A stretch of 64,000 bases of DNA, from positions 1 to 64,000 of the forward strand of contig JAFIEP010000138.1 in NCBI GenBank assembly GCA_020832495.1, in the 5' to 3' direction. The number at the start of each line of letters is the position of its first letter. Position 1 is the stretch's first letter. The notes beneath the pieces were generated by a model, which was given only the letters and a program-made list of their open reading frames with translations, had not been told where the DNA came from and made no database searches. This DNA comes from Acidimicrobiia bacterium. GTDB lineage: Bacteria; Actinomycetota; Acidimicrobiia; Acidimicrobiales; Acidimicrobilacustridaceae. The translations under genes and the position numbers were made by a program. Below, one piece after another: positions 1 through 64,000 of the stretch.

Positions 1-234
1 CGCGGTGATGAGCGTGCCGGCCAGCCAGGCGTGCTCCCGCACGACGACGCCGACCGCTGTGCCCCCGAACACCGAGGCCAGCAGGGCCAAGGTGAGCGGC
101 AGATGGCACGGGCAGAACACGAAGGACCCGAACAGCCAAAGCCGGCCGCGCCGCTCGAGCACCGGTGTGGGCTCGACACGGCTCGCAGACACGCCTGGTG
201 GCTCCACGAGCGGGGTAGGGGGCTTCGTCGTCAT
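1..234 (-). CDS. MerE-like heavy-metal transport protein (C-terminus off window)
   Basis: This is the N-terminal 78 residues of a small membrane protein read on the minus strand; the rest lies before base 1. A polar, proline-rich stretch (residues 1-30) is followed by a hydrophobic segment carrying the motif CPCHLPL (Cys41 and Cys43), then a second hydrophobic run with GGTAVGVVVREHAW. The CPCHLP motif followed by a Gly-rich helix and a Glu-His is characteristic of MerE/MerT-like mercury transporters, in which the vicinal cysteines carry the metal through the inner membrane. The start ATG sits 6 bases downstream of a TATAGT -10 box, so the message is probably leaderless. A CsoR-type operator in the promoter argues for metal-responsive control, possibly copper rather than mercury. 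Family call good, substrate uncertain. Confidence 0.7.
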   Translation of the reverse strand, partial: MTTKPPTPLVEPPGVSASRVEPTPVLERRGRLWLFGSFVFCPCHLPLTLALLASVFGGTAVGVVVREHAWLAGTLITA

Positions 235-240
235 GCCCAC

Positions 241-269
241 ACTATACCCTAGGGGGTATCAGCTGGCAA
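241..269 (-). promoter_or_regulatory. Promoter with CsoR/DUF156-type operator for the MerE-like gene
   Basis: On the minus strand a -35 TTGCCA (264-269) and a -10 TATAGT (241-246) are separated by exactly 17 bases. The spacer and the edge of the -10 contain the inverted repeat ATACCC-N4-GGGTAT (244-259). G/C-tract operators of this TACCC...GGGTA form are bound by CsoR-family copper sensors and relatives. The operator would occlude RNA polymerase until metal binds the repressor. No csoR gene is visible in the window. Confidence 0.65.
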
Positions 270-316
270 GGGCCCTCCGACCTCCGACGGTCGATCGGCC
301 GTGATCGGGCGCTCGG

Positions 317-1324
317 TCACCATCCATCCCAGGGTGGTGCGTCGCTCGACTGGAACTCGATGGCCCCGGAATCGCAACCAGAACCGACAGGACGCGGCGC
401 ACCTCGCAGATCCGTGGTGCGCTGGCCCCCACACGAGTGCAGGCCCTCCGGCACCCGGTGCCTGATCAGCGTGGTCGGGAGGGGTATCTCGTACCAGAGG
501 TGGATGTCGATGATCTCCACAAAGTGCCCGTCGTGGGGGATGGCGCCGACCGCGTCACCGGGGCCGTCGAGTCCACACGTGTCAGAGGTGCCGACGCTGT
601 AGCCCAACGACGTCGGCGCGGTTCCTTCGCAGAATCCGCGCAGGACGCTCGAGGCGAACGTCGTGGTCCCGTCGCCCTGCGTCCGCACGACAGGGCCTTG
701 CTGGGCCCCCCAGAGTGTGATTCCCCTCAGGGTCGACGCAACCAGGTGGACGGTGCCCTCGTTCCTCACCGGTTGACCGAGCGTGGCCATGTAGGAGAGC
801 TCGGCGACGAACGCACCCTCAGCGCCGACACGAACCACTGGAGCGTTCGGGTTCACGAACACGCCGCGGCGAAGCACGGCCGTTCCCTCGACCTCGAGGG
901 TTCCCGGGACACCGAGGCCTTCCGCTGCGAGCACACCCCCTTCTTCGACGCGCAGCACGGCGGTCGACGACCAGGCGGCGTCGATCGCGGCGAAGGTGGC
1001 CGGATCACTGTGGGCTCCCCAGTTGATCTGCACGTTGGACGTCACCACCATCGTGCCCAGGTCCCAGTCGTACACACCCGCAGGTGCCGCGACCTGGGCG
1101 CGGTCAACGGTGTTGGACTCCTCGATCGCAGCACGCAACGTGCAATCGCCCTCGCCCGCTGTCGCTTCGCACACCCCGTCACCCGGCGCGGCGGCCGCCG
1201 CGTCAGCGAAGGTCGTCACCTCGAACAACGGGGGTGGCTCCCCGGGCTCACAGGCGCTCAGCAGCAACCCCACGCCGACCGCAGCCGACACACCAATCAC
1301 GACCCTTGTCCCCCGACGCATCAT
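317..1324 (-). CDS. CSLREA-domain lipoprotein
   Basis: The 335-residue protein begins with a type II signal peptide: Arg-rich start, hydrophobic run, then the lipobox LLSAC with Cys25. A CSLREA-type segment follows (DGVCEATAGEGDCTLRAAI, about residues 49-67), as found at the start of many exported actinobacterial and chloroflexal surface proteins with parallel beta-helix bodies. The body is rich in Val, Gly, Thr and Asn with short repeating turns, consistent with a right-handed beta-helix. I chose the ATG at 1324 (first of two adjacent Met codons) because the longer frame up to 1402 would bury the signal peptide; a GGGGATGG stretch precedes it. Role is surface or extracellular; substrate unknown. 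Confidence 0.6.
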   Translation of the reverse strand: MMRRGTRVVIGVSAAVGVGLLLSACEPGEPPPLFEVTTFADAAAAAPGDGVCEATAGEGDCTLRAAIEESNTVDRAQVAAPAGVYDWDLGTMVVTSNVQINWGAHSDPATFAAIDAAWSSTAVLRVEEGGVLAAEGLGVPGTLEVEGTAVLRRGVFVNPNAPVVRVGAEGAFVAELSYMATLGQPVRNEGTVHLVASTLRGITLWGAQQGPVVRTQGDGTTTFASSVLRGFCEGTAPTSLGYSVGTSDTCGLDGPGDAVGAIPHDGHFVEIIDIHLWYEIPLPTTLIRHRVPEGLHSCGGQRTTDLRGAPRPVGSGCDSGAIEFQSSDAPPWDGW

Positions 1325-1515
1325 GAACCATCCCCGCGAGTGCAGGTCCACCCACCGGAAGGGAAGACATCCGCAACACCGGATCGTAGCGAGTGGGTCC
1401 ATCTCCCGCCGGTCGTTTCGCGCGTCGGCGTGCAGACGCCGGTGGCTCCCGAAACGGACGGTCCGGTCTGGGGGGCCGTTGCGCAGTCTGGCCGCAGGCG
1501 TTAGGTGGGGGCACG

Positions 1516-2418
1516 TCAGTGGTGAAGCACCGCTTGGGCCTCGCGGACGCGGATGGGGACGGTGGCCGTGGTGGTGAGCGTACCGAGTTCACCTCCGTTG
1601 CCCGTGGTGCCGTGCCAGTGAGCGGCCCATTCGATGGTGATGGTGAGGGGATACGTGCCCTCGGGGTGGTCACGGGTGGAGCGGTGCTTCCATTGGTGGG
1701 TGCAGTCGCCTGGGGTTGGGCGGTCCGCAGTGTGCGAGGTGGGCGGCCGACCGGGGCCCGTGCAGCGCTGCGGCGGGGTGCCGTCGCCGGGGTCGATGGT
1801 GAGGCGGGTCGGTGAGGCCTCGACGGTGGCACTGGTGGTGGCGACGGTGGCGGTTGCGCTCTGGCGCTGCCAGGGACCGTCGTGCCAGACCCAGGTGTGG
1901 AGCCCGACGAGGTGGTCGGCGCCGGACGGTGGGTTGGTGCTGACCGCCGGTGGGGTGAGGGTGAGCGCGGCGAGGGCGGCGTCGAGGGCCCGTTGTTCTG
2001 CGAGCGCTCCGGCGAAGGGATCGGCAGGGTCGTAGACGACGATGTCGACGGAGAGGACGTCGCCGTCGATCGTGCGGCACATGAAGGTGTAGGCGACGTC
2101 GGGTTCGGGGGTGACGGGAGTCGTCTGATCCACGGTGTAGGCGTAGGTGCCGTCGGTTGCGCCAAAGGCGTGGTAGCTGCAGATCACCGGGCGGCCGCCG
2201 CCTCCCCCACCACCGCCGGCGGGCGACCAGCTGCCCAACGACTGCCCGTTCGCACCCTGCACCGCAAACGCCACCGGCTGTCCATCCACCACCGCTCCGG
2301 CGGTGTAGTCATGGGTTGGGGTGACACCGCCGAACAGATAGTCAGCAGTAGCCGGAGCGCCAATCGCACACAGGGCGACGGCGCACACCAGCATGCCGAC
2401 CACAGCCTTCAATCGCAT
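1516..2418 (-). CDS. Secreted protein of unknown function with poly-Gly linker
   Basis: The 300-residue protein has a clear Sec signal peptide (residues 1-25, ending APATA-D). A glycine run (eight consecutive Gly near residue 70) links a short N-terminal segment to the main body. The body is Thr/Pro/Val rich and contains a PGDGTPPQRC motif and paired Trp-His patches, resembling PKD-like beta-sandwich modules of exported actinobacterial proteins, but I recognise no defined family. Its start overlaps the end of the upstream lipoprotein gene by 10 bases, so the two are probably translated from one message. An AAGGGCGG ribosome-binding sequence lies within the upstream gene. Confidence 0.55.
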   Translation of the reverse strand: MRLKAVVGMLVCAVALCAIGAPATADYLFGGVTPTHDYTAGAVVDGQPVAFAVQGANGQSLGSWSPAGGGGGGGGRPVICSYHAFGATDGTYAYTVDQTTPVTPEPDVAYTFMCRTIDGDVLSVDIVVYDPADPFAGALAEQRALDAALAALTLTPPAVSTNPPSGADHLVGLHTWVWHDGPWQRQSATATVATTSATVEASPTRLTIDPGDGTPPQRCTGPGRPPTSHTADRPTPGDCTHQWKHRSTRDHPEGTYPLTITIEWAAHWHGTTGNGGELGTLTTTATVPIRVREAQAVLHH

Positions 2419-3140
2419 CCGGACCGCCCTTGCGTCACCCCGGCGGCATCCGTACGACTCACGCGCCAGTCTCCATCGACGAGCACTAGGTCGAGTTCGA
2501 CGAAGCCCGACAACACCTCGTCACTCACCACCTCCCCCGTGCTCGCAATTCGAACGACGGCATCGTCGACCAGGCAGTGTCTGACCTGGGCCCGCTCGGG
2601 CGACTCGATGGTGACCTCTGCTCCACGGAGGTCGACTCCGGCATCACCGTCGACAACGTGGCCGAGGACGGCCATACGTTCAGTGCGACTGCGGGAGTGG
2701 TCCAGTGCCTCGCCCGTGTAGTAGCGCTCGAACCCCGAATGTTTGGGGTCGGGGGGACGACCTGCTTCGATCATCGTGTCCCAGAAGCCCTGGACGGCCT
2801 CCAAAACTTCCTCCTCGACCGACAGCTCCTCGGTCGAGTCGGCAGCTTGCTCGGAGGCATCGTCGACAGGCAGCGGCGACCGCTCGGCGTCCGTTCCCTC
2901 GTGGGTCACCGGTGCGGGCGTCGGAACCGACGAGTCCGCCCCGGCTCCTCCGCTCCGCAGTCCGCACCCACCCAACAGCCCCCAGGACACGCCGACGGCC
3001 AGGCACACCACGGCACCTCGCAGGGCAAGCGAACGACGTACGGGTTCACCGCCCCTCGCCACCTCGGACGGGGTGTGATCGCCCGTCGCCCTGCTCGGGC
3101 GGTCGCCTACCCGGCGCCTCATCTGCTGCATGTCCACCAT
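2409..3140 (-). CDS. Membrane-anchored lipoprotein-like protein with NTF2-like C-terminal domain
   Basis: The frame has a polar N-terminus, one hydrophobic segment ending LLGGC (a lipobox), a Ser/Thr/Glu-rich linker, and a C-terminal domain of about 120 residues beginning EAVQGFWDTMIEAG and ending VLVDGDWRVSRTD. That layout is typical of NTF2/SnoaL-like folds in exported actinobacterial proteins. Start choice is open: the ATG at 3140 has a GGTGGGG ribosome-binding sequence and places the lipobox Cys at residue 59, while a GTG at 3062 would place it at residue 33, a better lipoprotein signal length but without a visible ribosome-binding site. It overlaps the following secreted-protein gene by 10 bases and probably forms a two-gene operon with it. 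Confidence 0.5.
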   Translation of the reverse strand: MVDMQQMRRRVGDRPSRATGDHTPSEVARGGEPVRRSLALRGAVVCLAVGVSWGLLGGCGLRSGGAGADSSVPTPAPVTHEGTDAERSPLPVDDASEQAADSTEELSVEEEVLEAVQGFWDTMIEAGRPPDPKHSGFERYYTGEALDHSRSRTERMAVLGHVVDGDAGVDLRGAEVTIESPERAQVRHCLVDDAVVRIASTGEVVSDEVLSGFVELDLVLVDGDWRVSRTDAAGVTQGRSGCD

Positions 3141-3296
3141 GTAGCTGACCCCACCAGGAGCGTCACCCGACCACAACCGCACCACGAGCGAGCAGGCGCG
3201 CTCGCGGTGGCGGTTGGCCACGTTGCGTCGCAGTGCACGTCGTCAGATCACTCCCTGCGTTCGACGTACCACCCACCGGGCCGCGACGATGCACCC

Positions 3297-3935
3297 ATGC
3301 CCCATCCGCGCCTCGTCCTGGCATCGGCCTCGCCGACCCGCGCCAGCATCCTGCGGACGGCCGGATTCGACCCCGAGATCCGAGTGAGCGGCGTGGACGA
3401 GACCGAGGTGGCCCCCGACGACGTGCGGGCCATGGTGGCCGCGCTGGCCCGCCTGAAGGCCACTGCCGTCGCCGACCGCCTCGCCACGGAGGTGACCGAC
3501 GACGAGCAGGCCCTGGTCGTTGGATGCGACTCGCTGTTCGAGTGGGACGGGCACCCGGTGGGCAAGCCTGCCGACGTTGCCGAGGCCCGGGCCCGCTGGC
3601 GGGCCATGCGTGGCCGAGCCGGGCTCCTGCACACCGGCCACTGCGTCATCGCCTGTCCCGGCGGCGACAGCGCCGAGGGGGTGGCCACCTCGACGGTCCG
3701 CTTCGGCAGGCCGACCGACGACGAGATCGAGGCCTACCTGGCCACCGGCGAGCCACTCGAGGTCGCCGGTGCCGCCACCATCGAAGGTCGCTCGGCGCCC
3801 TTCATCGACGGCATCGAGGGCGACCACACCAATGTGCTGGGACTGTCGCTCCCCCTCCTGCGCACGCTCCTGGCCGACCTCGGCGTGGCCATCACCGACC
3901 TGTGGGTCCCACCCGGTGGGGTCTCGACCCCGTGA
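3297..3935 (+). CDS. maf: Maf-family nucleoside triphosphate pyrophosphatase
   Basis: The 212-residue product matches the usual Maf length. Maf proteins are cytoplasmic house-cleaning enzymes that hydrolyse non-canonical or surplus nucleoside triphosphates to monophosphate and pyrophosphate. Seen here: the N-terminal LASASPTRASILR loop (phosphate-binding SASPxR), VVGCDSLFEWDG...VGKP replacing the commoner AADT...LGKP, and the C-terminal GIEGDHTNVLGLSLPLL segment that closes the active site. The GCDS variant is characteristic of the actinobacterial Maf-like branch. The ATG at 3297 was chosen because homology begins there; the same frame is open far upstream but is not protein-like. It precedes dus by 112 bases on the same strand. 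Confidence 0.85.
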   Translation: MPHPRLVLASASPTRASILRTAGFDPEIRVSGVDETEVAPDDVRAMVAALARLKATAVADRLATEVTDDEQALVVGCDSLFEWDGHPVGKPADVAEARARWRAMRGRAGLLHTGHCVIACPGGDSAEGVATSTVRFGRPTDDEIEAYLATGEPLEVAGAATIEGRSAPFIDGIEGDHTNVLGLSLPLLRTLLADLGVAITDLWVPPGGVSTP

Positions 3936-4047
3936 CCGCCCCGGCGCCCGCACCCTGCCAACCACGGTGCCCCACCGGAACGACCCCACCGGCGTCAGCG
4001 GCCACGAGCGCCCCGTGGCGCGTCGCGCCGCCCACGGTCGCCGGGCC

Positions 4048-5175
4048 ATGACGCTCTCCATCGGACCGCTGCGCCTCGACCCGCCCGTGGTGCTCGCCCC
4101 CATGGCCGGTGTGACCAACGTGGCCTTCCGCCGACTGTGCCGCCAGTTCGGCGCCGGGCTCTACGTGAGCGAGATGGTCACCGCCCGAGCACTGGTGGAG
4201 GGCAACGAACGCACCAGACGGATGGTGGCGCGGGACGACGGTGAGCCGACCCACAGCGTGCAGCTCTACAGCGTGCATCCCGAGGTGCTGGCGCGGGCCG
4301 TGCGGATCCTGATCGACGACATCGGGGTGGACCACGTCGATCTCAACTTCGGCTGCCCGGCGCCCAAGGTCACCCGTCGCGGTGGGGGCGCCGCGCTTCC
4401 GCTCCACCCCCGGCTCCTCCAACGGCTCGTCGAGTCTGCCGTGGGTTCCGCCGGGCGCGTCCCGGTCACGGTGAAGATGCGGATGGGCATCGACGACTCG
4501 CTGCGCACCGACATCGAGGCAGCCCGCATCGCCGAGGACGCTGGGGCAGCAGCGGTGGCGTTGCACGCTCGCACCGCGGTGCAGCTCTACTCCGGCGAGG
4601 CCCGCTGGGAGGCCATCGCCGAGCTCCGCGCCAGTGTGCGCAGCATCCCGGTCCTCGGCAACGGCGACATCTGGCGAGCCGAAGACGCGTTGGCCATGCA
4701 CGAGGCAACCGGTTGCGACGGCGTGGTCATCGGCCGAGGCTGCCTGGGTCGGCCCTGGCTGTTCCGGGACCTGGCCTGCGCTTACGCAGGCGAACCGATC
4801 CCGCCACCGCCCACCTTCGGCGAGACGGTGGCCACCATGCGAGAACACCTCGAGCTGCTGTGCGCCCACCTGGGTGGTCTCGGCGGGGTGCGCGACTTCC
4901 GCAAGCACCTTGCCTGGTACCTGGTCGGCTATCCGGTCGGTCGGGCGCGCCGCCACGAATTGAACCGGGCCAACGACCCCGAGGTGGTCGACGCCCTCCT
5001 CGCCCGCCTGCTGGACGTCGTCGACCCAGACCTGCGCCTCGACCCGGTGACCGCCACCCTGCCCCGGGGGCACACGAACGGCCCACGCCCGGTGGCGCTC
5101 CCCGACGGGTGGCTCGACAGCCGCCACGACGACCAACCCCCGGCCGGTGCCGAGCTGTTGGTCTCGGGCGGCTGA
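4048..5175 (+). CDS. dusB: tRNA-dihydrouridine synthase
   Basis: This FMN-dependent enzyme reduces uridines in the tRNA D-loop. The 375-residue protein starts with the TIM-barrel strand PPVVLAPMAGVTNVAFRR. It carries the DHVDLNFGCPAPKVTRRGGGAAL segment, whose Cys is the catalytic general acid, VKMRMGID, the phosphate-binding LGNGDI and CDGVVIGRGCLGRPWLF motifs, and the C-terminal helical tRNA-binding domain with FRKHLAWYLVGYP. All diagnostic motifs are intact. The giant inverted repeat begins inside this gene at 4371, so its mirror copy at the window end is incomplete. It converges on clpC across a strong hairpin. Confidence 0.92.
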   Translation: MTLSIGPLRLDPPVVLAPMAGVTNVAFRRLCRQFGAGLYVSEMVTARALVEGNERTRRMVARDDGEPTHSVQLYSVHPEVLARAVRILIDDIGVDHVDLNFGCPAPKVTRRGGGAALPLHPRLLQRLVESAVGSAGRVPVTVKMRMGIDDSLRTDIEAARIAEDAGAAAVALHARTAVQLYSGEARWEAIAELRASVRSIPVLGNGDIWRAEDALAMHEATGCDGVVIGRGCLGRPWLFRDLACAYAGEPIPPPPTFGETVATMREHLELLCAHLGGLGGVRDFRKHLAWYLVGYPVGRARRHELNRANDPEVVDALLARLLDVVDPDLRLDPVTATLPRGHTNGPRPVALPDGWLDSRHDDQPPAGAELLVSGG

Positions 5176-5244
5176 TAGAGCGGCGCCCGCGACCTCCCGA
5201 CCGACCTCCCGGCCGGCGCCGAGCTGCTGGTGTCGGACGGCTGA
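5142..5244 (+). repeat. Imperfect 34-base direct repeat of the dus gene tail
   Basis: The last 34 bases of dus including its stop (5142-5175) recur with a few substitutions at 5211-5244, again ending in TGA after codons for an AELLV-like peptide. The copies are 69 bases apart. This looks like a local tandem duplication of the gene end or the residue of an older, longer C-terminus. Confidence 0.6.
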
Positions 5245-5286
5245 AGCCGCCGTGTGATCACCGCACCGGCCATCGACACCGGACGC

Positions 5287-5322
5287 GTCGAGGGGGCGCA
5301 CCCATGGGCACGCCCCCTCGAC
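5287..5322. terminator. Bidirectional hairpin terminator between dus and clpC
   Basis: A perfect 12-bp stem (GTCGAGGGGGCG, 5287-5298, with its complement at 5311-5322) encloses a 12-base loop. It lies between the convergent dus and clpC stops and can act on both transcripts. No U-tract follows, as is common in high-GC actinobacteria. Confidence 0.7.
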
Positions 5323-5345
5323 AATCGCTCGGTGGTTCCTACTGC

Positions 5346-7919
<2,574 letters not shown>

Positions 7920-8074
7920 GGGACATGCCTCCCGAAGAGATCGTGAGTCAAGTCTAGCCACCCCACTGACAATCCCGACGGGCGGGACCCACCGGGTTGC
8001 GGTGATCTCGGCGCAGAACCCCTGCGGGTGGCTCGGGTTGGGTGGTCACCGGGCCTTGGGCCTAGATTCAGGTC

Positions 8075-9073
8075 GTGGCGTCATCGGGACCCCTCGTCGA
8101 CCACGAGGTCATCGCCGCCGACCTGGACCGGCTGGAGGGGGCGCTGCGTGCTGCGGTGACCACCGAGGACCCCTTCCTGACCGAGATCGCCTCACACCTC
8201 ATCGAGGCCGGCGGCAAGCGAGGTCGTCCACTCTTCGCCGTGGCGGCGGCCGCCACCGGCACGACGAGTGTCGAACCGGCCGGTGAGGACGTACTGAGCG
8301 GCAGTGTGTCGGTCGAATTGGTGCACCTCGGCTCGCTGTACCACGACGACGTCATGGACGAGGCCAGCGTGCGGCGCAGCGTGGAGAGCGTGAACGCTCG
8401 CTGGGGCAACCTCCAGGCCATCCTCGCCGGTGACTTCCTCCTGGCCCGGGCGTCCGAGATCGCCGCCAACCTCAGCATGGAGGTGGCGGCCCTGCTGGCC
8501 CGCACCATCGCCCGACTGTGCGAGGGCCAGGTCCTCGAACTACGCGACACCTACAACGCCGCTCGCACCGAGCAGGCGTACCTGGCATCGATCGAGGGCA
8601 AGACGGCCTCCCTGTTCGCCTCTGCCTGCCGCATCGGGGCGATCACCGGCGGCTTGGACCGCCCTGCGGTCGAGGCGCTCACCGAGTTCGGGCGCAGCTA
8701 CGGCATGGCCTTCCAGATCGTGGACGACATCTTGGACGTCACCGCCACCGACGAGGTGCTGGGCAAGCCCGCTGGGAACGACCTCATCGAGGGCGTCTAC
8801 ACCCTGCCGGTCCTGCGGACGATCGCCGCCGGTGGCAAGCCGGCCGACGTACTGGCCGGCTTGCTCGGGCGGCCACTGGACACGGCCGAGATGCACGACG
8901 CCCGTGAGGCCGTCCGCTCGGGCGGCCAGGTGGCGGCCGCCACCGACGTCGCCCGCCAGTGGGTCGACCGGGCGACCGAGTCGCTGGCCGAGCTGGCACC
9001 GTCCGAAGCCGGCGAGGCCCTCGCCGGACAGGCCGAGCACCTCGTCGAGCAACTCACCGCCGCCACGAGCTGA
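8075..9073 (+). CDS. Polyprenyl diphosphate synthase (trans-isoprenyl diphosphate synthase)
   Basis: The 332-residue enzyme condenses isopentenyl diphosphate with allylic diphosphates to build the prenyl chain used for menaquinone or other polyprenoids. Seen: GGKRGRP (46-52, IPP-binding), the first Asp-rich motif DDVMD (91-95) followed by Arg-Arg, GDFLLARA, KTASLF, and the second Asp-rich motif DDILD (217-221). All catalytic elements are present. Chain length cannot be fixed from sequence by eye. It starts with GTG; a TAGATT -10 box (8063-8068) lies 6 bases upstream, so the transcript is likely leaderless. It is divergent from clpC. Confidence 0.9.
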   Translation: MASSGPLVDHEVIAADLDRLEGALRAAVTTEDPFLTEIASHLIEAGGKRGRPLFAVAAAATGTTSVEPAGEDVLSGSVSVELVHLGSLYHDDVMDEASVRRSVESVNARWGNLQAILAGDFLLARASEIAANLSMEVAALLARTIARLCEGQVLELRDTYNAARTEQAYLASIEGKTASLFASACRIGAITGGLDRPAVEALTEFGRSYGMAFQIVDDILDVTATDEVLGKPAGNDLIEGVYTLPVLRTIAAGGKPADVLAGLLGRPLDTAEMHDAREAVRSGGQVAAATDVARQWVDRATESLAELAPSEAGEALAGQAEHLVEQLTAATS

Positions 9074-9160
9074 TCCACGTACCGGCCTGGCCGGACGGTT
9101 GCGGGACCGCGGCGTGTCGCCGCCACCCCTGAGCAGCGGAGCGACGCAACAATCGCTGGG

Positions 9161-9808
9161 TCACTCGTTCTCGGGGCCGCCGGGTTCTCCCTCTCGATCG
9201 GCCCCGATCCCGCCTTCCCCCTCGTTGCGGCCTGTCGCCTCGACCAGCCGGAGCAATGCCCAGTCGAGGCACTCTTCCGCTTCCTCGGGGCTGACCCCTC
9301 CGACATCGAGCAACTGGAAGTACGTGCGGGTGGCGAACAACACCCGAACCAGCGCCACCAAGCGCCGCACCTCCCACTCGTCAGCTCCCGCCACGTCGGC
9401 TTCGAGAGCGCGGCGGACCCAAGCCAAGCGTTCCTCGGCCTCGACCAGACTCAGCTGTCGCTCCTCGGGTGAGAGCAGCTTCGCCCGCTGGAACGGCTCG
9501 TCAGCCAGCGCGGCGCGCACCACTGACCGCTGGATGGTCCGCAGCTCGTCGACCGACGTCGGTCTCGGCATTCCCTCGAGGCCGAGGCCTCTGCGGACCC
9601 GGTTCCCCATGGCCTCGATGAGGTCGTCACGGCTCGGGAAGTGTCGGTAGACGGTCCGCAGCGCAACACCTGCATGCTCCGCGATACCGGCCATGGTCAG
9701 GTGCTCCCCCGGGCGCGAAACCACCAGCTCGGCCGCCGCCTCGACGATCCGCTCGGCGGTGGCCGCTGCCTGTTGGGCACGCAGCGGACTCTCGTACGAC
9801 CGGTTCAT
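9161..9808 (-). CDS. TetR-family transcriptional regulator
   Basis: This is a 215-residue one-component repressor. The N-terminal helix-turn-helix (about residues 12-60) reads AAELVVSRPGEHLTMAGIAEHAGVALRTVYRHFPSRDDLIEAM, the classical TetR signature. The C-terminal ligand domain is helical and unassigned, with an acidic Gly/Glu-rich tail. A TAGGGT box 6 bases before the ATG suggests a leaderless message. It is transcribed away from the cupredoxin-like lipoprotein gene, and an inverted repeat between them overlaps that gene's -35, so it probably controls itself and that neighbour. Confidence 0.88.
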   Translation of the reverse strand: MNRSYESPLRAQQAAATAERIVEAAAELVVSRPGEHLTMAGIAEHAGVALRTVYRHFPSRDDLIEAMGNRVRRGLGLEGMPRPTSVDELRTIQRSVVRAALADEPFQRAKLLSPEERQLSLVEAEERLAWVRRALEADVAGADEWEVRRLVALVRVLFATRTYFQLLDVGGVSPEEAEECLDWALLRLVEATGRNEGEGGIGADREGEPGGPENE

Positions 9809-9857
9809 GGTTCCACCCTACCGGGCATCCGTGGTCATCATGTCACGCGATTATGTA

Positions 9858-9886
9858 TTGACAACACACTAACATGTCATGAATAT
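9858..9886 (+). promoter_or_regulatory. Divergent promoter and putative TetR operator
   Basis: A -35 TTGACA (9858-9863) is followed 17 bases later by a weak -10 GAATAT (9881-9886), pointing at the lipoprotein gene. The bases TGACA (9859-9863) and TGTCA (9875-9879) form an inverted repeat with an 11-base centre, overlapping the -35. A second CATGTCA lies at 9839-9845, so the TetR regulator could bind two sites. Confidence 0.5.
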
Positions 9887-9929
9887 GCCCATGTGCACCC
9901 CGCACATCCGACAGCCCTGGGAGGGACTG

Positions 9930-10565
9930 ATGAACACGAAACCCCGCAAGCGACGACTGTTGACCACGGTGGCAGCCACCGGACTGCTGCTGGCCCCCAT
10001 GGCCTGCAGCGACGATGACGACGGCGACGACGTCGACACCACGAACGACACCCCCACCACCGCGGTGGACGAAACCACCGATGACACCACCGACGACACG
10101 AACGGCACTGGGGGCGACGACGAGGGCGCAGCCGGCAACGTCGTCGTGGTGACCATGACCGACTTCGCCTTCGACCTGCCCGACGAGTTGCCTGCCGGCA
10201 CCACGCTCGAGTTGGTCAACGAGTCGCCCGTCGAGGTCCATGAGGTCGTCCTGTTCCGCCTCGACGACGACGAGGACCGATCGCTCGAGGAACTGCTCGA
10301 GCTCCCCCAGGAAGAGCTCATGGCCGTCGCTGAGATGCGGGGCGTCGGCTTCGCCGCTCCCGACAGTGACGACGCCGTCTACCCGATGGGGCCGCTCGTC
10401 CTCGACGAGGCCGGTCGCTGGATCGCCCTCTGCGCCATCCCCACCGGCGCCGATCCCGACGAGTGGTTGGCCGAGGCTGCGGCCAACCCCGGACCACCGG
10501 ACGTCGACGGCGGGCCCCCGCACCTGGTGCACGGGATGGTCTCGCTCGTCGAGGTGACCGACTGA
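9930..10565 (+). CDS. Cupredoxin-like copper-binding lipoprotein
   Basis: The 211-residue protein has a lipoprotein-type signal ending APMAC (Cys26), an extremely acidic Asp/Thr linker (about 27-68), and a beta-rich C-terminal domain. The domain carries the ligand set of a type 1 copper site in the correct order: His104 (VEVHEVV), Cys168 (ALCAIP), His201 with His198 close by, and Met203 (HLVHGM). An electron-transfer or copper-storage role outside the membrane is likely by family knowledge. I start at the ATG at 9930 because GGAGG lies 5 bases upstream; the frame from 9879 lacks this. A perfect 15-bp hairpin follows the stop, and a small membrane protein gene lies downstream. Confidence 0.65.
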   Translation: MNTKPRKRRLLTTVAATGLLLAPMACSDDDDGDDVDTTNDTPTTAVDETTDDTTDDTNGTGGDDEGAAGNVVVVTMTDFAFDLPDELPAGTTLELVNESPVEVHEVVLFRLDDDEDRSLEELLELPQEELMAVAEMRGVGFAAPDSDDAVYPMGPLVLDEAGRWIALCAIPTGADPDEWLAEAAANPGPPDVDGGPPHLVHGMVSLVEVTD

Positions 10566-10570
10566 GTCCT

Positions 10571-10619
10571 CCCCGGTGTCGGTCGTCTCACCCCCTCGTG
10601 GCGGCGACCGACACCGGGG
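10571..10619 (+). terminator. Strong hairpin after the cupredoxin-like gene
   Basis: CCCCGGTGTCGGTCG (10571-10585) pairs perfectly over 15 bp with 10605-10619 around a 19-base loop. It may be a terminator or an attenuating structure limiting read-through into the small membrane protein gene 36 bases further on. No U-tract is present. Confidence 0.65.
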
Positions 10620-10654
10620 CGCTCCGGGCCTCCACGGCCACGAAAGGATCCGCA

Positions 10655-10891
10655 ATGCGCGCCAACACTGCACTGCGCTGGGTGCACCTGGGCTTCGGTC
10701 TGGTGCTGTCCTACTACTTCTTGTTCAAGCCGCCCGACGGATGGTCCGACAGTTTCGAGAACTTCGTCAGCGGCATGGTGATGACCGTCGTGGCCTGGAC
10801 CGGCATCATCAAGTGGCAACTTCCCCACCTCCGTCGGTGGTGGCGGAAGCGGCGAGCCGACCCCCAGCAGGTCGGCGCGGCCGACGGCTGA
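10655..10891 (+). CDS. Small membrane protein of unknown function
   Basis: The 78-residue protein has two hydrophobic segments (about 9-26 and 39-55), separated by a short PPDGWSDSFENF loop, and a strongly basic tail (HLRRWWRKRR) that should stay in the cytoplasm. The start ATG has a GAAAGGA ribosome-binding sequence 6 bases upstream. It lies behind the cupredoxin-like gene on the same strand and could form part of the same redox or metal module, separated by a hairpin that may reduce its expression. No family recognised. Confidence 0.65.
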   Translation: MRANTALRWVHLGFGLVLSYYFLFKPPDGWSDSFENFVSGMVMTVVAWTGIIKWQLPHLRRWWRKRRADPQQVGAADG

Positions 10892-10909
10892 TCACCGCGG
10901 CGATCGGGC

Positions 10910-11737
10910 TCAGGCCACCTCGGCGTCGCCCAGGGCCCGGACGCGCTCGATGAAGCCGAGCACCGTGCGGTTGTAGGCCCCGGCCTGCTCGACCATGAAC
11001 CCGTGTGCCGCGCCGATGACCACCGCCAACTCGGCGTCGGGCACGAGGTCGACGATCTCCTCACTGTCACCCACGGGGGTGAGGATGTCCTGGCTGCCGA
11101 CGATGGCCAGCGTGGGCGCCGCCACCCCGCCCAACTCTTCCCGCACACCGTCGTCCATCGAGACGATGGCGTCGATCTGGGCCACGAACACCTCGGGCGG
11201 GATGTCCATGGCGAGGGGTCCCAGCAGGTCGATGGCCGGCCGGAAACGGCGCAGCATCCGAGGTCCCACGAGCCAGCGGGCCGCCTGTTGGCTGAGTTCA
11301 CCCATCCCCGACTCGAGTGCCAGTTCCCGCCACTCGGCGAGCAGTTCGAGACGCCACCTGAGGTGGCGGCACGCCGTGCAGGCCAAGGTCAGTGACCTGA
11401 CCCGCTCCGGGCTCCGCACACCGAGGATCTGGGCGATCACTCCGCCCATGGACGCACCCATGACGTGCGCCGAGCCGATGCCCTCGGCATCCAACACGGC
11501 CACGGCGTCCGCCGCCATCACCTCGAGGTCGTACGGACCCTCGGGCCGGTCGGAGCGACCGACCCCCCGGTTGTCCATGACCACCACCCGGTGGCCTCGA
11601 GCGAAGGCGCGGCGCTGCCGCACCCACCCGCGGCTGTCCGCACCGAGCCCTTGGATCATCAGCACCGGCTCGGCGTCACGCGGGCCGGACACGGAGTAGG
11701 CAATGGTGGTGCCGTCGGGGGCGGTGGCGGTGGACAC
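10910..11737 (-). CDS. Alpha/beta-fold hydrolase
   Basis: The 275-residue protein has the alpha/beta hydrolase layout: oxyanion-side loop MIQGLGADSRGW, the DNRGVGRSDRP turn, nucleophile elbow GASMGG with the catalytic Ser, the acid in GSQDILTP, and the His in GAAHGF. The helical cap is moderate in size. Substrate cannot be named; such genes are often esterases or lactonases. I start at GTG (11735-11737), where family similarity begins; a TACAGT -10 box lies 7 bases before it, so it is probably leaderless. The longer in-frame extension upstream overlaps the divergent kinase gene and is low-complexity. Confidence 0.85.
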   Translation of the reverse strand: MSTATAPDGTTIAYSVSGPRDAEPVLMIQGLGADSRGWVRQRRAFARGHRVVVMDNRGVGRSDRPEGPYDLEVMAADAVAVLDAEGIGSAHVMGASMGGVIAQILGVRSPERVRSLTLACTACRHLRWRLELLAEWRELALESGMGELSQQAARWLVGPRMLRRFRPAIDLLGPLAMDIPPEVFVAQIDAIVSMDDGVREELGGVAAPTLAIVGSQDILTPVGDSEEIVDLVPDAELAVVIGAAHGFMVEQAGAYNRTVLGFIERVRALGDAEVA

Positions 11738-11844
11738 GCTGAACACTGTACGGGCGACCGCGGCGCGATCCGGAGATGGCGGCGCTGGACTGCGACGCGT
11801 GACACCACCCGGAGCCTGCGGGTCAACCCGACATAGGGTTGGGC

Positions 11845-13173
11845 ATGACCGAGGCCCGCCGGGGGGAACGTCACGAGCGTCGACCCGCGGAAGACTCGTC
11901 GGCAGCAACACCGATGACCCCGTTGCGGCGGACCGACGGCGCCGAGGGTACGTGGGAGGACAGCCTCTGGGCCGGGATCGCCGTGTTCCGCTGGGCGGCG
12001 TGGGCCTGGATGGCCCTCGTCGCCGCCGCCGACCTCGGTGCGGGAGGGGTTGCGCATCCGGAGGTCATGGTGGTCCTCGTGGCGACGGCGCTGGCCGTGA
12101 CCGTGGCCGCCACGCTGCTGTTGCGACAGCAACCGGCAGCGCTGTGCAGCACGCCATGGTTGGCCGGCGAACTGGCGCTCGGCGCCACGCTGTTGTTCGC
12201 CGACTGGTGGGTGTACGGACCGAACGGCATCCACTCGCAGTCGCTCGGTTCGGTCTGGCCACTGGCCGGGGTGCTGGCCGTGGGCGTTCGGGCCGGACCG
12301 CTGTGGGGCACGCTGGCCGGGACCTCAGTGGGCGTGGCCTCGCTGGCCGGCGAAGTGGCCTTCCTGCCCGACCTCGGTGGCTCGGCGTTGTTCGGGTTGG
12401 CCGGCACCATCGTCCTCTACGCCCTCGGAGGCGGCGTGGCCGGTGTGTTCGCCCGCCGACTGCGGGCGGCGGCTGCGGAGGTGGCCATGGCCCGAGCACG
12501 CGAGGAGGTGGCGCGCACCCTCCACGACGGGGTGTTGCAGACGCTGGCCGTCATCCAACGGCGCAGCACCGACACCGAGCTCACCTCATTGGCCCGGGAG
12601 CAGGAAGCCGACCTCCGGGAGTTCCTGTTCACCGAGGCATCGCGCAGCGGCACCGCCGGGTCGACCACGGTCGGGTCGCACTCCCCCGTCACCGAGGTTC
12701 CCACGCTCGTCGGCGCGTTGCGCACCGCCGCTACCCGGGCCACACGGCTGCACGGCCTGCGCGTGGACGTGGCCGCCGTGCCTGGTCTCGACGAACCCCC
12801 CGAGCCGGTGGTGCGGGCGGTGGCGGCCGCGGTGGGGGAGTGCCTGACCAACGCAGCCAAGCACGGGGCGGCAACCCGGGCCACCGTGTTCGTCGACATC
12901 GATGATCCCGCTCCAACCGCCGCCATGGAGTTCCGGGCCGAGGCTGGCACCGCCGACAGCGGCGCGCCGGGACTGCTCTGCACGGTGAAGGACGACGGGT
13001 CGGGCTTCGATCCCGCCACGGTGCCCGAAGGTGCCGGGCTCCGGCTCTCGGTGCGCGCCAGACTGTCGGAGGTGGGTGGACGCGTGACGATCGAGTCCCG
13101 ACCGGGTTCGGGTACCGAGATCTGCCTCCACGTGCCGGCGACGACCACCCGACGATGGGGAGGCACCCGATGA
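11845..13173 (+). CDS. NarL-type sensor histidine kinase
   Basis: The 442-residue kinase has about six N-terminal transmembrane segments (about 43-205), no periplasmic sensor domain, and a HisKA_3 dimerisation helix with the phospho-acceptor His227 in ARTLHDGVLQTL. The HATPase domain shows ECLTNAAKHG (N box) and DDGSGFDP (G1 box), then the GAGLRLSVRARL region. It should autophosphorylate and pass phosphate to the regulator whose ATG overlaps its stop (ATGA). The signal is probably membrane-state or redox related; this is inference. A TAGGGT box just upstream of the ATG suggests leaderless transcription. Confidence 0.88.
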   Translation: MTEARRGERHERRPAEDSSAATPMTPLRRTDGAEGTWEDSLWAGIAVFRWAAWAWMALVAAADLGAGGVAHPEVMVVLVATALAVTVAATLLLRQQPAALCSTPWLAGELALGATLLFADWWVYGPNGIHSQSLGSVWPLAGVLAVGVRAGPLWGTLAGTSVGVASLAGEVAFLPDLGGSALFGLAGTIVLYALGGGVAGVFARRLRAAAAEVAMARAREEVARTLHDGVLQTLAVIQRRSTDTELTSLAREQEADLREFLFTEASRSGTAGSTTVGSHSPVTEVPTLVGALRTAATRATRLHGLRVDVAAVPGLDEPPEPVVRAVAAAVGECLTNAAKHGAATRATVFVDIDDPAPTAAMEFRAEAGTADSGAPGLLCTVKDDGSGFDPATVPEGAGLRLSVRARLSEVGGRVTIESRPGSGTEICLHVPATTTRRWGGTR

Positions 13174-13802
13174 GTCGACTCTCAGCTGTGCGAGTGGTGG
13201 TCTGCGACGACCACCCCATTTGGCGTTCGGGCATGCGCAACGACCTGGGTGAGAACTTCCACGTCGTGGGCGAGGCCGGCGACGCCGCTGAGGCCATCAC
13301 GGTCATCCGCGCCACCACTCCGGACCTGGTGGTGTGCGACCTCTCGATGCCAGGCGGCGGTGGGCTCGAGGTCGCTCGACGCTGCGGAGAGGAGACGAAC
13401 GTCGTCATCCTCACCGTGAGCGAAGCCGAACGGGACGTCCTCGACGCCGTGGCCGCCGGGGCGGTCGGCTTCCTGGTGAAGTCCACCCCGCCCGAGGAGC
13501 TACGGCAGGCCCTCTGGCGCGCCGCCGAAGGCGAGCCGGTGTTCTCACCGAGCCTGGCGGCGCTGGTGCTCGGCGAGTTCCGCAACCTGTCGCGTGCTGC
13601 GGGCTCGACTCAGGCCCTGTCCGAGCGCGAACGCGAGGTGCTCCAACACGTCGCCCGCGGCCACACCTACCGTGAGATCGGCGCCGACCTGCACATCGCC
13701 GAGAAGACCGTCGAGAACCACGTGCGCAACATCTTGGCCAAGCTGCACCTCAATCGCCGCCAAGAACTCATCCGCTACGCCGTCGAGCACGGCATCGACT
13801 GA
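13170..13802 (+). CDS. NarL/FixJ-family response regulator
   Basis: The 210-residue protein has a receiver domain with acidic pocket CDDHP (Asp13, Asp14), phospho-acceptor Asp57 (VVCDLSMPGG) and the conserved Lys in FLVKSTP. A LuxR-type helix-turn-helix follows (LSEREREVLQHVARGHTYREIGADLHIAEKTVENHVRNI). It is the partner of the kinase gene that it overlaps by 4 bases, with GGGGAGG just upstream. Its targets are unknown; the large membrane protein gene downstream is separated by a repeat-rich 300-base gap. Confidence 0.92.
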   Translation: MSRLSAVRVVVCDDHPIWRSGMRNDLGENFHVVGEAGDAAEAITVIRATTPDLVVCDLSMPGGGGLEVARRCGEETNVVILTVSEAERDVLDAVAAGAVGFLVKSTPPEELRQALWRAAEGEPVFSPSLAALVLGEFRNLSRAAGSTQALSEREREVLQHVARGHTYREIGADLHIAEKTVENHVRNILAKLHLNRRQELIRYAVEHGID

Positions 13803-13834
13803 TCTCTGGCCGGCGGCGCGGTTCCGCCCGCGCC

Positions 13835-13972
13835 ACCGCGCGCAACCAACCACCCATCCGGTGGCCCACAGCGCGCAGTCCCACACCGCTCACGCTCCCG
13901 ACGACCCCCGCCGCCCGACCGCGCGCAACCAACCACCAAAGCGGTGGGCCGCTGCGCGCAGTGACCCACACC
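13835..13972. repeat. Two tandem copies of a 53-55 base hairpin repeat in a 300-base gene-free gap
   Basis: The gap 13803-14102 holds no gene. Units at 13835-13887 and 13918-13972 share one architecture: GCGCGC, AACCAA, CCACC, a variable 5-base loop, GGTGG, a 6-base spacer, GCGCGC. Outer and inner arms are identical in both units while loop and 3' spacer differ, so the paired positions are the conserved part. They could be terminators for the response regulator gene, protein-binding sites, or members of a dispersed repeat family. Confidence 0.7.
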
Positions 13973-14102
13973 CGGTGCCACCCGCCACGTCGGCGGCCTC
14001 CGTCGCCGCAGGGCTCCCGGCGACGAACCCCTGGGGGTCCCCAGGCCACGTTGAGGGCTGCACCGGATTCCAGGCAGCCCCGCCTGGGCGGATGGTGGCG
14101 GT

Positions 14103-16787
14103 ATGCGACCACTCGACGACCACCCACCGACGGGGACGACGTGCGCTCCGCCGCCGTCCGACCCTCCACCGCCGATCGACACTCCCCCGAGAACCGCCGA
14201 CCACGACGGTCGAGGCGCCGACCCAGCCGACAGCCCGGCCTCCGATCCCGCAGCCGGCGGTGATCCGGGACGCGCCGGGGCGGTGTGGGTCACCGCCACC
14301 GGCGTGTGCTGTGTGCTGGCGGCGGCTGCGCTCTTCCTGGCGGTGCGGTGGGACACCCTCGCCGACGAAGCCAAGTTCGGGGTGCTGGCCGCCCTGACCG
14401 CCACCGCCATCCTGGCGGGCCGTGGCCTCACCGCCCGGCTCCCCGCCACCGGCGGGGTGCTCTTCCACCTCGGCATCCTGCTCCTCCCCATCGACATGGT
14501 GGCGGCCACGCGGCCACTCGAACGACCGTGGCCCGAGGTCGCGTTGGCCACCGCCACGGCCACCGCCCTGTGCTGGTGGGCTGTCGGTCGCACCACCCGG
14601 TCAGCGGTGCTCGGCTGGGGTGCCGCCATCGCCGTGGCGGTGGCAGCCGGCGCCGCCGGCATGGTGAGCGGCGTCCCGGCACCGTTGCTGCTGGCGACGG
14701 TCGCACTGGCCGCTGCACTCCGTCGGTCCGACCGCTGCGCCATCGGCTGGGCGGTGCTGGCGGGGCTGGCACCCCTGCTCGGTGGCCTCCAAGCCGCCCT
14801 CGAACCGGCGGTCGACGTGCTCGGCGCGCTGGGCGCCGACCCGTCGGTTCCTGGCACAGCCCGGCTGGCCATCGGTGTGGCCGCCGCGGCCGCCCTGGCC
14901 CTCGTGGCCCACCACCGCCGCGACCTGGTGCTGGTGACAGCCGCCGCAGCGGTGGTCACGGTCGGCGTGGTCGGGTTCGTGGCCGACGTCGCACCGCGCC
15001 CCGATGCCGCCGGGGTGCTCGTCACCATCGGCGTCGCCCTGGTGGTCGCAGAGCTGGTGGCCCACGTGCTGCGCAAGGACACGTTCTGGTCGACACCTGC
15101 CCGGTGGCTGGCGGGCACCGCCGAGCTGCTCTCGGGGTTCGCTGCGGTGGTCATTGCCCAGGGCGTCTACGTGCTGTTGCTCGTCGAGTGGTTCGACCCC
15201 GAGCGCTCCTCCGCCCTGGTGGCCTCCCTCGGTGACGCCGGCACACTGCTGATCGCCGGTGTTCTGAACACCTTTGGTTGGCTGCTCGCCGAGCACCTCC
15301 GATCGGAGACCCCGGTTCGTCGCCGCCCCGATGTTCGGGGCTGGCTCCGTGAACCGGGCTGGGCGCCGGCGACCGTGGCCGCGTCGGTCTACGGCACGGC
15401 CACCCTGGTCGTCCTGGCGCCCACCCTGGTGGCCGTGGCCGTCCTGGTGGTGCTGACGGCTGCCCTGGTGGCCAGCAGTCGCCGAGGTGCCGTGTGGTGC
15501 GCCGCCGCGGTGGCGGTGGTCATCGCCGCCCTGCCCACAGCGGGATCGGTCGTCGAACTCCTCGCTGTCGGGACGGCCACGGTGGCCGTGGCCGTGGCCA
15601 TCGCCTTCGCCGCCCAGTGGCAGCTCACCCGCGACCAGTCGCCGCTGGGCGCCTGGCCCCTGGCCCTGTTGGTAGCCGTCCTCGCTGCGGTGGGTGTCGT
15701 ACGCGGCGCAACGGCGTTCCATCCCGCCGGTGCCGTGCTGGACCCCGACGTCGCCGCCGTCGCCCTCGGCGTCCTGTTCGTCCTCTGGCACGCACTGGCC
15801 GCCCTGCTCGACGGTGATCGCCCCACACAGGTCACCGAGCGGCTCCGTCCGGGCCTGGGGCTACCCGGCCGGCTGACCACGCTCGTCGTCGCCTGCGGAT
15901 CCGTCCTGGTGTTCGACGCCGTGGCAGCCTTGTGGCTCGTCGGCGTCGCCGTCCTGGTCAACGTCGTCGACCTCCTCCGCACCCGCGACGACCTGACCCC
16001 GGCCATGCTGGTGGTGCTGGTGGCCCTCGCCGGCGGGTTGGCCCCGGTCGCACTCGGCTACCCGCTGCACATGGCGGCAGTCGGTCTGGCCCTGACCGCA
16101 GTGGTGGCCAGCGGGTTGGGTGCCCTCGGCAACGAAGAGCTGCGCAGGTGGACCGACGTGCTCGCCGTGTTGGCCATCACCCCGGCGTTGTTCATCGCCA
16201 CGGTCGACCCCGCCGTGTTCGGCGCGGTGCTGCTGGCGGCGGCCACGCTGGCGGCCATGCGGGCGGTGCTCGAGCAGTCCACAGGATGGGCAGCGGCGGC
16301 GGCGTCGCTGGGCGTGGCCGGCACCTGGCTGGAGTTGCTGGCCGCCGACGTGCCGGCGTACGACGCCTACGCTGCGCCGCTGGCCGCGGCGCTCCTCGGC
16401 GCCGGCGTCGTCGCCCGCCGCGGTGGGACCAGCTCGTGGGTGGCCTACACGCCGAGCGTCGTCCTGCTCGGCGGCGCCGCCTTGGTCGAGCGGTTCGCCG
16501 GTGGCGGTTGGGTCCACGCGGTGGTGGCCGGAACGGTCGGCGTCGTCGCCATTGCGGCCGGCGGGTGGCGCCTGTTGGCCGGCCCGCTGCTCGTGGGCTC
16601 CGCCGTGCTCGCTGCGTTGGTCATCCACGAGTCGCTGGCCGTCACTGCCGGGGTGCCCACGTGGGCCTGGCTGGCACTGGCCGGCGGCAGCCTCATCGCC
16701 GCCGGCATCGCCATGGAACGCACGGCCACCACCCCGTTCCGGGCCGGCCAGCGGGTGGCCGAGGTGCTCACCACACGGTTCACGTGA
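14103..16787 (+). CDS. Very large multi-pass membrane protein of unknown function
   Basis: The 894-residue product has a Pro/Asp-rich cytoplasmic N-terminus (about 1-58) and then more than twenty hydrophobic segments, mostly Ala/Val/Leu, with few charged residues and no catalytic motif that I recognise. The first segments (AVWVTATGVCCVLAAAALFLA, then a short amphipathic WDTLADEAKFG) resemble the large actinobacterial membrane proteins annotated after Streptomyces SCO7613 or DUF2157, but that is only a resemblance. No extracellular domain is seen. It is convergent with the PlsC-like gene, 43 bases apart. Confidence 0.7.
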   Translation: MRPLDDHPPTGTTCAPPPSDPPPPIDTPPRTADHDGRGADPADSPASDPAAGGDPGRAGAVWVTATGVCCVLAAAALFLAVRWDTLADEAKFGVLAALTATAILAGRGLTARLPATGGVLFHLGILLLPIDMVAATRPLERPWPEVALATATATALCWWAVGRTTRSAVLGWGAAIAVAVAAGAAGMVSGVPAPLLLATVALAAALRRSDRCAIGWAVLAGLAPLLGGLQAALEPAVDVLGALGADPSVPGTARLAIGVAAAAALALVAHHRRDLVLVTAAAAVVTVGVVGFVADVAPRPDAAGVLVTIGVALVVAELVAHVLRKDTFWSTPARWLAGTAELLSGFAAVVIAQGVYVLLLVEWFDPERSSALVASLGDAGTLLIAGVLNTFGWLLAEHLRSETPVRRRPDVRGWLREPGWAPATVAASVYGTATLVVLAPTLVAVAVLVVLTAALVASSRRGAVWCAAAVAVVIAALPTAGSVVELLAVGTATVAVAVAIAFAAQWQLTRDQSPLGAWPLALLVAVLAAVGVVRGATAFHPAGAVLDPDVAAVALGVLFVLWHALAALLDGDRPTQVTERLRPGLGLPGRLTTLVVACGSVLVFDAVAALWLVGVAVLVNVVDLLRTRDDLTPAMLVVLVALAGGLAPVALGYPLHMAAVGLALTAVVASGLGALGNEELRRWTDVLAVLAITPALFIATVDPAVFGAVLLAAATLAAMRAVLEQSTGWAAAAASLGVAGTWLELLAADVPAYDAYAAPLAAALLGAGVVARRGGTSSWVAYTPSVVLLGGAALVERFAGGGWVHAVVAGTVGVVAIAAGGWRLLAGPLLVGSAVLAALVIHESLAVTAGVPTWAWLALAGGSLIAAGIAMERTATTPFRAGQRVAEVLTTRFT

Positions 16788-16830
16788 CACACCGTGACGC
16801 CGAGACGGCGCCCCGCCAGCCCCGGGAGGG

Positions 16831-17484
16831 TCAGAGCAGCGCAGCCACCCGGGCGCAGACCTCCGACGAGACATCGTCCGCAGCACGGGCCGAGCGGCGT
16901 CGACGGGTGGCCACCGGCTCGCCGATGCGCACCTCGGGGCGCAGGGCGCGCAGGCCGCCGCGGTGGACGGCCACGGGCACCAGCGGGGCGCCCGTGGCCA
17001 GGGCGGCCTCGATGGCCCACGGTGCCGGCGGGCCGCCGGGGGTGCGCACCACGTGGCCCCAGCCGAGCCCGATGGTCACCAGGTTGCCGGCACGCAGCAG
17101 GCCACGGAGGTCGGCGGGATCGCTGCCCACGCCACCCACCCGGCGAGCCAGCGCCATGAGCGGGGCAACGTCGGGCACGCCGGTGAAGCGCACCGAACGG
17201 CCGGTGGCCCGACCGATGGCCGCCACCACCACCAACCACCCCAGGTCTGCGGGGTGGCGGTCGTGCACCAGGAGCGCCGGGCCGTCGGGGATGCGGCCGG
17301 CACCATGCACCTTGGCGCCCCAGCGCACGCTCGGGAGACGCCCCACCACGGCCACCAGGTCGCTGTCGAGTCCCCACTCGTCCACCAGGAACCGACCGGT
17401 CACCCGACGTCCGGCGATGGCCAGCGGCGAGCGGTCGATGAGCTCGGGATCACCGACACCCAGGCTGCGATCGATCTCGTTCAT
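16831..17484 (-). CDS. PlsC-like lysophospholipid acyltransferase family protein (divergent)
   Basis: This 217-residue protein has the size and hydrophobic pattern of 1-acylglycerol-phosphate acyltransferases. Seen: GAGRIPDGPALLVHDRHPADLGW in the place of the HX4D block, LLRAGNLVTIGLGW in place of the usual EGTR block, and GAPLVPVAVHRGG, the family's PVxxxG strand. The catalytic His-Asp spacing is not canonical, so activity is uncertain. Its ATG overlaps the stop of the epimerase-like gene by 4 bases, implying co-translation. Confidence 0.55.
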   Translation of the reverse strand: MNEIDRSLGVGDPELIDRSPLAIAGRRVTGRFLVDEWGLDSDLVAVVGRLPSVRWGAKVHGAGRIPDGPALLVHDRHPADLGWLVVVAAIGRATGRSVRFTGVPDVAPLMALARRVGGVGSDPADLRGLLRAGNLVTIGLGWGHVVRTPGGPPAPWAIEAALATGAPLVPVAVHRGGLRALRPEVRIGEPVATRRRRSARAADDVSSEVCARVAALL

Positions 17485-18440
17485 GCTGCGGTCCCCATGG
17501 CGGTGAGGTAGGTGACGTCGGACCATTCGTAGAGCTGTTCGACCACGTCGTGGGTGGTGTGGGCGGGCTCGAACCCCAGTTCGGTGGACGATCGGGTGCC
17601 GTCGGCGGTCCGCCCTCGTCGCAGCAGTTCGGCGACGTGTTCGGGCATGGGGGCGCCGGCCAACTCGACCGCCAACCGCACGGCGCGCCAGGCAGGCGGC
17701 AGGGTGAGCAGCGGCAGCCGAGCACCCAGCCGTGCGGCCTGCGACGCCGTCACCGCGCCCGGGGCCACGACGTTGCAGGGGCCGGTGGCCTCTGTGCCCA
17801 GCGCCGCCACCACTGAGGCGGCGGCGTCCTCCTGGTGCAGGACGCTGAACGGTGGATCGCCAGCGGCGTGTGGCACGAACGGCAGACGCAACAGGCGACC
17901 GAGTGGGCTGGGGAAGTGGGGCCCGACGAGCGGTGCGAACCGTAGGAGGCTGACAGGCACGTCGTGTGCCTCGGCGAAGTCGAGGGCCACCCGCTCCACA
18001 TGGCGCAGCGAATGGCCATAGGGGGTGGTGGGGTCGGTGACCGACTCCTCGTCGGGACACAACGGGCCGCCCCGCCGTCGCCCGTAGACCTCGGTACCCG
18101 AGCGGACGACGATGCGTTCGACCGACCCTTCGGCGGCCAACGCCCCGAAGAGCCCCACGGTGCCGGCTGCGGTGTAGGCAGTGGCCCGACGCGGCCCGCT
18201 GCGGGCGTTCGGCTCGAAGATCCCGAGATGGATGACCGTGGTGGGGGCCACCTCGTGCACCACTTCTGCCAGACGGATCCGGTCGCGGGGATCGATGCGG
18301 TGGAACTCGGCGCGGGTGAGTCGGCGACGAGGCGGGTCGATGTCGACACCGTGCACGTCCTCGATCGTGGAATCGGCCTCGATCAGCGCAGCCACGCGCG
18401 TTCCCAGCTCGCCACCCATGCCGGTGATCAGCACCCGCAT
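17481..18440 (-). CDS. NAD-dependent epimerase/dehydratase-family (extended SDR) protein
   Basis: The 319-residue Rossmann protein begins MRVLITGMGGELG, the GxxGxxG dinucleotide motif, followed by DVHGVDIDPP (adenosine ribose-binding Asp) and an IHLGIFEPNA segment equivalent to the usual VxHLAA. The catalytic Tyr is seen in TPYGHSLRH, but the Lys expected four residues later (YxxxK) is Leu. The protein may therefore bind nucleotide without classical epimerase chemistry, or use another residue. It is translationally coupled (ATGA) to the PlsC-like gene, suggesting a shared role in lipid or envelope metabolism. Confidence 0.75.
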   Translation of the reverse strand: MRVLITGMGGELGTRVAALIEADSTIEDVHGVDIDPPRRRLTRAEFHRIDPRDRIRLAEVVHEVAPTTVIHLGIFEPNARSGPRRATAYTAAGTVGLFGALAAEGSVERIVVRSGTEVYGRRRGGPLCPDEESVTDPTTPYGHSLRHVERVALDFAEAHDVPVSLLRFAPLVGPHFPSPLGRLLRLPFVPHAAGDPPFSVLHQEDAAASVVAALGTEATGPCNVVAPGAVTASQAARLGARLPLLTLPPAWRAVRLAVELAGAPMPEHVAELLRRGRTADGTRSSTELGFEPAHTTHDVVEQLYEWSDVTYLTAMGTAA

Positions 18441-18680
18441 GTCAACGCTCCGTTGTCGGCTGCCGAGCAGATCGGATCACGAGGCGATGCTAGTGCGCCG
18501 GTCCACGACACCGAGGTTGGAACGGTGCGACTCGGACCAGCAACCGTCGGCGGGGTGACGAACCCGGCGAACGTGGGCCTGGTGCGCTGCGGACTACGAG
18601 CATGGTTGTCGCGGAAGGATCGCTGGGGTCTTCCCAGTGTTGGTGAACTCCGTAGGTTTGCCCACCGAGTGCTGAGAGAT

Positions 18681-18729
18681 CCCGCTCCCCAGCGGGCGTA
18701 GTAGGTCAGACGGCGCGTTGGGCGCCGTC
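18681..18729. promoter_or_regulatory. Pair of hairpins upstream of the serine recombinase gene
   Basis: The gene-free gap 18441-18751 contains CCCGCT-CCCC-AGCGGG (18681-18696) and GACGGCGC-GTTGG-GCGCCGTC (18709-18729), ending 22 bases before the recombinase ATG. Such symmetric sites next to a serine recombinase could be recombinase-binding (attachment) or operator sites. Nothing else recognisable lies in this gap. Confidence 0.4.
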
Positions 18730-18751
18730 GCCATCTCGCACTCGTTGGATC

Positions 18752-19858
18752 ATGCCTGCTTCTACCCGCACGCGCTCGGATCGCCGGTCCCCGGCGGTGG
18801 TACCTCGTGGCCGTGCCGCGCTCTACGCCCGCCAGTCGATCACCCGGGAAGGCTCGGCGTCGCTCGACGTGCAGGTCGAGGCCTGTCGTGAGGCTGCGGC
18901 TCGGTTGAACCTCGAGGTGGTGGCCGAACTTGTGGAAGCGCCGTCGACGTCGGGCTACAGCAACCGCGGGCGCAACCGACCGAAGTTCGGCGAGCTGCTC
19001 GACCTGATCCGCAGGGGCGAGGTCGACTGCGTGGTGGCCTACAAGACCGACCGACTGTCACGAGGTGGCGGGCCGGGCTGGGCGCCACTGGTGGATGCGT
19101 TCGAGGAAGCCGGTCGTGATCCAGATCGCGCGGTGGCCACGACCGATGGCTGGGTGAGCGAGTTCGAGATCGGCATCCGCTCGGCGATGGACCGCGAGGA
19201 GTCGAAGAAGACCTCCGACCGGATGTTGGCCGTGCGGGCTCGCGAGGCGAAGGAAGGCATGCCTCGCATCGGTGGCCGGCGGCCATACGGGTACTCGCAG
19301 GACATGAGTGAGCACATCGCCGAGGAGGTCGAGCGCATCGAGGAGGCGGCTGACCTGGTGCTTGCCGGCGAGTCGGTGTGGAGCATCTGCACCGACTGGA
19401 ACGAGCGCGGCGTGCCGACGGTGACGGACTCGGCCTGGGCGGTCCAGACGCTGACCTCGATCCTCACGTCGCCACGCATCGCCGGCTTCCGGACCCATCA
19501 GGGCAAGGTGGTCGGTGAGGGACAGTGGAAGCGGATCATCGACGAGGACCGTCACGACGCCCTGGTGGCGGCGCTGGCACCTCGTCGGTCGAAGCCGAGG
19601 AAGGGTCGGACGTACCCGCTCGTCGGGTTTCTGGTGTGCGGCAAGTGTGGGGGCCCGCTGCGGTCACTCACCCGGGAGAACGGCGGCCGGTCGCACGCGT
19701 GTCGCAAGGGGCCGGGCATGGGCGGCTGCGATGGCATCCGCATCCAGGCCGACGGCCTGGAGAACTACGTGCGCGATCTCATCTGCGGAATGCTCGCCGA
19801 TCCGGTGACCCGGGCAGCGATGGCTGAGCCTCGATCCACCGATTTGGTAGGGGTTTGA
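18752..19858 (+). CDS. Large serine recombinase, C-terminally truncated
   Basis: These enzymes integrate or excise mobile elements through a phosphoserine-DNA intermediate. The 368-residue frame has the resolvase domain (about 21-165) with nucleophile Ser29 in ALYARQS and the YKTDRLSRG active-site Arg segment, a Recombinase domain (about 172-275, RPYGY...WSICTDWNERGVPT), and a zinc ribbon with Cys296, Cys299, Cys317 and Cys326. The last nine residues after Glu359 are encoded by the terminal repeat of an inserted IS1380-type relic. The C-terminal part normally present, including the coiled coil that controls directionality in this family (usually 450-600 residues in total), is missing. Probably inactive or altered. 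Confidence 0.85.
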   Translation: MPASTRTRSDRRSPAVVPRGRAALYARQSITREGSASLDVQVEACREAAARLNLEVVAELVEAPSTSGYSNRGRNRPKFGELLDLIRRGEVDCVVAYKTDRLSRGGGPGWAPLVDAFEEAGRDPDRAVATTDGWVSEFEIGIRSAMDREESKKTSDRMLAVRAREAKEGMPRIGGRRPYGYSQDMSEHIAEEVERIEEAADLVLAGESVWSICTDWNERGVPTVTDSAWAVQTLTSILTSPRIAGFRTHQGKVVGEGQWKRIIDEDRHDALVAALAPRRSKPRKGRTYPLVGFLVCGKCGGPLRSLTRENGGRSHACRKGPGMGGCDGIRIQADGLENYVRDLICGMLADPVTRAAMAEPRSTDLVGV

Positions 19859-20254
19859 GGGCCGCGTATCCGCGGAAAGGCCTCCCTGAGCTGGGACAAT
19901 GACGGTGTTCTACGTCGCCGTTGTCGCCACCTCGGGAGGCACTTCCAGTGAGTTCAGTATCGCGCACGATCGACCGCGTCGAGGTGACCTTCGACGATGA
20001 CACGTTGCCATCACGCTGGCCGTGGGCCACCAGCTTCCACACCGCCCTCGAACGCATCCGCTCACTGCCACTCATGGTCTGCGGTGGCCCCGCGGACCGG
20101 CGCCACCGCAGACCAACACCACGCGCTGACAACTCACGCAGCCCAGCACCCCTACTTCAACGCGACCGCACACCCACCCACCAGCCACGACCCCCTCGGC
20201 GCCGTCAAACCAGACACCAAGCCGGCTCACCCCAAGCCGATCGGTGGATCGAGG
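19829..20254 (+). mobile_element. Internally deleted IS1380-family element (MITE-like), 426 bp
   Basis: Perfect 15-base terminal inverted repeats CCTCGATCCACCGAT (19829-19843 and its complement 20240-20254) bound the element; the flanking bases CTGAG and CTAAG may be a decayed target duplication. Inside, a short frame joins the N-terminal and C-terminal ends of an IS1380-type transposase, with everything between deleted. An imperfect inverted repeat of about 24 bases (19881-19939) precedes that frame. It interrupts the serine recombinase gene. A full-length relative elsewhere in the genome could still mobilise it. Confidence 0.7.
19948..20076 (+). pseudogene. IS1380-type transposase remnant, N-terminus fused to C-terminus
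   Basis: Starting at a GTG (19948), the frame reads an IDRVEVTFDDDTL-type N-terminus typical of IS1380 transposases, then passes directly to LPSRWPWATSFHTALERIRSLPL, the hallmark C-terminus of the same family. About 400 residues, including the catalytic core, are absent. The join is in frame. The reading frame stays open to 20433, past the IS boundary, without meaning. Confidence 0.7.
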
Positions 20255-20303
20255 CTAAGCCAGCGACGGGGTCAGATCTCGCGAAGTTCACGACCGGGAT
20301 CCC

Positions 20304-20365
20304 ACCGGGACTCCCGTCCCGGTCCCGGTTCAGCGTCCCGGTCGGGTTCACTGACGACCGGGACG
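20304..20365. other. Hairpin cluster in the gap between IS relic and DUF4238 gene
   Basis: The gap 20255-20545 (291 bases) has no gene. It contains ACCGGGAC-TCCC-GTCCCGGT (20304-20323) and a perfect 11-bp stem CGTCCCGGTCG (20334-20344) with its complement at 20355-20365 around a 10-base loop, plus further CCGGGA repeats. It lies downstream of the DUF4238 gene and could terminate it, or be a recombinase-related site. Confidence 0.55.
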
Positions 20366-20545
20366 CCGCGGAGCACCATCCGGTGCACCTGTGTGGCGGA
20401 TGGTTGCGGGCTTCCGGGATCCGTGCGAGTTGAGGTCGCCGCGCTCGATGGGGCAGCCGCTCCGTGCCGCTCGCCTGCCGTTCGTGTGCTTCGGCTAGTC
20501 GGTCAGGTCGCGAGATCGTCGAGACCCTGAGGGTGGCTCCCGCCG

Positions 20546-21529
20546 CTACGAGGCTCGGCGATGAAGCTCAAGGAAATGATGAGGAGCGTGTCGGTCCAGC
20601 CGTCCGGCGACCTGCCGGAGCCTGCGAGCGTCATCGGGGTGGCAAACGACCTCCGCTGTGGCGGCGCGGATGAAGACAGCGTTGAGCGCATCAAGGGCCT
20701 TGTGGGTCGTGATCGCGACCGGCGGGAGGCGTGCCGCTGTGAAGCAGACGGCAGTACGTCGGGTCAGTGGACCGATGATCAGCGATGCATCACCGATCGC
20801 GAGTGAATCCCGGAACCCGTAGCGTGCCGTCGCCCGGCCTGCATGAACGATCGGGGTGTCGCCAAGCACAAGCCCCGGAAGCCCCGGATCGAGCTCGATG
20901 ACCTGCATGTGGAAGCCGCACAGCTTCTCTGCGATGGCGTCGTGCTGCCGCGCCATCGATCCGGCTGAGGTGTACGGGTTGTCTAGGAGCTTGTCGCACT
21001 GCTCGGCGACGATCGCGTGTAGCTCGCCGCCGAGGGGCGGTCGGCCGAACTGCCTCTGGAACATCTCCGGAAGCCTCCCGTCGGAGGCGAGGTCGTTGAC
21101 CGCCGAACCGCGGAAGTCGGCCTCGATCCGCTTGCCGAAGGCCTTGAAGGACGGGCTGCGCACCAGATGGACCGCGAACAAGTTCGCTACTGCGCTGTGG
21201 AGGTCAGAACCGCGCCGACTCGACGAGACGTCGCGAATCTGATTCAGGACCTTCCTCTCGATACGAGCGAAAGCCAGCTCCAGGCCGGTGACCACCTCCT
21301 CACCGTCGACAAAGGTTGTGAACCCGACCTCCGCGAAGTTGGACTTCGTCGGCCTACCAGGGTCGACGATCCTCCTGCTGCGGACGTCCATGACTGCGAC
21401 ACGCTGATCCGAACTGGCGAAGCCACGCTGATAGCCCTTCGACACCCAGTGATCACGTGGTAGCGAAGGACTCGCGGGCGAGCCCCCGGCATTCGGCGAA
21501 GGCGCGGAGTCGGAGGTGGAAGCTGTCAT
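20546..21529 (-). CDS. DUF4238-like protein
   Basis: The 327-residue protein starts, after a Ser/Pro-rich leader, with LPRDHWVSKGYQRGFAS, matching the HxVxxxYxxxF opening of DUF4238 proteins, and continues with a helical body containing NLFAVHLVRSPSFKAF and LVLGDTPIV, where an Asn/Asp-rich family core is expected. The biochemical function of DUF4238 is not established; members often lie in mobile or defence islands, as here, next to AbiEi/AbiEii. The ATG at 21529 was chosen because of a GGAAGGA upstream; the frame is open 38 codons further. It is separated from abiEii by 245 bases. Confidence 0.65.
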   Translation of the reverse strand: MTASTSDSAPSPNAGGSPASPSLPRDHWVSKGYQRGFASSDQRVAVMDVRSRRIVDPGRPTKSNFAEVGFTTFVDGEEVVTGLELAFARIERKVLNQIRDVSSSRRGSDLHSAVANLFAVHLVRSPSFKAFGKRIEADFRGSAVNDLASDGRLPEMFQRQFGRPPLGGELHAIVAEQCDKLLDNPYTSAGSMARQHDAIAEKLCGFHMQVIELDPGLPGLVLGDTPIVHAGRATARYGFRDSLAIGDASLIIGPLTRRTAVCFTAARLPPVAITTHKALDALNAVFIRAATAEVVCHPDDARRLRQVAGRLDRHAPHHFLELHRRAS

Positions 21530-21774
21530 GGACCTGTTCTTCCTTCCGACCGCCCGACGGGCCCGCTGGCGAGTGGCCCCACCGAACGGCGAAATCACAA
21601 GCGTGCAACTTGAACAGGGTATGCGCGAGGCCGTCCCGATCACACACGAATCCGTGTCGCTGTCTCGGGAGAGCGTCGTTCCCGCAGTTCACCCGTCCCA
21701 CAACCTTCTCAAGCGCGACGAAATCCTCCGACCGCCGCGAGTGGGCATAGCCGGCAGGTCGACGCGTTCGCGAT

Positions 21775-22581
21775 CTACGGCACCATCGCCTTGATTCGTG
21801 GCCAGACGATCTCCGCCGCTTCCTGGTAGCTCGGCGCATTGGGAAAGAGCTGAGGCACCACATCGTCATACGTGGCGGCAAGTTCCCCCAGGTTGCGCTC
21901 GACCCGATCGATCCGATTCGCTTGGCCCTGCTTCACGAGCTCGAACTTTGCCTCGGCGAACCGAGCGACTTCGTCATCGCTGACCGTGTCGTCCCGAAGC
22001 ATGACTGCCAGGTCAGCAAGGTCGGTCTCACGAAGTCGTTGTGCGAGGGCCCGCAACTTCTCAGCAGCCATCTCGGCGACCTCCATCGTGAGGATCTCGA
22101 ACGGCGTGTAAAAGGGGTCGCCGATGTCGACCGGGACAGGTGTTCCGACGACTGCTTCGCGATAGCTGACCTCGACCTGGACGTCGGTCTCGGCGAAGCC
22201 CTCCCCGGTCACGTGCACCCTGTCGAAGTCCAGACTGCGGGCGGAGTCGGTGGCTGGCTGGTCGGGCACGAACTGCACGACATTGTGGATGCTCGCATCT
22301 CGGATCGCCGCAGCAACGTCGCCGGCTTCGAACTTGTGCGCTGGCGGCGCGTGGCGCGTGGCGTCGACGTCCTTGCTGAAGCGCAGGTGGCCGTGCGCGT
22401 GCCGCAACACGAACCCGCCCTTGAACACCAGCTGCCCAGGGAAGGTCTGCGACAGTTGGCCGGCAAGCGTGACGAGCGCAAAGTCGCGTACGGCGAAGGC
22501 CATGCCGCCCGGCATCTGCTCGAGAGTCTCCAGCAGCTCGTAGAGGCCACCCCAGAGACGATTCGGTCGGTCGGCGCTCAC
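21775..22581 (-). CDS. abiEii: AbiEii-type nucleotidyltransferase toxin
   Basis: The 268-residue protein belongs to the AbiEii/AbiGii toxin family (DUF1814), whose members are nucleotidyltransferases acting in type IV-like toxin-antitoxin phage defence. Seen: FKGGFVLR (53-60) and the metal-binding RFSKDVD (67-73) of the polymerase-beta fold, later MEVAEMAAEKLRALAQR, the conserved EKxxAL block. All expected motifs are intact. It starts with GTG overlapping the antitoxin's stop by 4 bases (GTGA), so toxin translation is coupled to the antitoxin. Confidence 0.85.
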   Translation of the reverse strand: MSADRPNRLWGGLYELLETLEQMPGGMAFAVRDFALVTLAGQLSQTFPGQLVFKGGFVLRHAHGHLRFSKDVDATRHAPPAHKFEAGDVAAAIRDASIHNVVQFVPDQPATDSARSLDFDRVHVTGEGFAETDVQVEVSYREAVVGTPVPVDIGDPFYTPFEILTMEVAEMAAEKLRALAQRLRETDLADLAVMLRDDTVSDDEVARFAEAKFELVKQGQANRIDRVERNLGELAATYDDVVPQLFPNAPSYQEAAEIVWPRIKAMVP

Positions 22582-23390
22582 GGCACCGTCTCGGGCTCGA
22601 GGACTGCGTTGACCACGAGCCGCCAGCTGGTGTCGACAGGACCGGAGGAGGAGCCTCCGGGCCTCAGCAGCACTGGGGCACGGTTCGAGCCGACAAGGTC
22701 ACGGTAGGGCACGGCGGCACCAGATCCGAAGAGTCGCTCGACCACGAATCCGACGCGTCGAGCCGATGACCGGGAGCTGTGGCCCCGAGAGCCCGACCGG
22801 TACCGCTGGACCGCGGCGAGCAGCCGATCGAGGAACTCAGGGTCTCGGGACGCAGCGCGGAGGAGCGCGTCGGCCGCCTGGTTGAGTGAGACGCCGTAGC
22901 GCGGGTGGTTCAGCGCGTCGACCAGCGCTCGCTCCGGCAACGCGTAACGCGGTCGCGCCTCAGCCTCCCATCCCCAGATGTTCGTCGGGTCGGTCTTGAA
23001 GAAGGTCGCCGTCTGCCCGCGAAATCGCAGCTTGGTGATCTCGCTCGGGACGAGGACAGCGAGTCCGAAGAAGTGCTGGCCGGTGAGATCGAAGTGCTCC
23101 AACGCTCCCCCACCGGTGATGAGGTACGGCTGCGGGGCAATGCCGTCGATGAGGTCAGCCATCTCGACGCTGAGCAGTCCTGTCGGGTCGGGCAGCACGA
23201 CCACGTCCCTGCGGACGCGCACCACCCGCTGGGCCTGGACGAGCCGCTTGAGGGCCTGATCGGCAGCCGCCCTGTCGCCGGTTCGTCTGGCGACAGCGTC
23301 AAGGTCAACTGACGGGATACCGATGCCGCCCCGTCCGGCCTCGAGCGCCGCCCTGTGCAGCTCACGCAGCACCCGATCCTCGATCGTCAT
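22578..23390 (-). CDS. abiEi: AbiEi-type antitoxin / transcriptional autoregulator
   Basis: The protein (270 residues from this start) has an N-terminal winged-helix segment (RTGDRAAADQALKRLVQAQRVVRVRRDVVVLP), the AbiEi_4-like core with PYLITGGGALEHFDLTGQ, and an ALPERALVDAL motif typical of AbiEi antitoxins. It counteracts AbiEii and represses the operon through its winged helix. A TACTAT -10 box lies 7 bases before this ATG, implying a leaderless message, so I prefer it to the in-frame ATG three codons upstream (23399), which lies inside the -10. The large inverted repeat upstream is its likely operator. Confidence 0.82.
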   Translation of the reverse strand: MTIEDRVLRELHRAALEAGRGGIGIPSVDLDAVARRTGDRAAADQALKRLVQAQRVVRVRRDVVVLPDPTGLLSVEMADLIDGIAPQPYLITGGGALEHFDLTGQHFFGLAVLVPSEITKLRFRGQTATFFKTDPTNIWGWEAEARPRYALPERALVDALNHPRYGVSLNQAADALLRAASRDPEFLDRLLAAVQRYRSGSRGHSSRSSARRVGFVVERLFGSGAAVPYRDLVGSNRAPVLLRPGGSSSGPVDTSWRLVVNAVLEPETVP

Positions 23391-23396
23391 GGTGAA

Positions 23397-23445
23397 CATA
23401 GTACCGAAGCTAATGGTGAATACCTACATTATTTCCGGTACTATG
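23397..23445 (-). promoter_or_regulatory. abiE operator: widely spaced inverted repeat
   Basis: Ten-base arms CATAGTACCG (gene-strand reading, 23436-23445) and CGGTACTATG (23397-23406) face each other across about 29 A/T-richer bases. The promoter-proximal arm covers the TACTAT -10 box. Characterised AbiEi antitoxins bind comparable inverted repeats upstream of their own gene, so negative autoregulation is expected. Confidence 0.75.
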
Positions 23446-23451
23446 TACGCG

Positions 23452-23925
23452 CTATCCGGGACTGTCCGGCCCAGGGCGTCCCCAACCTCCGCCCCCTGGC
23501 GTCAGCATTCGTAGGACGTCGCCGGCCTTCAGCTGGATCGTGCACTTGTCGGGCAGCCGCTCCGCCTTCGACTCCTCGCCGCCTGGCAGCAGCCAGTTCT
23601 CCCCCACCGCCCCGGGCTCGCCGCCCGCCAACCCCCACGGCTGGCTCACCCGCCGCTCAGTGATCAGCGACACGGTGGCATCGACGAGCACCTGCAGGTC
23701 CCGCTCAATCCCCTCACCACCCGGCGCCGACCCAGCGCCGCCGCTCCCCCGCCGCAACCGCTGCCGCAGCACCCGCAACGGGAACGCCCGCTCCAACGCC
23801 TCGATGGGCGTGTTGCGCGTATTCGTCATTCCGGTGTGAATGCCCGACATCCCGGGCATCCCCGGCCCGCGCTCGCGAGCCGACGAACTGGTAGCCGCTT
23901 GACTTGTGTTGGTGACCGCACTCAT
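23452..23925 (-). pseudogene. C-terminal remnant of hydantoinase B / 5-oxoprolinase
   Basis: From about residue 33 onwards the frame reads TNTRNTPIEALERAFPLRV, then ERDLQVLVDATVSLITERRVSQPWGLAGGEPG and GDVLRMLTPGGGGWG. These are the last 120 or so residues of HyuB-type ATP-dependent hydantoinase/acetone carboxylase subunits, normally about 520-600 residues long. The N-terminal three-quarters are missing, and residues 1-30 are low-complexity. It cannot be a working enzyme. Its ATG overlaps the VapC stop (ATGA), so it is still co-translated with the toxin gene. It ends just before the abiE operator. Confidence 0.75.
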
Positions 23926-24365
23926 GACCCCCCACCGCCCGGGACCAGCTGCACCGTGACGCCCAGGTGGCGGTACACGTCAATGGCCCGCCGGTCGTTG
24001 GTTGCGAGGACGAGGCCGTGCTCGCAGGCTGTCGCACCGACCAACGCGTCGTACACGGCTCCTCCGCTGATCTCGCCGCCTGCGAGCTGCGTTGCCAGCC
24101 ACGCCGAGCCCCTGTCCGACAGATACCGCGACTCCGGGAAGTTCTCGGCGATGAGACGAGCCACCAGGGCGGGCGCCCGGCGTGCCGGCGGCGGTAGCCG
24201 GGTCAGGACGGAGAAGGTCTCGAACACTGCGTGGCCGGCCAGGCCGAGCACCATGCCGTCGAGGGCGTGGAGCACCGGCTGGTGGAACTCGTGGTCGGCA
24301 ACGGTGAGTGGCACCGCCACGCTCGTGTCGACGAGGAGGTCGGGTTCCCTACCGCTGGTCGACAT
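23922..24365 (-). CDS. vapC: VapC-type PIN-domain toxin
   Basis: The 147-residue PIN ribonuclease has the acidic metal-binding residues in order: LLVDTSVAV (Asp near residue 12), FETFS (Glu), AVYDALVG (Asp) and ATNDRRAI (Asp). VapC toxins cleave tRNA or rRNA when not neutralised. Its ATG lies 17 bases inside the vapB gene, which favours coupled synthesis. The start at 24365 is preferred over an in-frame ATG seven codons upstream because it matches the family N-terminus. Confidence 0.85.
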   Translation of the reverse strand: MSTSGREPDLLVDTSVAVPLTVADHEFHQPVLHALDGMVLGLAGHAVFETFSVLTRLPPPARRAPALVARLIAENFPESRYLSDRGSAWLATQLAGGEISGGAVYDALVGATACEHGLVLATNDRRAIDVYRHLGVTVQLVPGGGGS

Positions 24366-24582
24366 CGCGGAGCATTCGCACCTCATCGGCCGTGACCACC
24401 TGGTCGGCCGACGGGATCACCAGCCGTCCAGCGACCTCCGCGAGCTCGTCGCTCGTCACCGGTTCCAGACGCAACGCTGCCCCGTCGGGGACGAGCTCGA
24501 CCTCGCCCGGACGAAGTCCCAACTGATCGCGCAGCGCCTTCGGGATGACCAGACGTCCTGCCTGATCAATGGTTGCTCGCAT
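24349..24582 (-). CDS. vapB: VapB-type AbrB-fold antitoxin
   Basis: The 77-residue protein has the AbrB/MazE swapped-hairpin domain (about 1-50: TIDQAGRLVIPKALRDQLGLRPGEVELVPDG) followed by a flexible C-terminus that would wrap the toxin. It also represses the operon. A perfect palindrome overlaps its promoter, and the TAATCT -10 box lies 6 bases before the ATG, giving a leaderless message. It overlaps vapC by 17 bases. Confidence 0.87.
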   Translation of the reverse strand: MRATIDQAGRLVIPKALRDQLGLRPGEVELVPDGAALRLEPVTSDELAEVAGRLVIPSADQVVTADEVRMLRDVDQR

Positions 24583-24588
24583 GCCACG

Positions 24589-24616
24589 AGATTACCATTG
24601 CAATGGGGCGCACCAA
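24589..24616 (-). promoter_or_regulatory. vapBC promoter and palindromic operator
   Basis: On the gene strand: -35-like TTGGTG (24611-24616), 16-base spacer, -10 TAATCT (24589-24594). The perfect 12-base palindrome CCATTGCAATGG (24595-24606) abuts the -10, where the VapB AbrB domain is expected to bind. Confidence 0.65.
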
Positions 24617-24689
24617 TGGCCTGCCGACGTGGTGCGCCCACCGGAAGTCCCGACCACCAGCCGTCAGCAATCGACCCGCTCGGTCGGGC

Positions 24690-25490
24690 TCAGGCGTTCT
24701 TCTCGTAGACCAGACGGAGGCCGTGCAGGGTCAGCCAGGGTTCGACGTGTTGGATGCGCTCCGACAGCGGGCTGATCAGGTCGGCCAGACCACCGGTGGA
24801 GAGCACCGTCGACGGGCCGATCTCGTCGATGATCCGGGCGCACAGGCCGTCCACCTGGGCGGCATAGCCGTAGAGGGCACCGGCCTGGATGGACTCCACC
24901 GTGCTGCGGCCGAGCACCGAGCGGGGCTCGCGCAACTCCACGGCCCGCAACGCCGCCGCCCGACCCACCAGGGCGTCCATGGAGATCTCCACCCCGGGGG
25001 CGATCGCACCGCCGAGGTACTCGCCGTCGGTGGACACGGCATCGCAGGTGGTGGCCGTCCCGAAGTCGACCACGATGGTGGGGCCACCGTAGAGGTGGTA
25101 CGCGCCCACGGCGTTGGCGATCCGGTCGGCACCCACCTCCTTCGGGTTCTCGTAGAGGATGGAGATGCCGGTGCGCACGCCGGGTTCGATGACCACCGGA
25201 TCGAAGTCGAGGTGGCGCTCGGCGAGGTCCCGCAACGACGAGGTGATGCGCGGCACGCCGGATGAGACCGCCACGCCGTCCACGTCGTCGAGCGTGTGAC
25301 CGCGGAAGGCCAGCAGTCCCTGCAGCAGCACGGCCAACTCGTCGGAGGTGCGGTCGTGTTCGGTGGCCACCCGCCAGTGGTCGAGCAGCCCGTCCTCGCA
25401 GCGACGAACGGTGTCGCCGGGGTCGTCGTCGGGGAGCTCGTAGAGCCCGATGACGGTCTGGGTGTTGCCAGCATCGATGGCGAGCAGCAC
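24690..25490 (-). CDS. coaX: Type III pantothenate kinase
   Basis: CoaX phosphorylates pantothenate in the first step of CoA synthesis. The 266-residue protein shows the ASKHA P-loop DAGNTQT (6-12), GADR (120-123, with the conserved Asp-Arg), DFGTATT (142-148) and GGAIAPG, all diagnostic for type III enzymes. A GTG start is preceded by GGAGG at 4 bases. It follows nadC in the same direction with a 124-base gap and closes the pantothenate/NAD block; the VapBC island starts directly behind it. Confidence 0.95.
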   Translation of the reverse strand: MLLAIDAGNTQTVIGLYELPDDDPGDTVRRCEDGLLDHWRVATEHDRTSDELAVLLQGLLAFRGHTLDDVDGVAVSSGVPRITSSLRDLAERHLDFDPVVIEPGVRTGISILYENPKEVGADRIANAVGAYHLYGGPTIVVDFGTATTCDAVSTDGEYLGGAIAPGVEISMDALVGRAAALRAVELREPRSVLGRSTVESIQAGALYGYAAQVDGLCARIIDEIGPSTVLSTGGLADLISPLSERIQHVEPWLTLHGLRLVYEKNA

Positions 25491-25614
25491 GGTGCCTCCG
25501 CGTGTCGGTGTTCCGGGCGCCTGCTCCGGACCGCACCACTGTTCCACGCCGGGAGGCGAGGCGAAAAACGGCGCGGATGTGCCGCCCGGCGGCGACGGGA
25601 TACGCCAGTGCCCC

Positions 25615-26493
25615 CTACTGCGCGTCGATGTCGAGGCCGATGTCGAGCACCGCTGCGGAGTTGGTGATCGACCCGACCGAGATGCAGTCGACCCCGGTGG
25701 GCGCGTAGCGCCCGATCGTCTCGAGCGTGATCCCCCCCGAGACCTCGAGCAGCGGCGGGCGGCCGGCCATGCCCCGGGCCATGGCCACCGCCTCGAGCAC
25801 GTCGTCGACCGCCATGTTGTCGAGCAGGATGGCGTCGGCACCGGCCTCCACCGCGGCGGCCACCTGGGACAACTCGTCGCACTCGACGTGCACGGTTCGC
25901 CCCGGCCAGAGCTGGCGGGCACGGCGGACCGCATCGGCCACGTCCACCAGCGCCAGGTGGTTGTCCTTCAGCATCACCCAGTCCGACAGGTTGCCCCGGT
26001 GGTTGGCGCCGCCCCCGGCCCGCACCGCCGCCTTCTCCAACCCGCGCAGACCCGGCGTGGTCTTGCGGGTATCCCACACCAGCGGCGCCCGACGATCGGG
26101 ACCGACGGCGTCGGCCACCCCCGCCACCTAGCGGGCGGTGGTGGTGGCCACCCCCGACAGGTGACCCAGCAGGTTGAGCGCTGTCCGCTCGCCGGTCAGC
26201 ACCGGTGCCATCGGCCCCTCGACCGTGCCGATCACCGACCCGGGCGCCACGTGGTCACCGTCGGCGAGTTCCCAGCGGAGCCCGACGGCGCGGTCGAGCT
26301 GAGCGAAGGTCTCCTCGACGCACACCGTCCCGGCGACGACGCCGGCGCTGCGGGCCACGAAGCGGGCCTGGCACGTGGCGTCGTCGGGCAACAACGCAGC
26401 GGTCAGGTCGCCGAGCGGCGCAAGATCCTCCTCGAGGGCGCGACGCACCACGTCGCGGACCAACGGCCGGGGACACTCGAACGCTCCTCCCAT
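25615..26493 (-). pseudogene. nadC: Quinolinate phosphoribosyltransferase gene interrupted by an in-frame amber codon
   Basis: NadC converts quinolinate and PRPP to nicotinate mononucleotide in NAD synthesis. Read through, the gene encodes 292 residues with all family blocks: EDLAPLGDLT, ERTALNLLGHLSGVAT, DTRKTTPGLRGLEKAAV, GGGANHR, LKDNH, DAILLDNM and EVSGGI. Codon 122 (26128-26130 on this strand) is TAG. Homologues such as mycobacterial NadC have Trp here (TAAWVDAV), so a single TGG-to-TAG change explains it. No frameshift and no other decay is visible, and the coding quality continues after the stop. It may be a fresh null mutation, a sequencing error, or read-through. TAG is an ordinary stop elsewhere here. 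Confidence 0.85.
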
Positions 26494-26536
26494 GGCCACA
26501 GCCTGCCCCACCGGCGGTGCAGGGTCGAACCCCGGC

Positions 26537-28333
26537 TCAGCGGTCGTCGGGCCCGATCACCAACCGCAGCCGGAAAGCGTCGGCCGTGTCGGGGTGATCA
26601 CGGCGTGTGTGGGCCCCGCGGCTCTCGGTCCGCATCGCCGCGGCAGCCAGGGTGGCCGTGGCCAGCTCCGCCAGGTTGGCCACCTCGAGCGCCGCCGGCG
26701 ACGGCACCGCACCGGCGGCGTCCTCCACGGCGGGGCCCACGCCGCCGGCGTCGGTGACCCCGATCCCCGCAGCGGCAGCACCGGTTCCCGCAGGCCCGAC
26801 CGCCCCCAGTGCACGAACCACCTCGGTGATGTCCCCCGAGGCGTCGGCCAACGACGTGGCGCTGCGCAGGACCCCGGCGTGGAGGGTCATGGCCCGTTGC
26901 AGACGGTCACGCAGCGCTGCAACCGCGCCGTCGTCGAGCGGTGGTTCGGATGCTCCCTCCGACGAGCGCCCGACACGCTCCCTCGACGGCGAGCCGTCGA
27001 TCGAGTCGACGCCGATCGGGGGACGAACCGGGTGCCAGCCGGCGACCCGCCGGCCACCGATGGTGCCCGGTTCACCAGACGCCGCCGGGCCGCCGGGCTC
27101 GGCCCCACCGCGCGGACCGGTAGCCACCACCGTCCGCATCGCCCCCGTCGGTTCACACCCGTCGGCTCCACTGTCGATGGCCTCGATGACCCGGTGGGCG
27201 AACACCATGCCCTCGAGCAGCGAGTTGGAGGCCAGGCGGTTGGCACCGTGCACTCCCGAGCACGCCACCTCACCGGCGGCCCACAGCCCGTCGACCGAGG
27301 TGGCGCCCCGCAGATCGGTGACCACACCACCGCAGAGGTAGTGGGCCGCCGGGGCGATGGGCAGCCAGTCAGCGGCGGGGTCGAGCCCCACGTCGCCGAG
27401 CGCCGCGGCGATGGTGGGGAACCGTTCACCGAAGCGCTCCAACCCGGTGGCATCCAGCCACAGGTGGTCGACCCCCTGGTCGGCCATGCGGGCCGTCATG
27501 GCCCGCGACACGGCGTCGCGGGGCAGCAACTCGTCCACGAAGCGGTCGCCATCGCGGTCGCGCAGCAACGCGCCGTGCCCGCGCAACGCCTCCGACAGCA
27601 GCGGGCGAGGCATGCGGGGGTGGTGCAACGCCGTTGGATGGAACTGCACGAACTCGACATCCGCGCAGGCGGCACCGGCCCGCAGCGCCATGGCGATACC
27701 GTCGCCGGTTGCCTCGACCGGGTTGGTGGTCACGGCGAACAGTTGCCCGGCACCGCCGGTGGCCAGCAATACGTGACGGGCCGTGACCTGTCGCCAGCGG
27801 CCGTGCCGGTCCACGGCCAACACGCCCCGGCAGCGCCCGTCGGTCACCACGAGGTCGACAGCGAAAGCGTGCTCGTGCACGGCCACGGCGGTGGCCAGCA
27901 CGGCGTCGGCCAGGGCCCGTTCGATCTCGATGCCAGTCGCAGCCCCGCCGGCGTGCACGATGCGGGCACGCGAGTGGCCGCCTTCGCGAGCCAACTCCAG
28001 GCGACCCTCCGCGTCGCGGTCGAACGAGGCGCCCAGCGCCACCAGCGCGTGCACTCGGTCGGGACCCTCGTCCACCAGGACCCGGGCGGCCTCGGCGTCG
28101 CACAGGCCCGCCCCGGCCGCCAAGGTGTCGGCCAGGTGCAGGTCGGTGGAATCGGGATCCTCGCCGAGTACGGCAGCCACGCCGCCCTGCGCCCAGCGGG
28201 TGGTGCTCTGCTGGAGCGCTCCCTTGGTGAGCACCCCCACCGACATGCCGTAGCGCTCGGTGGCCTGCACCGCAGCGGTCAGTCCGGCAACACCGCTCCC
28301 CAGCACCAACAGGTCGAGCGGATCGTCACCCAC
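26537..28333 (-). CDS. nadB: L-aspartate oxidase
   Basis: NadB is the FAD enzyme that oxidises L-aspartate to iminoaspartate for quinolinate synthesis. The 598 residues include the FAD-binding GSGVAGL (12-18), STTRWAQGGVAA, the HARIVHAGG-like RARIVHAGG, QFHPTALHHPR, RDAVSRAM, and GANRLASNSLLEGMVF near residue 370. It is longer than E. coli NadB (540) because of a Gly/Pro/Ser-rich insertion between the FAD domain and the C-terminal helical domain (about residues 395-465). GTG start; no strong ribosome-binding site seen. No nadA is present nearby. It is followed by nadC after 43 bases. Confidence 0.93.
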   Translation of the reverse strand: MGDDPLDLLVLGSGVAGLTAAVQATERYGMSVGVLTKGALQQSTTRWAQGGVAAVLGEDPDSTDLHLADTLAAGAGLCDAEAARVLVDEGPDRVHALVALGASFDRDAEGRLELAREGGHSRARIVHAGGAATGIEIERALADAVLATAVAVHEHAFAVDLVVTDGRCRGVLAVDRHGRWRQVTARHVLLATGGAGQLFAVTTNPVEATGDGIAMALRAGAACADVEFVQFHPTALHHPRMPRPLLSEALRGHGALLRDRDGDRFVDELLPRDAVSRAMTARMADQGVDHLWLDATGLERFGERFPTIAAALGDVGLDPAADWLPIAPAAHYLCGGVVTDLRGATSVDGLWAAGEVACSGVHGANRLASNSLLEGMVFAHRVIEAIDSGADGCEPTGAMRTVVATGPRGGAEPGGPAASGEPGTIGGRRVAGWHPVRPPIGVDSIDGSPSRERVGRSSEGASEPPLDDGAVAALRDRLQRAMTLHAGVLRSATSLADASGDITEVVRALGAVGPAGTGAAAAGIGVTDAGGVGPAVEDAAGAVPSPAALEVANLAELATATLAAAAMRTESRGAHTRRDHPDTADAFRLRLVIGPDDR

Positions 28334-28487
28334 GACGTCGTCCAGGCCGCTCAGGGTCTCCGGCGGCAGTCGGGTCGTGTCCGGGGGCGCCCGCCCGTGT
28401 CGGCGCGTCGTCCCGCACCATCCCGTGGTCCGCCGGTCGCTGGGTCACCAGGACGAGCACCTGGCACCGAGCACGGTGCGGTGGTGG

Positions 28488-28958
28488 TCAGTGCAGGCCG
28501 TCGAGCTCGGCATCGAGCGTGGCCATCTCGCGGTCGACCTGCGCCTGGATCTCGACGTAGCGGATCGGACCGGGGGTCGAGGCCGCAGCGATGGCGGCGG
28601 CCGTCTCCTCGTCGACGGGCCGGTTGGCGGTGTCGACGTGCACGATGCGCGGCGAATAGTCCTCGAGTTCCTCGGCGTCGTAGTCGGCGTAGGAGATGAC
28701 GATGATGCGGTCGCCCTTCTGCACCAGGCGCGCCGCAGCACCGTTGAGGCACATGTCGCCCGAGCCGCGCCGGCCCTCGATGACGTAGGTCTCGAGCCGG
28801 GCGCCGTTGTCGATGTCGACGACGGCCACCTGTTCCCACTCGGCCAGGTCGGCCAGTTCCATGAGGTCGGGGTCGACGGTGATCGAGCCCACGTAGTGCA
28901 GGTCGGCGTCGCTCACCACGGCACGGTGGATCTTCGACTTCATCATTCGGCGGCGCAT
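28488..28958 (-). CDS. panD: Aspartate 1-decarboxylase
   Basis: PanD makes beta-alanine for pantothenate. It is produced as a proenzyme that self-cleaves to form a pyruvoyl group; the cleavage pair Gly24-Ser25 is seen in HYVGSITVD. Other conserved features are MKSKIHRA, the Tyr in ETYVIEG, and [22 protein letters not shown]. The 156 residues exceed the usual 120-140 through a C-terminal extension. The ATG is preceded by AGGAGG at 6 bases, one of the best ribosome-binding sites in the window. Confidence 0.95.
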
Positions 28959-29010
28959 GGCTGCCCTCCTGTGCTTGGTGCCCTCGGGTCACCTTGCTGC
29001 TGATGGCATC

Positions 29011-29041
29011 ACGCTAGCAGCCACCTGGCCCTGTGCAGCAA
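29011..29041 (-). promoter_or_regulatory. Possible panD promoter
   Basis: In the 139-base gap before panD the gene strand shows TTGCTG (29036-29041), 19 bases, then TGC-TAGCGT with an extended -10 form (TAGCGT at 29011-29016). A 5' leader of about 45 bases would carry the AGGAGG site. An AGCTGCGGGGC direct repeat sits further upstream at the panC end. Confidence 0.35.
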
Positions 29042-29097
29042 CGTGGTGCACATCAGTCGACCGCCCCGCAGCTCACCGGGCAGTGGGTGCCCCGCAG

Positions 29098-29958
29098 CTA
29101 CTCGGGGACGGTGACCCCGACGTTGTCCAGCAACCGGGGTCGGCCCAGCCGTGCGGCGACCAGCAACCTGACGGTGGCACCGGGACGGAGCTCGTCGAGT
29201 GGTTCAAGGGTGGCAGCGTCGACCACCTCGGCGTAGTCCAGGTCGGCCCGTTGCTCGGCGGCGACGGTCGCGGTCATCTGGGCCCGCACGGCGGCACCGC
29301 TCCGCTCCCCTGCCTCGACGGCGGCCGCAGCGGCGGTCAGTGCTCGGTGCAGGACCGGGGCGACAGCGCGCTCGTCGTCGGTCAGGTAGACGTTGCGGCT
29401 CGACATGGCCAGCCCATCGGCCTCTCGCACGGTCGGGCAACCCACCACGGCCACGGGGAACGACAGGTCCGAAGCCATGCGACGCACCACGGCGAGTTGT
29501 TGGAAGTCCTTCTCGCCGAAGTAGGCCCGGCACGGTCCGGCGATGGCGAACAACTTGGCCACCACGGTGGCCACCCCGGCGAAGTGGGTCGGACGCGCCG
29601 CGCCCTCCATGTGCGCCGACAGGGAGGCAACCGTCACCTCGGTGCGCATCGGCTCGGGGTACATCTCTGTCTGCGACGGGGTGAACAGCACATCGCAGCC
29701 GGCACGTTCGGCCAGAGCCCGGTCCCGCTCGAGATCCCGCGGGTAGGCGTCGAGGTCCTCGCCGGCCGCGAACTGCAGCGGGTTCACGAAGATGGTGGCC
29801 GTCACCACGTCGCACTCCTCGACAGCCCGGCCGACCAGCGACAGGTGCCCGTCGTGGAGATACCCCATGGTGGGCACCAGCCCGACGGTGCCACCTCGGG
29901 CGCGGGTGGCGTCGAGCACACCTCGCAGCTCGCTGATCGTCTGGATCACCTGCATCAT
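29098..29958 (-). CDS. panC: Pantothenate synthetase (pantoate--beta-alanine ligase)
   Basis: PanC joins pantoate and beta-alanine using ATP. The 286 residues show the nucleotidyltransferase motif PTMGYLHDGHLSL (29-41) with both catalytic His residues, IFVNPLQF, FGEKDFQQ and the KMSKS-like MSSRN. All active-site blocks are intact. Its ATG overlaps the antiporter stop (ATGA). Product feeds the CoA pathway whose first kinase, coaX, lies in the same block; panB is not in the window. Confidence 0.95.
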   Translation of the reverse strand: MMQVIQTISELRGVLDATRARGGTVGLVPTMGYLHDGHLSLVGRAVEECDVVTATIFVNPLQFAAGEDLDAYPRDLERDRALAERAGCDVLFTPSQTEMYPEPMRTEVTVASLSAHMEGAARPTHFAGVATVVAKLFAIAGPCRAYFGEKDFQQLAVVRRMASDLSFPVAVVGCPTVREADGLAMSSRNVYLTDDERAVAPVLHRALTAAAAAVEAGERSGAAVRAQMTATVAAEQRADLDYAEVVDAATLEPLDELRPGATVRLLVAARLGRPRLLDNVGVTVPE

Positions 29959-31442
29959 GGCCCTTTCTCGTCGGCGGGGTCGGTCGTCGACGGTTCGAGG
30001 AGCGCAGCCATCTGGCGGAAGCCGTCGTCGTCGGCCAGGACCATCAGGCGGTCGCCGGGGAGGAGGTCGGTGGCGCCGCGAGGCACCACCAGCACGCCCT
30101 CGCGGTTGACGAGCACGATCAGCGCGCCCGGCGGGAGTCCCAGTTCGAACACCCGGCGACCGGTGACGGCCGAGCCCTCGGGCACCACCAGCTCGCGCAG
30201 GTCGGTGTCGGCTTCGGGGGCGGCAGTGGCTTCGATCGGGTAGGACGGTTTCCGCTCCACCGGGGTGGCCACACCGAACAGCTTCGCCGCCGCGGGAATG
30301 GTGGTGCCCTGCACGGCCACCGACACCAGGACCACGAAGAACACGACGTTGAAGATGGTGGCCGCCTCGGGGATCCCCTCCACCAAGGGGAAGCTGGCCA
30401 GGATGATGGGCACCGCCCCGCGGAGGCCCACCCACGACACCATGGCGTTGGCCCGCCAGCCCAGCCGGAACGGGAGCAGCGACAGCACCACGGCCACCGG
30501 TCGGGCCACCACCACCAACGCCACCGCAACGATGAGCGCCCGCAGGGCCACGTCGGGGAACTGCGACGGGAAGGCCAGCAGGCCCAGCACACCGAACATC
30601 ACGATCTGCATGAGCCAGGCCAGCGCGTCGTGGAAACGGATCAGTGACCGTTCGTGCACGAAGTGGCTGTTGGCCATCACGATGCCGGCCACGTACACCG
30701 CCAGGAAGCCGCTGCCCCCGAGATAGGACACCGACCCGTAGGTGAGCGCCACCAACGCCAGGGTCATGACGGGGTAGAGCCCCTCGTCCTCGAGGCGCAG
30801 CTTGTTGATGAGCAGGAGACCGACCTTGGCCCACAGCACCCCACCGACGGCGCCGAGACCCATCTGCAGGAAGAACAGCGGCAACAGCTCGGCGGGACCG
30901 TCGATGTCACCCACGACGAGGGCCAACAGCCCGATGGTCAGGAACACCGCCATGGGGTCGTTACTGCCCGACTCCAACTCGAGCAGCGGCCGAATGGGCG
31001 AGCGCAGTCCCACCGAGCGGGTGCGCAGCACGGAGAACACCGCAGCGGCGTCAGTGGAGGCCACGATGGCCCCGAGTAGCAGCCCGGTGGCCAAGGGCAC
31101 GTCCAGCGCCCAGGCGGCCACCACGCCCACGATGCCAGCGGTGACCGCCACCCCGACGGTGGCCAGGACGACGCCGGGCGCCAGCACCGGGCGGACGGTG
31201 GACCATCGGGTGTCGAGGCCACCGGAGAACAGGATGTAGGCCAGCGCCACCACGCCGATGGAGCGGGCCAGTTCCATGTCGGTGAACTCGATGCCACCCA
31301 ACCCGTCGCTGCCGGCCAGCATGCCGATGCCCACGAAGATGAGCAGCGCCGGCACCCCGAAGCGGTGGGCGCCCTTGGCGGCAGCCACCCCCAGCAGCAA
31401 GAGCGCCGCACCGGCGGCCAGCGAGAGCTCGAAGCCGCTCAC
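29955..31442 (-). CDS. CPA1-family cation/proton antiporter with TrkA-C domain (NhaP2-like)
   Basis: The 495-residue protein has about 12-13 transmembrane segments (about 1-385), with ALAYILFSGGLDTRW, ASTDAAAVFSVLR and the ion-binding ESGSNDPMAVFL motif typical of K+/H+ antiporters of the NhaP2/CvrA type, and VGLRGAVPIILA near the end of the membrane part. A C-terminal TrkA-C-like regulatory domain (about 415-475, ELGLPPGALIVLVNREGVLVVPRG) follows. It starts with GTG overlapping the DUF2520 stop (GTGA) and overlaps panC by 4 bases, so an ion antiporter is embedded in a vitamin operon. Confidence 0.85.
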   Translation of the reverse strand: MSGFELSLAAGAALLLLGVAAAKGAHRFGVPALLIFVGIGMLAGSDGLGGIEFTDMELARSIGVVALAYILFSGGLDTRWSTVRPVLAPGVVLATVGVAVTAGIVGVVAAWALDVPLATGLLLGAIVASTDAAAVFSVLRTRSVGLRSPIRPLLELESGSNDPMAVFLTIGLLALVVGDIDGPAELLPLFFLQMGLGAVGGVLWAKVGLLLINKLRLEDEGLYPVMTLALVALTYGSVSYLGGSGFLAVYVAGIVMANSHFVHERSLIRFHDALAWLMQIVMFGVLGLLAFPSQFPDVALRALIVAVALVVVARPVAVVLSLLPFRLGWRANAMVSWVGLRGAVPIILASFPLVEGIPEAATIFNVVFFVVLVSVAVQGTTIPAAAKLFGVATPVERKPSYPIEATAAPEADTDLRELVVPEGSAVTGRRVFELGLPPGALIVLVNREGVLVVPRGATDLLPGDRLMVLADDDGFRQMAALLEPSTTDPADEKGP

Positions 31443-32206
31443 GTCGTCTCCCCGGCGGACGGGCCCTCGCGCCGGCCCGCCAGGTCGGCGGCGCCGCCCG
31501 CCAGGAGGTCGTACATCGGCCGCTCGGCGGGGTCCAGGGCGGCGCGGTGCCGCTCCAGGGTGGCCAGGTCGCCGCGCGCTGCGGGTCCGGTCAATGCCGC
31601 CTCCGGGCCCAGTTCGGCCACGTTCTCGACGGTGGCGCGCACGAGGTCGAGGTAGGCATCGAGGGGGACCCCGGCGGTGGCGGCCACCCGCTCCACCTGC
31701 GCCAGCAGCACCACAAGGTGGTTCGAGGCGATGCACGCCGCTGCGTGGTAGGCGGCCCGAGCGTCGTCGTCGATCTCCACCACCCGACCCTCCAGCGATC
31801 GGGCCAACCGCGCCGCCATCGGGTCACCGGCGACAGCGAACACTGCCCCCCTCAGGCGTCGCGCCCCGACCTCGGGGGACGGCAGCGGCAGCAGCGGGTG
31901 GAGCGACCCGCGACGCTGGTGTGGCGCGAGCACGTCCAACCCGAGCGAACCCGACAGGTGGACGACGACCGTCGAGTCAACAGGTCGGACTGCGGCGGCC
32001 ACCTCGGCGATCGCCGCGTCGGGTGTGGCGATCACCACCACGTCCACCCCTTCCGCGGCAGCACCGACGTCGTCGCCACGGCCGAACGCCGGAGCCGACG
32101 ACCACCCGGCGTCCGCCAGTGCCATGGTCATCGCTCCACCTGCTCTCCCAGGACCGACCAGGCGGAACCGACCGGGGTCGGGCACGGGGGAAGAACGGTC
32201 GGCCAT
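31439..32206 (-). CDS. DUF2520 Rossmann-like protein
   Basis: The 255-residue protein has an N-terminal NAD(P)-binding fold (RLVGPGRAGGAMTMAL, then VVVIATPDAAIAEVAAAV, HLSGSLGLDVL) and a helical C-terminal DUF2520 domain (YHAAACIASNHLVVLLAQ... VENVAELGPEAALTGPAARGD). It resembles ketopantoate reductase-like or F420:NADP-type dehydrogenases, and in actinobacteria it is commonly found beside panC and folate genes, where a pantoate-related role has been suggested but not shown to my knowledge. ATG at 32206; coupled by GTGA to the antiporter. Confidence 0.85.
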   Translation of the reverse strand: MADRSSPVPDPGRFRLVGPGRAGGAMTMALADAGWSSAPAFGRGDDVGAAAEGVDVVVIATPDAAIAEVAAAVRPVDSTVVVHLSGSLGLDVLAPHQRRGSLHPLLPLPSPEVGARRLRGAVFAVAGDPMAARLARSLEGRVVEIDDDARAAYHAAACIASNHLVVLLAQVERVAATAGVPLDAYLDLVRATVENVAELGPEAALTGPAARGDLATLERHRAALDPAERPMYDLLAGGAADLAGRREGPSAGETT

Positions 32207-32257
32207 GCCCAAGTGTCGCACCTGTGGTGGCGGGTCGGCTGCGGGACGCGCCGGCGA

Positions 32258-32737
32258 TCAGCCAGGCGTCGGGTTCCGGTCGATACCGAGTGGACCGATG
32301 TCGCTGACCCGCCCCTCGGCGGCCTCGAGGGCTTCGTCGGAGACCAGTTCGGGTGCCACGTCGGCCAGCGGGGCGAGCACGAACCGACGCTCCCACAACC
32401 GAGGGTGTGGGATCTGCAGGTCGGGCTCGACGATGGAGACGCCCTCCATCCACAGGATGTCGACGTCGAGTGTGCGCGGACCCCACCGTTCGCTCCGGAC
32501 GCGACCGGCGGCCGTCTCCAGCCGATGACACACCCCGAGGAGCGCCCGCGGGGTCAGCTCGGTCTCCAACTGGACGACCACGTTGAGGTAGGCGTCCTGC
32601 CCGCTGGGCCCGCCCATCGGCTCGGTCTCGTACACGTTCGACACGGCACTCACCGACACGAGTGACCGCACGGCGTCGAGAAGGTGCCCTCGGCGGTCGC
32701 CGAGGTTGGACCCCAACCCGAGATAGGCGCGCGTCAT
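32258..32737 (-). CDS. folK: 2-amino-4-hydroxy-6-hydroxymethyldihydropteridine pyrophosphokinase
   Basis: FolK transfers pyrophosphate from ATP to 6-hydroxymethyl-dihydropterin. The 159 residues show AYLGLGSNLGDR at the start, YETEPMGGPSGQDAYLNVVV, and the signature RWGPRTLDVDILW with the Mg-binding Asp pair, then IPHPRLWERRFVLAPLAD. Complete and standard in length. Its ATG overlaps the folB stop (ATGA). Confidence 0.95.
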   Translation of the reverse strand: MTRAYLGLGSNLGDRRGHLLDAVRSLVSVSAVSNVYETEPMGGPSGQDAYLNVVVQLETELTPRALLGVCHRLETAAGRVRSERWGPRTLDVDILWMEGVSIVEPDLQIPHPRLWERRFVLAPLADVAPELVSDEALEAAEGRVSDIGPLGIDRNPTPG

Positions 32738-33135
32738 GGTTGCCTCCGGGTGAGGCGCACACCACTCGAAGCCAGGTCGTGCGGCACCGGGGGGCGGAGC
32801 TTGCGGGCCGCCACGGTCACGGCCACGACCCGCTGGTCGGCCAACACCGTGTCAGCGACGGTGGTGGCCAGGTGTTCGAGCAGGGCGACGTGCCCGCTGG
32901 TGGCCACGCGCACCACCTCGTCGGCCAAGGCGCCGTAGTCCACCGTGTCGTCGAGGTCGTCGGAACGACCCGCAGCGGTGAGGTCGGTGTGCACATCGAG
33001 GTCGATCTCGACCGGCTGCGCCCGGACCTGCTCCTCGGGCAGCACCCCGACGGTGGCCAGCACCCGCAACCCGCGCAGCTCGATGACGTCGAGCAGGGCT
33101 GCGGGGTCGCCGGCCGGCATCGGGGCGGAACTCAC
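32734..33135 (-). CDS. folB: Dihydroneopterin aldolase
   Basis: FolB releases glycolaldehyde from dihydroneopterin. The 133 residues show DVIELRGLRVLATVGVLPEEQ at the N-terminus, the DDTVDYGALADEV block, LLEHLATTVAD with the pterin-binding Glu, and a C-terminal ARKLRPP with the catalytic Lys. GTG start overlapping the preceding gene's stop (GTGA); an ATG five codons on is an alternative. Confidence 0.93.
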   Translation of the reverse strand: MSSAPMPAGDPAALLDVIELRGLRVLATVGVLPEEQVRAQPVEIDLDVHTDLTAAGRSDDLDDTVDYGALADEVVRVATSGHVALLEHLATTVADTVLADQRVVAVTVAARKLRPPVPHDLASSGVRLTRRQP

Positions 33136-33653
33136 GGACCGGCCGCCAGACGGCCCGCGATTGTGACCAGTTCCCGACCGAACGGGCCCAGCTCGCGTTG
33201 CACCATGCGCTCGATGACGGTGATGGCGTCGGGTCCGTTGTCGACCAGACCGGCCCACAGCAGGTAGCCGCACATGAAGCCGCAGACGCTGTCACCGAGT
33301 TCTTCGTTGTGCACGAGCAGCTTGGCCCCGGCGGCGAGCAGGTCGGCCAACTGGGGGAAGTGACCGGCCAGGAAGGGGGTCGGGTCGTCGCCGGTGTCGA
33401 AGGGCCAGTGCCGCCAGGCGACACCCAACTCGTCGTAGTTGTGCAGGTTGTGCGGCGCCGGGATGAGCGAGACCACCGCGGTGAACCCCTGTTCACGCAC
33501 CCAGATGATCTCTTCCTGGCGGCGGACGCGACGGTGGTTCTGCGCGTAGCCGCCCGGTCGCTCGCACACCGCGAGTTGGTCCTTGATGATCCAGTGGAAG
33601 TTCCGTGGAACGATCCCCTGCTGCCACTTGCCCTTGTTCGCCATCGCCCTCAT
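33132..33653 (-). CDS. Phosphatase-fold protein lacking catalytic residues, in the folate operon
   Basis: The 173-residue protein has the strand-helix order of dual-specificity phosphatases: RNFHWIIKDQLAV, FTAVVSLIPAP, VAWRHWPFDTGDDPTP (where the general-acid loop lies), then AKLLVHNEELGDSVCGFMCGYLL at the position of the P-loop. In active enzymes that loop is HCxxxxxR; here Cys is Asn116 and Arg is Ser122, so phosphatase chemistry is not expected. It may bind a phosphorylated ligand or partner. It is joined by 4-base overlaps to folP upstream and folB downstream, suggesting a folate-linked role. No named family is certain. Confidence 0.6.
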   Translation of the reverse strand: MRAMANKGKWQQGIVPRNFHWIIKDQLAVCERPGGYAQNHRRVRRQEEIIWVREQGFTAVVSLIPAPHNLHNYDELGVAWRHWPFDTGDDPTPFLAGHFPQLADLLAAGAKLLVHNEELGDSVCGFMCGYLLWAGLVDNGPDAITVIERMVQRELGPFGRELVTIAGRLAAGP

Positions 33654-34185
33654 GCTGCCACGACCTGGGATGCCTGCCGAGTTTGGCGGACATCATGGGC
33701 ACGGATCATACGTACCCCGAGGTGCATCGCCCACACCGCGGTGGCGATCGACCCCTCGAGGCGGTCCTCGGGACCGACGGACGCCACCCCGTCACTGGCC
33801 GCCAACAACGTTCCCAGCGTGCTCTTCCGGCTGGTCCCCACCACAACGGGGAAGCCGCTGGCCACCAGGCGATCCAACGAGGCCAACAGGGCCAGGTTGT
33901 GCTCGATCGTCTTGCCGAAACCGATGCCCGGGTCGATCCAGACCTCCGTCACGCCGGCCGCCGTCGCCGCCGCCGCTCGCTCTGTGAGGAACCGGTTCAC
34001 CTCATCGACCACGTCGTCGTAGGTCGGCGCCTGCTGCATGGTGCGCGGCTCGCCGGCCATGTGGACGGCCACCCAACCCACCCCAAGCTCGGCCGCCACC
34101 GGCCACAGCGTGGCCGAGACGTCGTTGACGAGGCTGGCACCGACCGCAACCGCCGCTCGGGCCACCTCGGCGTGGCGGGTGTCGA
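33650..34185 (-). pseudogene. folP: Dihydropteroate synthase gene, 5' part lost at the palindrome axis
   Basis: Only the C-terminal 180 or so residues of FolP remain. Family sequence begins with VSIDTRHAEVARAAV at the axis and continues through LVNDVSA, WVAVHMAGEPRTMQ, WIDPGIGFGKTIEHN (phosphate and pterin binding) and GTSRKSTLG to a normal C-terminus. The N-terminal half with the NVTPDSFSDGG block is missing; upstream of the axis the frame reads the other arm's antisense strand. The truncation is a consequence of the inverted-repeat join, not of ordinary decay. It overlaps the next gene by 4 bases. Confidence 0.9.
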
Positions 34186-34192
34186 TCGACAC
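34179..34192. other. Axis of the giant palindrome inside folP codons for VSIDT
   Basis: The axis lies between 34185 and 34186 in GTGTCGATCGACAC. These bases encode the conserved VSIDT strand of dihydropteroate synthase across the axis, so the natural gene itself must be palindromic here for about 14 bases. A short natural palindrome is a plausible site for strand switching during amplification or for a graph fold-back. Confidence 0.8.
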
Positions 34193-34721
34193 CCGCCACG
34201 CCGAGGTGGCCCGAGCGGCGGTTGCGGTCGGTGCCAGCCTCGTCAACGACGTCTCGGCCACGCTGTGGCCGGTGGCGGCCGAGCTTGGGGTGGGTTGGGT
34301 GGCCGTCCACATGGCCGGCGAGCCGCGCACCATGCAGCAGGCGCCGACCTACGACGACGTGGTCGATGAGGTGAACCGGTTCCTCACAGAGCGAGCGGCG
34401 GCGGCGACGGCGGCCGGCGTGACGGAGGTCTGGATCGACCCGGGCATCGGTTTCGGCAAGACGATCGAGCACAACCTGGCCCTGTTGGCCTCGTTGGATC
34501 GCCTGGTGGCCAGCGGCTTCCCCGTTGTGGTGGGGACCAGCCGGAAGAGCACGCTGGGAACGTTGTTGGCGGCCAGTGACGGGGTGGCGTCCGTCGGTCC
34601 CGAGGACCGCCTCGAGGGGTCGATCGCCACCGCGGTGTGGGCGATGCACCTCGGGGTACGTATGATCCGTGCCCATGATGTCCGCCAAACTCGGCAGGCA
34701 TCCCAGGTCGTGGCAGCATGA
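34186..34721 (+). pseudogene. folP: Dihydropteroate synthase gene, 5'-truncated (right-arm copy)
   Basis: Mirror copy of 33650-34185. The same C-terminal part, from VSIDTRHAEV to the stop, with DPGIGFGKT and SRKS present and the N-terminal pterin-binding half absent. Overlaps the following gene by ATGA. Confidence 0.9.
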
Positions 34722-35239
34722 GGGCGATGGCGAACAAGGGCAAGTGGCAGCAGGGGATCGTTCCACGGAACTTCCACTGGATCATCAAGGACCAACTCGC
34801 GGTGTGCGAGCGACCGGGCGGCTACGCGCAGAACCACCGTCGCGTCCGCCGCCAGGAAGAGATCATCTGGGTGCGTGAACAGGGGTTCACCGCGGTGGTC
34901 TCGCTCATCCCGGCGCCGCACAACCTGCACAACTACGACGAGTTGGGTGTCGCCTGGCGGCACTGGCCCTTCGACACCGGCGACGACCCGACCCCCTTCC
35001 TGGCCGGTCACTTCCCCCAGTTGGCCGACCTGCTCGCCGCCGGGGCCAAGCTGCTCGTGCACAACGAAGAACTCGGTGACAGCGTCTGCGGCTTCATGTG
35101 CGGCTACCTGCTGTGGGCCGGTCTGGTCGACAACGGACCCGACGCCATCACCGTCATCGAGCGCATGGTGCAACGCGAGCTGGGCCCGTTCGGTCGGGAA
35201 CTGGTCACAATCGCGGGCCGTCTGGCGGCCGGTCCGTGA
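34718..35239 (+). CDS. Phosphatase-fold protein lacking catalytic residues (right-arm copy)
   Basis: Mirror copy of 33132-33653: 173 residues, P-loop position reads HNEELGDSV instead of HCxxxxxR. Coupled by 4-base overlaps to folP' and folB. Confidence 0.6.
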   Translation: MRAMANKGKWQQGIVPRNFHWIIKDQLAVCERPGGYAQNHRRVRRQEEIIWVREQGFTAVVSLIPAPHNLHNYDELGVAWRHWPFDTGDDPTPFLAGHFPQLADLLAAGAKLLVHNEELGDSVCGFMCGYLLWAGLVDNGPDAITVIERMVQRELGPFGRELVTIAGRLAAGP

Positions 35240-35637
35240 GTTCCGCCCCGATGCCGGCCGGCGACCCCGCAGCCCTGCTCGACGTCATCGAGCTGCGCGG
35301 GTTGCGGGTGCTGGCCACCGTCGGGGTGCTGCCCGAGGAGCAGGTCCGGGCGCAGCCGGTCGAGATCGACCTCGATGTGCACACCGACCTCACCGCTGCG
35401 GGTCGTTCCGACGACCTCGACGACACGGTGGACTACGGCGCCTTGGCCGACGAGGTGGTGCGCGTGGCCACCAGCGGGCACGTCGCCCTGCTCGAACACC
35501 TGGCCACCACCGTCGCTGACACGGTGTTGGCCGACCAGCGGGTCGTGGCCGTGACCGTGGCGGCCCGCAAGCTCCGCCCCCCGGTGCCGCACGACCTGGC
35601 TTCGAGTGGTGTGCGCCTCACCCGGAGGCAACCATGA
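35236..35637 (+). CDS. folB: Dihydroneopterin aldolase (right-arm copy)
   Basis: Mirror copy of 32734-33135: GTG start in a GTGA overlap, IELRGLRVLATVGVLPEEQ and LLEHLA motifs, 133 residues. Confidence 0.92.
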   Translation: MSSAPMPAGDPAALLDVIELRGLRVLATVGVLPEEQVRAQPVEIDLDVHTDLTAAGRSDDLDDTVDYGALADEVVRVATSGHVALLEHLATTVADTVLADQRVVAVTVAARKLRPPVPHDLASSGVRLTRRQP

Positions 35638-36113
35638 CGCGCGCCTATCTCGGGTTGGGGTCCAACCTCGGCGACCGCCGAGGGCACCTTCTCGACGCCG
35701 TGCGGTCACTCGTGTCGGTGAGTGCCGTGTCGAACGTGTACGAGACCGAGCCGATGGGCGGGCCCAGCGGGCAGGACGCCTACCTCAACGTGGTCGTCCA
35801 GTTGGAGACCGAGCTGACCCCGCGGGCGCTCCTCGGGGTGTGTCATCGGCTGGAGACGGCCGCCGGTCGCGTCCGGAGCGAACGGTGGGGTCCGCGCACA
35901 CTCGACGTCGACATCCTGTGGATGGAGGGCGTCTCCATCGTCGAGCCCGACCTGCAGATCCCACACCCTCGGTTGTGGGAGCGTCGGTTCGTGCTCGCCC
36001 CGCTGGCCGACGTGGCACCCGAACTGGTCTCCGACGAAGCCCTCGAGGCCGCCGAGGGGCGGGTCAGCGACATCGGTCCACTCGGTATCGACCGGAACCC
36101 GACGCCTGGCTGA
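35634..36113 (+). CDS. folK: Hydroxymethyldihydropteridine pyrophosphokinase (right-arm copy)
   Basis: Mirror copy of 32258-32737: LGLGSNLGDR and RWGPRTLDVDILW signatures, 159 residues, ATG overlapping the folB stop. Confidence 0.94.
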   Translation: MTRAYLGLGSNLGDRRGHLLDAVRSLVSVSAVSNVYETEPMGGPSGQDAYLNVVVQLETELTPRALLGVCHRLETAAGRVRSERWGPRTLDVDILWMEGVSIVEPDLQIPHPRLWERRFVLAPLADVAPELVSDEALEAAEGRVSDIGPLGIDRNPTPG

Positions 36114-36164
36114 TCGCCGGCGCGTCCCGCAGCCGACCCGCCACCACAGGTGCGACACTTGGGC

Positions 36165-36932
36165 ATGGCCGACCGTTCTTCCCCCGTGCCCGACCCCGGT
36201 CGGTTCCGCCTGGTCGGTCCTGGGAGAGCAGGTGGAGCGATGACCATGGCACTGGCGGACGCCGGGTGGTCGTCGGCTCCGGCGTTCGGCCGTGGCGACG
36301 ACGTCGGTGCTGCCGCGGAAGGGGTGGACGTGGTGGTGATCGCCACACCCGACGCGGCGATCGCCGAGGTGGCCGCCGCAGTCCGACCTGTTGACTCGAC
36401 GGTCGTCGTCCACCTGTCGGGTTCGCTCGGGTTGGACGTGCTCGCGCCACACCAGCGTCGCGGGTCGCTCCACCCGCTGCTGCCGCTGCCGTCCCCCGAG
36501 GTCGGGGCGCGACGCCTGAGGGGGGCAGTGTTCGCTGTCGCCGGTGACCCGATGGCGGCGCGGTTGGCCCGATCGCTGGAGGGTCGGGTGGTGGAGATCG
36601 ACGACGACGCTCGGGCCGCCTACCACGCAGCGGCGTGCATCGCCTCGAACCACCTTGTGGTGCTGCTGGCGCAGGTGGAGCGGGTGGCCGCCACCGCCGG
36701 GGTCCCCCTCGATGCCTACCTCGACCTCGTGCGCGCCACCGTCGAGAACGTGGCCGAACTGGGCCCGGAGGCGGCATTGACCGGACCCGCAGCGCGCGGC
36801 GACCTGGCCACCCTGGAGCGGCACCGCGCCGCCCTGGACCCCGCCGAGCGGCCGATGTACGACCTCCTGGCGGGCGGCGCCGCCGACCTGGCGGGCCGGC
36901 GCGAGGGCCCGTCCGCCGGGGAGACGACGTGA
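36165..36932 (+). CDS. DUF2520 Rossmann-like protein (right-arm copy)
   Basis: Mirror copy of 31439-32206: N-terminal VGPGRAGGAM dinucleotide fold and C-terminal DUF2520 helical domain, 255 residues, GTGA overlap with the antiporter gene. Confidence 0.85.
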   Translation: MADRSSPVPDPGRFRLVGPGRAGGAMTMALADAGWSSAPAFGRGDDVGAAAEGVDVVVIATPDAAIAEVAAAVRPVDSTVVVHLSGSLGLDVLAPHQRRGSLHPLLPLPSPEVGARRLRGAVFAVAGDPMAARLARSLEGRVVEIDDDARAAYHAAACIASNHLVVLLAQVERVAATAGVPLDAYLDLVRATVENVAELGPEAALTGPAARGDLATLERHRAALDPAERPMYDLLAGGAADLAGRREGPSAGETT

Positions 36933-38416
36933 GCGGCTTCGAGCTCTCGCTGGCCGCCGGTGCGGCGCTCTTGCTGCTGGGGGTGGCTGCCGCCAAGGGC
37001 GCCCACCGCTTCGGGGTGCCGGCGCTGCTCATCTTCGTGGGCATCGGCATGCTGGCCGGCAGCGACGGGTTGGGTGGCATCGAGTTCACCGACATGGAAC
37101 TGGCCCGCTCCATCGGCGTGGTGGCGCTGGCCTACATCCTGTTCTCCGGTGGCCTCGACACCCGATGGTCCACCGTCCGCCCGGTGCTGGCGCCCGGCGT
37201 CGTCCTGGCCACCGTCGGGGTGGCGGTCACCGCTGGCATCGTGGGCGTGGTGGCCGCCTGGGCGCTGGACGTGCCCTTGGCCACCGGGCTGCTACTCGGG
37301 GCCATCGTGGCCTCCACTGACGCCGCTGCGGTGTTCTCCGTGCTGCGCACCCGCTCGGTGGGACTGCGCTCGCCCATTCGGCCGCTGCTCGAGTTGGAGT
37401 CGGGCAGTAACGACCCCATGGCGGTGTTCCTGACCATCGGGCTGTTGGCCCTCGTCGTGGGTGACATCGACGGTCCCGCCGAGCTGTTGCCGCTGTTCTT
37501 CCTGCAGATGGGTCTCGGCGCCGTCGGTGGGGTGCTGTGGGCCAAGGTCGGTCTCCTGCTCATCAACAAGCTGCGCCTCGAGGACGAGGGGCTCTACCCC
37601 GTCATGACCCTGGCGTTGGTGGCGCTCACCTACGGGTCGGTGTCCTATCTCGGGGGCAGCGGCTTCCTGGCGGTGTACGTGGCCGGCATCGTGATGGCCA
37701 ACAGCCACTTCGTGCACGAACGGTCACTGATCCGTTTCCACGACGCGCTGGCCTGGCTCATGCAGATCGTGATGTTCGGTGTGCTGGGCCTGCTGGCCTT
37801 CCCGTCGCAGTTCCCCGACGTGGCCCTGCGGGCGCTCATCGTTGCGGTGGCGTTGGTGGTGGTGGCCCGACCGGTGGCCGTGGTGCTGTCGCTGCTCCCG
37901 TTCCGGCTGGGCTGGCGGGCCAACGCCATGGTGTCGTGGGTGGGCCTCCGCGGGGCGGTGCCCATCATCCTGGCCAGCTTCCCCTTGGTGGAGGGGATCC
38001 CCGAGGCGGCCACCATCTTCAACGTCGTGTTCTTCGTGGTCCTGGTGTCGGTGGCCGTGCAGGGCACCACCATTCCCGCGGCGGCGAAGCTGTTCGGTGT
38101 GGCCACCCCGGTGGAGCGGAAACCGTCCTACCCGATCGAAGCCACTGCCGCCCCCGAAGCCGACACCGACCTGCGCGAGCTGGTGGTGCCCGAGGGCTCG
38201 GCCGTCACCGGTCGCCGGGTGTTCGAACTGGGACTCCCGCCGGGCGCGCTGATCGTGCTCGTCAACCGCGAGGGCGTGCTGGTGGTGCCTCGCGGCGCCA
38301 CCGACCTCCTCCCCGGCGACCGCCTGATGGTCCTGGCCGACGACGACGGCTTCCGCCAGATGGCTGCGCTCCTCGAACCGTCGACGACCGACCCCGCCGA
38401 CGAGAAAGGGCCATGA
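36929..38416 (+). CDS. CPA1-family cation/proton antiporter with TrkA-C domain (right-arm copy)
   Basis: Mirror copy of 29955-31442: GTG start after GGGGAG, ESGSNDPMAVFL ion-binding motif, C-terminal TrkA-C domain, 495 residues, ATGA overlap with panC. Confidence 0.85.
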   Translation: MSGFELSLAAGAALLLLGVAAAKGAHRFGVPALLIFVGIGMLAGSDGLGGIEFTDMELARSIGVVALAYILFSGGLDTRWSTVRPVLAPGVVLATVGVAVTAGIVGVVAAWALDVPLATGLLLGAIVASTDAAAVFSVLRTRSVGLRSPIRPLLELESGSNDPMAVFLTIGLLALVVGDIDGPAELLPLFFLQMGLGAVGGVLWAKVGLLLINKLRLEDEGLYPVMTLALVALTYGSVSYLGGSGFLAVYVAGIVMANSHFVHERSLIRFHDALAWLMQIVMFGVLGLLAFPSQFPDVALRALIVAVALVVVARPVAVVLSLLPFRLGWRANAMVSWVGLRGAVPIILASFPLVEGIPEAATIFNVVFFVVLVSVAVQGTTIPAAAKLFGVATPVERKPSYPIEATAAPEADTDLRELVVPEGSAVTGRRVFELGLPPGALIVLVNREGVLVVPRGATDLLPGDRLMVLADDDGFRQMAALLEPSTTDPADEKGP

Positions 38417-39273
38417 TGCAGGTGATCCAGACGATCAGCGAGCTGCGAGGTGTGCTCGACGCCACCCGCGCCCGAGGTGGCACCGTCGGGCTGGTGCCCA
38501 CCATGGGGTATCTCCACGACGGGCACCTGTCGCTGGTCGGCCGGGCTGTCGAGGAGTGCGACGTGGTGACGGCCACCATCTTCGTGAACCCGCTGCAGTT
38601 CGCGGCCGGCGAGGACCTCGACGCCTACCCGCGGGATCTCGAGCGGGACCGGGCTCTGGCCGAACGTGCCGGCTGCGATGTGCTGTTCACCCCGTCGCAG
38701 ACAGAGATGTACCCCGAGCCGATGCGCACCGAGGTGACGGTTGCCTCCCTGTCGGCGCACATGGAGGGCGCGGCGCGTCCGACCCACTTCGCCGGGGTGG
38801 CCACCGTGGTGGCCAAGTTGTTCGCCATCGCCGGACCGTGCCGGGCCTACTTCGGCGAGAAGGACTTCCAACAACTCGCCGTGGTGCGTCGCATGGCTTC
38901 GGACCTGTCGTTCCCCGTGGCCGTGGTGGGTTGCCCGACCGTGCGAGAGGCCGATGGGCTGGCCATGTCGAGCCGCAACGTCTACCTGACCGACGACGAG
39001 CGCGCTGTCGCCCCGGTCCTGCACCGAGCACTGACCGCCGCTGCGGCCGCCGTCGAGGCAGGGGAGCGGAGCGGTGCCGCCGTGCGGGCCCAGATGACCG
39101 CGACCGTCGCCGCCGAGCAACGGGCCGACCTGGACTACGCCGAGGTGGTCGACGCTGCCACCCTTGAACCACTCGACGAGCTCCGTCCCGGTGCCACCGT
39201 CAGGTTGCTGGTCGCCGCACGGCTGGGCCGACCCCGGTTGCTGGACAACGTCGGGGTCACCGTCCCCGAGTAG
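38413..39273 (+). CDS. panC: Pantothenate synthetase (right-arm copy)
   Basis: Mirror copy of 29098-29958: PTMGYLHDGH, FGEKDFQQ and SSRN motifs intact, 286 residues, ends in TAG. Confidence 0.95.
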   Translation: MMQVIQTISELRGVLDATRARGGTVGLVPTMGYLHDGHLSLVGRAVEECDVVTATIFVNPLQFAAGEDLDAYPRDLERDRALAERAGCDVLFTPSQTEMYPEPMRTEVTVASLSAHMEGAARPTHFAGVATVVAKLFAIAGPCRAYFGEKDFQQLAVVRRMASDLSFPVAVVGCPTVREADGLAMSSRNVYLTDDERAVAPVLHRALTAAAAAVEAGERSGAAVRAQMTATVAAEQRADLDYAEVVDAATLEPLDELRPGATVRLLVAARLGRPRLLDNVGVTVPE

Positions 39274-39329
39274 CTGCGGGGCACCCACTGCCCGGTGAGC
39301 TGCGGGGCGGTCGACTGATGTGCACCACG

Positions 39330-39360
39330 TTGCTGCACAGGGCCAGGTGGCTGCTAGCGT
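39330..39360 (+). promoter_or_regulatory. Possible panD promoter (right-arm copy)
   Basis: Mirror of 29011-29041: TTGCTG (39330-39335), 19-base spacer, TGC-TAGCGT (hexamer 39355-39360). Confidence 0.35.
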
Positions 39361-39412
39361 GATGCCATCAGCAGCAAGGTGACCCGAGGGCACCAAGCAC
39401 AGGAGGGCAGCC

Positions 39413-39883
39413 ATGCGCCGCCGAATGATGAAGTCGAAGATCCACCGTGCCGTGGTGAGCGACGCCGACCTGCACTACGTGGGCTCGATCACCGTCGACC
39501 CCGACCTCATGGAACTGGCCGACCTGGCCGAGTGGGAACAGGTGGCCGTCGTCGACATCGACAACGGCGCCCGGCTCGAGACCTACGTCATCGAGGGCCG
39601 GCGCGGCTCGGGCGACATGTGCCTCAACGGTGCTGCGGCGCGCCTGGTGCAGAAGGGCGACCGCATCATCGTCATCTCCTACGCCGACTACGACGCCGAG
39701 GAACTCGAGGACTATTCGCCGCGCATCGTGCACGTCGACACCGCCAACCGGCCCGTCGACGAGGAGACGGCCGCCGCCATCGCTGCGGCCTCGACCCCCG
39801 GTCCGATCCGCTACGTCGAGATCCAGGCGCAGGTCGACCGCGAGATGGCCACGCTCGATGCCGAGCTCGACGGCCTGCACTGA
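39413..39883 (+). CDS. panD: Aspartate 1-decarboxylase (right-arm copy)
   Basis: Mirror copy of 28488-28958: self-cleavage pair Gly24-Ser25 in [15 protein letters not shown] ribosome-binding site, 156 residues. Confidence 0.95.
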
Positions 39884-40037
39884 CCACCACCGCACCGTGC
39901 TCGGTGCCAGGTGCTCGTCCTGGTGACCCAGCGACCGGCGGACCACGGGATGGTGCGGGACGACGCGCCGACACGGGCGGGCGCCCCCGGACACGACCCG
40001 ACTGCCGCCGGAGACCCTGAGCGGCCTGGACGACGTC

Positions 40038-41834
40038 GTGGGTGACGATCCGCTCGACCTGTTGGTGCTGGGGAGCGGTGTTGCCGGACTGACCGCTGCG
40101 GTGCAGGCCACCGAGCGCTACGGCATGTCGGTGGGGGTGCTCACCAAGGGAGCGCTCCAGCAGAGCACCACCCGCTGGGCGCAGGGCGGCGTGGCTGCCG
40201 TACTCGGCGAGGATCCCGATTCCACCGACCTGCACCTGGCCGACACCTTGGCGGCCGGGGCGGGCCTGTGCGACGCCGAGGCCGCCCGGGTCCTGGTGGA
40301 CGAGGGTCCCGACCGAGTGCACGCGCTGGTGGCGCTGGGCGCCTCGTTCGACCGCGACGCGGAGGGTCGCCTGGAGTTGGCTCGCGAAGGCGGCCACTCG
40401 CGTGCCCGCATCGTGCACGCCGGCGGGGCTGCGACTGGCATCGAGATCGAACGGGCCCTGGCCGACGCCGTGCTGGCCACCGCCGTGGCCGTGCACGAGC
40501 ACGCTTTCGCTGTCGACCTCGTGGTGACCGACGGGCGCTGCCGGGGCGTGTTGGCCGTGGACCGGCACGGCCGCTGGCGACAGGTCACGGCCCGTCACGT
40601 ATTGCTGGCCACCGGCGGTGCCGGGCAACTGTTCGCCGTGACCACCAACCCGGTCGAGGCAACCGGCGACGGTATCGCCATGGCGCTGCGGGCCGGTGCC
40701 GCCTGCGCGGATGTCGAGTTCGTGCAGTTCCATCCAACGGCGTTGCACCACCCCCGCATGCCTCGCCCGCTGCTGTCGGAGGCGTTGCGCGGGCACGGCG
40801 CGTTGCTGCGCGACCGCGATGGCGACCGCTTCGTGGACGAGTTGCTGCCCCGCGACGCCGTGTCGCGGGCCATGACGGCCCGCATGGCCGACCAGGGGGT
40901 CGACCACCTGTGGCTGGATGCCACCGGGTTGGAGCGCTTCGGTGAACGGTTCCCCACCATCGCCGCGGCGCTCGGCGACGTGGGGCTCGACCCCGCCGCT
41001 GACTGGCTGCCCATCGCCCCGGCGGCCCACTACCTCTGCGGTGGTGTGGTCACCGATCTGCGGGGCGCCACCTCGGTCGACGGGCTGTGGGCCGCCGGTG
41101 AGGTGGCGTGCTCGGGAGTGCACGGTGCCAACCGCCTGGCCTCCAACTCGCTGCTCGAGGGCATGGTGTTCGCCCACCGGGTCATCGAGGCCATCGACAG
41201 TGGAGCCGACGGGTGTGAACCGACGGGGGCGATGCGGACGGTGGTGGCTACCGGTCCGCGCGGTGGGGCCGAGCCCGGCGGCCCGGCGGCGTCTGGTGAA
41301 CCGGGCACCATCGGTGGCCGGCGGGTCGCCGGCTGGCACCCGGTTCGTCCCCCGATCGGCGTCGACTCGATCGACGGCTCGCCGTCGAGGGAGCGTGTCG
41401 GGCGCTCGTCGGAGGGAGCATCCGAACCACCGCTCGACGACGGCGCGGTTGCAGCGCTGCGTGACCGTCTGCAACGGGCCATGACCCTCCACGCCGGGGT
41501 CCTGCGCAGCGCCACGTCGTTGGCCGACGCCTCGGGGGACATCACCGAGGTGGTTCGTGCACTGGGGGCGGTCGGGCCTGCGGGAACCGGTGCTGCCGCT
41601 GCGGGGATCGGGGTCACCGACGCCGGCGGCGTGGGCCCCGCCGTGGAGGACGCCGCCGGTGCGGTGCCGTCGCCGGCGGCGCTCGAGGTGGCCAACCTGG
41701 CGGAGCTGGCCACGGCCACCCTGGCTGCCGCGGCGATGCGGACCGAGAGCCGCGGGGCCCACACACGCCGTGATCACCCCGACACGGCCGACGCTTTCCG
41801 GCTGCGGTTGGTGATCGGGCCCGACGACCGCTGA
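40038..41834 (+). CDS. nadB: L-aspartate oxidase (right-arm copy)
   Basis: Mirror copy of 26537-28333: FAD motif GSGVAGL, QFHPTALHHPR, GANRLASNSLLEG, and the low-complexity insertion before the C-terminal domain; 598 residues, GTG start. Confidence 0.93.
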   Translation: MGDDPLDLLVLGSGVAGLTAAVQATERYGMSVGVLTKGALQQSTTRWAQGGVAAVLGEDPDSTDLHLADTLAAGAGLCDAEAARVLVDEGPDRVHALVALGASFDRDAEGRLELAREGGHSRARIVHAGGAATGIEIERALADAVLATAVAVHEHAFAVDLVVTDGRCRGVLAVDRHGRWRQVTARHVLLATGGAGQLFAVTTNPVEATGDGIAMALRAGAACADVEFVQFHPTALHHPRMPRPLLSEALRGHGALLRDRDGDRFVDELLPRDAVSRAMTARMADQGVDHLWLDATGLERFGERFPTIAAALGDVGLDPAADWLPIAPAAHYLCGGVVTDLRGATSVDGLWAAGEVACSGVHGANRLASNSLLEGMVFAHRVIEAIDSGADGCEPTGAMRTVVATGPRGGAEPGGPAASGEPGTIGGRRVAGWHPVRPPIGVDSIDGSPSRERVGRSSEGASEPPLDDGAVAALRDRLQRAMTLHAGVLRSATSLADASGDITEVVRALGAVGPAGTGAAAAGIGVTDAGGVGPAVEDAAGAVPSPAALEVANLAELATATLAAAAMRTESRGAHTRRDHPDTADAFRLRLVIGPDDR

Positions 41835-41877
41835 GCCGGGGTTCGACCCTGCACCGCCGGTGGGGCAGGCTGTGGCC

Positions 41878-42756
41878 ATGGGAGGAGCGTTCGAGTGTCC
41901 CCGGCCGTTGGTCCGCGACGTGGTGCGTCGCGCCCTCGAGGAGGATCTTGCGCCGCTCGGCGACCTGACCGCTGCGTTGTTGCCCGACGACGCCACGTGC
42001 CAGGCCCGCTTCGTGGCCCGCAGCGCCGGCGTCGTCGCCGGGACGGTGTGCGTCGAGGAGACCTTCGCTCAGCTCGACCGCGCCGTCGGGCTCCGCTGGG
42101 AACTCGCCGACGGTGACCACGTGGCGCCCGGGTCGGTGATCGGCACGGTCGAGGGGCCGATGGCACCGGTGCTGACCGGCGAGCGGACAGCGCTCAACCT
42201 GCTGGGTCACCTGTCGGGGGTGGCCACCACCACCGCCCGCTAGGTGGCGGGGGTGGCCGACGCCGTCGGTCCCGATCGTCGGGCGCCGCTGGTGTGGGAT
42301 ACCCGCAAGACCACGCCGGGTCTGCGCGGGTTGGAGAAGGCGGCGGTGCGGGCCGGGGGCGGCGCCAACCACCGGGGCAACCTGTCGGACTGGGTGATGC
42401 TGAAGGACAACCACCTGGCGCTGGTGGACGTGGCCGATGCGGTCCGCCGTGCCCGCCAGCTCTGGCCGGGGCGAACCGTGCACGTCGAGTGCGACGAGTT
42501 GTCCCAGGTGGCCGCCGCGGTGGAGGCCGGTGCCGACGCCATCCTGCTCGACAACATGGCGGTCGACGACGTGCTCGAGGCGGTGGCCATGGCCCGGGGC
42601 ATGGCCGGCCGCCCGCCGCTGCTCGAGGTCTCGGGGGGGATCACGCTCGAGACGATCGGGCGCTACGCGCCCACCGGGGTCGACTGCATCTCGGTCGGGT
42701 CGATCACCAACTCCGCAGCGGTGCTCGACATCGGCCTCGACATCGACGCGCAGTAG
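41878..42756 (+). pseudogene. nadC: Quinolinate phosphoribosyltransferase gene with in-frame amber codon (right-arm copy)
   Basis: Mirror copy of 25615-26493. The TAG is at 42241-42243, between HLSGVATTTAR and VAGVADAV, where homologues have Trp. Motifs on both sides of the stop (ERTALNLLGHL, DTRKTTPGLR, LKDNH) are intact and in one frame. Being a mirror copy, it is not independent evidence for the stop. Confidence 0.85.
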
Positions 42757-42880
42757 GGGGCACTGGCGTATCCCGTCGCCGCCGGGCGGCACATCCGCGC
42801 CGTTTTTCGCCTCGCCTCCCGGCGTGGAACAGTGGTGCGGTCCGGAGCAGGCGCCCGGAACACCGACACGCGGAGGCACC

Positions 42881-43681
42881 GTGCTGCTCGCCATCGATGC
42901 TGGCAACACCCAGACCGTCATCGGGCTCTACGAGCTCCCCGACGACGACCCCGGCGACACCGTTCGTCGCTGCGAGGACGGGCTGCTCGACCACTGGCGG
43001 GTGGCCACCGAACACGACCGCACCTCCGACGAGTTGGCCGTGCTGCTGCAGGGACTGCTGGCCTTCCGCGGTCACACGCTCGACGACGTGGACGGCGTGG
43101 CGGTCTCATCCGGCGTGCCGCGCATCACCTCGTCGTTGCGGGACCTCGCCGAGCGCCACCTCGACTTCGATCCGGTGGTCATCGAACCCGGCGTGCGCAC
43201 CGGCATCTCCATCCTCTACGAGAACCCGAAGGAGGTGGGTGCCGACCGGATCGCCAACGCCGTGGGCGCGTACCACCTCTACGGTGGCCCCACCATCGTG
43301 GTCGACTTCGGGACGGCCACCACCTGCGATGCCGTGTCCACCGACGGCGAGTACCTCGGCGGTGCGATCGCCCCCGGGGTGGAGATCTCCATGGACGCCC
43401 TGGTGGGTCGGGCGGCGGCGTTGCGGGCCGTGGAGTTGCGCGAGCCCCGCTCGGTGCTCGGCCGCAGCACGGTGGAGTCCATCCAGGCCGGTGCCCTCTA
43501 CGGCTATGCCGCCCAGGTGGACGGCCTGTGCGCCCGGATCATCGACGAGATCGGCCCGTCGACGGTGCTCTCCACCGGTGGTCTGGCCGACCTGATCAGC
43601 CCGCTGTCGGAGCGCATCCAACACGTCGAACCCTGGCTGACCCTGCACGGCCTCCGTCTGGTCTACGAGAAGAACGCCTGA
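42881..43681 (+). CDS. coaX: Type III pantothenate kinase (right-arm copy)
   Basis: Mirror copy of 24690-25490: DAGNTQT, GADR, DFGTATT and GGAIAPG motifs, 266 residues, GTG start with GGAGG upstream. Confidence 0.95.
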   Translation: MLLAIDAGNTQTVIGLYELPDDDPGDTVRRCEDGLLDHWRVATEHDRTSDELAVLLQGLLAFRGHTLDDVDGVAVSSGVPRITSSLRDLAERHLDFDPVVIEPGVRTGISILYENPKEVGADRIANAVGAYHLYGGPTIVVDFGTATTCDAVSTDGEYLGGAIAPGVEISMDALVGRAAALRAVELREPRSVLGRSTVESIQAGALYGYAAQVDGLCARIIDEIGPSTVLSTGGLADLISPLSERIQHVEPWLTLHGLRLVYEKNA

Positions 43682-43754
43682 GCCCGACCGAGCGGGTCGA
43701 TTGCTGACGGCTGGTGGTCGGGACTTCCGGTGGGCGCACCACGTCGGCAGGCCA

Positions 43755-43782
43755 TTGGTGCGCCCCATTGCAATGGTAATCT
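43755..43782 (+). promoter_or_regulatory. vapBC promoter and palindromic operator (right-arm copy)
   Basis: Mirror of 24589-24616: TTGGTG (43755-43760), palindrome CCATTGCAATGG (43765-43776), -10 TAATCT (43777-43782), then ATG after 6 bases. Confidence 0.65.
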
Positions 43783-43788
43783 CGTGGC

Positions 43789-44022
43789 ATGCGAGCAACC
43801 ATTGATCAGGCAGGACGTCTGGTCATCCCGAAGGCGCTGCGCGATCAGTTGGGACTTCGTCCGGGCGAGGTCGAGCTCGTCCCCGACGGGGCAGCGTTGC
43901 GTCTGGAACCGGTGACGAGCGACGAGCTCGCGGAGGTCGCTGGACGGCTGGTGATCCCGTCGGCCGACCAGGTGGTCACGGCCGATGAGGTGCGAATGCT
44001 CCGCGATGTCGACCAGCGGTAG
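43789..44022 (+). CDS. vapB: VapB-type AbrB-fold antitoxin (right-arm copy)
   Basis: Mirror copy of 24349-24582: AbrB domain with GRLVIPKALRDQLGLRPG, 77 residues, overlaps vapC by 17 bases. Confidence 0.87.
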   Translation: MRATIDQAGRLVIPKALRDQLGLRPGEVELVPDGAALRLEPVTSDELAEVAGRLVIPSADQVVTADEVRMLRDVDQR

Positions 44023-44449
44023 GGAACCCGACCTCCTCGTCGACACGAGCGTGGCGGTGCCACTCACCGTTGCCGACCACGAGTTCCACCAGCCGGTGCT
44101 CCACGCCCTCGACGGCATGGTGCTCGGCCTGGCCGGCCACGCAGTGTTCGAGACCTTCTCCGTCCTGACCCGGCTACCGCCGCCGGCACGCCGGGCGCCC
44201 GCCCTGGTGGCTCGTCTCATCGCCGAGAACTTCCCGGAGTCGCGGTATCTGTCGGACAGGGGCTCGGCGTGGCTGGCAACGCAGCTCGCAGGCGGCGAGA
44301 TCAGCGGAGGAGCCGTGTACGACGCGTTGGTCGGTGCGACAGCCTGCGAGCACGGCCTCGTCCTCGCAACCAACGACCGGCGGGCCATTGACGTGTACCG
44401 CCACCTGGGCGTCACGGTGCAGCTGGTCCCGGGCGGTGGGGGGTCATGA
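44006..44449 (+). CDS. vapC: VapC-type PIN-domain toxin (right-arm copy)
   Basis: Mirror copy of 23922-24365: acidic residues in LLVDTS, FETFS, YDALVG and TNDRR, 147 residues. Confidence 0.85.
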   Translation: MSTSGREPDLLVDTSVAVPLTVADHEFHQPVLHALDGMVLGLAGHAVFETFSVLTRLPPPARRAPALVARLIAENFPESRYLSDRGSAWLATQLAGGEISGGAVYDALVGATACEHGLVLATNDRRAIDVYRHLGVTVQLVPGGGGS

Positions 44450-44919
44450 GTGCGGTCACCAACACAAGTCAAGCGGCTACCAGTTCGTCGGCTCGCGAGC
44501 GCGGGCCGGGGATGCCCGGGATGTCGGGCATTCACACCGGAATGACGAATACGCGCAACACGCCCATCGAGGCGTTGGAGCGGGCGTTCCCGTTGCGGGT
44601 GCTGCGGCAGCGGTTGCGGCGGGGGAGCGGCGGCGCTGGGTCGGCGCCGGGTGGTGAGGGGATTGAGCGGGACCTGCAGGTGCTCGTCGATGCCACCGTG
44701 TCGCTGATCACTGAGCGGCGGGTGAGCCAGCCGTGGGGGTTGGCGGGCGGCGAGCCCGGGGCGGTGGGGGAGAACTGGCTGCTGCCAGGCGGCGAGGAGT
44801 CGAAGGCGGAGCGGCTGCCCGACAAGTGCACGATCCAGCTGAAGGCCGGCGACGTCCTACGAATGCTGACGCCAGGGGGCGGAGGTTGGGGACGCCCTGG
44901 GCCGGACAGTCCCGGATAG
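44446..44919 (+). pseudogene. Hydantoinase B C-terminal remnant (right-arm copy)
   Basis: Mirror copy of 23452-23925: keeps only the last 120 or so residues of a HyuB-type subunit (TNTRNTPIEALERAFP onward), ATGA overlap with vapC. Confidence 0.75.
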
Positions 44920-44925
44920 CGCGTA

Positions 44926-44974
44926 CATAGTACCGGAAATAATGTAGGTATTCACCATTAGCTTCGGTACTATG
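44926..44974 (+). promoter_or_regulatory. abiE operator (right-arm copy)
   Basis: Mirror of 23397-23445: inverted repeat CATAGTACCG (44926-44935) and CGGTACTATG (44965-44974), the second arm covering the TACTAT -10 box at 44968-44973. Confidence 0.75.
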
Positions 44975-44980
44975 TTCACC

Positions 44981-45793
44981 ATGACGATCGAGGATCGGGT
45001 GCTGCGTGAGCTGCACAGGGCGGCGCTCGAGGCCGGACGGGGCGGCATCGGTATCCCGTCAGTTGACCTTGACGCTGTCGCCAGACGAACCGGCGACAGG
45101 GCGGCTGCCGATCAGGCCCTCAAGCGGCTCGTCCAGGCCCAGCGGGTGGTGCGCGTCCGCAGGGACGTGGTCGTGCTGCCCGACCCGACAGGACTGCTCA
45201 GCGTCGAGATGGCTGACCTCATCGACGGCATTGCCCCGCAGCCGTACCTCATCACCGGTGGGGGAGCGTTGGAGCACTTCGATCTCACCGGCCAGCACTT
45301 CTTCGGACTCGCTGTCCTCGTCCCGAGCGAGATCACCAAGCTGCGATTTCGCGGGCAGACGGCGACCTTCTTCAAGACCGACCCGACGAACATCTGGGGA
45401 TGGGAGGCTGAGGCGCGACCGCGTTACGCGTTGCCGGAGCGAGCGCTGGTCGACGCGCTGAACCACCCGCGCTACGGCGTCTCACTCAACCAGGCGGCCG
45501 ACGCGCTCCTCCGCGCTGCGTCCCGAGACCCTGAGTTCCTCGATCGGCTGCTCGCCGCGGTCCAGCGGTACCGGTCGGGCTCTCGGGGCCACAGCTCCCG
45601 GTCATCGGCTCGACGCGTCGGATTCGTGGTCGAGCGACTCTTCGGATCTGGTGCCGCCGTGCCCTACCGTGACCTTGTCGGCTCGAACCGTGCCCCAGTG
45701 CTGCTGAGGCCCGGAGGCTCCTCCTCCGGTCCTGTCGACACCAGCTGGCGGCTCGTGGTCAACGCAGTCCTCGAGCCCGAGACGGTGCCGTGA
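44981..45793 (+). CDS. abiEi: AbiEi-type antitoxin (right-arm copy)
   Basis: Mirror copy of 22578-23390: winged-helix N-terminus and LITGGGALEHFDLTGQ core. An alternative in-frame ATG lies at 44972. Confidence 0.82.
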   Translation: MTIEDRVLRELHRAALEAGRGGIGIPSVDLDAVARRTGDRAAADQALKRLVQAQRVVRVRRDVVVLPDPTGLLSVEMADLIDGIAPQPYLITGGGALEHFDLTGQHFFGLAVLVPSEITKLRFRGQTATFFKTDPTNIWGWEAEARPRYALPERALVDALNHPRYGVSLNQAADALLRAASRDPEFLDRLLAAVQRYRSGSRGHSSRSSARRVGFVVERLFGSGAAVPYRDLVGSNRAPVLLRPGGSSSGPVDTSWRLVVNAVLEPETVP

Positions 45794-46596
45794 GCGCCGA
45801 CCGACCGAATCGTCTCTGGGGTGGCCTCTACGAGCTGCTGGAGACTCTCGAGCAGATGCCGGGCGGCATGGCCTTCGCCGTACGCGACTTTGCGCTCGTC
45901 ACGCTTGCCGGCCAACTGTCGCAGACCTTCCCTGGGCAGCTGGTGTTCAAGGGCGGGTTCGTGTTGCGGCACGCGCACGGCCACCTGCGCTTCAGCAAGG
46001 ACGTCGACGCCACGCGCCACGCGCCGCCAGCGCACAAGTTCGAAGCCGGCGACGTTGCTGCGGCGATCCGAGATGCGAGCATCCACAATGTCGTGCAGTT
46101 CGTGCCCGACCAGCCAGCCACCGACTCCGCCCGCAGTCTGGACTTCGACAGGGTGCACGTGACCGGGGAGGGCTTCGCCGAGACCGACGTCCAGGTCGAG
46201 GTCAGCTATCGCGAAGCAGTCGTCGGAACACCTGTCCCGGTCGACATCGGCGACCCCTTTTACACGCCGTTCGAGATCCTCACGATGGAGGTCGCCGAGA
46301 TGGCTGCTGAGAAGTTGCGGGCCCTCGCACAACGACTTCGTGAGACCGACCTTGCTGACCTGGCAGTCATGCTTCGGGACGACACGGTCAGCGATGACGA
46401 AGTCGCTCGGTTCGCCGAGGCAAAGTTCGAGCTCGTGAAGCAGGGCCAAGCGAATCGGATCGATCGGGTCGAGCGCAACCTGGGGGAACTTGCCGCCACG
46501 TATGACGATGTGGTGCCTCAGCTCTTTCCCAATGCGCCGAGCTACCAGGAAGCGGCGGAGATCGTCTGGCCACGAATCAAGGCGATGGTGCCGTAG
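45790..46596 (+). CDS. abiEii: AbiEii-type nucleotidyltransferase toxin (right-arm copy)
   Basis: Mirror copy of 21775-22581: FKGGFVLR and RFSKDVD motifs, GTG start in a GTGA overlap, 268 residues. Confidence 0.85.
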   Translation: MSADRPNRLWGGLYELLETLEQMPGGMAFAVRDFALVTLAGQLSQTFPGQLVFKGGFVLRHAHGHLRFSKDVDATRHAPPAHKFEAGDVAAAIRDASIHNVVQFVPDQPATDSARSLDFDRVHVTGEGFAETDVQVEVSYREAVVGTPVPVDIGDPFYTPFEILTMEVAEMAAEKLRALAQRLRETDLADLAVMLRDDTVSDDEVARFAEAKFELVKQGQANRIDRVERNLGELAATYDDVVPQLFPNAPSYQEAAEIVWPRIKAMVP

Positions 46597-46841
46597 ATCG
46601 CGAACGCGTCGACCTGCCGGCTATGCCCACTCGCGGCGGTCGGAGGATTTCGTCGCGCTTGAGAAGGTTGTGGGACGGGTGAACTGCGGGAACGACGCTC
46701 TCCCGAGACAGCGACACGGATTCGTGTGTGATCGGGACGGCCTCGCGCATACCCTGTTCAAGTTGCACGCTTGTGATTTCGCCGTTCGGTGGGGCCACTC
46801 GCCAGCGGGCCCGTCGGGCGGTCGGAAGGAAGAACAGGTCC

Positions 46842-47825
46842 ATGACAGCTTCCACCTCCGACTCCGCGCCTTCGCCGAATGCCGGGGGCTCGCCCGCGAG
46901 TCCTTCGCTACCACGTGATCACTGGGTGTCGAAGGGCTATCAGCGTGGCTTCGCCAGTTCGGATCAGCGTGTCGCAGTCATGGACGTCCGCAGCAGGAGG
47001 ATCGTCGACCCTGGTAGGCCGACGAAGTCCAACTTCGCGGAGGTCGGGTTCACAACCTTTGTCGACGGTGAGGAGGTGGTCACCGGCCTGGAGCTGGCTT
47101 TCGCTCGTATCGAGAGGAAGGTCCTGAATCAGATTCGCGACGTCTCGTCGAGTCGGCGCGGTTCTGACCTCCACAGCGCAGTAGCGAACTTGTTCGCGGT
47201 CCATCTGGTGCGCAGCCCGTCCTTCAAGGCCTTCGGCAAGCGGATCGAGGCCGACTTCCGCGGTTCGGCGGTCAACGACCTCGCCTCCGACGGGAGGCTT
47301 CCGGAGATGTTCCAGAGGCAGTTCGGCCGACCGCCCCTCGGCGGCGAGCTACACGCGATCGTCGCCGAGCAGTGCGACAAGCTCCTAGACAACCCGTACA
47401 CCTCAGCCGGATCGATGGCGCGGCAGCACGACGCCATCGCAGAGAAGCTGTGCGGCTTCCACATGCAGGTCATCGAGCTCGATCCGGGGCTTCCGGGGCT
47501 TGTGCTTGGCGACACCCCGATCGTTCATGCAGGCCGGGCGACGGCACGCTACGGGTTCCGGGATTCACTCGCGATCGGTGATGCATCGCTGATCATCGGT
47601 CCACTGACCCGACGTACTGCCGTCTGCTTCACAGCGGCACGCCTCCCGCCGGTCGCGATCACGACCCACAAGGCCCTTGATGCGCTCAACGCTGTCTTCA
47701 TCCGCGCCGCCACAGCGGAGGTCGTTTGCCACCCCGATGACGCTCGCAGGCTCCGGCAGGTCGCCGGACGGCTGGACCGACACGCTCCTCATCATTTCCT
47801 TGAGCTTCATCGCCGAGCCTCGTAG
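46842..47825 (+). CDS. DUF4238-like protein (right-arm copy)
   Basis: Mirror copy of 20546-21529: LPRDHWVSKGYQRGF opening, 327 residues, lies 245 bases after abiEii on the same strand. Confidence 0.65.
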   Translation: MTASTSDSAPSPNAGGSPASPSLPRDHWVSKGYQRGFASSDQRVAVMDVRSRRIVDPGRPTKSNFAEVGFTTFVDGEEVVTGLELAFARIERKVLNQIRDVSSSRRGSDLHSAVANLFAVHLVRSPSFKAFGKRIEADFRGSAVNDLASDGRLPEMFQRQFGRPPLGGELHAIVAEQCDKLLDNPYTSAGSMARQHDAIAEKLCGFHMQVIELDPGLPGLVLGDTPIVHAGRATARYGFRDSLAIGDASLIIGPLTRRTAVCFTAARLPPVAITTHKALDALNAVFIRAATAEVVCHPDDARRLRQVAGRLDRHAPHHFLELHRRAS

Positions 47826-48005
47826 CGGCGGGAGCCACCCTCAGGGTCTCGACGATCTCGCGACCTGACCGACTAGCCGAAGCACACGAACGGCAGGCGA
47901 GCGGCACGGAGCGGCTGCCCCATCGAGCGCGGCGACCTCAACTCGCACGGATCCCGGAAGCCCGCAACCATCCGCCACACAGGTGCACCGGATGGTGCTC
48001 CGCGG

Positions 48006-48067
48006 CGTCCCGGTCGTCAGTGAACCCGACCGGGACGCTGAACCGGGACCGGGACGGGAGTCCCGGT
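48006..48067. other. Hairpin cluster (right-arm copy)
   Basis: Mirror of 20304-20365: an 11-bp perfect stem with 10-base loop and an 8-bp stem with 4-base loop in the gene-free stretch 47826-48116. Confidence 0.55.
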
Positions 48068-48116
48068 GGGATCCCGGTCGTGAACTTCGCGAGATCTGAC
48101 CCCGTCGCTGGCTTAG

Positions 48117-48542
48117 CCTCGATCCACCGATCGGCTTGGGGTGAGCCGGCTTGGTGTCTGGTTTGACGGCGCCGAGGGGGTCGTGGCTGGTGGGTGGGTG
48201 TGCGGTCGCGTTGAAGTAGGGGTGCTGGGCTGCGTGAGTTGTCAGCGCGTGGTGTTGGTCTGCGGTGGCGCCGGTCCGCGGGGCCACCGCAGACCATGAG
48301 TGGCAGTGAGCGGATGCGTTCGAGGGCGGTGTGGAAGCTGGTGGCCCACGGCCAGCGTGATGGCAACGTGTCATCGTCGAAGGTCACCTCGACGCGGTCG
48401 ATCGTGCGCGATACTGAACTCACTGGAAGTGCCTCCCGAGGTGGCGACAACGGCGACGTAGAACACCGTCATTGTCCCAGCTCAGGGAGGCCTTTCCGCG
48501 GATACGCGGCCCTCAAACCCCTACCAAATCGGTGGATCGAGG
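48117..48542 (-). mobile_element. Internally deleted IS1380-family element (right-arm copy)
   Basis: Mirror of 19829-20254: 426 bp bounded by 15-base inverted repeats, interrupting the serine recombinase gene end. Confidence 0.7.
48295..48423 (-). pseudogene. IS1380-type transposase remnant (right-arm copy)
   Basis: Mirror of 19948-20076: N-terminal VEVTFDDDT joined in frame to the C-terminal LPSRWPW segment. Confidence 0.7.
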
Positions 48543-49619
48543 CTCAGCCATCGCTGCCCGGGTCACCGGATCGGCGAGCATTCCGCAGATGAGATCGCGC
48601 ACGTAGTTCTCCAGGCCGTCGGCCTGGATGCGGATGCCATCGCAGCCGCCCATGCCCGGCCCCTTGCGACACGCGTGCGACCGGCCGCCGTTCTCCCGGG
48701 TGAGTGACCGCAGCGGGCCCCCACACTTGCCGCACACCAGAAACCCGACGAGCGGGTACGTCCGACCCTTCCTCGGCTTCGACCGACGAGGTGCCAGCGC
48801 CGCCACCAGGGCGTCGTGACGGTCCTCGTCGATGATCCGCTTCCACTGTCCCTCACCGACCACCTTGCCCTGATGGGTCCGGAAGCCGGCGATGCGTGGC
48901 GACGTGAGGATCGAGGTCAGCGTCTGGACCGCCCAGGCCGAGTCCGTCACCGTCGGCACGCCGCGCTCGTTCCAGTCGGTGCAGATGCTCCACACCGACT
49001 CGCCGGCAAGCACCAGGTCAGCCGCCTCCTCGATGCGCTCGACCTCCTCGGCGATGTGCTCACTCATGTCCTGCGAGTACCCGTATGGCCGCCGGCCACC
49101 GATGCGAGGCATGCCTTCCTTCGCCTCGCGAGCCCGCACGGCCAACATCCGGTCGGAGGTCTTCTTCGACTCCTCGCGGTCCATCGCCGAGCGGATGCCG
49201 ATCTCGAACTCGCTCACCCAGCCATCGGTCGTGGCCACCGCGCGATCTGGATCACGACCGGCTTCCTCGAACGCATCCACCAGTGGCGCCCAGCCCGGCC
49301 CGCCACCTCGTGACAGTCGGTCGGTCTTGTAGGCCACCACGCAGTCGACCTCGCCCCTGCGGATCAGGTCGAGCAGCTCGCCGAACTTCGGTCGGTTGCG
49401 CCCGCGGTTGCTGTAGCCCGACGTCGACGGCGCTTCCACAAGTTCGGCCACCACCTCGAGGTTCAACCGAGCCGCAGCCTCACGACAGGCCTCGACCTGC
49501 ACGTCGAGCGACGCCGAGCCTTCCCGGGTGATCGACTGGCGGGCGTAGAGCGCGGCACGGCCACGAGGTACCACCGCCGGGGACCGGCGATCCGAGCGCG
49601 TGCGGGTAGAAGCAGGCAT
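48513..49619 (-). CDS. Large serine recombinase, truncated (right-arm copy)
   Basis: Mirror copy of 18752-19858: nucleophile Ser29 in YARQS, Recombinase domain and zinc ribbon present, C-terminus replaced by IS-encoded residues. Confidence 0.85.
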   Translation of the reverse strand: MPASTRTRSDRRSPAVVPRGRAALYARQSITREGSASLDVQVEACREAAARLNLEVVAELVEAPSTSGYSNRGRNRPKFGELLDLIRRGEVDCVVAYKTDRLSRGGGPGWAPLVDAFEEAGRDPDRAVATTDGWVSEFEIGIRSAMDREESKKTSDRMLAVRAREAKEGMPRIGGRRPYGYSQDMSEHIAEEVERIEEAADLVLAGESVWSICTDWNERGVPTVTDSAWAVQTLTSILTSPRIAGFRTHQGKVVGEGQWKRIIDEDRHDALVAALAPRRSKPRKGRTYPLVGFLVCGKCGGPLRSLTRENGGRSHACRKGPGMGGCDGIRIQADGLENYVRDLICGMLADPVTRAAMAEPRSTDLVGV

Positions 49620-49641
49620 GATCCAACGAGTGCGAGATGGC

Positions 49642-49690
49642 GACGGCGCCCAACGCGCCGTCTGACCTACTACGCCCGCTGGGGAGCGGG
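49642..49690. promoter_or_regulatory. Pair of hairpins upstream of the recombinase gene (right-arm copy)
   Basis: Mirror of 18681-18729: 8-bp stem with 5-base loop and 6-bp stem with 4-base loop, in the gene-free stretch 49620-49930. Confidence 0.4.
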
Positions 49691-49930
49691 ATCTCTCAGC
49701 ACTCGGTGGGCAAACCTACGGAGTTCACCAACACTGGGAAGACCCCAGCGATCCTTCCGCGACAACCATGCTCGTAGTCCGCAGCGCACCAGGCCCACGT
49801 TCGCCGGGTTCGTCACCCCGCCGACGGTTGCTGGTCCGAGTCGCACCGTTCCAACCTCGGTGTCGTGGACCGGCGCACTAGCATCGCCTCGTGATCCGAT
49901 CTGCTCGGCAGCCGACAACGGAGCGTTGAC

Positions 49931-50890
49931 ATGCGGGTGCTGATCACCGGCATGGGTGGCGAGCTGGGAACGCGCGTGGCTGCGCTGATCGAGGCCGATT
50001 CCACGATCGAGGACGTGCACGGTGTCGACATCGACCCGCCTCGTCGCCGACTCACCCGCGCCGAGTTCCACCGCATCGATCCCCGCGACCGGATCCGTCT
50101 GGCAGAAGTGGTGCACGAGGTGGCCCCCACCACGGTCATCCATCTCGGGATCTTCGAGCCGAACGCCCGCAGCGGGCCGCGTCGGGCCACTGCCTACACC
50201 GCAGCCGGCACCGTGGGGCTCTTCGGGGCGTTGGCCGCCGAAGGGTCGGTCGAACGCATCGTCGTCCGCTCGGGTACCGAGGTCTACGGGCGACGGCGGG
50301 GCGGCCCGTTGTGTCCCGACGAGGAGTCGGTCACCGACCCCACCACCCCCTATGGCCATTCGCTGCGCCATGTGGAGCGGGTGGCCCTCGACTTCGCCGA
50401 GGCACACGACGTGCCTGTCAGCCTCCTACGGTTCGCACCGCTCGTCGGGCCCCACTTCCCCAGCCCACTCGGTCGCCTGTTGCGTCTGCCGTTCGTGCCA
50501 CACGCCGCTGGCGATCCACCGTTCAGCGTCCTGCACCAGGAGGACGCCGCCGCCTCAGTGGTGGCGGCGCTGGGCACAGAGGCCACCGGCCCCTGCAACG
50601 TCGTGGCCCCGGGCGCGGTGACGGCGTCGCAGGCCGCACGGCTGGGTGCTCGGCTGCCGCTGCTCACCCTGCCGCCTGCCTGGCGCGCCGTGCGGTTGGC
50701 GGTCGAGTTGGCCGGCGCCCCCATGCCCGAACACGTCGCCGAACTGCTGCGACGAGGGCGGACCGCCGACGGCACCCGATCGTCCACCGAACTGGGGTTC
50801 GAGCCCGCCCACACCACCCACGACGTGGTCGAACAGCTCTACGAATGGTCCGACGTCACCTACCTCACCGCCATGGGGACCGCAGCATGA
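49931..50890 (+). CDS. Epimerase/dehydratase-family SDR (right-arm copy)
   Basis: Mirror copy of 17481-18440: GMGGELG motif, Tyr of YxxxK present but Lys replaced by Leu, 319 residues. Confidence 0.75.
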   Translation: MRVLITGMGGELGTRVAALIEADSTIEDVHGVDIDPPRRRLTRAEFHRIDPRDRIRLAEVVHEVAPTTVIHLGIFEPNARSGPRRATAYTAAGTVGLFGALAAEGSVERIVVRSGTEVYGRRRGGPLCPDEESVTDPTTPYGHSLRHVERVALDFAEAHDVPVSLLRFAPLVGPHFPSPLGRLLRLPFVPHAAGDPPFSVLHQEDAAASVVAALGTEATGPCNVVAPGAVTASQAARLGARLPLLTLPPAWRAVRLAVELAGAPMPEHVAELLRRGRTADGTRSSTELGFEPAHTTHDVVEQLYEWSDVTYLTAMGTAA

Positions 50891-51540
50891 ACGAGATCGA
50901 TCGCAGCCTGGGTGTCGGTGATCCCGAGCTCATCGACCGCTCGCCGCTGGCCATCGCCGGACGTCGGGTGACCGGTCGGTTCCTGGTGGACGAGTGGGGA
51001 CTCGACAGCGACCTGGTGGCCGTGGTGGGGCGTCTCCCGAGCGTGCGCTGGGGCGCCAAGGTGCATGGTGCCGGCCGCATCCCCGACGGCCCGGCGCTCC
51101 TGGTGCACGACCGCCACCCCGCAGACCTGGGGTGGTTGGTGGTGGTGGCGGCCATCGGTCGGGCCACCGGCCGTTCGGTGCGCTTCACCGGCGTGCCCGA
51201 CGTTGCCCCGCTCATGGCGCTGGCTCGCCGGGTGGGTGGCGTGGGCAGCGATCCCGCCGACCTCCGTGGCCTGCTGCGTGCCGGCAACCTGGTGACCATC
51301 GGGCTCGGCTGGGGCCACGTGGTGCGCACCCCCGGCGGCCCGCCGGCACCGTGGGCCATCGAGGCCGCCCTGGCCACGGGCGCCCCGCTGGTGCCCGTGG
51401 CCGTCCACCGCGGCGGCCTGCGCGCCCTGCGCCCCGAGGTGCGCATCGGCGAGCCGGTGGCCACCCGTCGACGCCGCTCGGCCCGTGCTGCGGACGATGT
51501 CTCGTCGGAGGTCTGCGCCCGGGTGGCTGCGCTGCTCTGA
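50887..51540 (+). CDS. PlsC-like acyltransferase family protein (right-arm copy)
   Basis: Mirror copy of 16831-17484: divergent acyltransferase blocks, ATGA overlap with the SDR gene, 217 residues. Confidence 0.55.
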   Translation: MNEIDRSLGVGDPELIDRSPLAIAGRRVTGRFLVDEWGLDSDLVAVVGRLPSVRWGAKVHGAGRIPDGPALLVHDRHPADLGWLVVVAAIGRATGRSVRFTGVPDVAPLMALARRVGGVGSDPADLRGLLRAGNLVTIGLGWGHVVRTPGGPPAPWAIEAALATGAPLVPVAVHRGGLRALRPEVRIGEPVATRRRRSARAADDVSSEVCARVAALL

Positions 51541-51583
51541 CCCTCCCGGGGCTGGCGGGGCGCCGTCTCGGCGTCACGGTGTG

Positions 51584-54268
51584 TCACGTGAACCGTGTGG
51601 TGAGCACCTCGGCCACCCGCTGGCCGGCCCGGAACGGGGTGGTGGCCGTGCGTTCCATGGCGATGCCGGCGGCGATGAGGCTGCCGCCGGCCAGTGCCAG
51701 CCAGGCCCACGTGGGCACCCCGGCAGTGACGGCCAGCGACTCGTGGATGACCAACGCAGCGAGCACGGCGGAGCCCACGAGCAGCGGGCCGGCCAACAGG
51801 CGCCACCCGCCGGCCGCAATGGCGACGACGCCGACCGTTCCGGCCACCACCGCGTGGACCCAACCGCCACCGGCGAACCGCTCGACCAAGGCGGCGCCGC
51901 CGAGCAGGACGACGCTCGGCGTGTAGGCCACCCACGAGCTGGTCCCACCGCGGCGGGCGACGACGCCGGCGCCGAGGAGCGCCGCGGCCAGCGGCGCAGC
52001 GTAGGCGTCGTACGCCGGCACGTCGGCGGCCAGCAACTCCAGCCAGGTGCCGGCCACGCCCAGCGACGCCGCCGCCGCTGCCCATCCTGTGGACTGCTCG
52101 AGCACCGCCCGCATGGCCGCCAGCGTGGCCGCCGCCAGCAGCACCGCGCCGAACACGGCGGGGTCGACCGTGGCGATGAACAACGCCGGGGTGATGGCCA
52201 ACACGGCGAGCACGTCGGTCCACCTGCGCAGCTCTTCGTTGCCGAGGGCACCCAACCCGCTGGCCACCACTGCGGTCAGGGCCAGACCGACTGCCGCCAT
52301 GTGCAGCGGGTAGCCGAGTGCGACCGGGGCCAACCCGCCGGCGAGGGCCACCAGCACCACCAGCATGGCCGGGGTCAGGTCGTCGCGGGTGCGGAGGAGG
52401 TCGACGACGTTGACCAGGACGGCGACGCCGACGAGCCACAAGGCTGCCACGGCGTCGAACACCAGGACGGATCCGCAGGCGACGACGAGCGTGGTCAGCC
52501 GGCCGGGTAGCCCCAGGCCCGGACGGAGCCGCTCGGTGACCTGTGTGGGGCGATCACCGTCGAGCAGGGCGGCCAGTGCGTGCCAGAGGACGAACAGGAC
52601 GCCGAGGGCGACGGCGGCGACGTCGGGGTCCAGCACGGCACCGGCGGGATGGAACGCCGTTGCGCCGCGTACGACACCCACCGCAGCGAGGACGGCTACC
52701 AACAGGGCCAGGGGCCAGGCGCCCAGCGGCGACTGGTCGCGGGTGAGCTGCCACTGGGCGGCGAAGGCGATGGCCACGGCCACGGCCACCGTGGCCGTCC
52801 CGACAGCGAGGAGTTCGACGACCGATCCCGCTGTGGGCAGGGCGGCGATGACCACCGCCACCGCGGCGGCGCACCACACGGCACCTCGGCGACTGCTGGC
52901 CACCAGGGCAGCCGTCAGCACCACCAGGACGGCCACGGCCACCAGGGTGGGCGCCAGGACGACCAGGGTGGCCGTGCCGTAGACCGACGCGGCCACGGTC
53001 GCCGGCGCCCAGCCCGGTTCACGGAGCCAGCCCCGAACATCGGGGCGGCGACGAACCGGGGTCTCCGATCGGAGGTGCTCGGCGAGCAGCCAACCAAAGG
53101 TGTTCAGAACACCGGCGATCAGCAGTGTGCCGGCGTCACCGAGGGAGGCCACCAGGGCGGAGGAGCGCTCGGGGTCGAACCACTCGACGAGCAACAGCAC
53201 GTAGACGCCCTGGGCAATGACCACCGCAGCGAACCCCGAGAGCAGCTCGGCGGTGCCCGCCAGCCACCGGGCAGGTGTCGACCAGAACGTGTCCTTGCGC
53301 AGCACGTGGGCCACCAGCTCTGCGACCACCAGGGCGACGCCGATGGTGACGAGCACCCCGGCGGCATCGGGGCGCGGTGCGACGTCGGCCACGAACCCGA
53401 CCACGCCGACCGTGACCACCGCTGCGGCGGCTGTCACCAGCACCAGGTCGCGGCGGTGGTGGGCCACGAGGGCCAGGGCGGCCGCGGCGGCCACACCGAT
53501 GGCCAGCCGGGCTGTGCCAGGAACCGACGGGTCGGCGCCCAGCGCGCCGAGCACGTCGACCGCCGGTTCGAGGGCGGCTTGGAGGCCACCGAGCAGGGGT
53601 GCCAGCCCCGCCAGCACCGCCCAGCCGATGGCGCAGCGGTCGGACCGACGGAGTGCAGCGGCCAGTGCGACCGTCGCCAGCAGCAACGGTGCCGGGACGC
53701 CGCTCACCATGCCGGCGGCGCCGGCTGCCACCGCCACGGCGATGGCGGCACCCCAGCCGAGCACCGCTGACCGGGTGGTGCGACCGACAGCCCACCAGCA
53801 CAGGGCGGTGGCCGTGGCGGTGGCCAACGCGACCTCGGGCCACGGTCGTTCGAGTGGCCGCGTGGCCGCCACCATGTCGATGGGGAGGAGCAGGATGCCG
53901 AGGTGGAAGAGCACCCCGCCGGTGGCGGGGAGCCGGGCGGTGAGGCCACGGCCCGCCAGGATGGCGGTGGCGGTCAGGGCGGCCAGCACCCCGAACTTGG
54001 CTTCGTCGGCGAGGGTGTCCCACCGCACCGCCAGGAAGAGCGCAGCCGCCGCCAGCACACAGCACACGCCGGTGGCGGTGACCCACACCGCCCCGGCGCG
54101 TCCCGGATCACCGCCGGCTGCGGGATCGGAGGCCGGGCTGTCGGCTGGGTCGGCGCCTCGACCGTCGTGGTCGGCGGTTCTCGGGGGAGTGTCGATCGGC
54201 GGTGGAGGGTCGGACGGCGGCGGAGCGCACGTCGTCCCCGTCGGTGGGTGGTCGTCGAGTGGTCGCAT
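51584..54268 (-). CDS. Very large multi-pass membrane protein (right-arm copy)
   Basis: Mirror copy of 14103-16787: 894 residues, Pro/Asp-rich N-terminus and more than twenty hydrophobic segments, function unknown. Confidence 0.7.
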   Translation of the reverse strand: MRPLDDHPPTGTTCAPPPSDPPPPIDTPPRTADHDGRGADPADSPASDPAAGGDPGRAGAVWVTATGVCCVLAAAALFLAVRWDTLADEAKFGVLAALTATAILAGRGLTARLPATGGVLFHLGILLLPIDMVAATRPLERPWPEVALATATATALCWWAVGRTTRSAVLGWGAAIAVAVAAGAAGMVSGVPAPLLLATVALAAALRRSDRCAIGWAVLAGLAPLLGGLQAALEPAVDVLGALGADPSVPGTARLAIGVAAAAALALVAHHRRDLVLVTAAAAVVTVGVVGFVADVAPRPDAAGVLVTIGVALVVAELVAHVLRKDTFWSTPARWLAGTAELLSGFAAVVIAQGVYVLLLVEWFDPERSSALVASLGDAGTLLIAGVLNTFGWLLAEHLRSETPVRRRPDVRGWLREPGWAPATVAASVYGTATLVVLAPTLVAVAVLVVLTAALVASSRRGAVWCAAAVAVVIAALPTAGSVVELLAVGTATVAVAVAIAFAAQWQLTRDQSPLGAWPLALLVAVLAAVGVVRGATAFHPAGAVLDPDVAAVALGVLFVLWHALAALLDGDRPTQVTERLRPGLGLPGRLTTLVVACGSVLVFDAVAALWLVGVAVLVNVVDLLRTRDDLTPAMLVVLVALAGGLAPVALGYPLHMAAVGLALTAVVASGLGALGNEELRRWTDVLAVLAITPALFIATVDPAVFGAVLLAAATLAAMRAVLEQSTGWAAAAASLGVAGTWLELLAADVPAYDAYAAPLAAALLGAGVVARRGGTSSWVAYTPSVVLLGGAALVERFAGGGWVHAVVAGTVGVVAIAAGGWRLLAGPLLVGSAVLAALVIHESLAVTAGVPTWAWLALAGGSLIAAGIAMERTATTPFRAGQRVAEVLTTRFT

Positions 54269-54398
54269 ACCGCCACCATCCGCCCAGGCGGGGCTGCCTG
54301 GAATCCGGTGCAGCCCTCAACGTGGCCTGGGGACCCCCAGGGGTTCGTCGCCGGGAGCCCTGCGGCGACGGAGGCCGCCGACGTGGCGGGTGGCACCG

Positions 54399-54536
54399 GG
54401 TGTGGGTCACTGCGCGCAGCGGCCCACCGCTTTGGTGGTTGGTTGCGCGCGGTCGGGCGGCGGGGGTCGTCGGGAGCGTGAGCGGTGTGGGACTGCGCGC
54501 TGTGGGCCACCGGATGGGTGGTTGGTTGCGCGCGGT
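54399..54536. repeat. Two tandem hairpin repeat units (right-arm copy)
   Basis: Mirror of 13835-13972: units at 54484-54536 and 54399-54453 with paired GCGCGC and CCACC/GGTGG arms, in the gene-free stretch 54269-54568. Confidence 0.7.
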
Positions 54537-54568
54537 GGCGCGGGCGGAACCGCGCCGCCGGCCAGAGA

Positions 54569-55201
54569 TCAGTCGATGCCGTGCTCGACGGCGTAGCGGA
54601 TGAGTTCTTGGCGGCGATTGAGGTGCAGCTTGGCCAAGATGTTGCGCACGTGGTTCTCGACGGTCTTCTCGGCGATGTGCAGGTCGGCGCCGATCTCACG
54701 GTAGGTGTGGCCGCGGGCGACGTGTTGGAGCACCTCGCGTTCGCGCTCGGACAGGGCCTGAGTCGAGCCCGCAGCACGCGACAGGTTGCGGAACTCGCCG
54801 AGCACCAGCGCCGCCAGGCTCGGTGAGAACACCGGCTCGCCTTCGGCGGCGCGCCAGAGGGCCTGCCGTAGCTCCTCGGGCGGGGTGGACTTCACCAGGA
54901 AGCCGACCGCCCCGGCGGCCACGGCGTCGAGGACGTCCCGTTCGGCTTCGCTCACGGTGAGGATGACGACGTTCGTCTCCTCTCCGCAGCGTCGAGCGAC
55001 CTCGAGCCCACCGCCGCCTGGCATCGAGAGGTCGCACACCACCAGGTCCGGAGTGGTGGCGCGGATGACCGTGATGGCCTCAGCGGCGTCGCCGGCCTCG
55101 CCCACGACGTGGAAGTTCTCACCCAGGTCGTTGCGCATGCCCGAACGCCAAATGGGGTGGTCGTCGCAGACCACCACTCGCACAGCTGAGAGTCGACTCA
55201 T
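54569..55201 (-). CDS. NarL/FixJ-family response regulator (right-arm copy)
   Basis: Mirror copy of 13170-13802: receiver domain with Asp57, LuxR-type helix-turn-helix, 210 residues. Confidence 0.92.
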   Translation of the reverse strand: MSRLSAVRVVVCDDHPIWRSGMRNDLGENFHVVGEAGDAAEAITVIRATTPDLVVCDLSMPGGGGLEVARRCGEETNVVILTVSEAERDVLDAVAAGAVGFLVKSTPPEELRQALWRAAEGEPVFSPSLAALVLGEFRNLSRAAGSTQALSEREREVLQHVARGHTYREIGADLHIAEKTVENHVRNILAKLHLNRRQELIRYAVEHGID

Positions 55202-56526
55202 CGGGTGCCTCCCCATCGTCGGGTGGTCGTCGCCGGCACGTGGAGGCAGATCTCGGTACCCGAACCCGGTCGGGACTCGATCGTCACGCGTCCACCCACC
55301 TCCGACAGTCTGGCGCGCACCGAGAGCCGGAGCCCGGCACCTTCGGGCACCGTGGCGGGATCGAAGCCCGACCCGTCGTCCTTCACCGTGCAGAGCAGTC
55401 CCGGCGCGCCGCTGTCGGCGGTGCCAGCCTCGGCCCGGAACTCCATGGCGGCGGTTGGAGCGGGATCATCGATGTCGACGAACACGGTGGCCCGGGTTGC
55501 CGCCCCGTGCTTGGCTGCGTTGGTCAGGCACTCCCCCACCGCGGCCGCCACCGCCCGCACCACCGGCTCGGGGGGTTCGTCGAGACCAGGCACGGCGGCC
55601 ACGTCCACGCGCAGGCCGTGCAGCCGTGTGGCCCGGGTAGCGGCGGTGCGCAACGCGCCGACGAGCGTGGGAACCTCGGTGACGGGGGAGTGCGACCCGA
55701 CCGTGGTCGACCCGGCGGTGCCGCTGCGCGATGCCTCGGTGAACAGGAACTCCCGGAGGTCGGCTTCCTGCTCCCGGGCCAATGAGGTGAGCTCGGTGTC
55801 GGTGCTGCGCCGTTGGATGACGGCCAGCGTCTGCAACACCCCGTCGTGGAGGGTGCGCGCCACCTCCTCGCGTGCTCGGGCCATGGCCACCTCCGCAGCC
55901 GCCGCCCGCAGTCGGCGGGCGAACACACCGGCCACGCCGCCTCCGAGGGCGTAGAGGACGATGGTGCCGGCCAACCCGAACAACGCCGAGCCACCGAGGT
56001 CGGGCAGGAAGGCCACTTCGCCGGCCAGCGAGGCCACGCCCACTGAGGTCCCGGCCAGCGTGCCCCACAGCGGTCCGGCCCGAACGCCCACGGCCAGCAC
56101 CCCGGCCAGTGGCCAGACCGAACCGAGCGACTGCGAGTGGATGCCGTTCGGTCCGTACACCCACCAGTCGGCGAACAACAGCGTGGCGCCGAGCGCCAGT
56201 TCGCCGGCCAACCATGGCGTGCTGCACAGCGCTGCCGGTTGCTGTCGCAACAGCAGCGTGGCGGCCACGGTCACGGCCAGCGCCGTCGCCACGAGGACCA
56301 CCATGACCTCCGGATGCGCAACCCCTCCCGCACCGAGGTCGGCGGCGGCGACGAGGGCCATCCAGGCCCACGCCGCCCAGCGGAACACGGCGATCCCGGC
56401 CCAGAGGCTGTCCTCCCACGTACCCTCGGCGCCGTCGGTCCGCCGCAACGGGGTCATCGGTGTTGCTGCCGACGAGTCTTCCGCGGGTCGACGCTCGTGA
56501 CGTTCCCCCCGGCGGGCCTCGGTCAT
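55198..56526 (-). CDS. NarL-type sensor histidine kinase (right-arm copy)
   Basis: Mirror copy of 11845-13173: six-segment membrane part, HisKA_3 His227, HATPase N and G1 boxes, 442 residues. Confidence 0.88.
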   Translation of the reverse strand: MTEARRGERHERRPAEDSSAATPMTPLRRTDGAEGTWEDSLWAGIAVFRWAAWAWMALVAAADLGAGGVAHPEVMVVLVATALAVTVAATLLLRQQPAALCSTPWLAGELALGATLLFADWWVYGPNGIHSQSLGSVWPLAGVLAVGVRAGPLWGTLAGTSVGVASLAGEVAFLPDLGGSALFGLAGTIVLYALGGGVAGVFARRLRAAAAEVAMARAREEVARTLHDGVLQTLAVIQRRSTDTELTSLAREQEADLREFLFTEASRSGTAGSTTVGSHSPVTEVPTLVGALRTAATRATRLHGLRVDVAAVPGLDEPPEPVVRAVAAAVGECLTNAAKHGAATRATVFVDIDDPAPTAAMEFRAEAGTADSGAPGLLCTVKDDGSGFDPATVPEGAGLRLSVRARLSEVGGRVTIESRPGSGTEICLHVPATTTRRWGGTR

Positions 56527-56633
56527 GCCCAACCCTATGTCGGGTTGACCCGCAGGCTCCGGGTGGTGTCACGCGTCGCAGTCCAGCGCCGCCATCTCCG
56601 GATCGCGCCGCGGTCGCCCGTACAGTGTTCAGC

Positions 56634-57461
56634 GTGTCCACCGCCACCGCCCCCGACGGCACCACCATTGCCTACTCCGTGTCCGGCCCGCGTGACGCCG
56701 AGCCGGTGCTGATGATCCAAGGGCTCGGTGCGGACAGCCGCGGGTGGGTGCGGCAGCGCCGCGCCTTCGCTCGAGGCCACCGGGTGGTGGTCATGGACAA
56801 CCGGGGGGTCGGTCGCTCCGACCGGCCCGAGGGTCCGTACGACCTCGAGGTGATGGCGGCGGACGCCGTGGCCGTGTTGGATGCCGAGGGCATCGGCTCG
56901 GCGCACGTCATGGGTGCGTCCATGGGCGGAGTGATCGCCCAGATCCTCGGTGTGCGGAGCCCGGAGCGGGTCAGGTCACTGACCTTGGCCTGCACGGCGT
57001 GCCGCCACCTCAGGTGGCGTCTCGAACTGCTCGCCGAGTGGCGGGAACTGGCACTCGAGTCGGGGATGGGTGAACTCAGCCAACAGGCGGCCCGCTGGCT
57101 CGTGGGACCTCGGATGCTGCGCCGTTTCCGGCCGGCCATCGACCTGCTGGGACCCCTCGCCATGGACATCCCGCCCGAGGTGTTCGTGGCCCAGATCGAC
57201 GCCATCGTCTCGATGGACGACGGTGTGCGGGAAGAGTTGGGCGGGGTGGCGGCGCCCACGCTGGCCATCGTCGGCAGCCAGGACATCCTCACCCCCGTGG
57301 GTGACAGTGAGGAGATCGTCGACCTCGTGCCCGACGCCGAGTTGGCGGTGGTCATCGGCGCGGCACACGGGTTCATGGTCGAGCAGGCCGGGGCCTACAA
57401 CCGCACGGTGCTCGGCTTCATCGAGCGCGTCCGGGCCCTGGGCGACGCCGAGGTGGCCTGA
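56634..57461 (+). CDS. Alpha/beta-fold hydrolase (right-arm copy)
   Basis: Mirror copy of 10910-11737: GASMGG nucleophile elbow, GSQDILTP and GAAHGF, GTG start 7 bases after TACAGT. Confidence 0.85.
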   Translation: MSTATAPDGTTIAYSVSGPRDAEPVLMIQGLGADSRGWVRQRRAFARGHRVVVMDNRGVGRSDRPEGPYDLEVMAADAVAVLDAEGIGSAHVMGASMGGVIAQILGVRSPERVRSLTLACTACRHLRWRLELLAEWRELALESGMGELSQQAARWLVGPRMLRRFRPAIDLLGPLAMDIPPEVFVAQIDAIVSMDDGVREELGGVAAPTLAIVGSQDILTPVGDSEEIVDLVPDAELAVVIGAAHGFMVEQAGAYNRTVLGFIERVRALGDAEVA

Positions 57462-57479
57462 GCCCGATCGCCGCGGTGA

Positions 57480-57716
57480 TCAGCCGTCGGCCGCGCCGAC
57501 CTGCTGGGGGTCGGCTCGCCGCTTCCGCCACCACCGACGGAGGTGGGGAAGTTGCCACTTGATGATGCCGGTCCAGGCCACGACGGTCATCACCATGCCG
57601 CTGACGAAGTTCTCGAAACTGTCGGACCATCCGTCGGGCGGCTTGAACAAGAAGTAGTAGGACAGCACCAGACCGAAGCCCAGGTGCACCCAGCGCAGTG
57701 CAGTGTTGGCGCGCAT
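57480..57716 (-). CDS. Small membrane protein (right-arm copy)
   Basis: Mirror copy of 10655-10891: 78 residues, two hydrophobic segments and a basic tail. Confidence 0.65.
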   Translation of the reverse strand: MRANTALRWVHLGFGLVLSYYFLFKPPDGWSDSFENFVSGMVMTVVAWTGIIKWQLPHLRRWWRKRRADPQQVGAADG

Positions 57717-57751
57717 TGCGGATCCTTTCGTGGCCGTGGAGGCCCGGAGCG

Positions 57752-57800
57752 CCCCGGTGTCGGTCGCCGCCACGAGGGGGTGAGACGACCGACACCGGGG
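57752..57800 (-). terminator. Strong hairpin after the cupredoxin-like gene (right-arm copy)
   Basis: Mirror of 10571-10619: perfect 15-bp stem, 19-base loop. Confidence 0.65.
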
Positions 57801-57805
57801 AGGAC

Positions 57806-58441
57806 TCAGTCGGTCACCTCGACGAGCGAGACCATCCCGTGCACCAGGTGCGGGGGCCCGCCGTCGACGTCCGGTGGTCCGGGGTTGGCCGCAGCCTCGG
57901 CCAACCACTCGTCGGGATCGGCGCCGGTGGGGATGGCGCAGAGGGCGATCCAGCGACCGGCCTCGTCGAGGACGAGCGGCCCCATCGGGTAGACGGCGTC
58001 GTCACTGTCGGGAGCGGCGAAGCCGACGCCCCGCATCTCAGCGACGGCCATGAGCTCTTCCTGGGGGAGCTCGAGCAGTTCCTCGAGCGATCGGTCCTCG
58101 TCGTCGTCGAGGCGGAACAGGACGACCTCATGGACCTCGACGGGCGACTCGTTGACCAACTCGAGCGTGGTGCCGGCAGGCAACTCGTCGGGCAGGTCGA
58201 AGGCGAAGTCGGTCATGGTCACCACGACGACGTTGCCGGCTGCGCCCTCGTCGTCGCCCCCAGTGCCGTTCGTGTCGTCGGTGGTGTCATCGGTGGTTTC
58301 GTCCACCGCGGTGGTGGGGGTGTCGTTCGTGGTGTCGACGTCGTCGCCGTCGTCATCGTCGCTGCAGGCCATGGGGGCCAGCAGCAGTCCGGTGGCTGCC
58401 ACCGTGGTCAACAGTCGTCGCTTGCGGGGTTTCGTGTTCAT
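57806..58441 (-). CDS. Cupredoxin-like lipoprotein (right-arm copy)
   Basis: Mirror copy of 9930-10565: lipobox Cys26, acidic linker, His104/Cys168/His201/Met203 type 1 copper ligand pattern, 211 residues. Confidence 0.65.
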   Translation of the reverse strand: MNTKPRKRRLLTTVAATGLLLAPMACSDDDDGDDVDTTNDTPTTAVDETTDDTTDDTNGTGGDDEGAAGNVVVVTMTDFAFDLPDELPAGTTLELVNESPVEVHEVVLFRLDDDEDRSLEELLELPQEELMAVAEMRGVGFAAPDSDDAVYPMGPLVLDEAGRWIALCAIPTGADPDEWLAEAAANPGPPDVDGGPPHLVHGMVSLVEVTD

Positions 58442-58484
58442 CAGTCCCTCCCAGGGCTGTCGGATGTGCGGGGTGCACATGGGC

Positions 58485-58513
58485 ATATTCATGACATGTT
58501 AGTGTGTTGTCAA
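58485..58513 (-). promoter_or_regulatory. Divergent promoter and putative TetR operator (right-arm copy)
   Basis: Mirror of 9858-9886: TTGACA -35 overlapped by a TGACA-N11-TGTCA inverted repeat (58492-58512). Confidence 0.5.
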
Positions 58514-58562
58514 TACATAATCGCGTGACATGATGACCACGGATGCCCGGTAGGGTGGAACC

Positions 58563-59210
58563 ATGAACCGGTCGTACGAGAGTCCGCTGCGTGCCCAACA
58601 GGCAGCGGCCACCGCCGAGCGGATCGTCGAGGCGGCGGCCGAGCTGGTGGTTTCGCGCCCGGGGGAGCACCTGACCATGGCCGGTATCGCGGAGCATGCA
58701 GGTGTTGCGCTGCGGACCGTCTACCGACACTTCCCGAGCCGTGACGACCTCATCGAGGCCATGGGGAACCGGGTCCGCAGAGGCCTCGGCCTCGAGGGAA
58801 TGCCGAGACCGACGTCGGTCGACGAGCTGCGGACCATCCAGCGGTCAGTGGTGCGCGCCGCGCTGGCTGACGAGCCGTTCCAGCGGGCGAAGCTGCTCTC
58901 ACCCGAGGAGCGACAGCTGAGTCTGGTCGAGGCCGAGGAACGCTTGGCTTGGGTCCGCCGCGCTCTCGAAGCCGACGTGGCGGGAGCTGACGAGTGGGAG
59001 GTGCGGCGCTTGGTGGCGCTGGTTCGGGTGTTGTTCGCCACCCGCACGTACTTCCAGTTGCTCGATGTCGGAGGGGTCAGCCCCGAGGAAGCGGAAGAGT
59101 GCCTCGACTGGGCATTGCTCCGGCTGGTCGAGGCGACAGGCCGCAACGAGGGGGAAGGCGGGATCGGGGCCGATCGAGAGGGAGAACCCGGCGGCCCCGA
59201 GAACGAGTGA
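58563..59210 (+). CDS. TetR-family regulator (right-arm copy)
   Basis: Mirror copy of 9161-9808: TetR helix-turn-helix, 215 residues, TAGGGT box 6 bases before the ATG. Confidence 0.88.
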   Translation: MNRSYESPLRAQQAAATAERIVEAAAELVVSRPGEHLTMAGIAEHAGVALRTVYRHFPSRDDLIEAMGNRVRRGLGLEGMPRPTSVDELRTIQRSVVRAALADEPFQRAKLLSPEERQLSLVEAEERLAWVRRALEADVAGADEWEVRRLVALVRVLFATRTYFQLLDVGGVSPEEAEECLDWALLRLVEATGRNEGEGGIGADREGEPGGPENE

Positions 59211-59297
59211 CCCAGCGATTGTTGCGTCGCTCCGCTGCTCAGGGGTGGCGGCGACACGCCGCGGTCCCGCAACCGTCCGGCCAGGCCGGTACGTGGA

Positions 59298-60296
59298 TCA
59301 GCTCGTGGCGGCGGTGAGTTGCTCGACGAGGTGCTCGGCCTGTCCGGCGAGGGCCTCGCCGGCTTCGGACGGTGCCAGCTCGGCCAGCGACTCGGTCGCC
59401 CGGTCGACCCACTGGCGGGCGACGTCGGTGGCGGCCGCCACCTGGCCGCCCGAGCGGACGGCCTCACGGGCGTCGTGCATCTCGGCCGTGTCCAGTGGCC
59501 GCCCGAGCAAGCCGGCCAGTACGTCGGCCGGCTTGCCACCGGCGGCGATCGTCCGCAGGACCGGCAGGGTGTAGACGCCCTCGATGAGGTCGTTCCCAGC
59601 GGGCTTGCCCAGCACCTCGTCGGTGGCGGTGACGTCCAAGATGTCGTCCACGATCTGGAAGGCCATGCCGTAGCTGCGCCCGAACTCGGTGAGCGCCTCG
59701 ACCGCAGGGCGGTCCAAGCCGCCGGTGATCGCCCCGATGCGGCAGGCAGAGGCGAACAGGGAGGCCGTCTTGCCCTCGATCGATGCCAGGTACGCCTGCT
59801 CGGTGCGAGCGGCGTTGTAGGTGTCGCGTAGTTCGAGGACCTGGCCCTCGCACAGTCGGGCGATGGTGCGGGCCAGCAGGGCCGCCACCTCCATGCTGAG
59901 GTTGGCGGCGATCTCGGACGCCCGGGCCAGGAGGAAGTCACCGGCGAGGATGGCCTGGAGGTTGCCCCAGCGAGCGTTCACGCTCTCCACGCTGCGCCGC
60001 ACGCTGGCCTCGTCCATGACGTCGTCGTGGTACAGCGAGCCGAGGTGCACCAATTCGACCGACACACTGCCGCTCAGTACGTCCTCACCGGCCGGTTCGA
60101 CACTCGTCGTGCCGGTGGCGGCCGCCGCCACGGCGAAGAGTGGACGACCTCGCTTGCCGCCGGCCTCGATGAGGTGTGAGGCGATCTCGGTCAGGAAGGG
60201 GTCCTCGGTGGTCACCGCAGCACGCAGCGCCCCCTCCAGCCGGTCCAGGTCGGCGGCGATGACCTCGTGGTCGACGAGGGGTCCCGATGACGCCAC
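59298..60296 (-). CDS. Polyprenyl diphosphate synthase (right-arm copy)
   Basis: Mirror copy of 8075-9073: DDVMD and DDILD motifs, GTG start, 332 residues. Confidence 0.9.
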   Translation of the reverse strand: MASSGPLVDHEVIAADLDRLEGALRAAVTTEDPFLTEIASHLIEAGGKRGRPLFAVAAAATGTTSVEPAGEDVLSGSVSVELVHLGSLYHDDVMDEASVRRSVESVNARWGNLQAILAGDFLLARASEIAANLSMEVAALLARTIARLCEGQVLELRDTYNAARTEQAYLASIEGKTASLFASACRIGAITGGLDRPAVEALTEFGRSYGMAFQIVDDILDVTATDEVLGKPAGNDLIEGVYTLPVLRTIAAGGKPADVLAGLLGRPLDTAEMHDAREAVRSGGQVAAATDVARQWVDRATESLAELAPSEAGEALAGQAEHLVEQLTAATS

Positions 60297-60451
60297 GACC
60301 TGAATCTAGGCCCAAGGCCCGGTGACCACCCAACCCGAGCCACCCGCAGGGGTTCTGCGCCGAGATCACCGCAACCCGGTGGGTCCCGCCCGTCGGGATT
60401 GTCAGTGGGGTGGCTAGACTTGACTCACGATCTCTTCGGGAGGCATGTCCC

Positions 60452-63025
<2,574 letters not shown>

Positions 63026-63048
63026 GCAGTAGGAACCACCGAGCGATT

Positions 63049-63084
63049 GTCGAGGGGGCGTGCCCATGGGTGCGCCCCCTCGAC
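63049..63084. terminator. Bidirectional hairpin between clpC and dus (right-arm copy)
   Basis: Mirror of 5287-5322: 12-bp perfect stem with 12-base loop. Confidence 0.7.
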
Positions 63085-63126
63085 GCGTCCGGTGTCGATG
63101 GCCGGTGCGGTGATCACACGGCGGCT

Positions 63127-63229
63127 TCAGCCGTCCGACACCAGCAGCTCGGCGCCGGCCGGGAGGTCGGTCGGGAGGTCGCGGGCGCCGCTCTATCAGC
63201 CGCCCGAGACCAACAGCTCGGCACCGGCC
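63127..63229 (-). repeat. Direct repeat of the dus gene tail (right-arm copy)
   Basis: Mirror of 5142-5244: two imperfect 34-base copies, 69 bases apart, the proximal one forming the dus 3' end. Confidence 0.6.
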
Positions 63230-64000
63230 GGGGGTTGGTCGTCGTGGCGGCTGTCGAGCCACCCGTCGGGGAGCGCCACCGGGCGTGGGCCGTTCGTGTG
63301 CCCCCGGGGCAGGGTGGCGGTCACCGGGTCGAGGCGCAGGTCTGGGTCGACGACGTCCAGCAGGCGGGCGAGGAGGGCGTCGACCACCTCGGGGTCGTTG
63401 GCCCGGTTCAATTCGTGGCGGCGCGCCCGACCGACCGGATAGCCGACCAGGTACCAGGCAAGGTGCTTGCGGAAGTCGCGCACCCCGCCGAGACCACCCA
63501 GGTGGGCGCACAGCAGCTCGAGGTGTTCTCGCATGGTGGCCACCGTCTCGCCGAAGGTGGGCGGTGGCGGGATCGGTTCGCCTGCGTAAGCGCAGGCCAG
63601 GTCCCGGAACAGCCAGGGCCGACCCAGGCAGCCTCGGCCGATGACCACGCCGTCGCAACCGGTTGCCTCGTGCATGGCCAACGCGTCTTCGGCTCGCCAG
63701 ATGTCGCCGTTGCCGAGGACCGGGATGCTGCGCACACTGGCGCGGAGCTCGGCGATGGCCTCCCAGCGGGCCTCGCCGGAGTAGAGCTGCACCGCGGTGC
63801 GAGCGTGCAACGCCACCGCTGCTGCCCCAGCGTCCTCGGCGATGCGGGCTGCCTCGATGTCGGTGCGCAGCGAGTCGTCGATGCCCATCCGCATCTTCAC
63901 CGTGACCGGGACGCGCCCGGCGGAACCCACGGCAGACTCGACGAGCCGTTGGAGGAGCCGGGGGTGGAGCGGAAGCGCGGCGCCCCCACCGCGACGGGTG
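63196..64000 (-). CDS. dusB: tRNA-dihydrouridine synthase, 5' end off window (right-arm copy)
   Basis: Mirror of the 3' part of the dus gene at 4048-5175. The window ends in the VTRRGGGAAL region, so the N-terminal FMN-binding strands and the catalytic Cys of NFGCPAP are not included. The C-terminal tRNA-binding domain is complete. Confidence 0.9.
   Translation of the reverse strand, partial: TRRGGGAALPLHPRLLQRLVESAVGSAGRVPVTVKMRMGIDDSLRTDIEAARIAEDAGAAAVALHARTAVQLYSGEARWEAIAELRASVRSIPVLGNGDIWRAEDALAMHEATGCDGVVIGRGCLGRPWLFRDLACAYAGEPIPPPPTFGETVATMREHLELLCAHLGGLGGVRDFRKHLAWYLVGYPVGRARRHELNRANDPEVVDALLARLLDVVDPDLRLDPVTATLPRGHTNGPRPVALPDGWLDSRHDDQPPAGAELLVSGG

Follow-up and report, generated by a model that had tools for sequence, protein, structure and literature searches.

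A MerE-like gene of an Acidimicrobiia bacterium as a probable member of a CstR-type persulfide regulon

The window analysed here comprises bases 1-64000 (64,000 bases in all) of contig C50 (68,370 bases) from a 4.46-Mb assembly of an Acidimicrobiia bacterium in 147 contigs. At its left edge, the first 78 codons of a MerE-like gene are encoded on the minus strand (positions 1-234), where the start of contig C50 at base 1 truncates the gene. Window positions 1-141 match the final 141 bases of contig C59 exactly, and the reading frame continues in that contig (L013:12781-13008, minus strand) to a stop codon. This overlap supplies the sequence before base 1, which the first-pass annotation of this DNA had asked for, and gives a full protein of 106 residues, assembled across the C59-C50 contig overlap and not from one read. 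A 361-residue lipoprotein-like protein without a Pfam match at an E value of 0.1 is encoded next to the MerE-like gene (317-1402, minus strand). Part of the gene calls were made with a simple codon-score finder, by which starts may be missed or misplaced. Contig C50 is identical to its own reverse complement at every one of its 68,370 bases, and this perfect 68-kb palindrome almost certainly arose as an error of assembly. The two halves of the window mirror each other, and features beyond about 34,185 are duplicates of left-side ones. The palindrome centre, near 34,180, interrupts a gene that was judged by eye to be dihydropteroate-synthase-like (folP-like).

Upstream of the probable ATG start codon of the MerE-like gene (232-234, minus strand), a -10 element TATAGT (241-246) and a -35 element TTGCCA (264-269) can be read on the same strand at a distance of 17 bases, and their functional roles are putative. 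The near-ideal promoter spacing noted in the first-pass annotation was thus found again, as was the ATACCC-N4-GGGTAT repeat that had been placed in the spacer. This inverted repeat is located at 244-259 (ATACCCTAGGGGGTAT; ATACCCCCTAGGGTAT on the minus strand) and also shares three bases with the -10 element; at this position, it therefore covers most of the promoter spacer together with three bases of the -10 element. It is conserved in relatives, has the published form of a ScCsoR site (see below), and represents a putative CstR-type (sulfane-sulfur) operator. The ATG follows only six bases past the -10 element, a distance that suggests a leaderless mRNA, and in several relatives the ATG lies at or inside the operator.

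The CPCHLP motif that had been ascribed to the protein is confirmed in the translated frame, which ends with a C-terminal GGACP. The protein narrowly passes the Pfam family MerE (PF05052) with 25.6 bits against a cut-off of 22.8 (E 1.1e-5), where a plasmid MerE reaches 69.6 bits. It fails the NCBIfam MerE equivalog (NF010310) with 31 bits against a cut-off of 80, which the plasmid MerE passes with 93.5 bits. MerE-like matches were found in 9 of 99 related genomes searched and in 7 of 395 genomes across the class, both counts including the genome studied here. For comparison, 52 loci were fetched, the closer ones mostly from Acidimicrobiales MAGs. In a tree restricted to 53 rows with an intact CPCHLP reading frame, the window protein falls within a group of 30 Acidimicrobiia rows (support 97/93), apart from three MerE proteins of mer operons. 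Together with the Pfam match, this agrees with the earlier assignment to a separate branch of the MerE family. As in MerE of mer operons, CPCHLP lies in the first helix of a small membrane protein; the window protein differs from them by a longer N-terminus and a conserved C-terminal cysteine. A cysteine C-terminal to CPCHLP is present in 34 of 36 close rows and 8 of 14 distant rows, but in none of the three plasmid MerE. The predicted structure of a relative (L047) is mostly helical (pLDDT 78), and a PDB fold search with this model gave no hit at an E value of 0.001 or better, the best being 0.75, so that the model offers no clue to function.

Membership in a mer operon was rejected. No mer genes were seen on either side of the gene in the window and its C59 continuation, including the MerR-type mer operon directly upstream that would have spoken against the first-pass reading. 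In this genome, no MerA exceeds the cut-off, the best match reaching 299.5 of 454.45 bits.

The putative operator recurs in the genome, as had been suggested for checking. The exact ATACCC-N4-GGGTAT is found at five places in 4.46 Mb and the reversed-pattern control at none. Since contig C50 is a perfect palindrome, the match at C50:68112 merely mirrors that in the window and was not counted as a second site, which leaves four distinct sites. In addition to the MerE-like gene (C50, window 244-259), these precede a rhodanese-YgaP protein followed by a SulP permease (C32), an MBL-rhodanese, i.e. a persulfide dioxygenase (C126), and a small Cys-rich ORF followed by a 1-Cys peroxiredoxin (C31). 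The MerE-like promoter carries the operator form ATACC-N6-GGTAT, and persulfide dioxygenase and rhodanese genes stand under the same operator (C126, C32), as does TauE at a relative locus (L056). Sites matching only TACCC-N4-GGGTA at C41, C97 and C141 lie inside or at the edges of unrelated genes and were treated as chance occurrences.

Two genes of the CsoR family are present in this genome, both on contig C107. The first encodes a CsoR with a Cys-His-Cys pattern, whose residues we take to be copper ligands, and has copZ and copA nearby, these two named by eye. The second (26697-26930) encodes a Cys-Gly-Cys regulator of the CstR type without the copper-ligand histidine; this label rests on the residue pattern and the neighbours, and the best-scoring solved relatives by sequence carry the name CsoR. 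The start of this gene is overlapped by TACCC-N4-GGGTA, which places an operator in the promoter of a two-cysteine CsoR-family regulator. The copA and csoR genes carry a different site, GATACCCCCC-N3-CCTAT, which occurs twice in the whole genome (L027 5674 and 7407, C107) and is the probable operator of the copper CsoR. In the 15-kb stretch around csoR and copA, the best match to ATACCC-N4-GGGTAT has three mismatches.

The same division is seen in other genomes. CsoR-family genes were surveyed in 27 genomes chosen for carrying a MerE-like gene; of 49 matches, all were read except a fragment at the end of a contig, which left 48 genes. Within the 150 bases preceding the gene, TACC-N6-GGTA is present for 1 of 26 Cys-His-Cys regulators and for 16 of 22 others (Fisher p 4.6e-7, a guide only, because some of the 27 genomes are close kin). 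The strict site is found in the same range for none of the 26 and for 8 of the 22. In 4 of the 27 genomes no CsoR-family gene was found, and the MerE-like genes of these genomes lack the operator. The earlier claim of a CsoR-family operator is therefore borne out in the sense that the site tracks CstR-type genes and corresponds to a published sulfane-sulfur sensor site. Two CstR-type regulators, L126 and L141 (genomes G468 and G469), lack the second cysteine and keep loose promoter sites.

At the MerE-like gene itself, the operator is conserved among relatives. The comparison covered 39 close loci (the window and 38 others) and 20 distant loci. Among the close loci, 14 of 39 have the strict site within 600 bases upstream of the MerE-like gene, where shuffles expect 0.0, and chance was rejected as the source of these operators. 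In three more (L056, L075, G005), the operator lies further upstream and heads the operon. An exact operator at gene or operon is absent in 22 of the 39, ten of which belong to an 11-row sister group. On the tree, the operator is present in 16 of 19 Acidimicrobiia rows outside this sister group; of the remaining three, G006 deviates from it at one position, and L048 and L055 carry no operator. Within the sister group, it is found in L075 only. Distant MerE-like loci have the strict site in 0 of 20 and the loose site in 1 of 20 cases. A chance combination of promoter, repeat, and CPCHLP protein is very unlikely on these sequence comparisons, because relatives keep the operator at the corresponding position.

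In related Acidimicrobiia, the MerE-like gene stands alone under the operator or behind sulfur-type partners. The operator is followed by MBL-rhodanese, TauE, and the MerE-like gene in L056, by MBL-rhodanese and the MerE-like gene in L075, by thioredoxin and the MerE-like gene in L050, L064, and L067, and by DUF302 and the MerE-like gene in G005. Ten related genomes contain 37 exact sites compared to none in the control. Beside these sites, MBL-rhodanese, rhodanese, TauE, thioredoxin, peroxiredoxin, a CoA-disulfide-reductase-like protein, and CstR-type genes are encoded, as well as DUF302, MMPL proteins, the Cys-rich ORF, and MerE-like genes; some of these neighbours are confirmed by Pfam or NCBIfam and the rest were named by eye. 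A few of the 37 sites have no clear target. No copper ATPase, CopZ, or copper oxidase was seen beside the 37 sites in these ten genomes.

Persulfide-responsive circuits of this kind have been described for the cst operon of Staphylococcus aureus and for sco0619-0621 of Streptomyces coelicolor. In S. coelicolor, the repressor ScCsoR occupies ATACCn6GGTAT sites in the promoters of its own gene, of a rhodanese, and of a persulfide dioxygenase with TauE, and polysulfide makes it dissociate (PMC7533328). The window operator conforms to ATACCn6GGTAT and extends each half-site inwards by one base (C and G). The circuits share with the regulon described here a two-cysteine CstR-type repressor and persulfide dioxygenase, rhodanese, and TauE as targets. 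Unlike these circuits, the present regulon is scattered over contigs and includes the MerE-like gene and the Cys-rich ORF. Thermus thermophilus likewise has, in addition to a copper CsoR, another repressor of this family, TTHA1953, with a site of its own and sulfur targets (PMC10318464). The likeness lies in a DNA site different from the copper one; TTHA1953 differs in the site itself (TACNNTACNNNNGTANNGTA), in having Sox targets, and in that no NaHS response was reported for it.

These observations suggest that the MerE-like gene probably belongs to a CstR-type persulfide regulon and that its protein handles sulfane sulfur. The regulatory part is the firmer one: operator, regulon membership, and recurrence in relatives make control by a CstR-type persulfide sensor very probable. 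For the protein, with cysteine conservation as further sequence evidence, sulfane-sulfur handling is slightly better than an even guess, and recruitment of a MerE-family membrane protein to persulfide handling appears to be the best reading. Binding and release of the repressor are modelled on published homologs, and cargo and direction are conjectural. The CstR-type repressor encoded on C107 (26697-26930), bound to the operator over spacer and -10 element, would block the leaderless promoter. Rising sulfane sulfur would modify the cysteine pair of the repressor, which would then leave the DNA. Upon derepression, the MerE-like protein would be produced together with persulfide dioxygenase, rhodanese, the SulP-type transporter, peroxiredoxin, and the Cys-rich protein. 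The CPC pair in the first membrane helix and the third cysteine near the C-terminus would most likely accept sulfur from persulfide or polysulfide, and the protein would then conduct this sulfur across the membrane or release it from there, in a manner similar to the thiol-to-thiol transfer of Hg(II) by MerE. Like Hg(II), sulfane sulfur is a soft species that is handed from one thiol to another, so that the CPC pair of a MerE-type helix could serve to deliver sulfur to cytoplasmic acceptors or to collect it from them.

The first-pass annotation had instead proposed a copper-regulated or copper-transporting branch of the MerE family, in which a copper CsoR would control a copper-moving MerE relative. 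The site does resemble CsoR-family operators in general, and a Cys-His-Cys CsoR with copA and copZ nearby is present in the genome. Following up the proposed link to csoR and a copper ATPase led, however, to the separate GATACCCCCC-N3-CCTAT site, found only at copA and csoR on C107 in place of the window operator. Because of this separate site and the association of the operator with CstR-type genes (a loose ATACC-type site at 16 of 22 regulators lacking the Cys-His-Cys triad versus 1 of 26 that have it), copper control was rejected. The sulfur genes and the lack of copper genes at the 37 sites of the ten relatives likewise argue against it, and it is regarded as extremely improbable. A working Hg(II) transporter whose promoter has come under a thiol-stress repressor is likewise improbable, if less extremely so. 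It would account for the Pfam MerE match over cut-off and for the retained CPC pair and neighboring histidine: Cys28, Cys30, and His31, which correspond to the CPCH of CPCHLP, matter for Hg(II) uptake by Tn21 MerE (PMC5715351). Import of Hg(II) without MerA would, however, harm the cell, and among 18 genomes with a MerE-like gene MerA exceeds the cut-off in just one (G005), which is not the present genome. The failed NCBIfam equivalog (31 of 80 bits) and the sulfur genes as operon partners in place of a mer operon are further points against mercury transport. Hg(II) or copper may attack such a repressor as well.

A different function under the same operator is conceivable, in which the protein moves reducing equivalents or disulfides, and not sulfur, across the membrane for thioredoxin in the manner of a minimal DsbD or CcdA. 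Its Pro-flanked cysteines in a membrane helix presumably recall those two proteins, and thioredoxin is encoded directly upstream in L050, L064, and L067. This neighbor is missing at most copies, however, and the L047 model gave no significant PDB fold match, so that such a relay is unlikely but carries more weight than transport of either metal. Compared with these alternatives, sulfane-sulfur handling under CstR-type control remains the preferred reading. As a wider conjecture, which is rather doubtful at present, MerE-type proteins could be a family of sulfane-sulfur (persulfide or polysulfide) membrane conduits serving the persulfide response in Actinomycetota and relatives, and the Hg(II) transporter of mer operons an offshoot with a common thiol-relay design that has lost the C-terminal cysteine.

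A literature search, with subscription journals mostly outside it, retrieved no paper that ties MerE to a persulfide response, and the word MerE does not occur in PMC7533328 and PMC5480029. In the accessible portions of the persulfide-response papers, TauE is named for sulfite export, and no protein is named that would carry persulfide or polysulfide as such across the membrane. A family known for mercury uptake that recurs under a persulfide operator thus provides a concrete candidate for a persulfide or polysulfide carrier. It also serves as a warning that a MerE match does not mean mercury resistance. Furthermore, the control of copper and of sulfur genes within one cell may be divided between members of a single repressor family via two clearly different DNA sites. 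All evidence for these views is drawn from sequences, mostly of metagenome assemblies.

Two further features of the regulon were observed. The rhodanese promoter on C32 has two neighboring sites, TACCCCATCGGGTA and TACCCCCAGAGGTA (L002 positions 635 and 653), and two sites are likewise described for the persulfide dioxygenase promoter of S. coelicolor (PMC7533328). The Cys-rich ORF on C31 (L006, from near 3658 downwards, minus strand) encodes about 50-60 residues with the pattern MCxxVxCxxCxxPTxAGCGxHVEQVL, and its copy in this genome has no match in Pfam or NCBIfam. In this genome, its ATG falls within the operator sequence, as is the case at eight sites in related genomes (L046, L162, L167, L168, L169, L176, L183, and L188).

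What the first reader, a model, noticed from the sequence alone, without database searches (positions are those of the whole stretch)
4371..64000. A perfect, spacer-less inverted repeat of about 2 x 29.8 kb covers 93% of the window
Every base from 4371 is mirrored around 34185.5 with no mismatch seen, including intergenic DNA and a disabled nadC. Head-to-head housekeeping arms of this size would be unstable in a living cell, and the axis truncates folP in both arms. The simplest reading is an amplification or long-read fold-back, or an assembly-graph error. The alternatives are a real inverted duplication or a replicon end closed by a hairpin. Until resolved, gene counts from this contig should be halved.
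Basis: partly seen in the sequence, partly recalled or inferred. Interest (0 to 1): 0.95.

Follow-up and report, generated by a model that had tools for sequence, protein, structure and literature searches.

The report
Assembly fold-back at a folP palindrome
The giant mirror-image repeat is not a property of the bacterium: the assembly turned back onto its own opposite strand at a natural 22-letter palindrome inside the folP gene, and the missing part of that gene sits at the tip of another contig of the same genome.

Summary
The window is bases 1-64000 of contig C50, which is 68,370 bp, exactly 2 x 34,185, and equals its own reverse complement with no mismatch. The axis (34185|34186) is the centre of GCGGGTGTCGATCGACACCCGC, a 22-nt perfect palindrome natural to folP. 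The missing 5' part of folP lies at the tip of contig C112 of the same genome; joining the two gives an uninterrupted FolP frame behind ftsH and folE. Relatives agree: folE directly precedes folP in 51 of 80 loci, and none of the 80 has an inverted copy. The outer tip of the arm overlaps contig C59 by exactly 141 nt, as 13 other contig joints here do, which fits a de Bruijn assembler with largest k = 141. In a toy graph, k=21 plus a coverage hole close to the palindrome gives a self-complementary contig; k>=23 or a broken palindrome does not. Verdict: assembly (or library) fold-back artefact. The likely true order is C59 - one arm - C112; one 34,185-bp arm is surplus and its genes should be counted once.

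The parts
1..34185 (+). Arm 1: the single real chromosomal segment
   Evidence: Contig = arm + its reverse complement, 0 mismatches
34186..64000 (-). Arm 2 (runs on to 68370 in the contig): mirror copy of arm 1. Which of the two is called the surplus copy is arbitrary
34175..34196 (.). 22-nt perfect palindrome GCGGGTGTCGATCGACACCCGC, natural to folP; its centre is the axis
   Evidence: Present when C112 is read on into the arm; longest palindrome within 200 nt of that joint
34186..34721 (+). 3' part of folP in arm 2 (Pterin_bind 80-244). The longer ORF listed at 34038-34721 has a false N-terminus read from the mirror strand
33650..34185 (-). The same 3' part of folP in arm 1
1..141 (+). Exact 141-nt overlap with the end of contig C59 (bases 32867-33007): the true neighbour of the arm's outer end
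   Evidence: a reading frame crosses the join

Best explanation
Contig C50 is one 34,185-bp chromosomal segment followed by its own reverse complement, made during short-read assembly. The likely true order is C59 - arm - C112, with folP spanning the arm/C112 joint. folP contains a 22-nt perfect palindrome. In a de Bruijn graph with k=21 (edges of 22 bases) this palindrome is an edge equal to its own reverse complement, so a path arriving from the arm can leave onto the arm's opposite strand. If the branch towards C112 is thinly covered and gets pruned, only the false path arm - palindrome - reversed arm remains and is carried into the rounds with larger k. Shown: self-complementarity of the whole contig, the palindrome, the C112 continuation, the 141-nt overlap signature, the toy-graph behaviour. 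Inferred: a MEGAHIT-like program with smallest k near 21, and thin coverage beside the palindrome.
For: The whole contig is self-complementary, 2 x 34,185. The missing 5' part of folP is at the very tip of C112 in the same genome; joined at the axis the frame is uninterrupted. C112 also carries ftsH and folE, giving ftsH-folE-folP-folB-folK, the order in relatives, with no inverted copy in 80 loci. Both outer ends of C50 lead to the same C59 end through an exact 141-nt overlap, and 13 other contig-end pairs share exactly 141 nt. Toy graph: k=21 with a hole 25 nt beside the palindrome gave a self-complementary contig in 3 of 3 seeds; k=23, 29, 39 or a palindrome broken by one base never did. 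PMC5242441 states that even k-mers are avoided because palindromes introduce branches that are hard to resolve.
Against: Reads, depth and the program name are not available here. Eight other palindromes of 22-24 nt that are not poly-G were passed without folding, so the palindrome alone is not sufficient; the needed loss of coverage on one side is assumed. In the toy graph a hole 5 nt away worked in only 1 of 3 seeds and a hole 200 nt away in none. C112 and C50 share 20 nt, not exactly k=21.
Confidence: 0.75

Rival explanations
1. In-vitro fold-back: during library preparation or amplification a strand ending at the folP palindrome hairpinned, primed on itself and gave a few inverted inserts; the assembler then followed this false link and wrote out the whole opposite strand.
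For: The 5' tips of contigs C43 and C59 are short fold-backs (132 of 139 and 107 of 129 mirrored positions) around poly-G/poly-C runs, and no interior inverted repeat of 30 nt or more within 300 bp was found in the 2.1 Mb read. Inverted chimeras primed at complementary stretches of 2-21 nt are documented for multiple displacement amplification (PMC1855051).
Against: The C50 joint has no loop, no poly-G and no missing bases, unlike the C43 and C59 tips. The palindrome with small k explains it without chimeric reads.
Confidence: 0.23
2. A real head-to-head duplication of the 34-kb segment in the cell, or in part of the population.
For: A 22-nt palindrome could in principle seed an inverted duplication; depth cannot be checked here.
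Against: Both outer ends lead to the same C59 end, so a real structure would have to go on as a mirror beyond the contig. The normal continuation C112 exists in the same assembly. The arms do not differ at a single base in 34,185 and end exactly at the contig ends. No related locus has it. Long perfect palindromes are unstable in bacteria (general knowledge).
Confidence: 0.015
3. A linear replicon closed by a hairpin telomere at the axis.
For: A covalently closed hairpin end would also read as a perfect palindrome without spacer.
Against: Sequence continues past the axis on C112, within a housekeeping gene and in the gene order of relatives.
Confidence: 0.005

Closest known systems
Palindrome-induced ambiguity in de Bruijn graph assembly
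   Same: A palindrome as long as the graph's word joins a path to its own opposite strand; this is why even k is usually avoided (PMC5242441; PMC3656733).
   Different: With odd k the nodes are safe but the (k+1)-base edges are not; here the result was emitted as a full-length self-complementary contig of 68 kb. I found no paper in the held library that describes this exact outcome.
Inverted chimeras and palindromic reads from whole-genome amplification
   Same: Artificial inverted joints primed at short complementary stretches (PMC1855051; PMC6218980 and PMC13265396, listed).
   Different: Those arise in vitro, usually with an intervening deletion, and their arms are limited by the molecule; here the arm is the whole 34-kb contig and the joint is seamless.
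Hairpin telomeres of linear bacterial replicons
   Same: Perfect inverted symmetry at an end.
   Different: A true end has nothing beyond it; here C112 continues the gene past the axis.

Membership tests
Assembly fold-back artefact | Whole contig equals its own reverse complement, with arms ending exactly at the contig ends | tested here: met
   68,370 = 2 x 34,185, 0 mismatches
Assembly fold-back artefact | True continuation past the axis exists elsewhere in the same assembly | tested here: met
   C112 tip carries the missing 5' part of folP; joined frame is open
Assembly fold-back artefact | Axis at a natural short palindrome at least k+1 bases long for the smallest k | tested here: met
   22-nt palindrome at the joint, k+1 for k=21; that k=21 was used is inferred from the 141-nt overlaps and general knowledge of MEGAHIT defaults
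Assembly fold-back artefact | Single read depth over the arm and no reads across the false joint | not testable with these tools
   No reads are available
Real inverted duplication | Different unique sequence at the two outer ends | tested here: not met
   Both ends match the same 141 bases at the end of C59, the only other full match in the genome
Real inverted duplication | Twofold depth and junction-spanning reads | not testable with these tools
   No reads are available
Hairpin-closed linear replicon end | No sequence beyond the axis | tested here: not met
   C112 continues folP past the axis

The most novel reading that the evidence does not exclude
Part of the population carries a real 34-kb head-to-head duplication formed at the folP palindrome, alongside the normal arrangement C59 - arm - C112.
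Probability: 0.01. Interest if true: 0.5.

Novelty: not a real feature. Interest (0 to 1): 0.05.

Why it matters
It matters for data quality only. Roughly thirty genes of this genome are counted twice, 34 kb of sequence is surplus, and folP appears as two false hybrid ORFs plus a fragment on another contig although the gene is intact in sequence. A simple test (is a contig its own reverse complement?) would flag such contigs in other draft genomes before copy numbers or duplications are read from them.

Tried and rejected
The genome-contig scan leaves out the window's own record, so the deposited assembly and its program name could not be read. Literature searches for this exact outcome found nothing. 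A tRNA gene near the axis: none anywhere in the window. Long-read fold-back was considered, but 141-nt overlaps and poly-G tips fit short reads. The hypothesis that every palindrome of 22 nt or more folds was rejected: eight others are read through.

Full report
Observation. The window is bases 1-64000 of contig C50 of genome G000 (147 contigs, 4,461,226 bases). Mirroring around 34185.5 gives 29,815 complementary pairs and no mismatch. The contig is 68,370 bases long and is exactly its own reverse complement.

Axis. The arm carries only the 3' part of folP (Pterin_bind from position 80). A search of the same genome with Pterin_bind finds positions 1-80 at bases 2-235, minus strand, of the 4,176-bp contig C112. 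C112 begins GGGTGTCGATCGACACCCGC. Read together, C112 and the arm give GCGGGTGTCGATCGACACCCGC, a 22-nt perfect palindrome centred on the axis, and one uninterrupted FolP frame (...VVEALAGEVRVSIDTRHAEVARAAV...). C112 and C50 share 20 nt there. C112 also holds FtsH and FolE ahead of folP (recognised from their translations), and the arm holds folB and folK behind it: ftsH-folE-folP-folB-folK. The ORF listed at 34038-34721 has a false N-terminus translated from the mirror strand.

Relatives. Eighty loci, mostly from Acidimicrobiia metagenome-assembled genomes, carry a relative of the gene that follows folP. With tblastn of C112 and arm proteins, 53 have folP contiguous from the C112 part to the arm part, 51 have folE directly upstream, and none has a reversed copy of the folK, folB, panC or adjoining gene. 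Several loci are short, so the counts are lower bounds.

Outer ends. Bases 1-141 of C50 are identical to the last 141 bases of C59, the only other full match in the genome, and an open reading frame crosses that join. Because C50 is self-complementary, both of its ends lead to the same C59 end. Thirteen other pairs of contig ends overlap by exactly 141 nt. From my own knowledge this is what MEGAHIT leaves with its default largest k of 141, and its default list begins at 21; the program name was not confirmed from the record.

Mechanism. A graph with k=21 has edges of 22 bases, so the folP palindrome is an edge equal to its own reverse complement. A toy graph of the joined locus shows what follows. 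With even coverage the palindrome is a branch and the contig stops there. With a coverage hole 25 nt away on the C112 side, the short side branch is pruned and the contig becomes arm + mirrored arm in 3 of 3 random seeds. With k of 23, 29 or 39, or with the palindrome broken by one base, it never does. A hole 5 nt away gave it in 1 of 3 seeds and a hole 200 nt away in none. Eight other 22-24-nt palindromes that are not poly-G were passed without folding, which fits the need for lost coverage on one side. PMC5242441 says that palindromes are why even k is avoided.

Rival. The 5' tips of C43 and C59 are short fold-backs around poly-G/poly-C, so the library probably contained inverted inserts, and such an insert at the palindrome could have started the false path. 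The resulting letters would be the same. Either way the second arm is not in the genome.

Conclusion. The repeat is an artefact (about 98%). Within that, graph fold-back is favoured over library fold-back. The genes of one arm should be counted once, the likely order is C59 - arm - C112, and folP is intact in sequence. The broken nadC is a separate matter: it is the only QRPTase_C gene found in this genome and has one in-frame TAG. Because the second arm is a copy of the same consensus, the two copies are not independent evidence that this stop is real.

Noticed in passing
26128-26130 (-), mirrored at 42241-42243 (+): nadC has one in-frame TAG; it is the only QRPTase_C gene found in this genome. 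It may be a consensus error, a strain variant or a real loss; the mirror copy is not independent evidence.
   Followed up: partly
18752-24386: A possible small mobile or accessory island between housekeeping genes: large serine recombinase (18752-19858), DUF4238 protein (20546-21643), AbiEii/AbiEi type IV toxin-antitoxin pair (21775-23399) and a PIN-domain protein (23922-24386).
   Followed up: partly
G000 C43 bases 1-280 (L136) and C59 bases 1-261 (L151): Contig tips that fold back on themselves around poly-G/poly-C runs; C106, C135 and C138 also have poly-G/poly-C runs at or near their starts. Probably sequencing-library artefacts of two-colour chemistry.
   Followed up: partly
34718-35239 (+), mirrored 33132-33653 (-): Gene between folP and folB with no Pfam match at E <= 0.001; conserved in that position in many Acidimicrobiia. 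From its HNEELGDSVCGFMCGYL-like motif it may be a diverged dual-specificity-phosphatase-like protein (inference, not tested).
   Followed up: no
G000 C16, C44, C56, C68: Four short contigs read entirely as N, i.e. withheld or masked.
   Followed up: no

Follow-up and report, generated by a model that had tools for sequence, protein, structure and literature searches.

The window analysed here (64,000 bp, bases 1-64000 of the 68,370-bp contig C50) raises the question of how a perfect palindrome of 68 kb came to have its axis inside folP, the gene for dihydropteroate synthase (DHPS), and whether it reflects a rearrangement of the chromosome or an event during assembly. Our analyses point strongly to the latter: the palindrome is very probably an assembly artefact that arose at a coincidental 22-bp palindrome within folP.

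The palindromic contig and the two halves of folP

Within the window, 4371-34185 and 34186-64000 form arms of 100% complementarity, with 0 mismatches over 29,815 bp. When the organism's own genome was searched, bases 1-4370 reappeared in reversed orientation at C50:64001-68370, which is the contig end. As C50 is 68,370 bases long, the whole contig is one palindrome (2 x 34,185), perfect from end to end, with its axis (34185/34186) at exactly half its length. C50 thus equals its own reverse complement from one end to the other, a property expected of a palindrome artefact of a de Bruijn graph. The arms are:

1-34185, no strand: left arm, complete in the contig; the window also contains the mirror image of 4371-34185
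34186-64000, no strand: right arm, running on to base 68370, the contig end

A second palindromic contig was not seen, as a self-complementary axis longer than 24 bp was absent from the first 20 kb of 140 contigs, a scan that reaches the midpoint only of contigs shorter than about 40 kb.

When the same genome was searched with the Pterin_bind profile (PF00809), each arm of C50 matched positions 54-244, while positions 1-80 matched C112:2-235 on the minus strand, at the very end of this 4,176-bp contig. The C50 match before profile position ~77 is probably antisense sequence aligned by chance, and the pterin-binding domain is complete only when C112 (1-80) and an arm (77-244) are combined. The initial annotation had predicted that the missing sequence is the 5' half of folP, and this half is what C112 supplies. 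As the assembly contains this half on a separate contig, its absence from C50 can be accounted for without a biological rearrangement. The parts of folP around the axis are:

34175-34721, plus strand: genuine 3' part of folP (DHPS), matching Pfam Pterin_bind 77-244 from base 34182 onwards; its 5' counterpart lies on C112
33650-34196, minus strand: mirror copy of the folP 3' part, very probably an artefactual duplicate
34038-34174, plus strand: false N-terminus (MVRGSPAMW...) of a chimeric ORF, 45-46 residues, translated from mirror-copy sequence in antisense

The chimeric ORF spans the axis at 34038-34721 (plus strand), with its mirror at 33650-34333 (minus strand), while the true N-terminal half is on C112. 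An annotation pipeline would label it a DHPS of 227 aa with the false N-terminus MVRGSPAMWTATQPTPSS..., and chimeric DHPS proteins of this genome may already be present in databases.

The gene content of the two contigs agrees with their being neighbors. On C112, the 5' half of folP follows hpt (oppositely oriented), ftsH and folE; on the arm, its 3' part is accompanied by a 173-aa gene, folB and folK and, further along, by genes for a sodium/proton exchanger, panD, a nadB-like FAD enzyme and clpC. The order ftsH-folE-folP-folB-folK is the usual one in actinobacteria, and identical genes in identical order are obtained here when C112 is joined to one arm. What distinguishes this neighborhood is the accidental 22-bp palindrome in the RVSIDTR codons, a trait of this genome alone among all that were examined. 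The 173-aa gene (33132-33653, minus strand), located between folP and folB, has no Pfam match; judging from its sequence, it may encode a dual-specificity phosphatase-like protein.

The natural palindrome at the axis

It had been proposed initially that the axis falls on a pre-existing palindrome of about 14 bases in the VSIDT codons. The location is correct, but the length is not: in the natural gene, obtained by continuing C112 into the arm, 22 bp are palindromic and complementarity then drops immediately to chance level. The two features are:

34179-34192, no strand: 14-bp core GTGTCGATCGACAC, with the axis 34185/34186 at its center, encoding V-S-I-D-T in the DHPS frame of folP
34175-34196, no strand: perfect palindrome of 22 bp in the natural folP gene, GCGGGTGTCGATCGACACCCGC, encoding RVSIDTR, half-length 11

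The 14-mer GTGTCGATCGACAC is present at two places only in this assembly, the axis and C112:3-16. Palindromes of at least 22 bp numbered 10 in about 2.09 Mb of other contigs (part of the assembly, the middles of large contigs being left out), or roughly 5e-6 per position, and the presence of a 22-bp palindrome at a given axis is beyond chance. However, the palindrome was rejected as a sufficient cause, as at least seven others of 22 bp or more stand unbroken within other contigs; palindromes of 22-24 bp were assembled intact in C57, C38, C28, C106, C85, C55 and elsewhere. An additional event, the loss of one edge of the assembly graph, is therefore needed.

The suggestion that the VSIDT codons might be palindromic in close relatives as well was not borne out. 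The 14-mer did not occur at the folP position in any of 36 other genomes of the family, all of which have a folP relative; it was found somewhere in seven of these genomes, never at folP coordinates. Among more distant folP genes, 2 of 75 (L205 and L216) were palindromic for at least 14 bp at the same site. Conservation among relatives was consequently rejected, and the palindrome is best regarded as a coincidence of codon choice. Nearly all genomes of the family carry folP as a single gene within a single contig.

Contig overlaps and the proposed mechanism

On the folP strand, C112 ends in ...GAGGTGCGGGTGTCGATCGACACCC; its last 20 bases are those of window positions 34175-34194, and the 21st from the end mismatches. 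This overlap and the one at the outer end of the arm differ in length:

34175-34194, no strand: 20 bp in common with the C112 end (C112:1-20, reversed), the longest shared suffix; k-1 for k = 21
1-141, no strand: 141 bp identical to the end of C59, an ordinary final-k contig junction

In the part of the assembly examined, exactly 141 bp were common to 14 pairs of contig ends, C50-C59 included; 250-bp "overlaps" of C16, C44, C56 and C68 were left out of this count, being probably N sequence. On the basis of these 14 pairs, the final k of the assembly is 141. The default k series of MEGAHIT starts at 21 and has 141 as its last value, and published settings of this type also use a k-min of 21 and a k-max of 141. 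We infer that the assembler was MEGAHIT-like, with k from 21 to 141. With k = 21, the two lengths at the folP axis take on a simple meaning: the unrearranged sequence is palindromic for 22 bases, which is k+1, and its true continuation, C112, ends inside the palindrome with a k-sized overlap of 20 bases, which is k-1.

These lengths are best accounted for by the following mechanism. The real chromosome would carry ftsH-folE-folP-folB-folK without interruption. In a graph that merges the strands, a palindromic (k+1)-mer connects a node with the reverse complement of that node, and because of this link the folP path meets its own mirror image at k = 21. If the single edge joining the folP 5' side (C112) was lost at this first k, the sole path left would lead along the arm, across the palindrome and back on the reverse complement of the arm; as every later round of k starts from the graph before it, the junction would never be restored. 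Removal of weak links from the first graph could have this effect and, under MEGAHIT's rules, would take a single edge from C112. We infer that the linking edge was lost in the first graph, perhaps as a weak link.

A toy de Bruijn graph with merged strands, built from C112 plus arm (34 kb of natural sequence), behaved in this way. The sequence contained one self-reverse-complement edge at k = 21, the axis 22-mer, and none at k = 23, 29 or 141. The node preceding the axis 22-mer was entered by an edge from C112 and by a second edge from the arm's reverse complement. When only the edge on the C112 side, TGCGGGTGTCGATCGACACCCG, was dropped, the path from arm through palindrome to reversed arm became unbranched and yielded a palindromic unitig that matches window positions 7827-60544; other 21-mer branchings fixed its outer limits. 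At the same time, the modelled C112 side stopped at the same base as the real C112.

Assembly was then simulated with 150-base reads in a multi-k toy assembler, in which later k-mers need support from the previous graph; it imitates the rules of MEGAHIT and stands in for the program itself. With nothing removed, a single linear contig was obtained. Removal of one edge at k = 21 gave a fully palindromic contig plus a C112-like contig, with 20 bp in common. When fold-back reads were mixed with natural reads, the result was broken contigs, 141-bp overlaps and a 260-bp palindrome. Of the three simulated cases, only the removal of one edge at k = 21 matches the data.

Alternative explanations

The initial annotation had proposed self-priming or strand switching at the short palindrome. 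In its physical form, this means that a strand end folded at the palindrome during library preparation or amplification and primed itself, and that the resulting chimeric reads entered the assembly. Library artefacts of the hairpin fold-back type have been described (PMC3946424) and, as in C50, reverse-complement sequence arises in them at a short inverted repeat; a perfect palindrome is also a natural site for strand folding. However, the artefacts described are interrupted palindromes within reads, whereas the C50 overlaps of 20 and 141 bp point to the graph rather than to molecules. Fold-back in simulation led to a break with 141-bp overlaps, but the contig ends at the axis share 20 bp and the palindrome takes in the whole arm; under fold-back, it would be a coincidence that 22 and 20 bp are exactly k+1 and k-1. 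Such a process is not needed, fits the data less well than the loss of a graph edge, and is improbable.

A real inverted duplication could instead be carried by a majority of the cells, with an unrearranged minority giving rise to C112. The sequence as deposited speaks for it, and our model suggests that C112 could likewise come to end with a 20-bp overlap if a minority link of low depth were pruned at k = 21. Against it, the arms do not differ at a single position over 29.8 kb, folP would be broken, and ftsH, folE and hpt would sit on the supposed minority piece. Moreover, the outer ends are identical and both join the same C59 end, which makes such a duplication impossible in a normal chromosome without further mirroring. 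We therefore consider it very unlikely, and a large inverted duplication that began at the 22-bp folP palindrome in part of the population is just as implausible. A hairpin end read through both strands would yield a perfect palindrome such as C50, so that the axis might be the hairpin turn of a telomere, or of a palindromic replication intermediate, of a linear replicon. Yet this axis lies inside a syntenic chromosomal folP, a gene normally needed for folate synthesis, and the other half of the gene is present with a matching 20-bp overlap; this explanation is hardly credible.

Relation to published palindromes and consequences

Whole-contig palindromes have been treated as assembly errors before, in 81 contigs of M. 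bovis (PMC9455707) and in single-cell cyanobacteria (PMC12755884). As far as the available text of these papers goes, they resemble C50 in that a short-read contig equals its own reverse complement and carries exact duplicate genes; they differ in that the cause is not stated there, whereas for C50 it is possible to specify the seed palindrome, the value of k and the edge presumably lost. It has also been recognized that palindromic k-mers complicate double-stranded de Bruijn graphs and that odd k values are chosen against graph inversion (PMC3656733; PMC6003920). As in C50, a self-reverse-complement word lets the graph turn back; however, an odd k guards the k-mers, not the (k+1)-mer edges, and the C50 palindrome is k+1 = 22 bases long. 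Our literature search did not find the k_min+1 mechanism described for whole-contig palindromes.

If C50 is an assembly artefact of this kind, a seemingly spectacular perfect palindrome can be struck off the list of biological finds. A simple check for palindromic contigs follows: one looks for an axis palindrome of k_min+1 bases and for another contig that ends k_min-1 bases into it. Such contigs matter for annotation, as gene counts are doubled, false genes appear at the axis and true genes are split. In this assembly, about 34 kb of genes are counted twice, which may add to its stated contamination of 1.52%.

Other features of the arm and the assembly

The arm contains a large serine recombinase (18752-19858, plus strand; Resolvase, Recombinase and zinc-ribbon domains), possibly a remnant of an integrated element, and a VapC-like PIN-domain protein (23922-24386, minus strand). 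Two 147-bp stretches in the 5' part of the clpC-like gene (7536-7682 and 7761-7907, 225 bp apart; mirrored pairs I2 and I3) are 73% alike and probably reflect its two Clp_N repeats. Long runs of G or C and degenerate G+C-rich sequence end several contigs, namely L154 (C135) and L157 (C138), each at 1-60, L021 (C59) at 1-200 and L130 (C110) at its high end; such ends would be expected where reads turn to poly-G or fail in stretches very rich in G+C, and genes called there would be unreliable.
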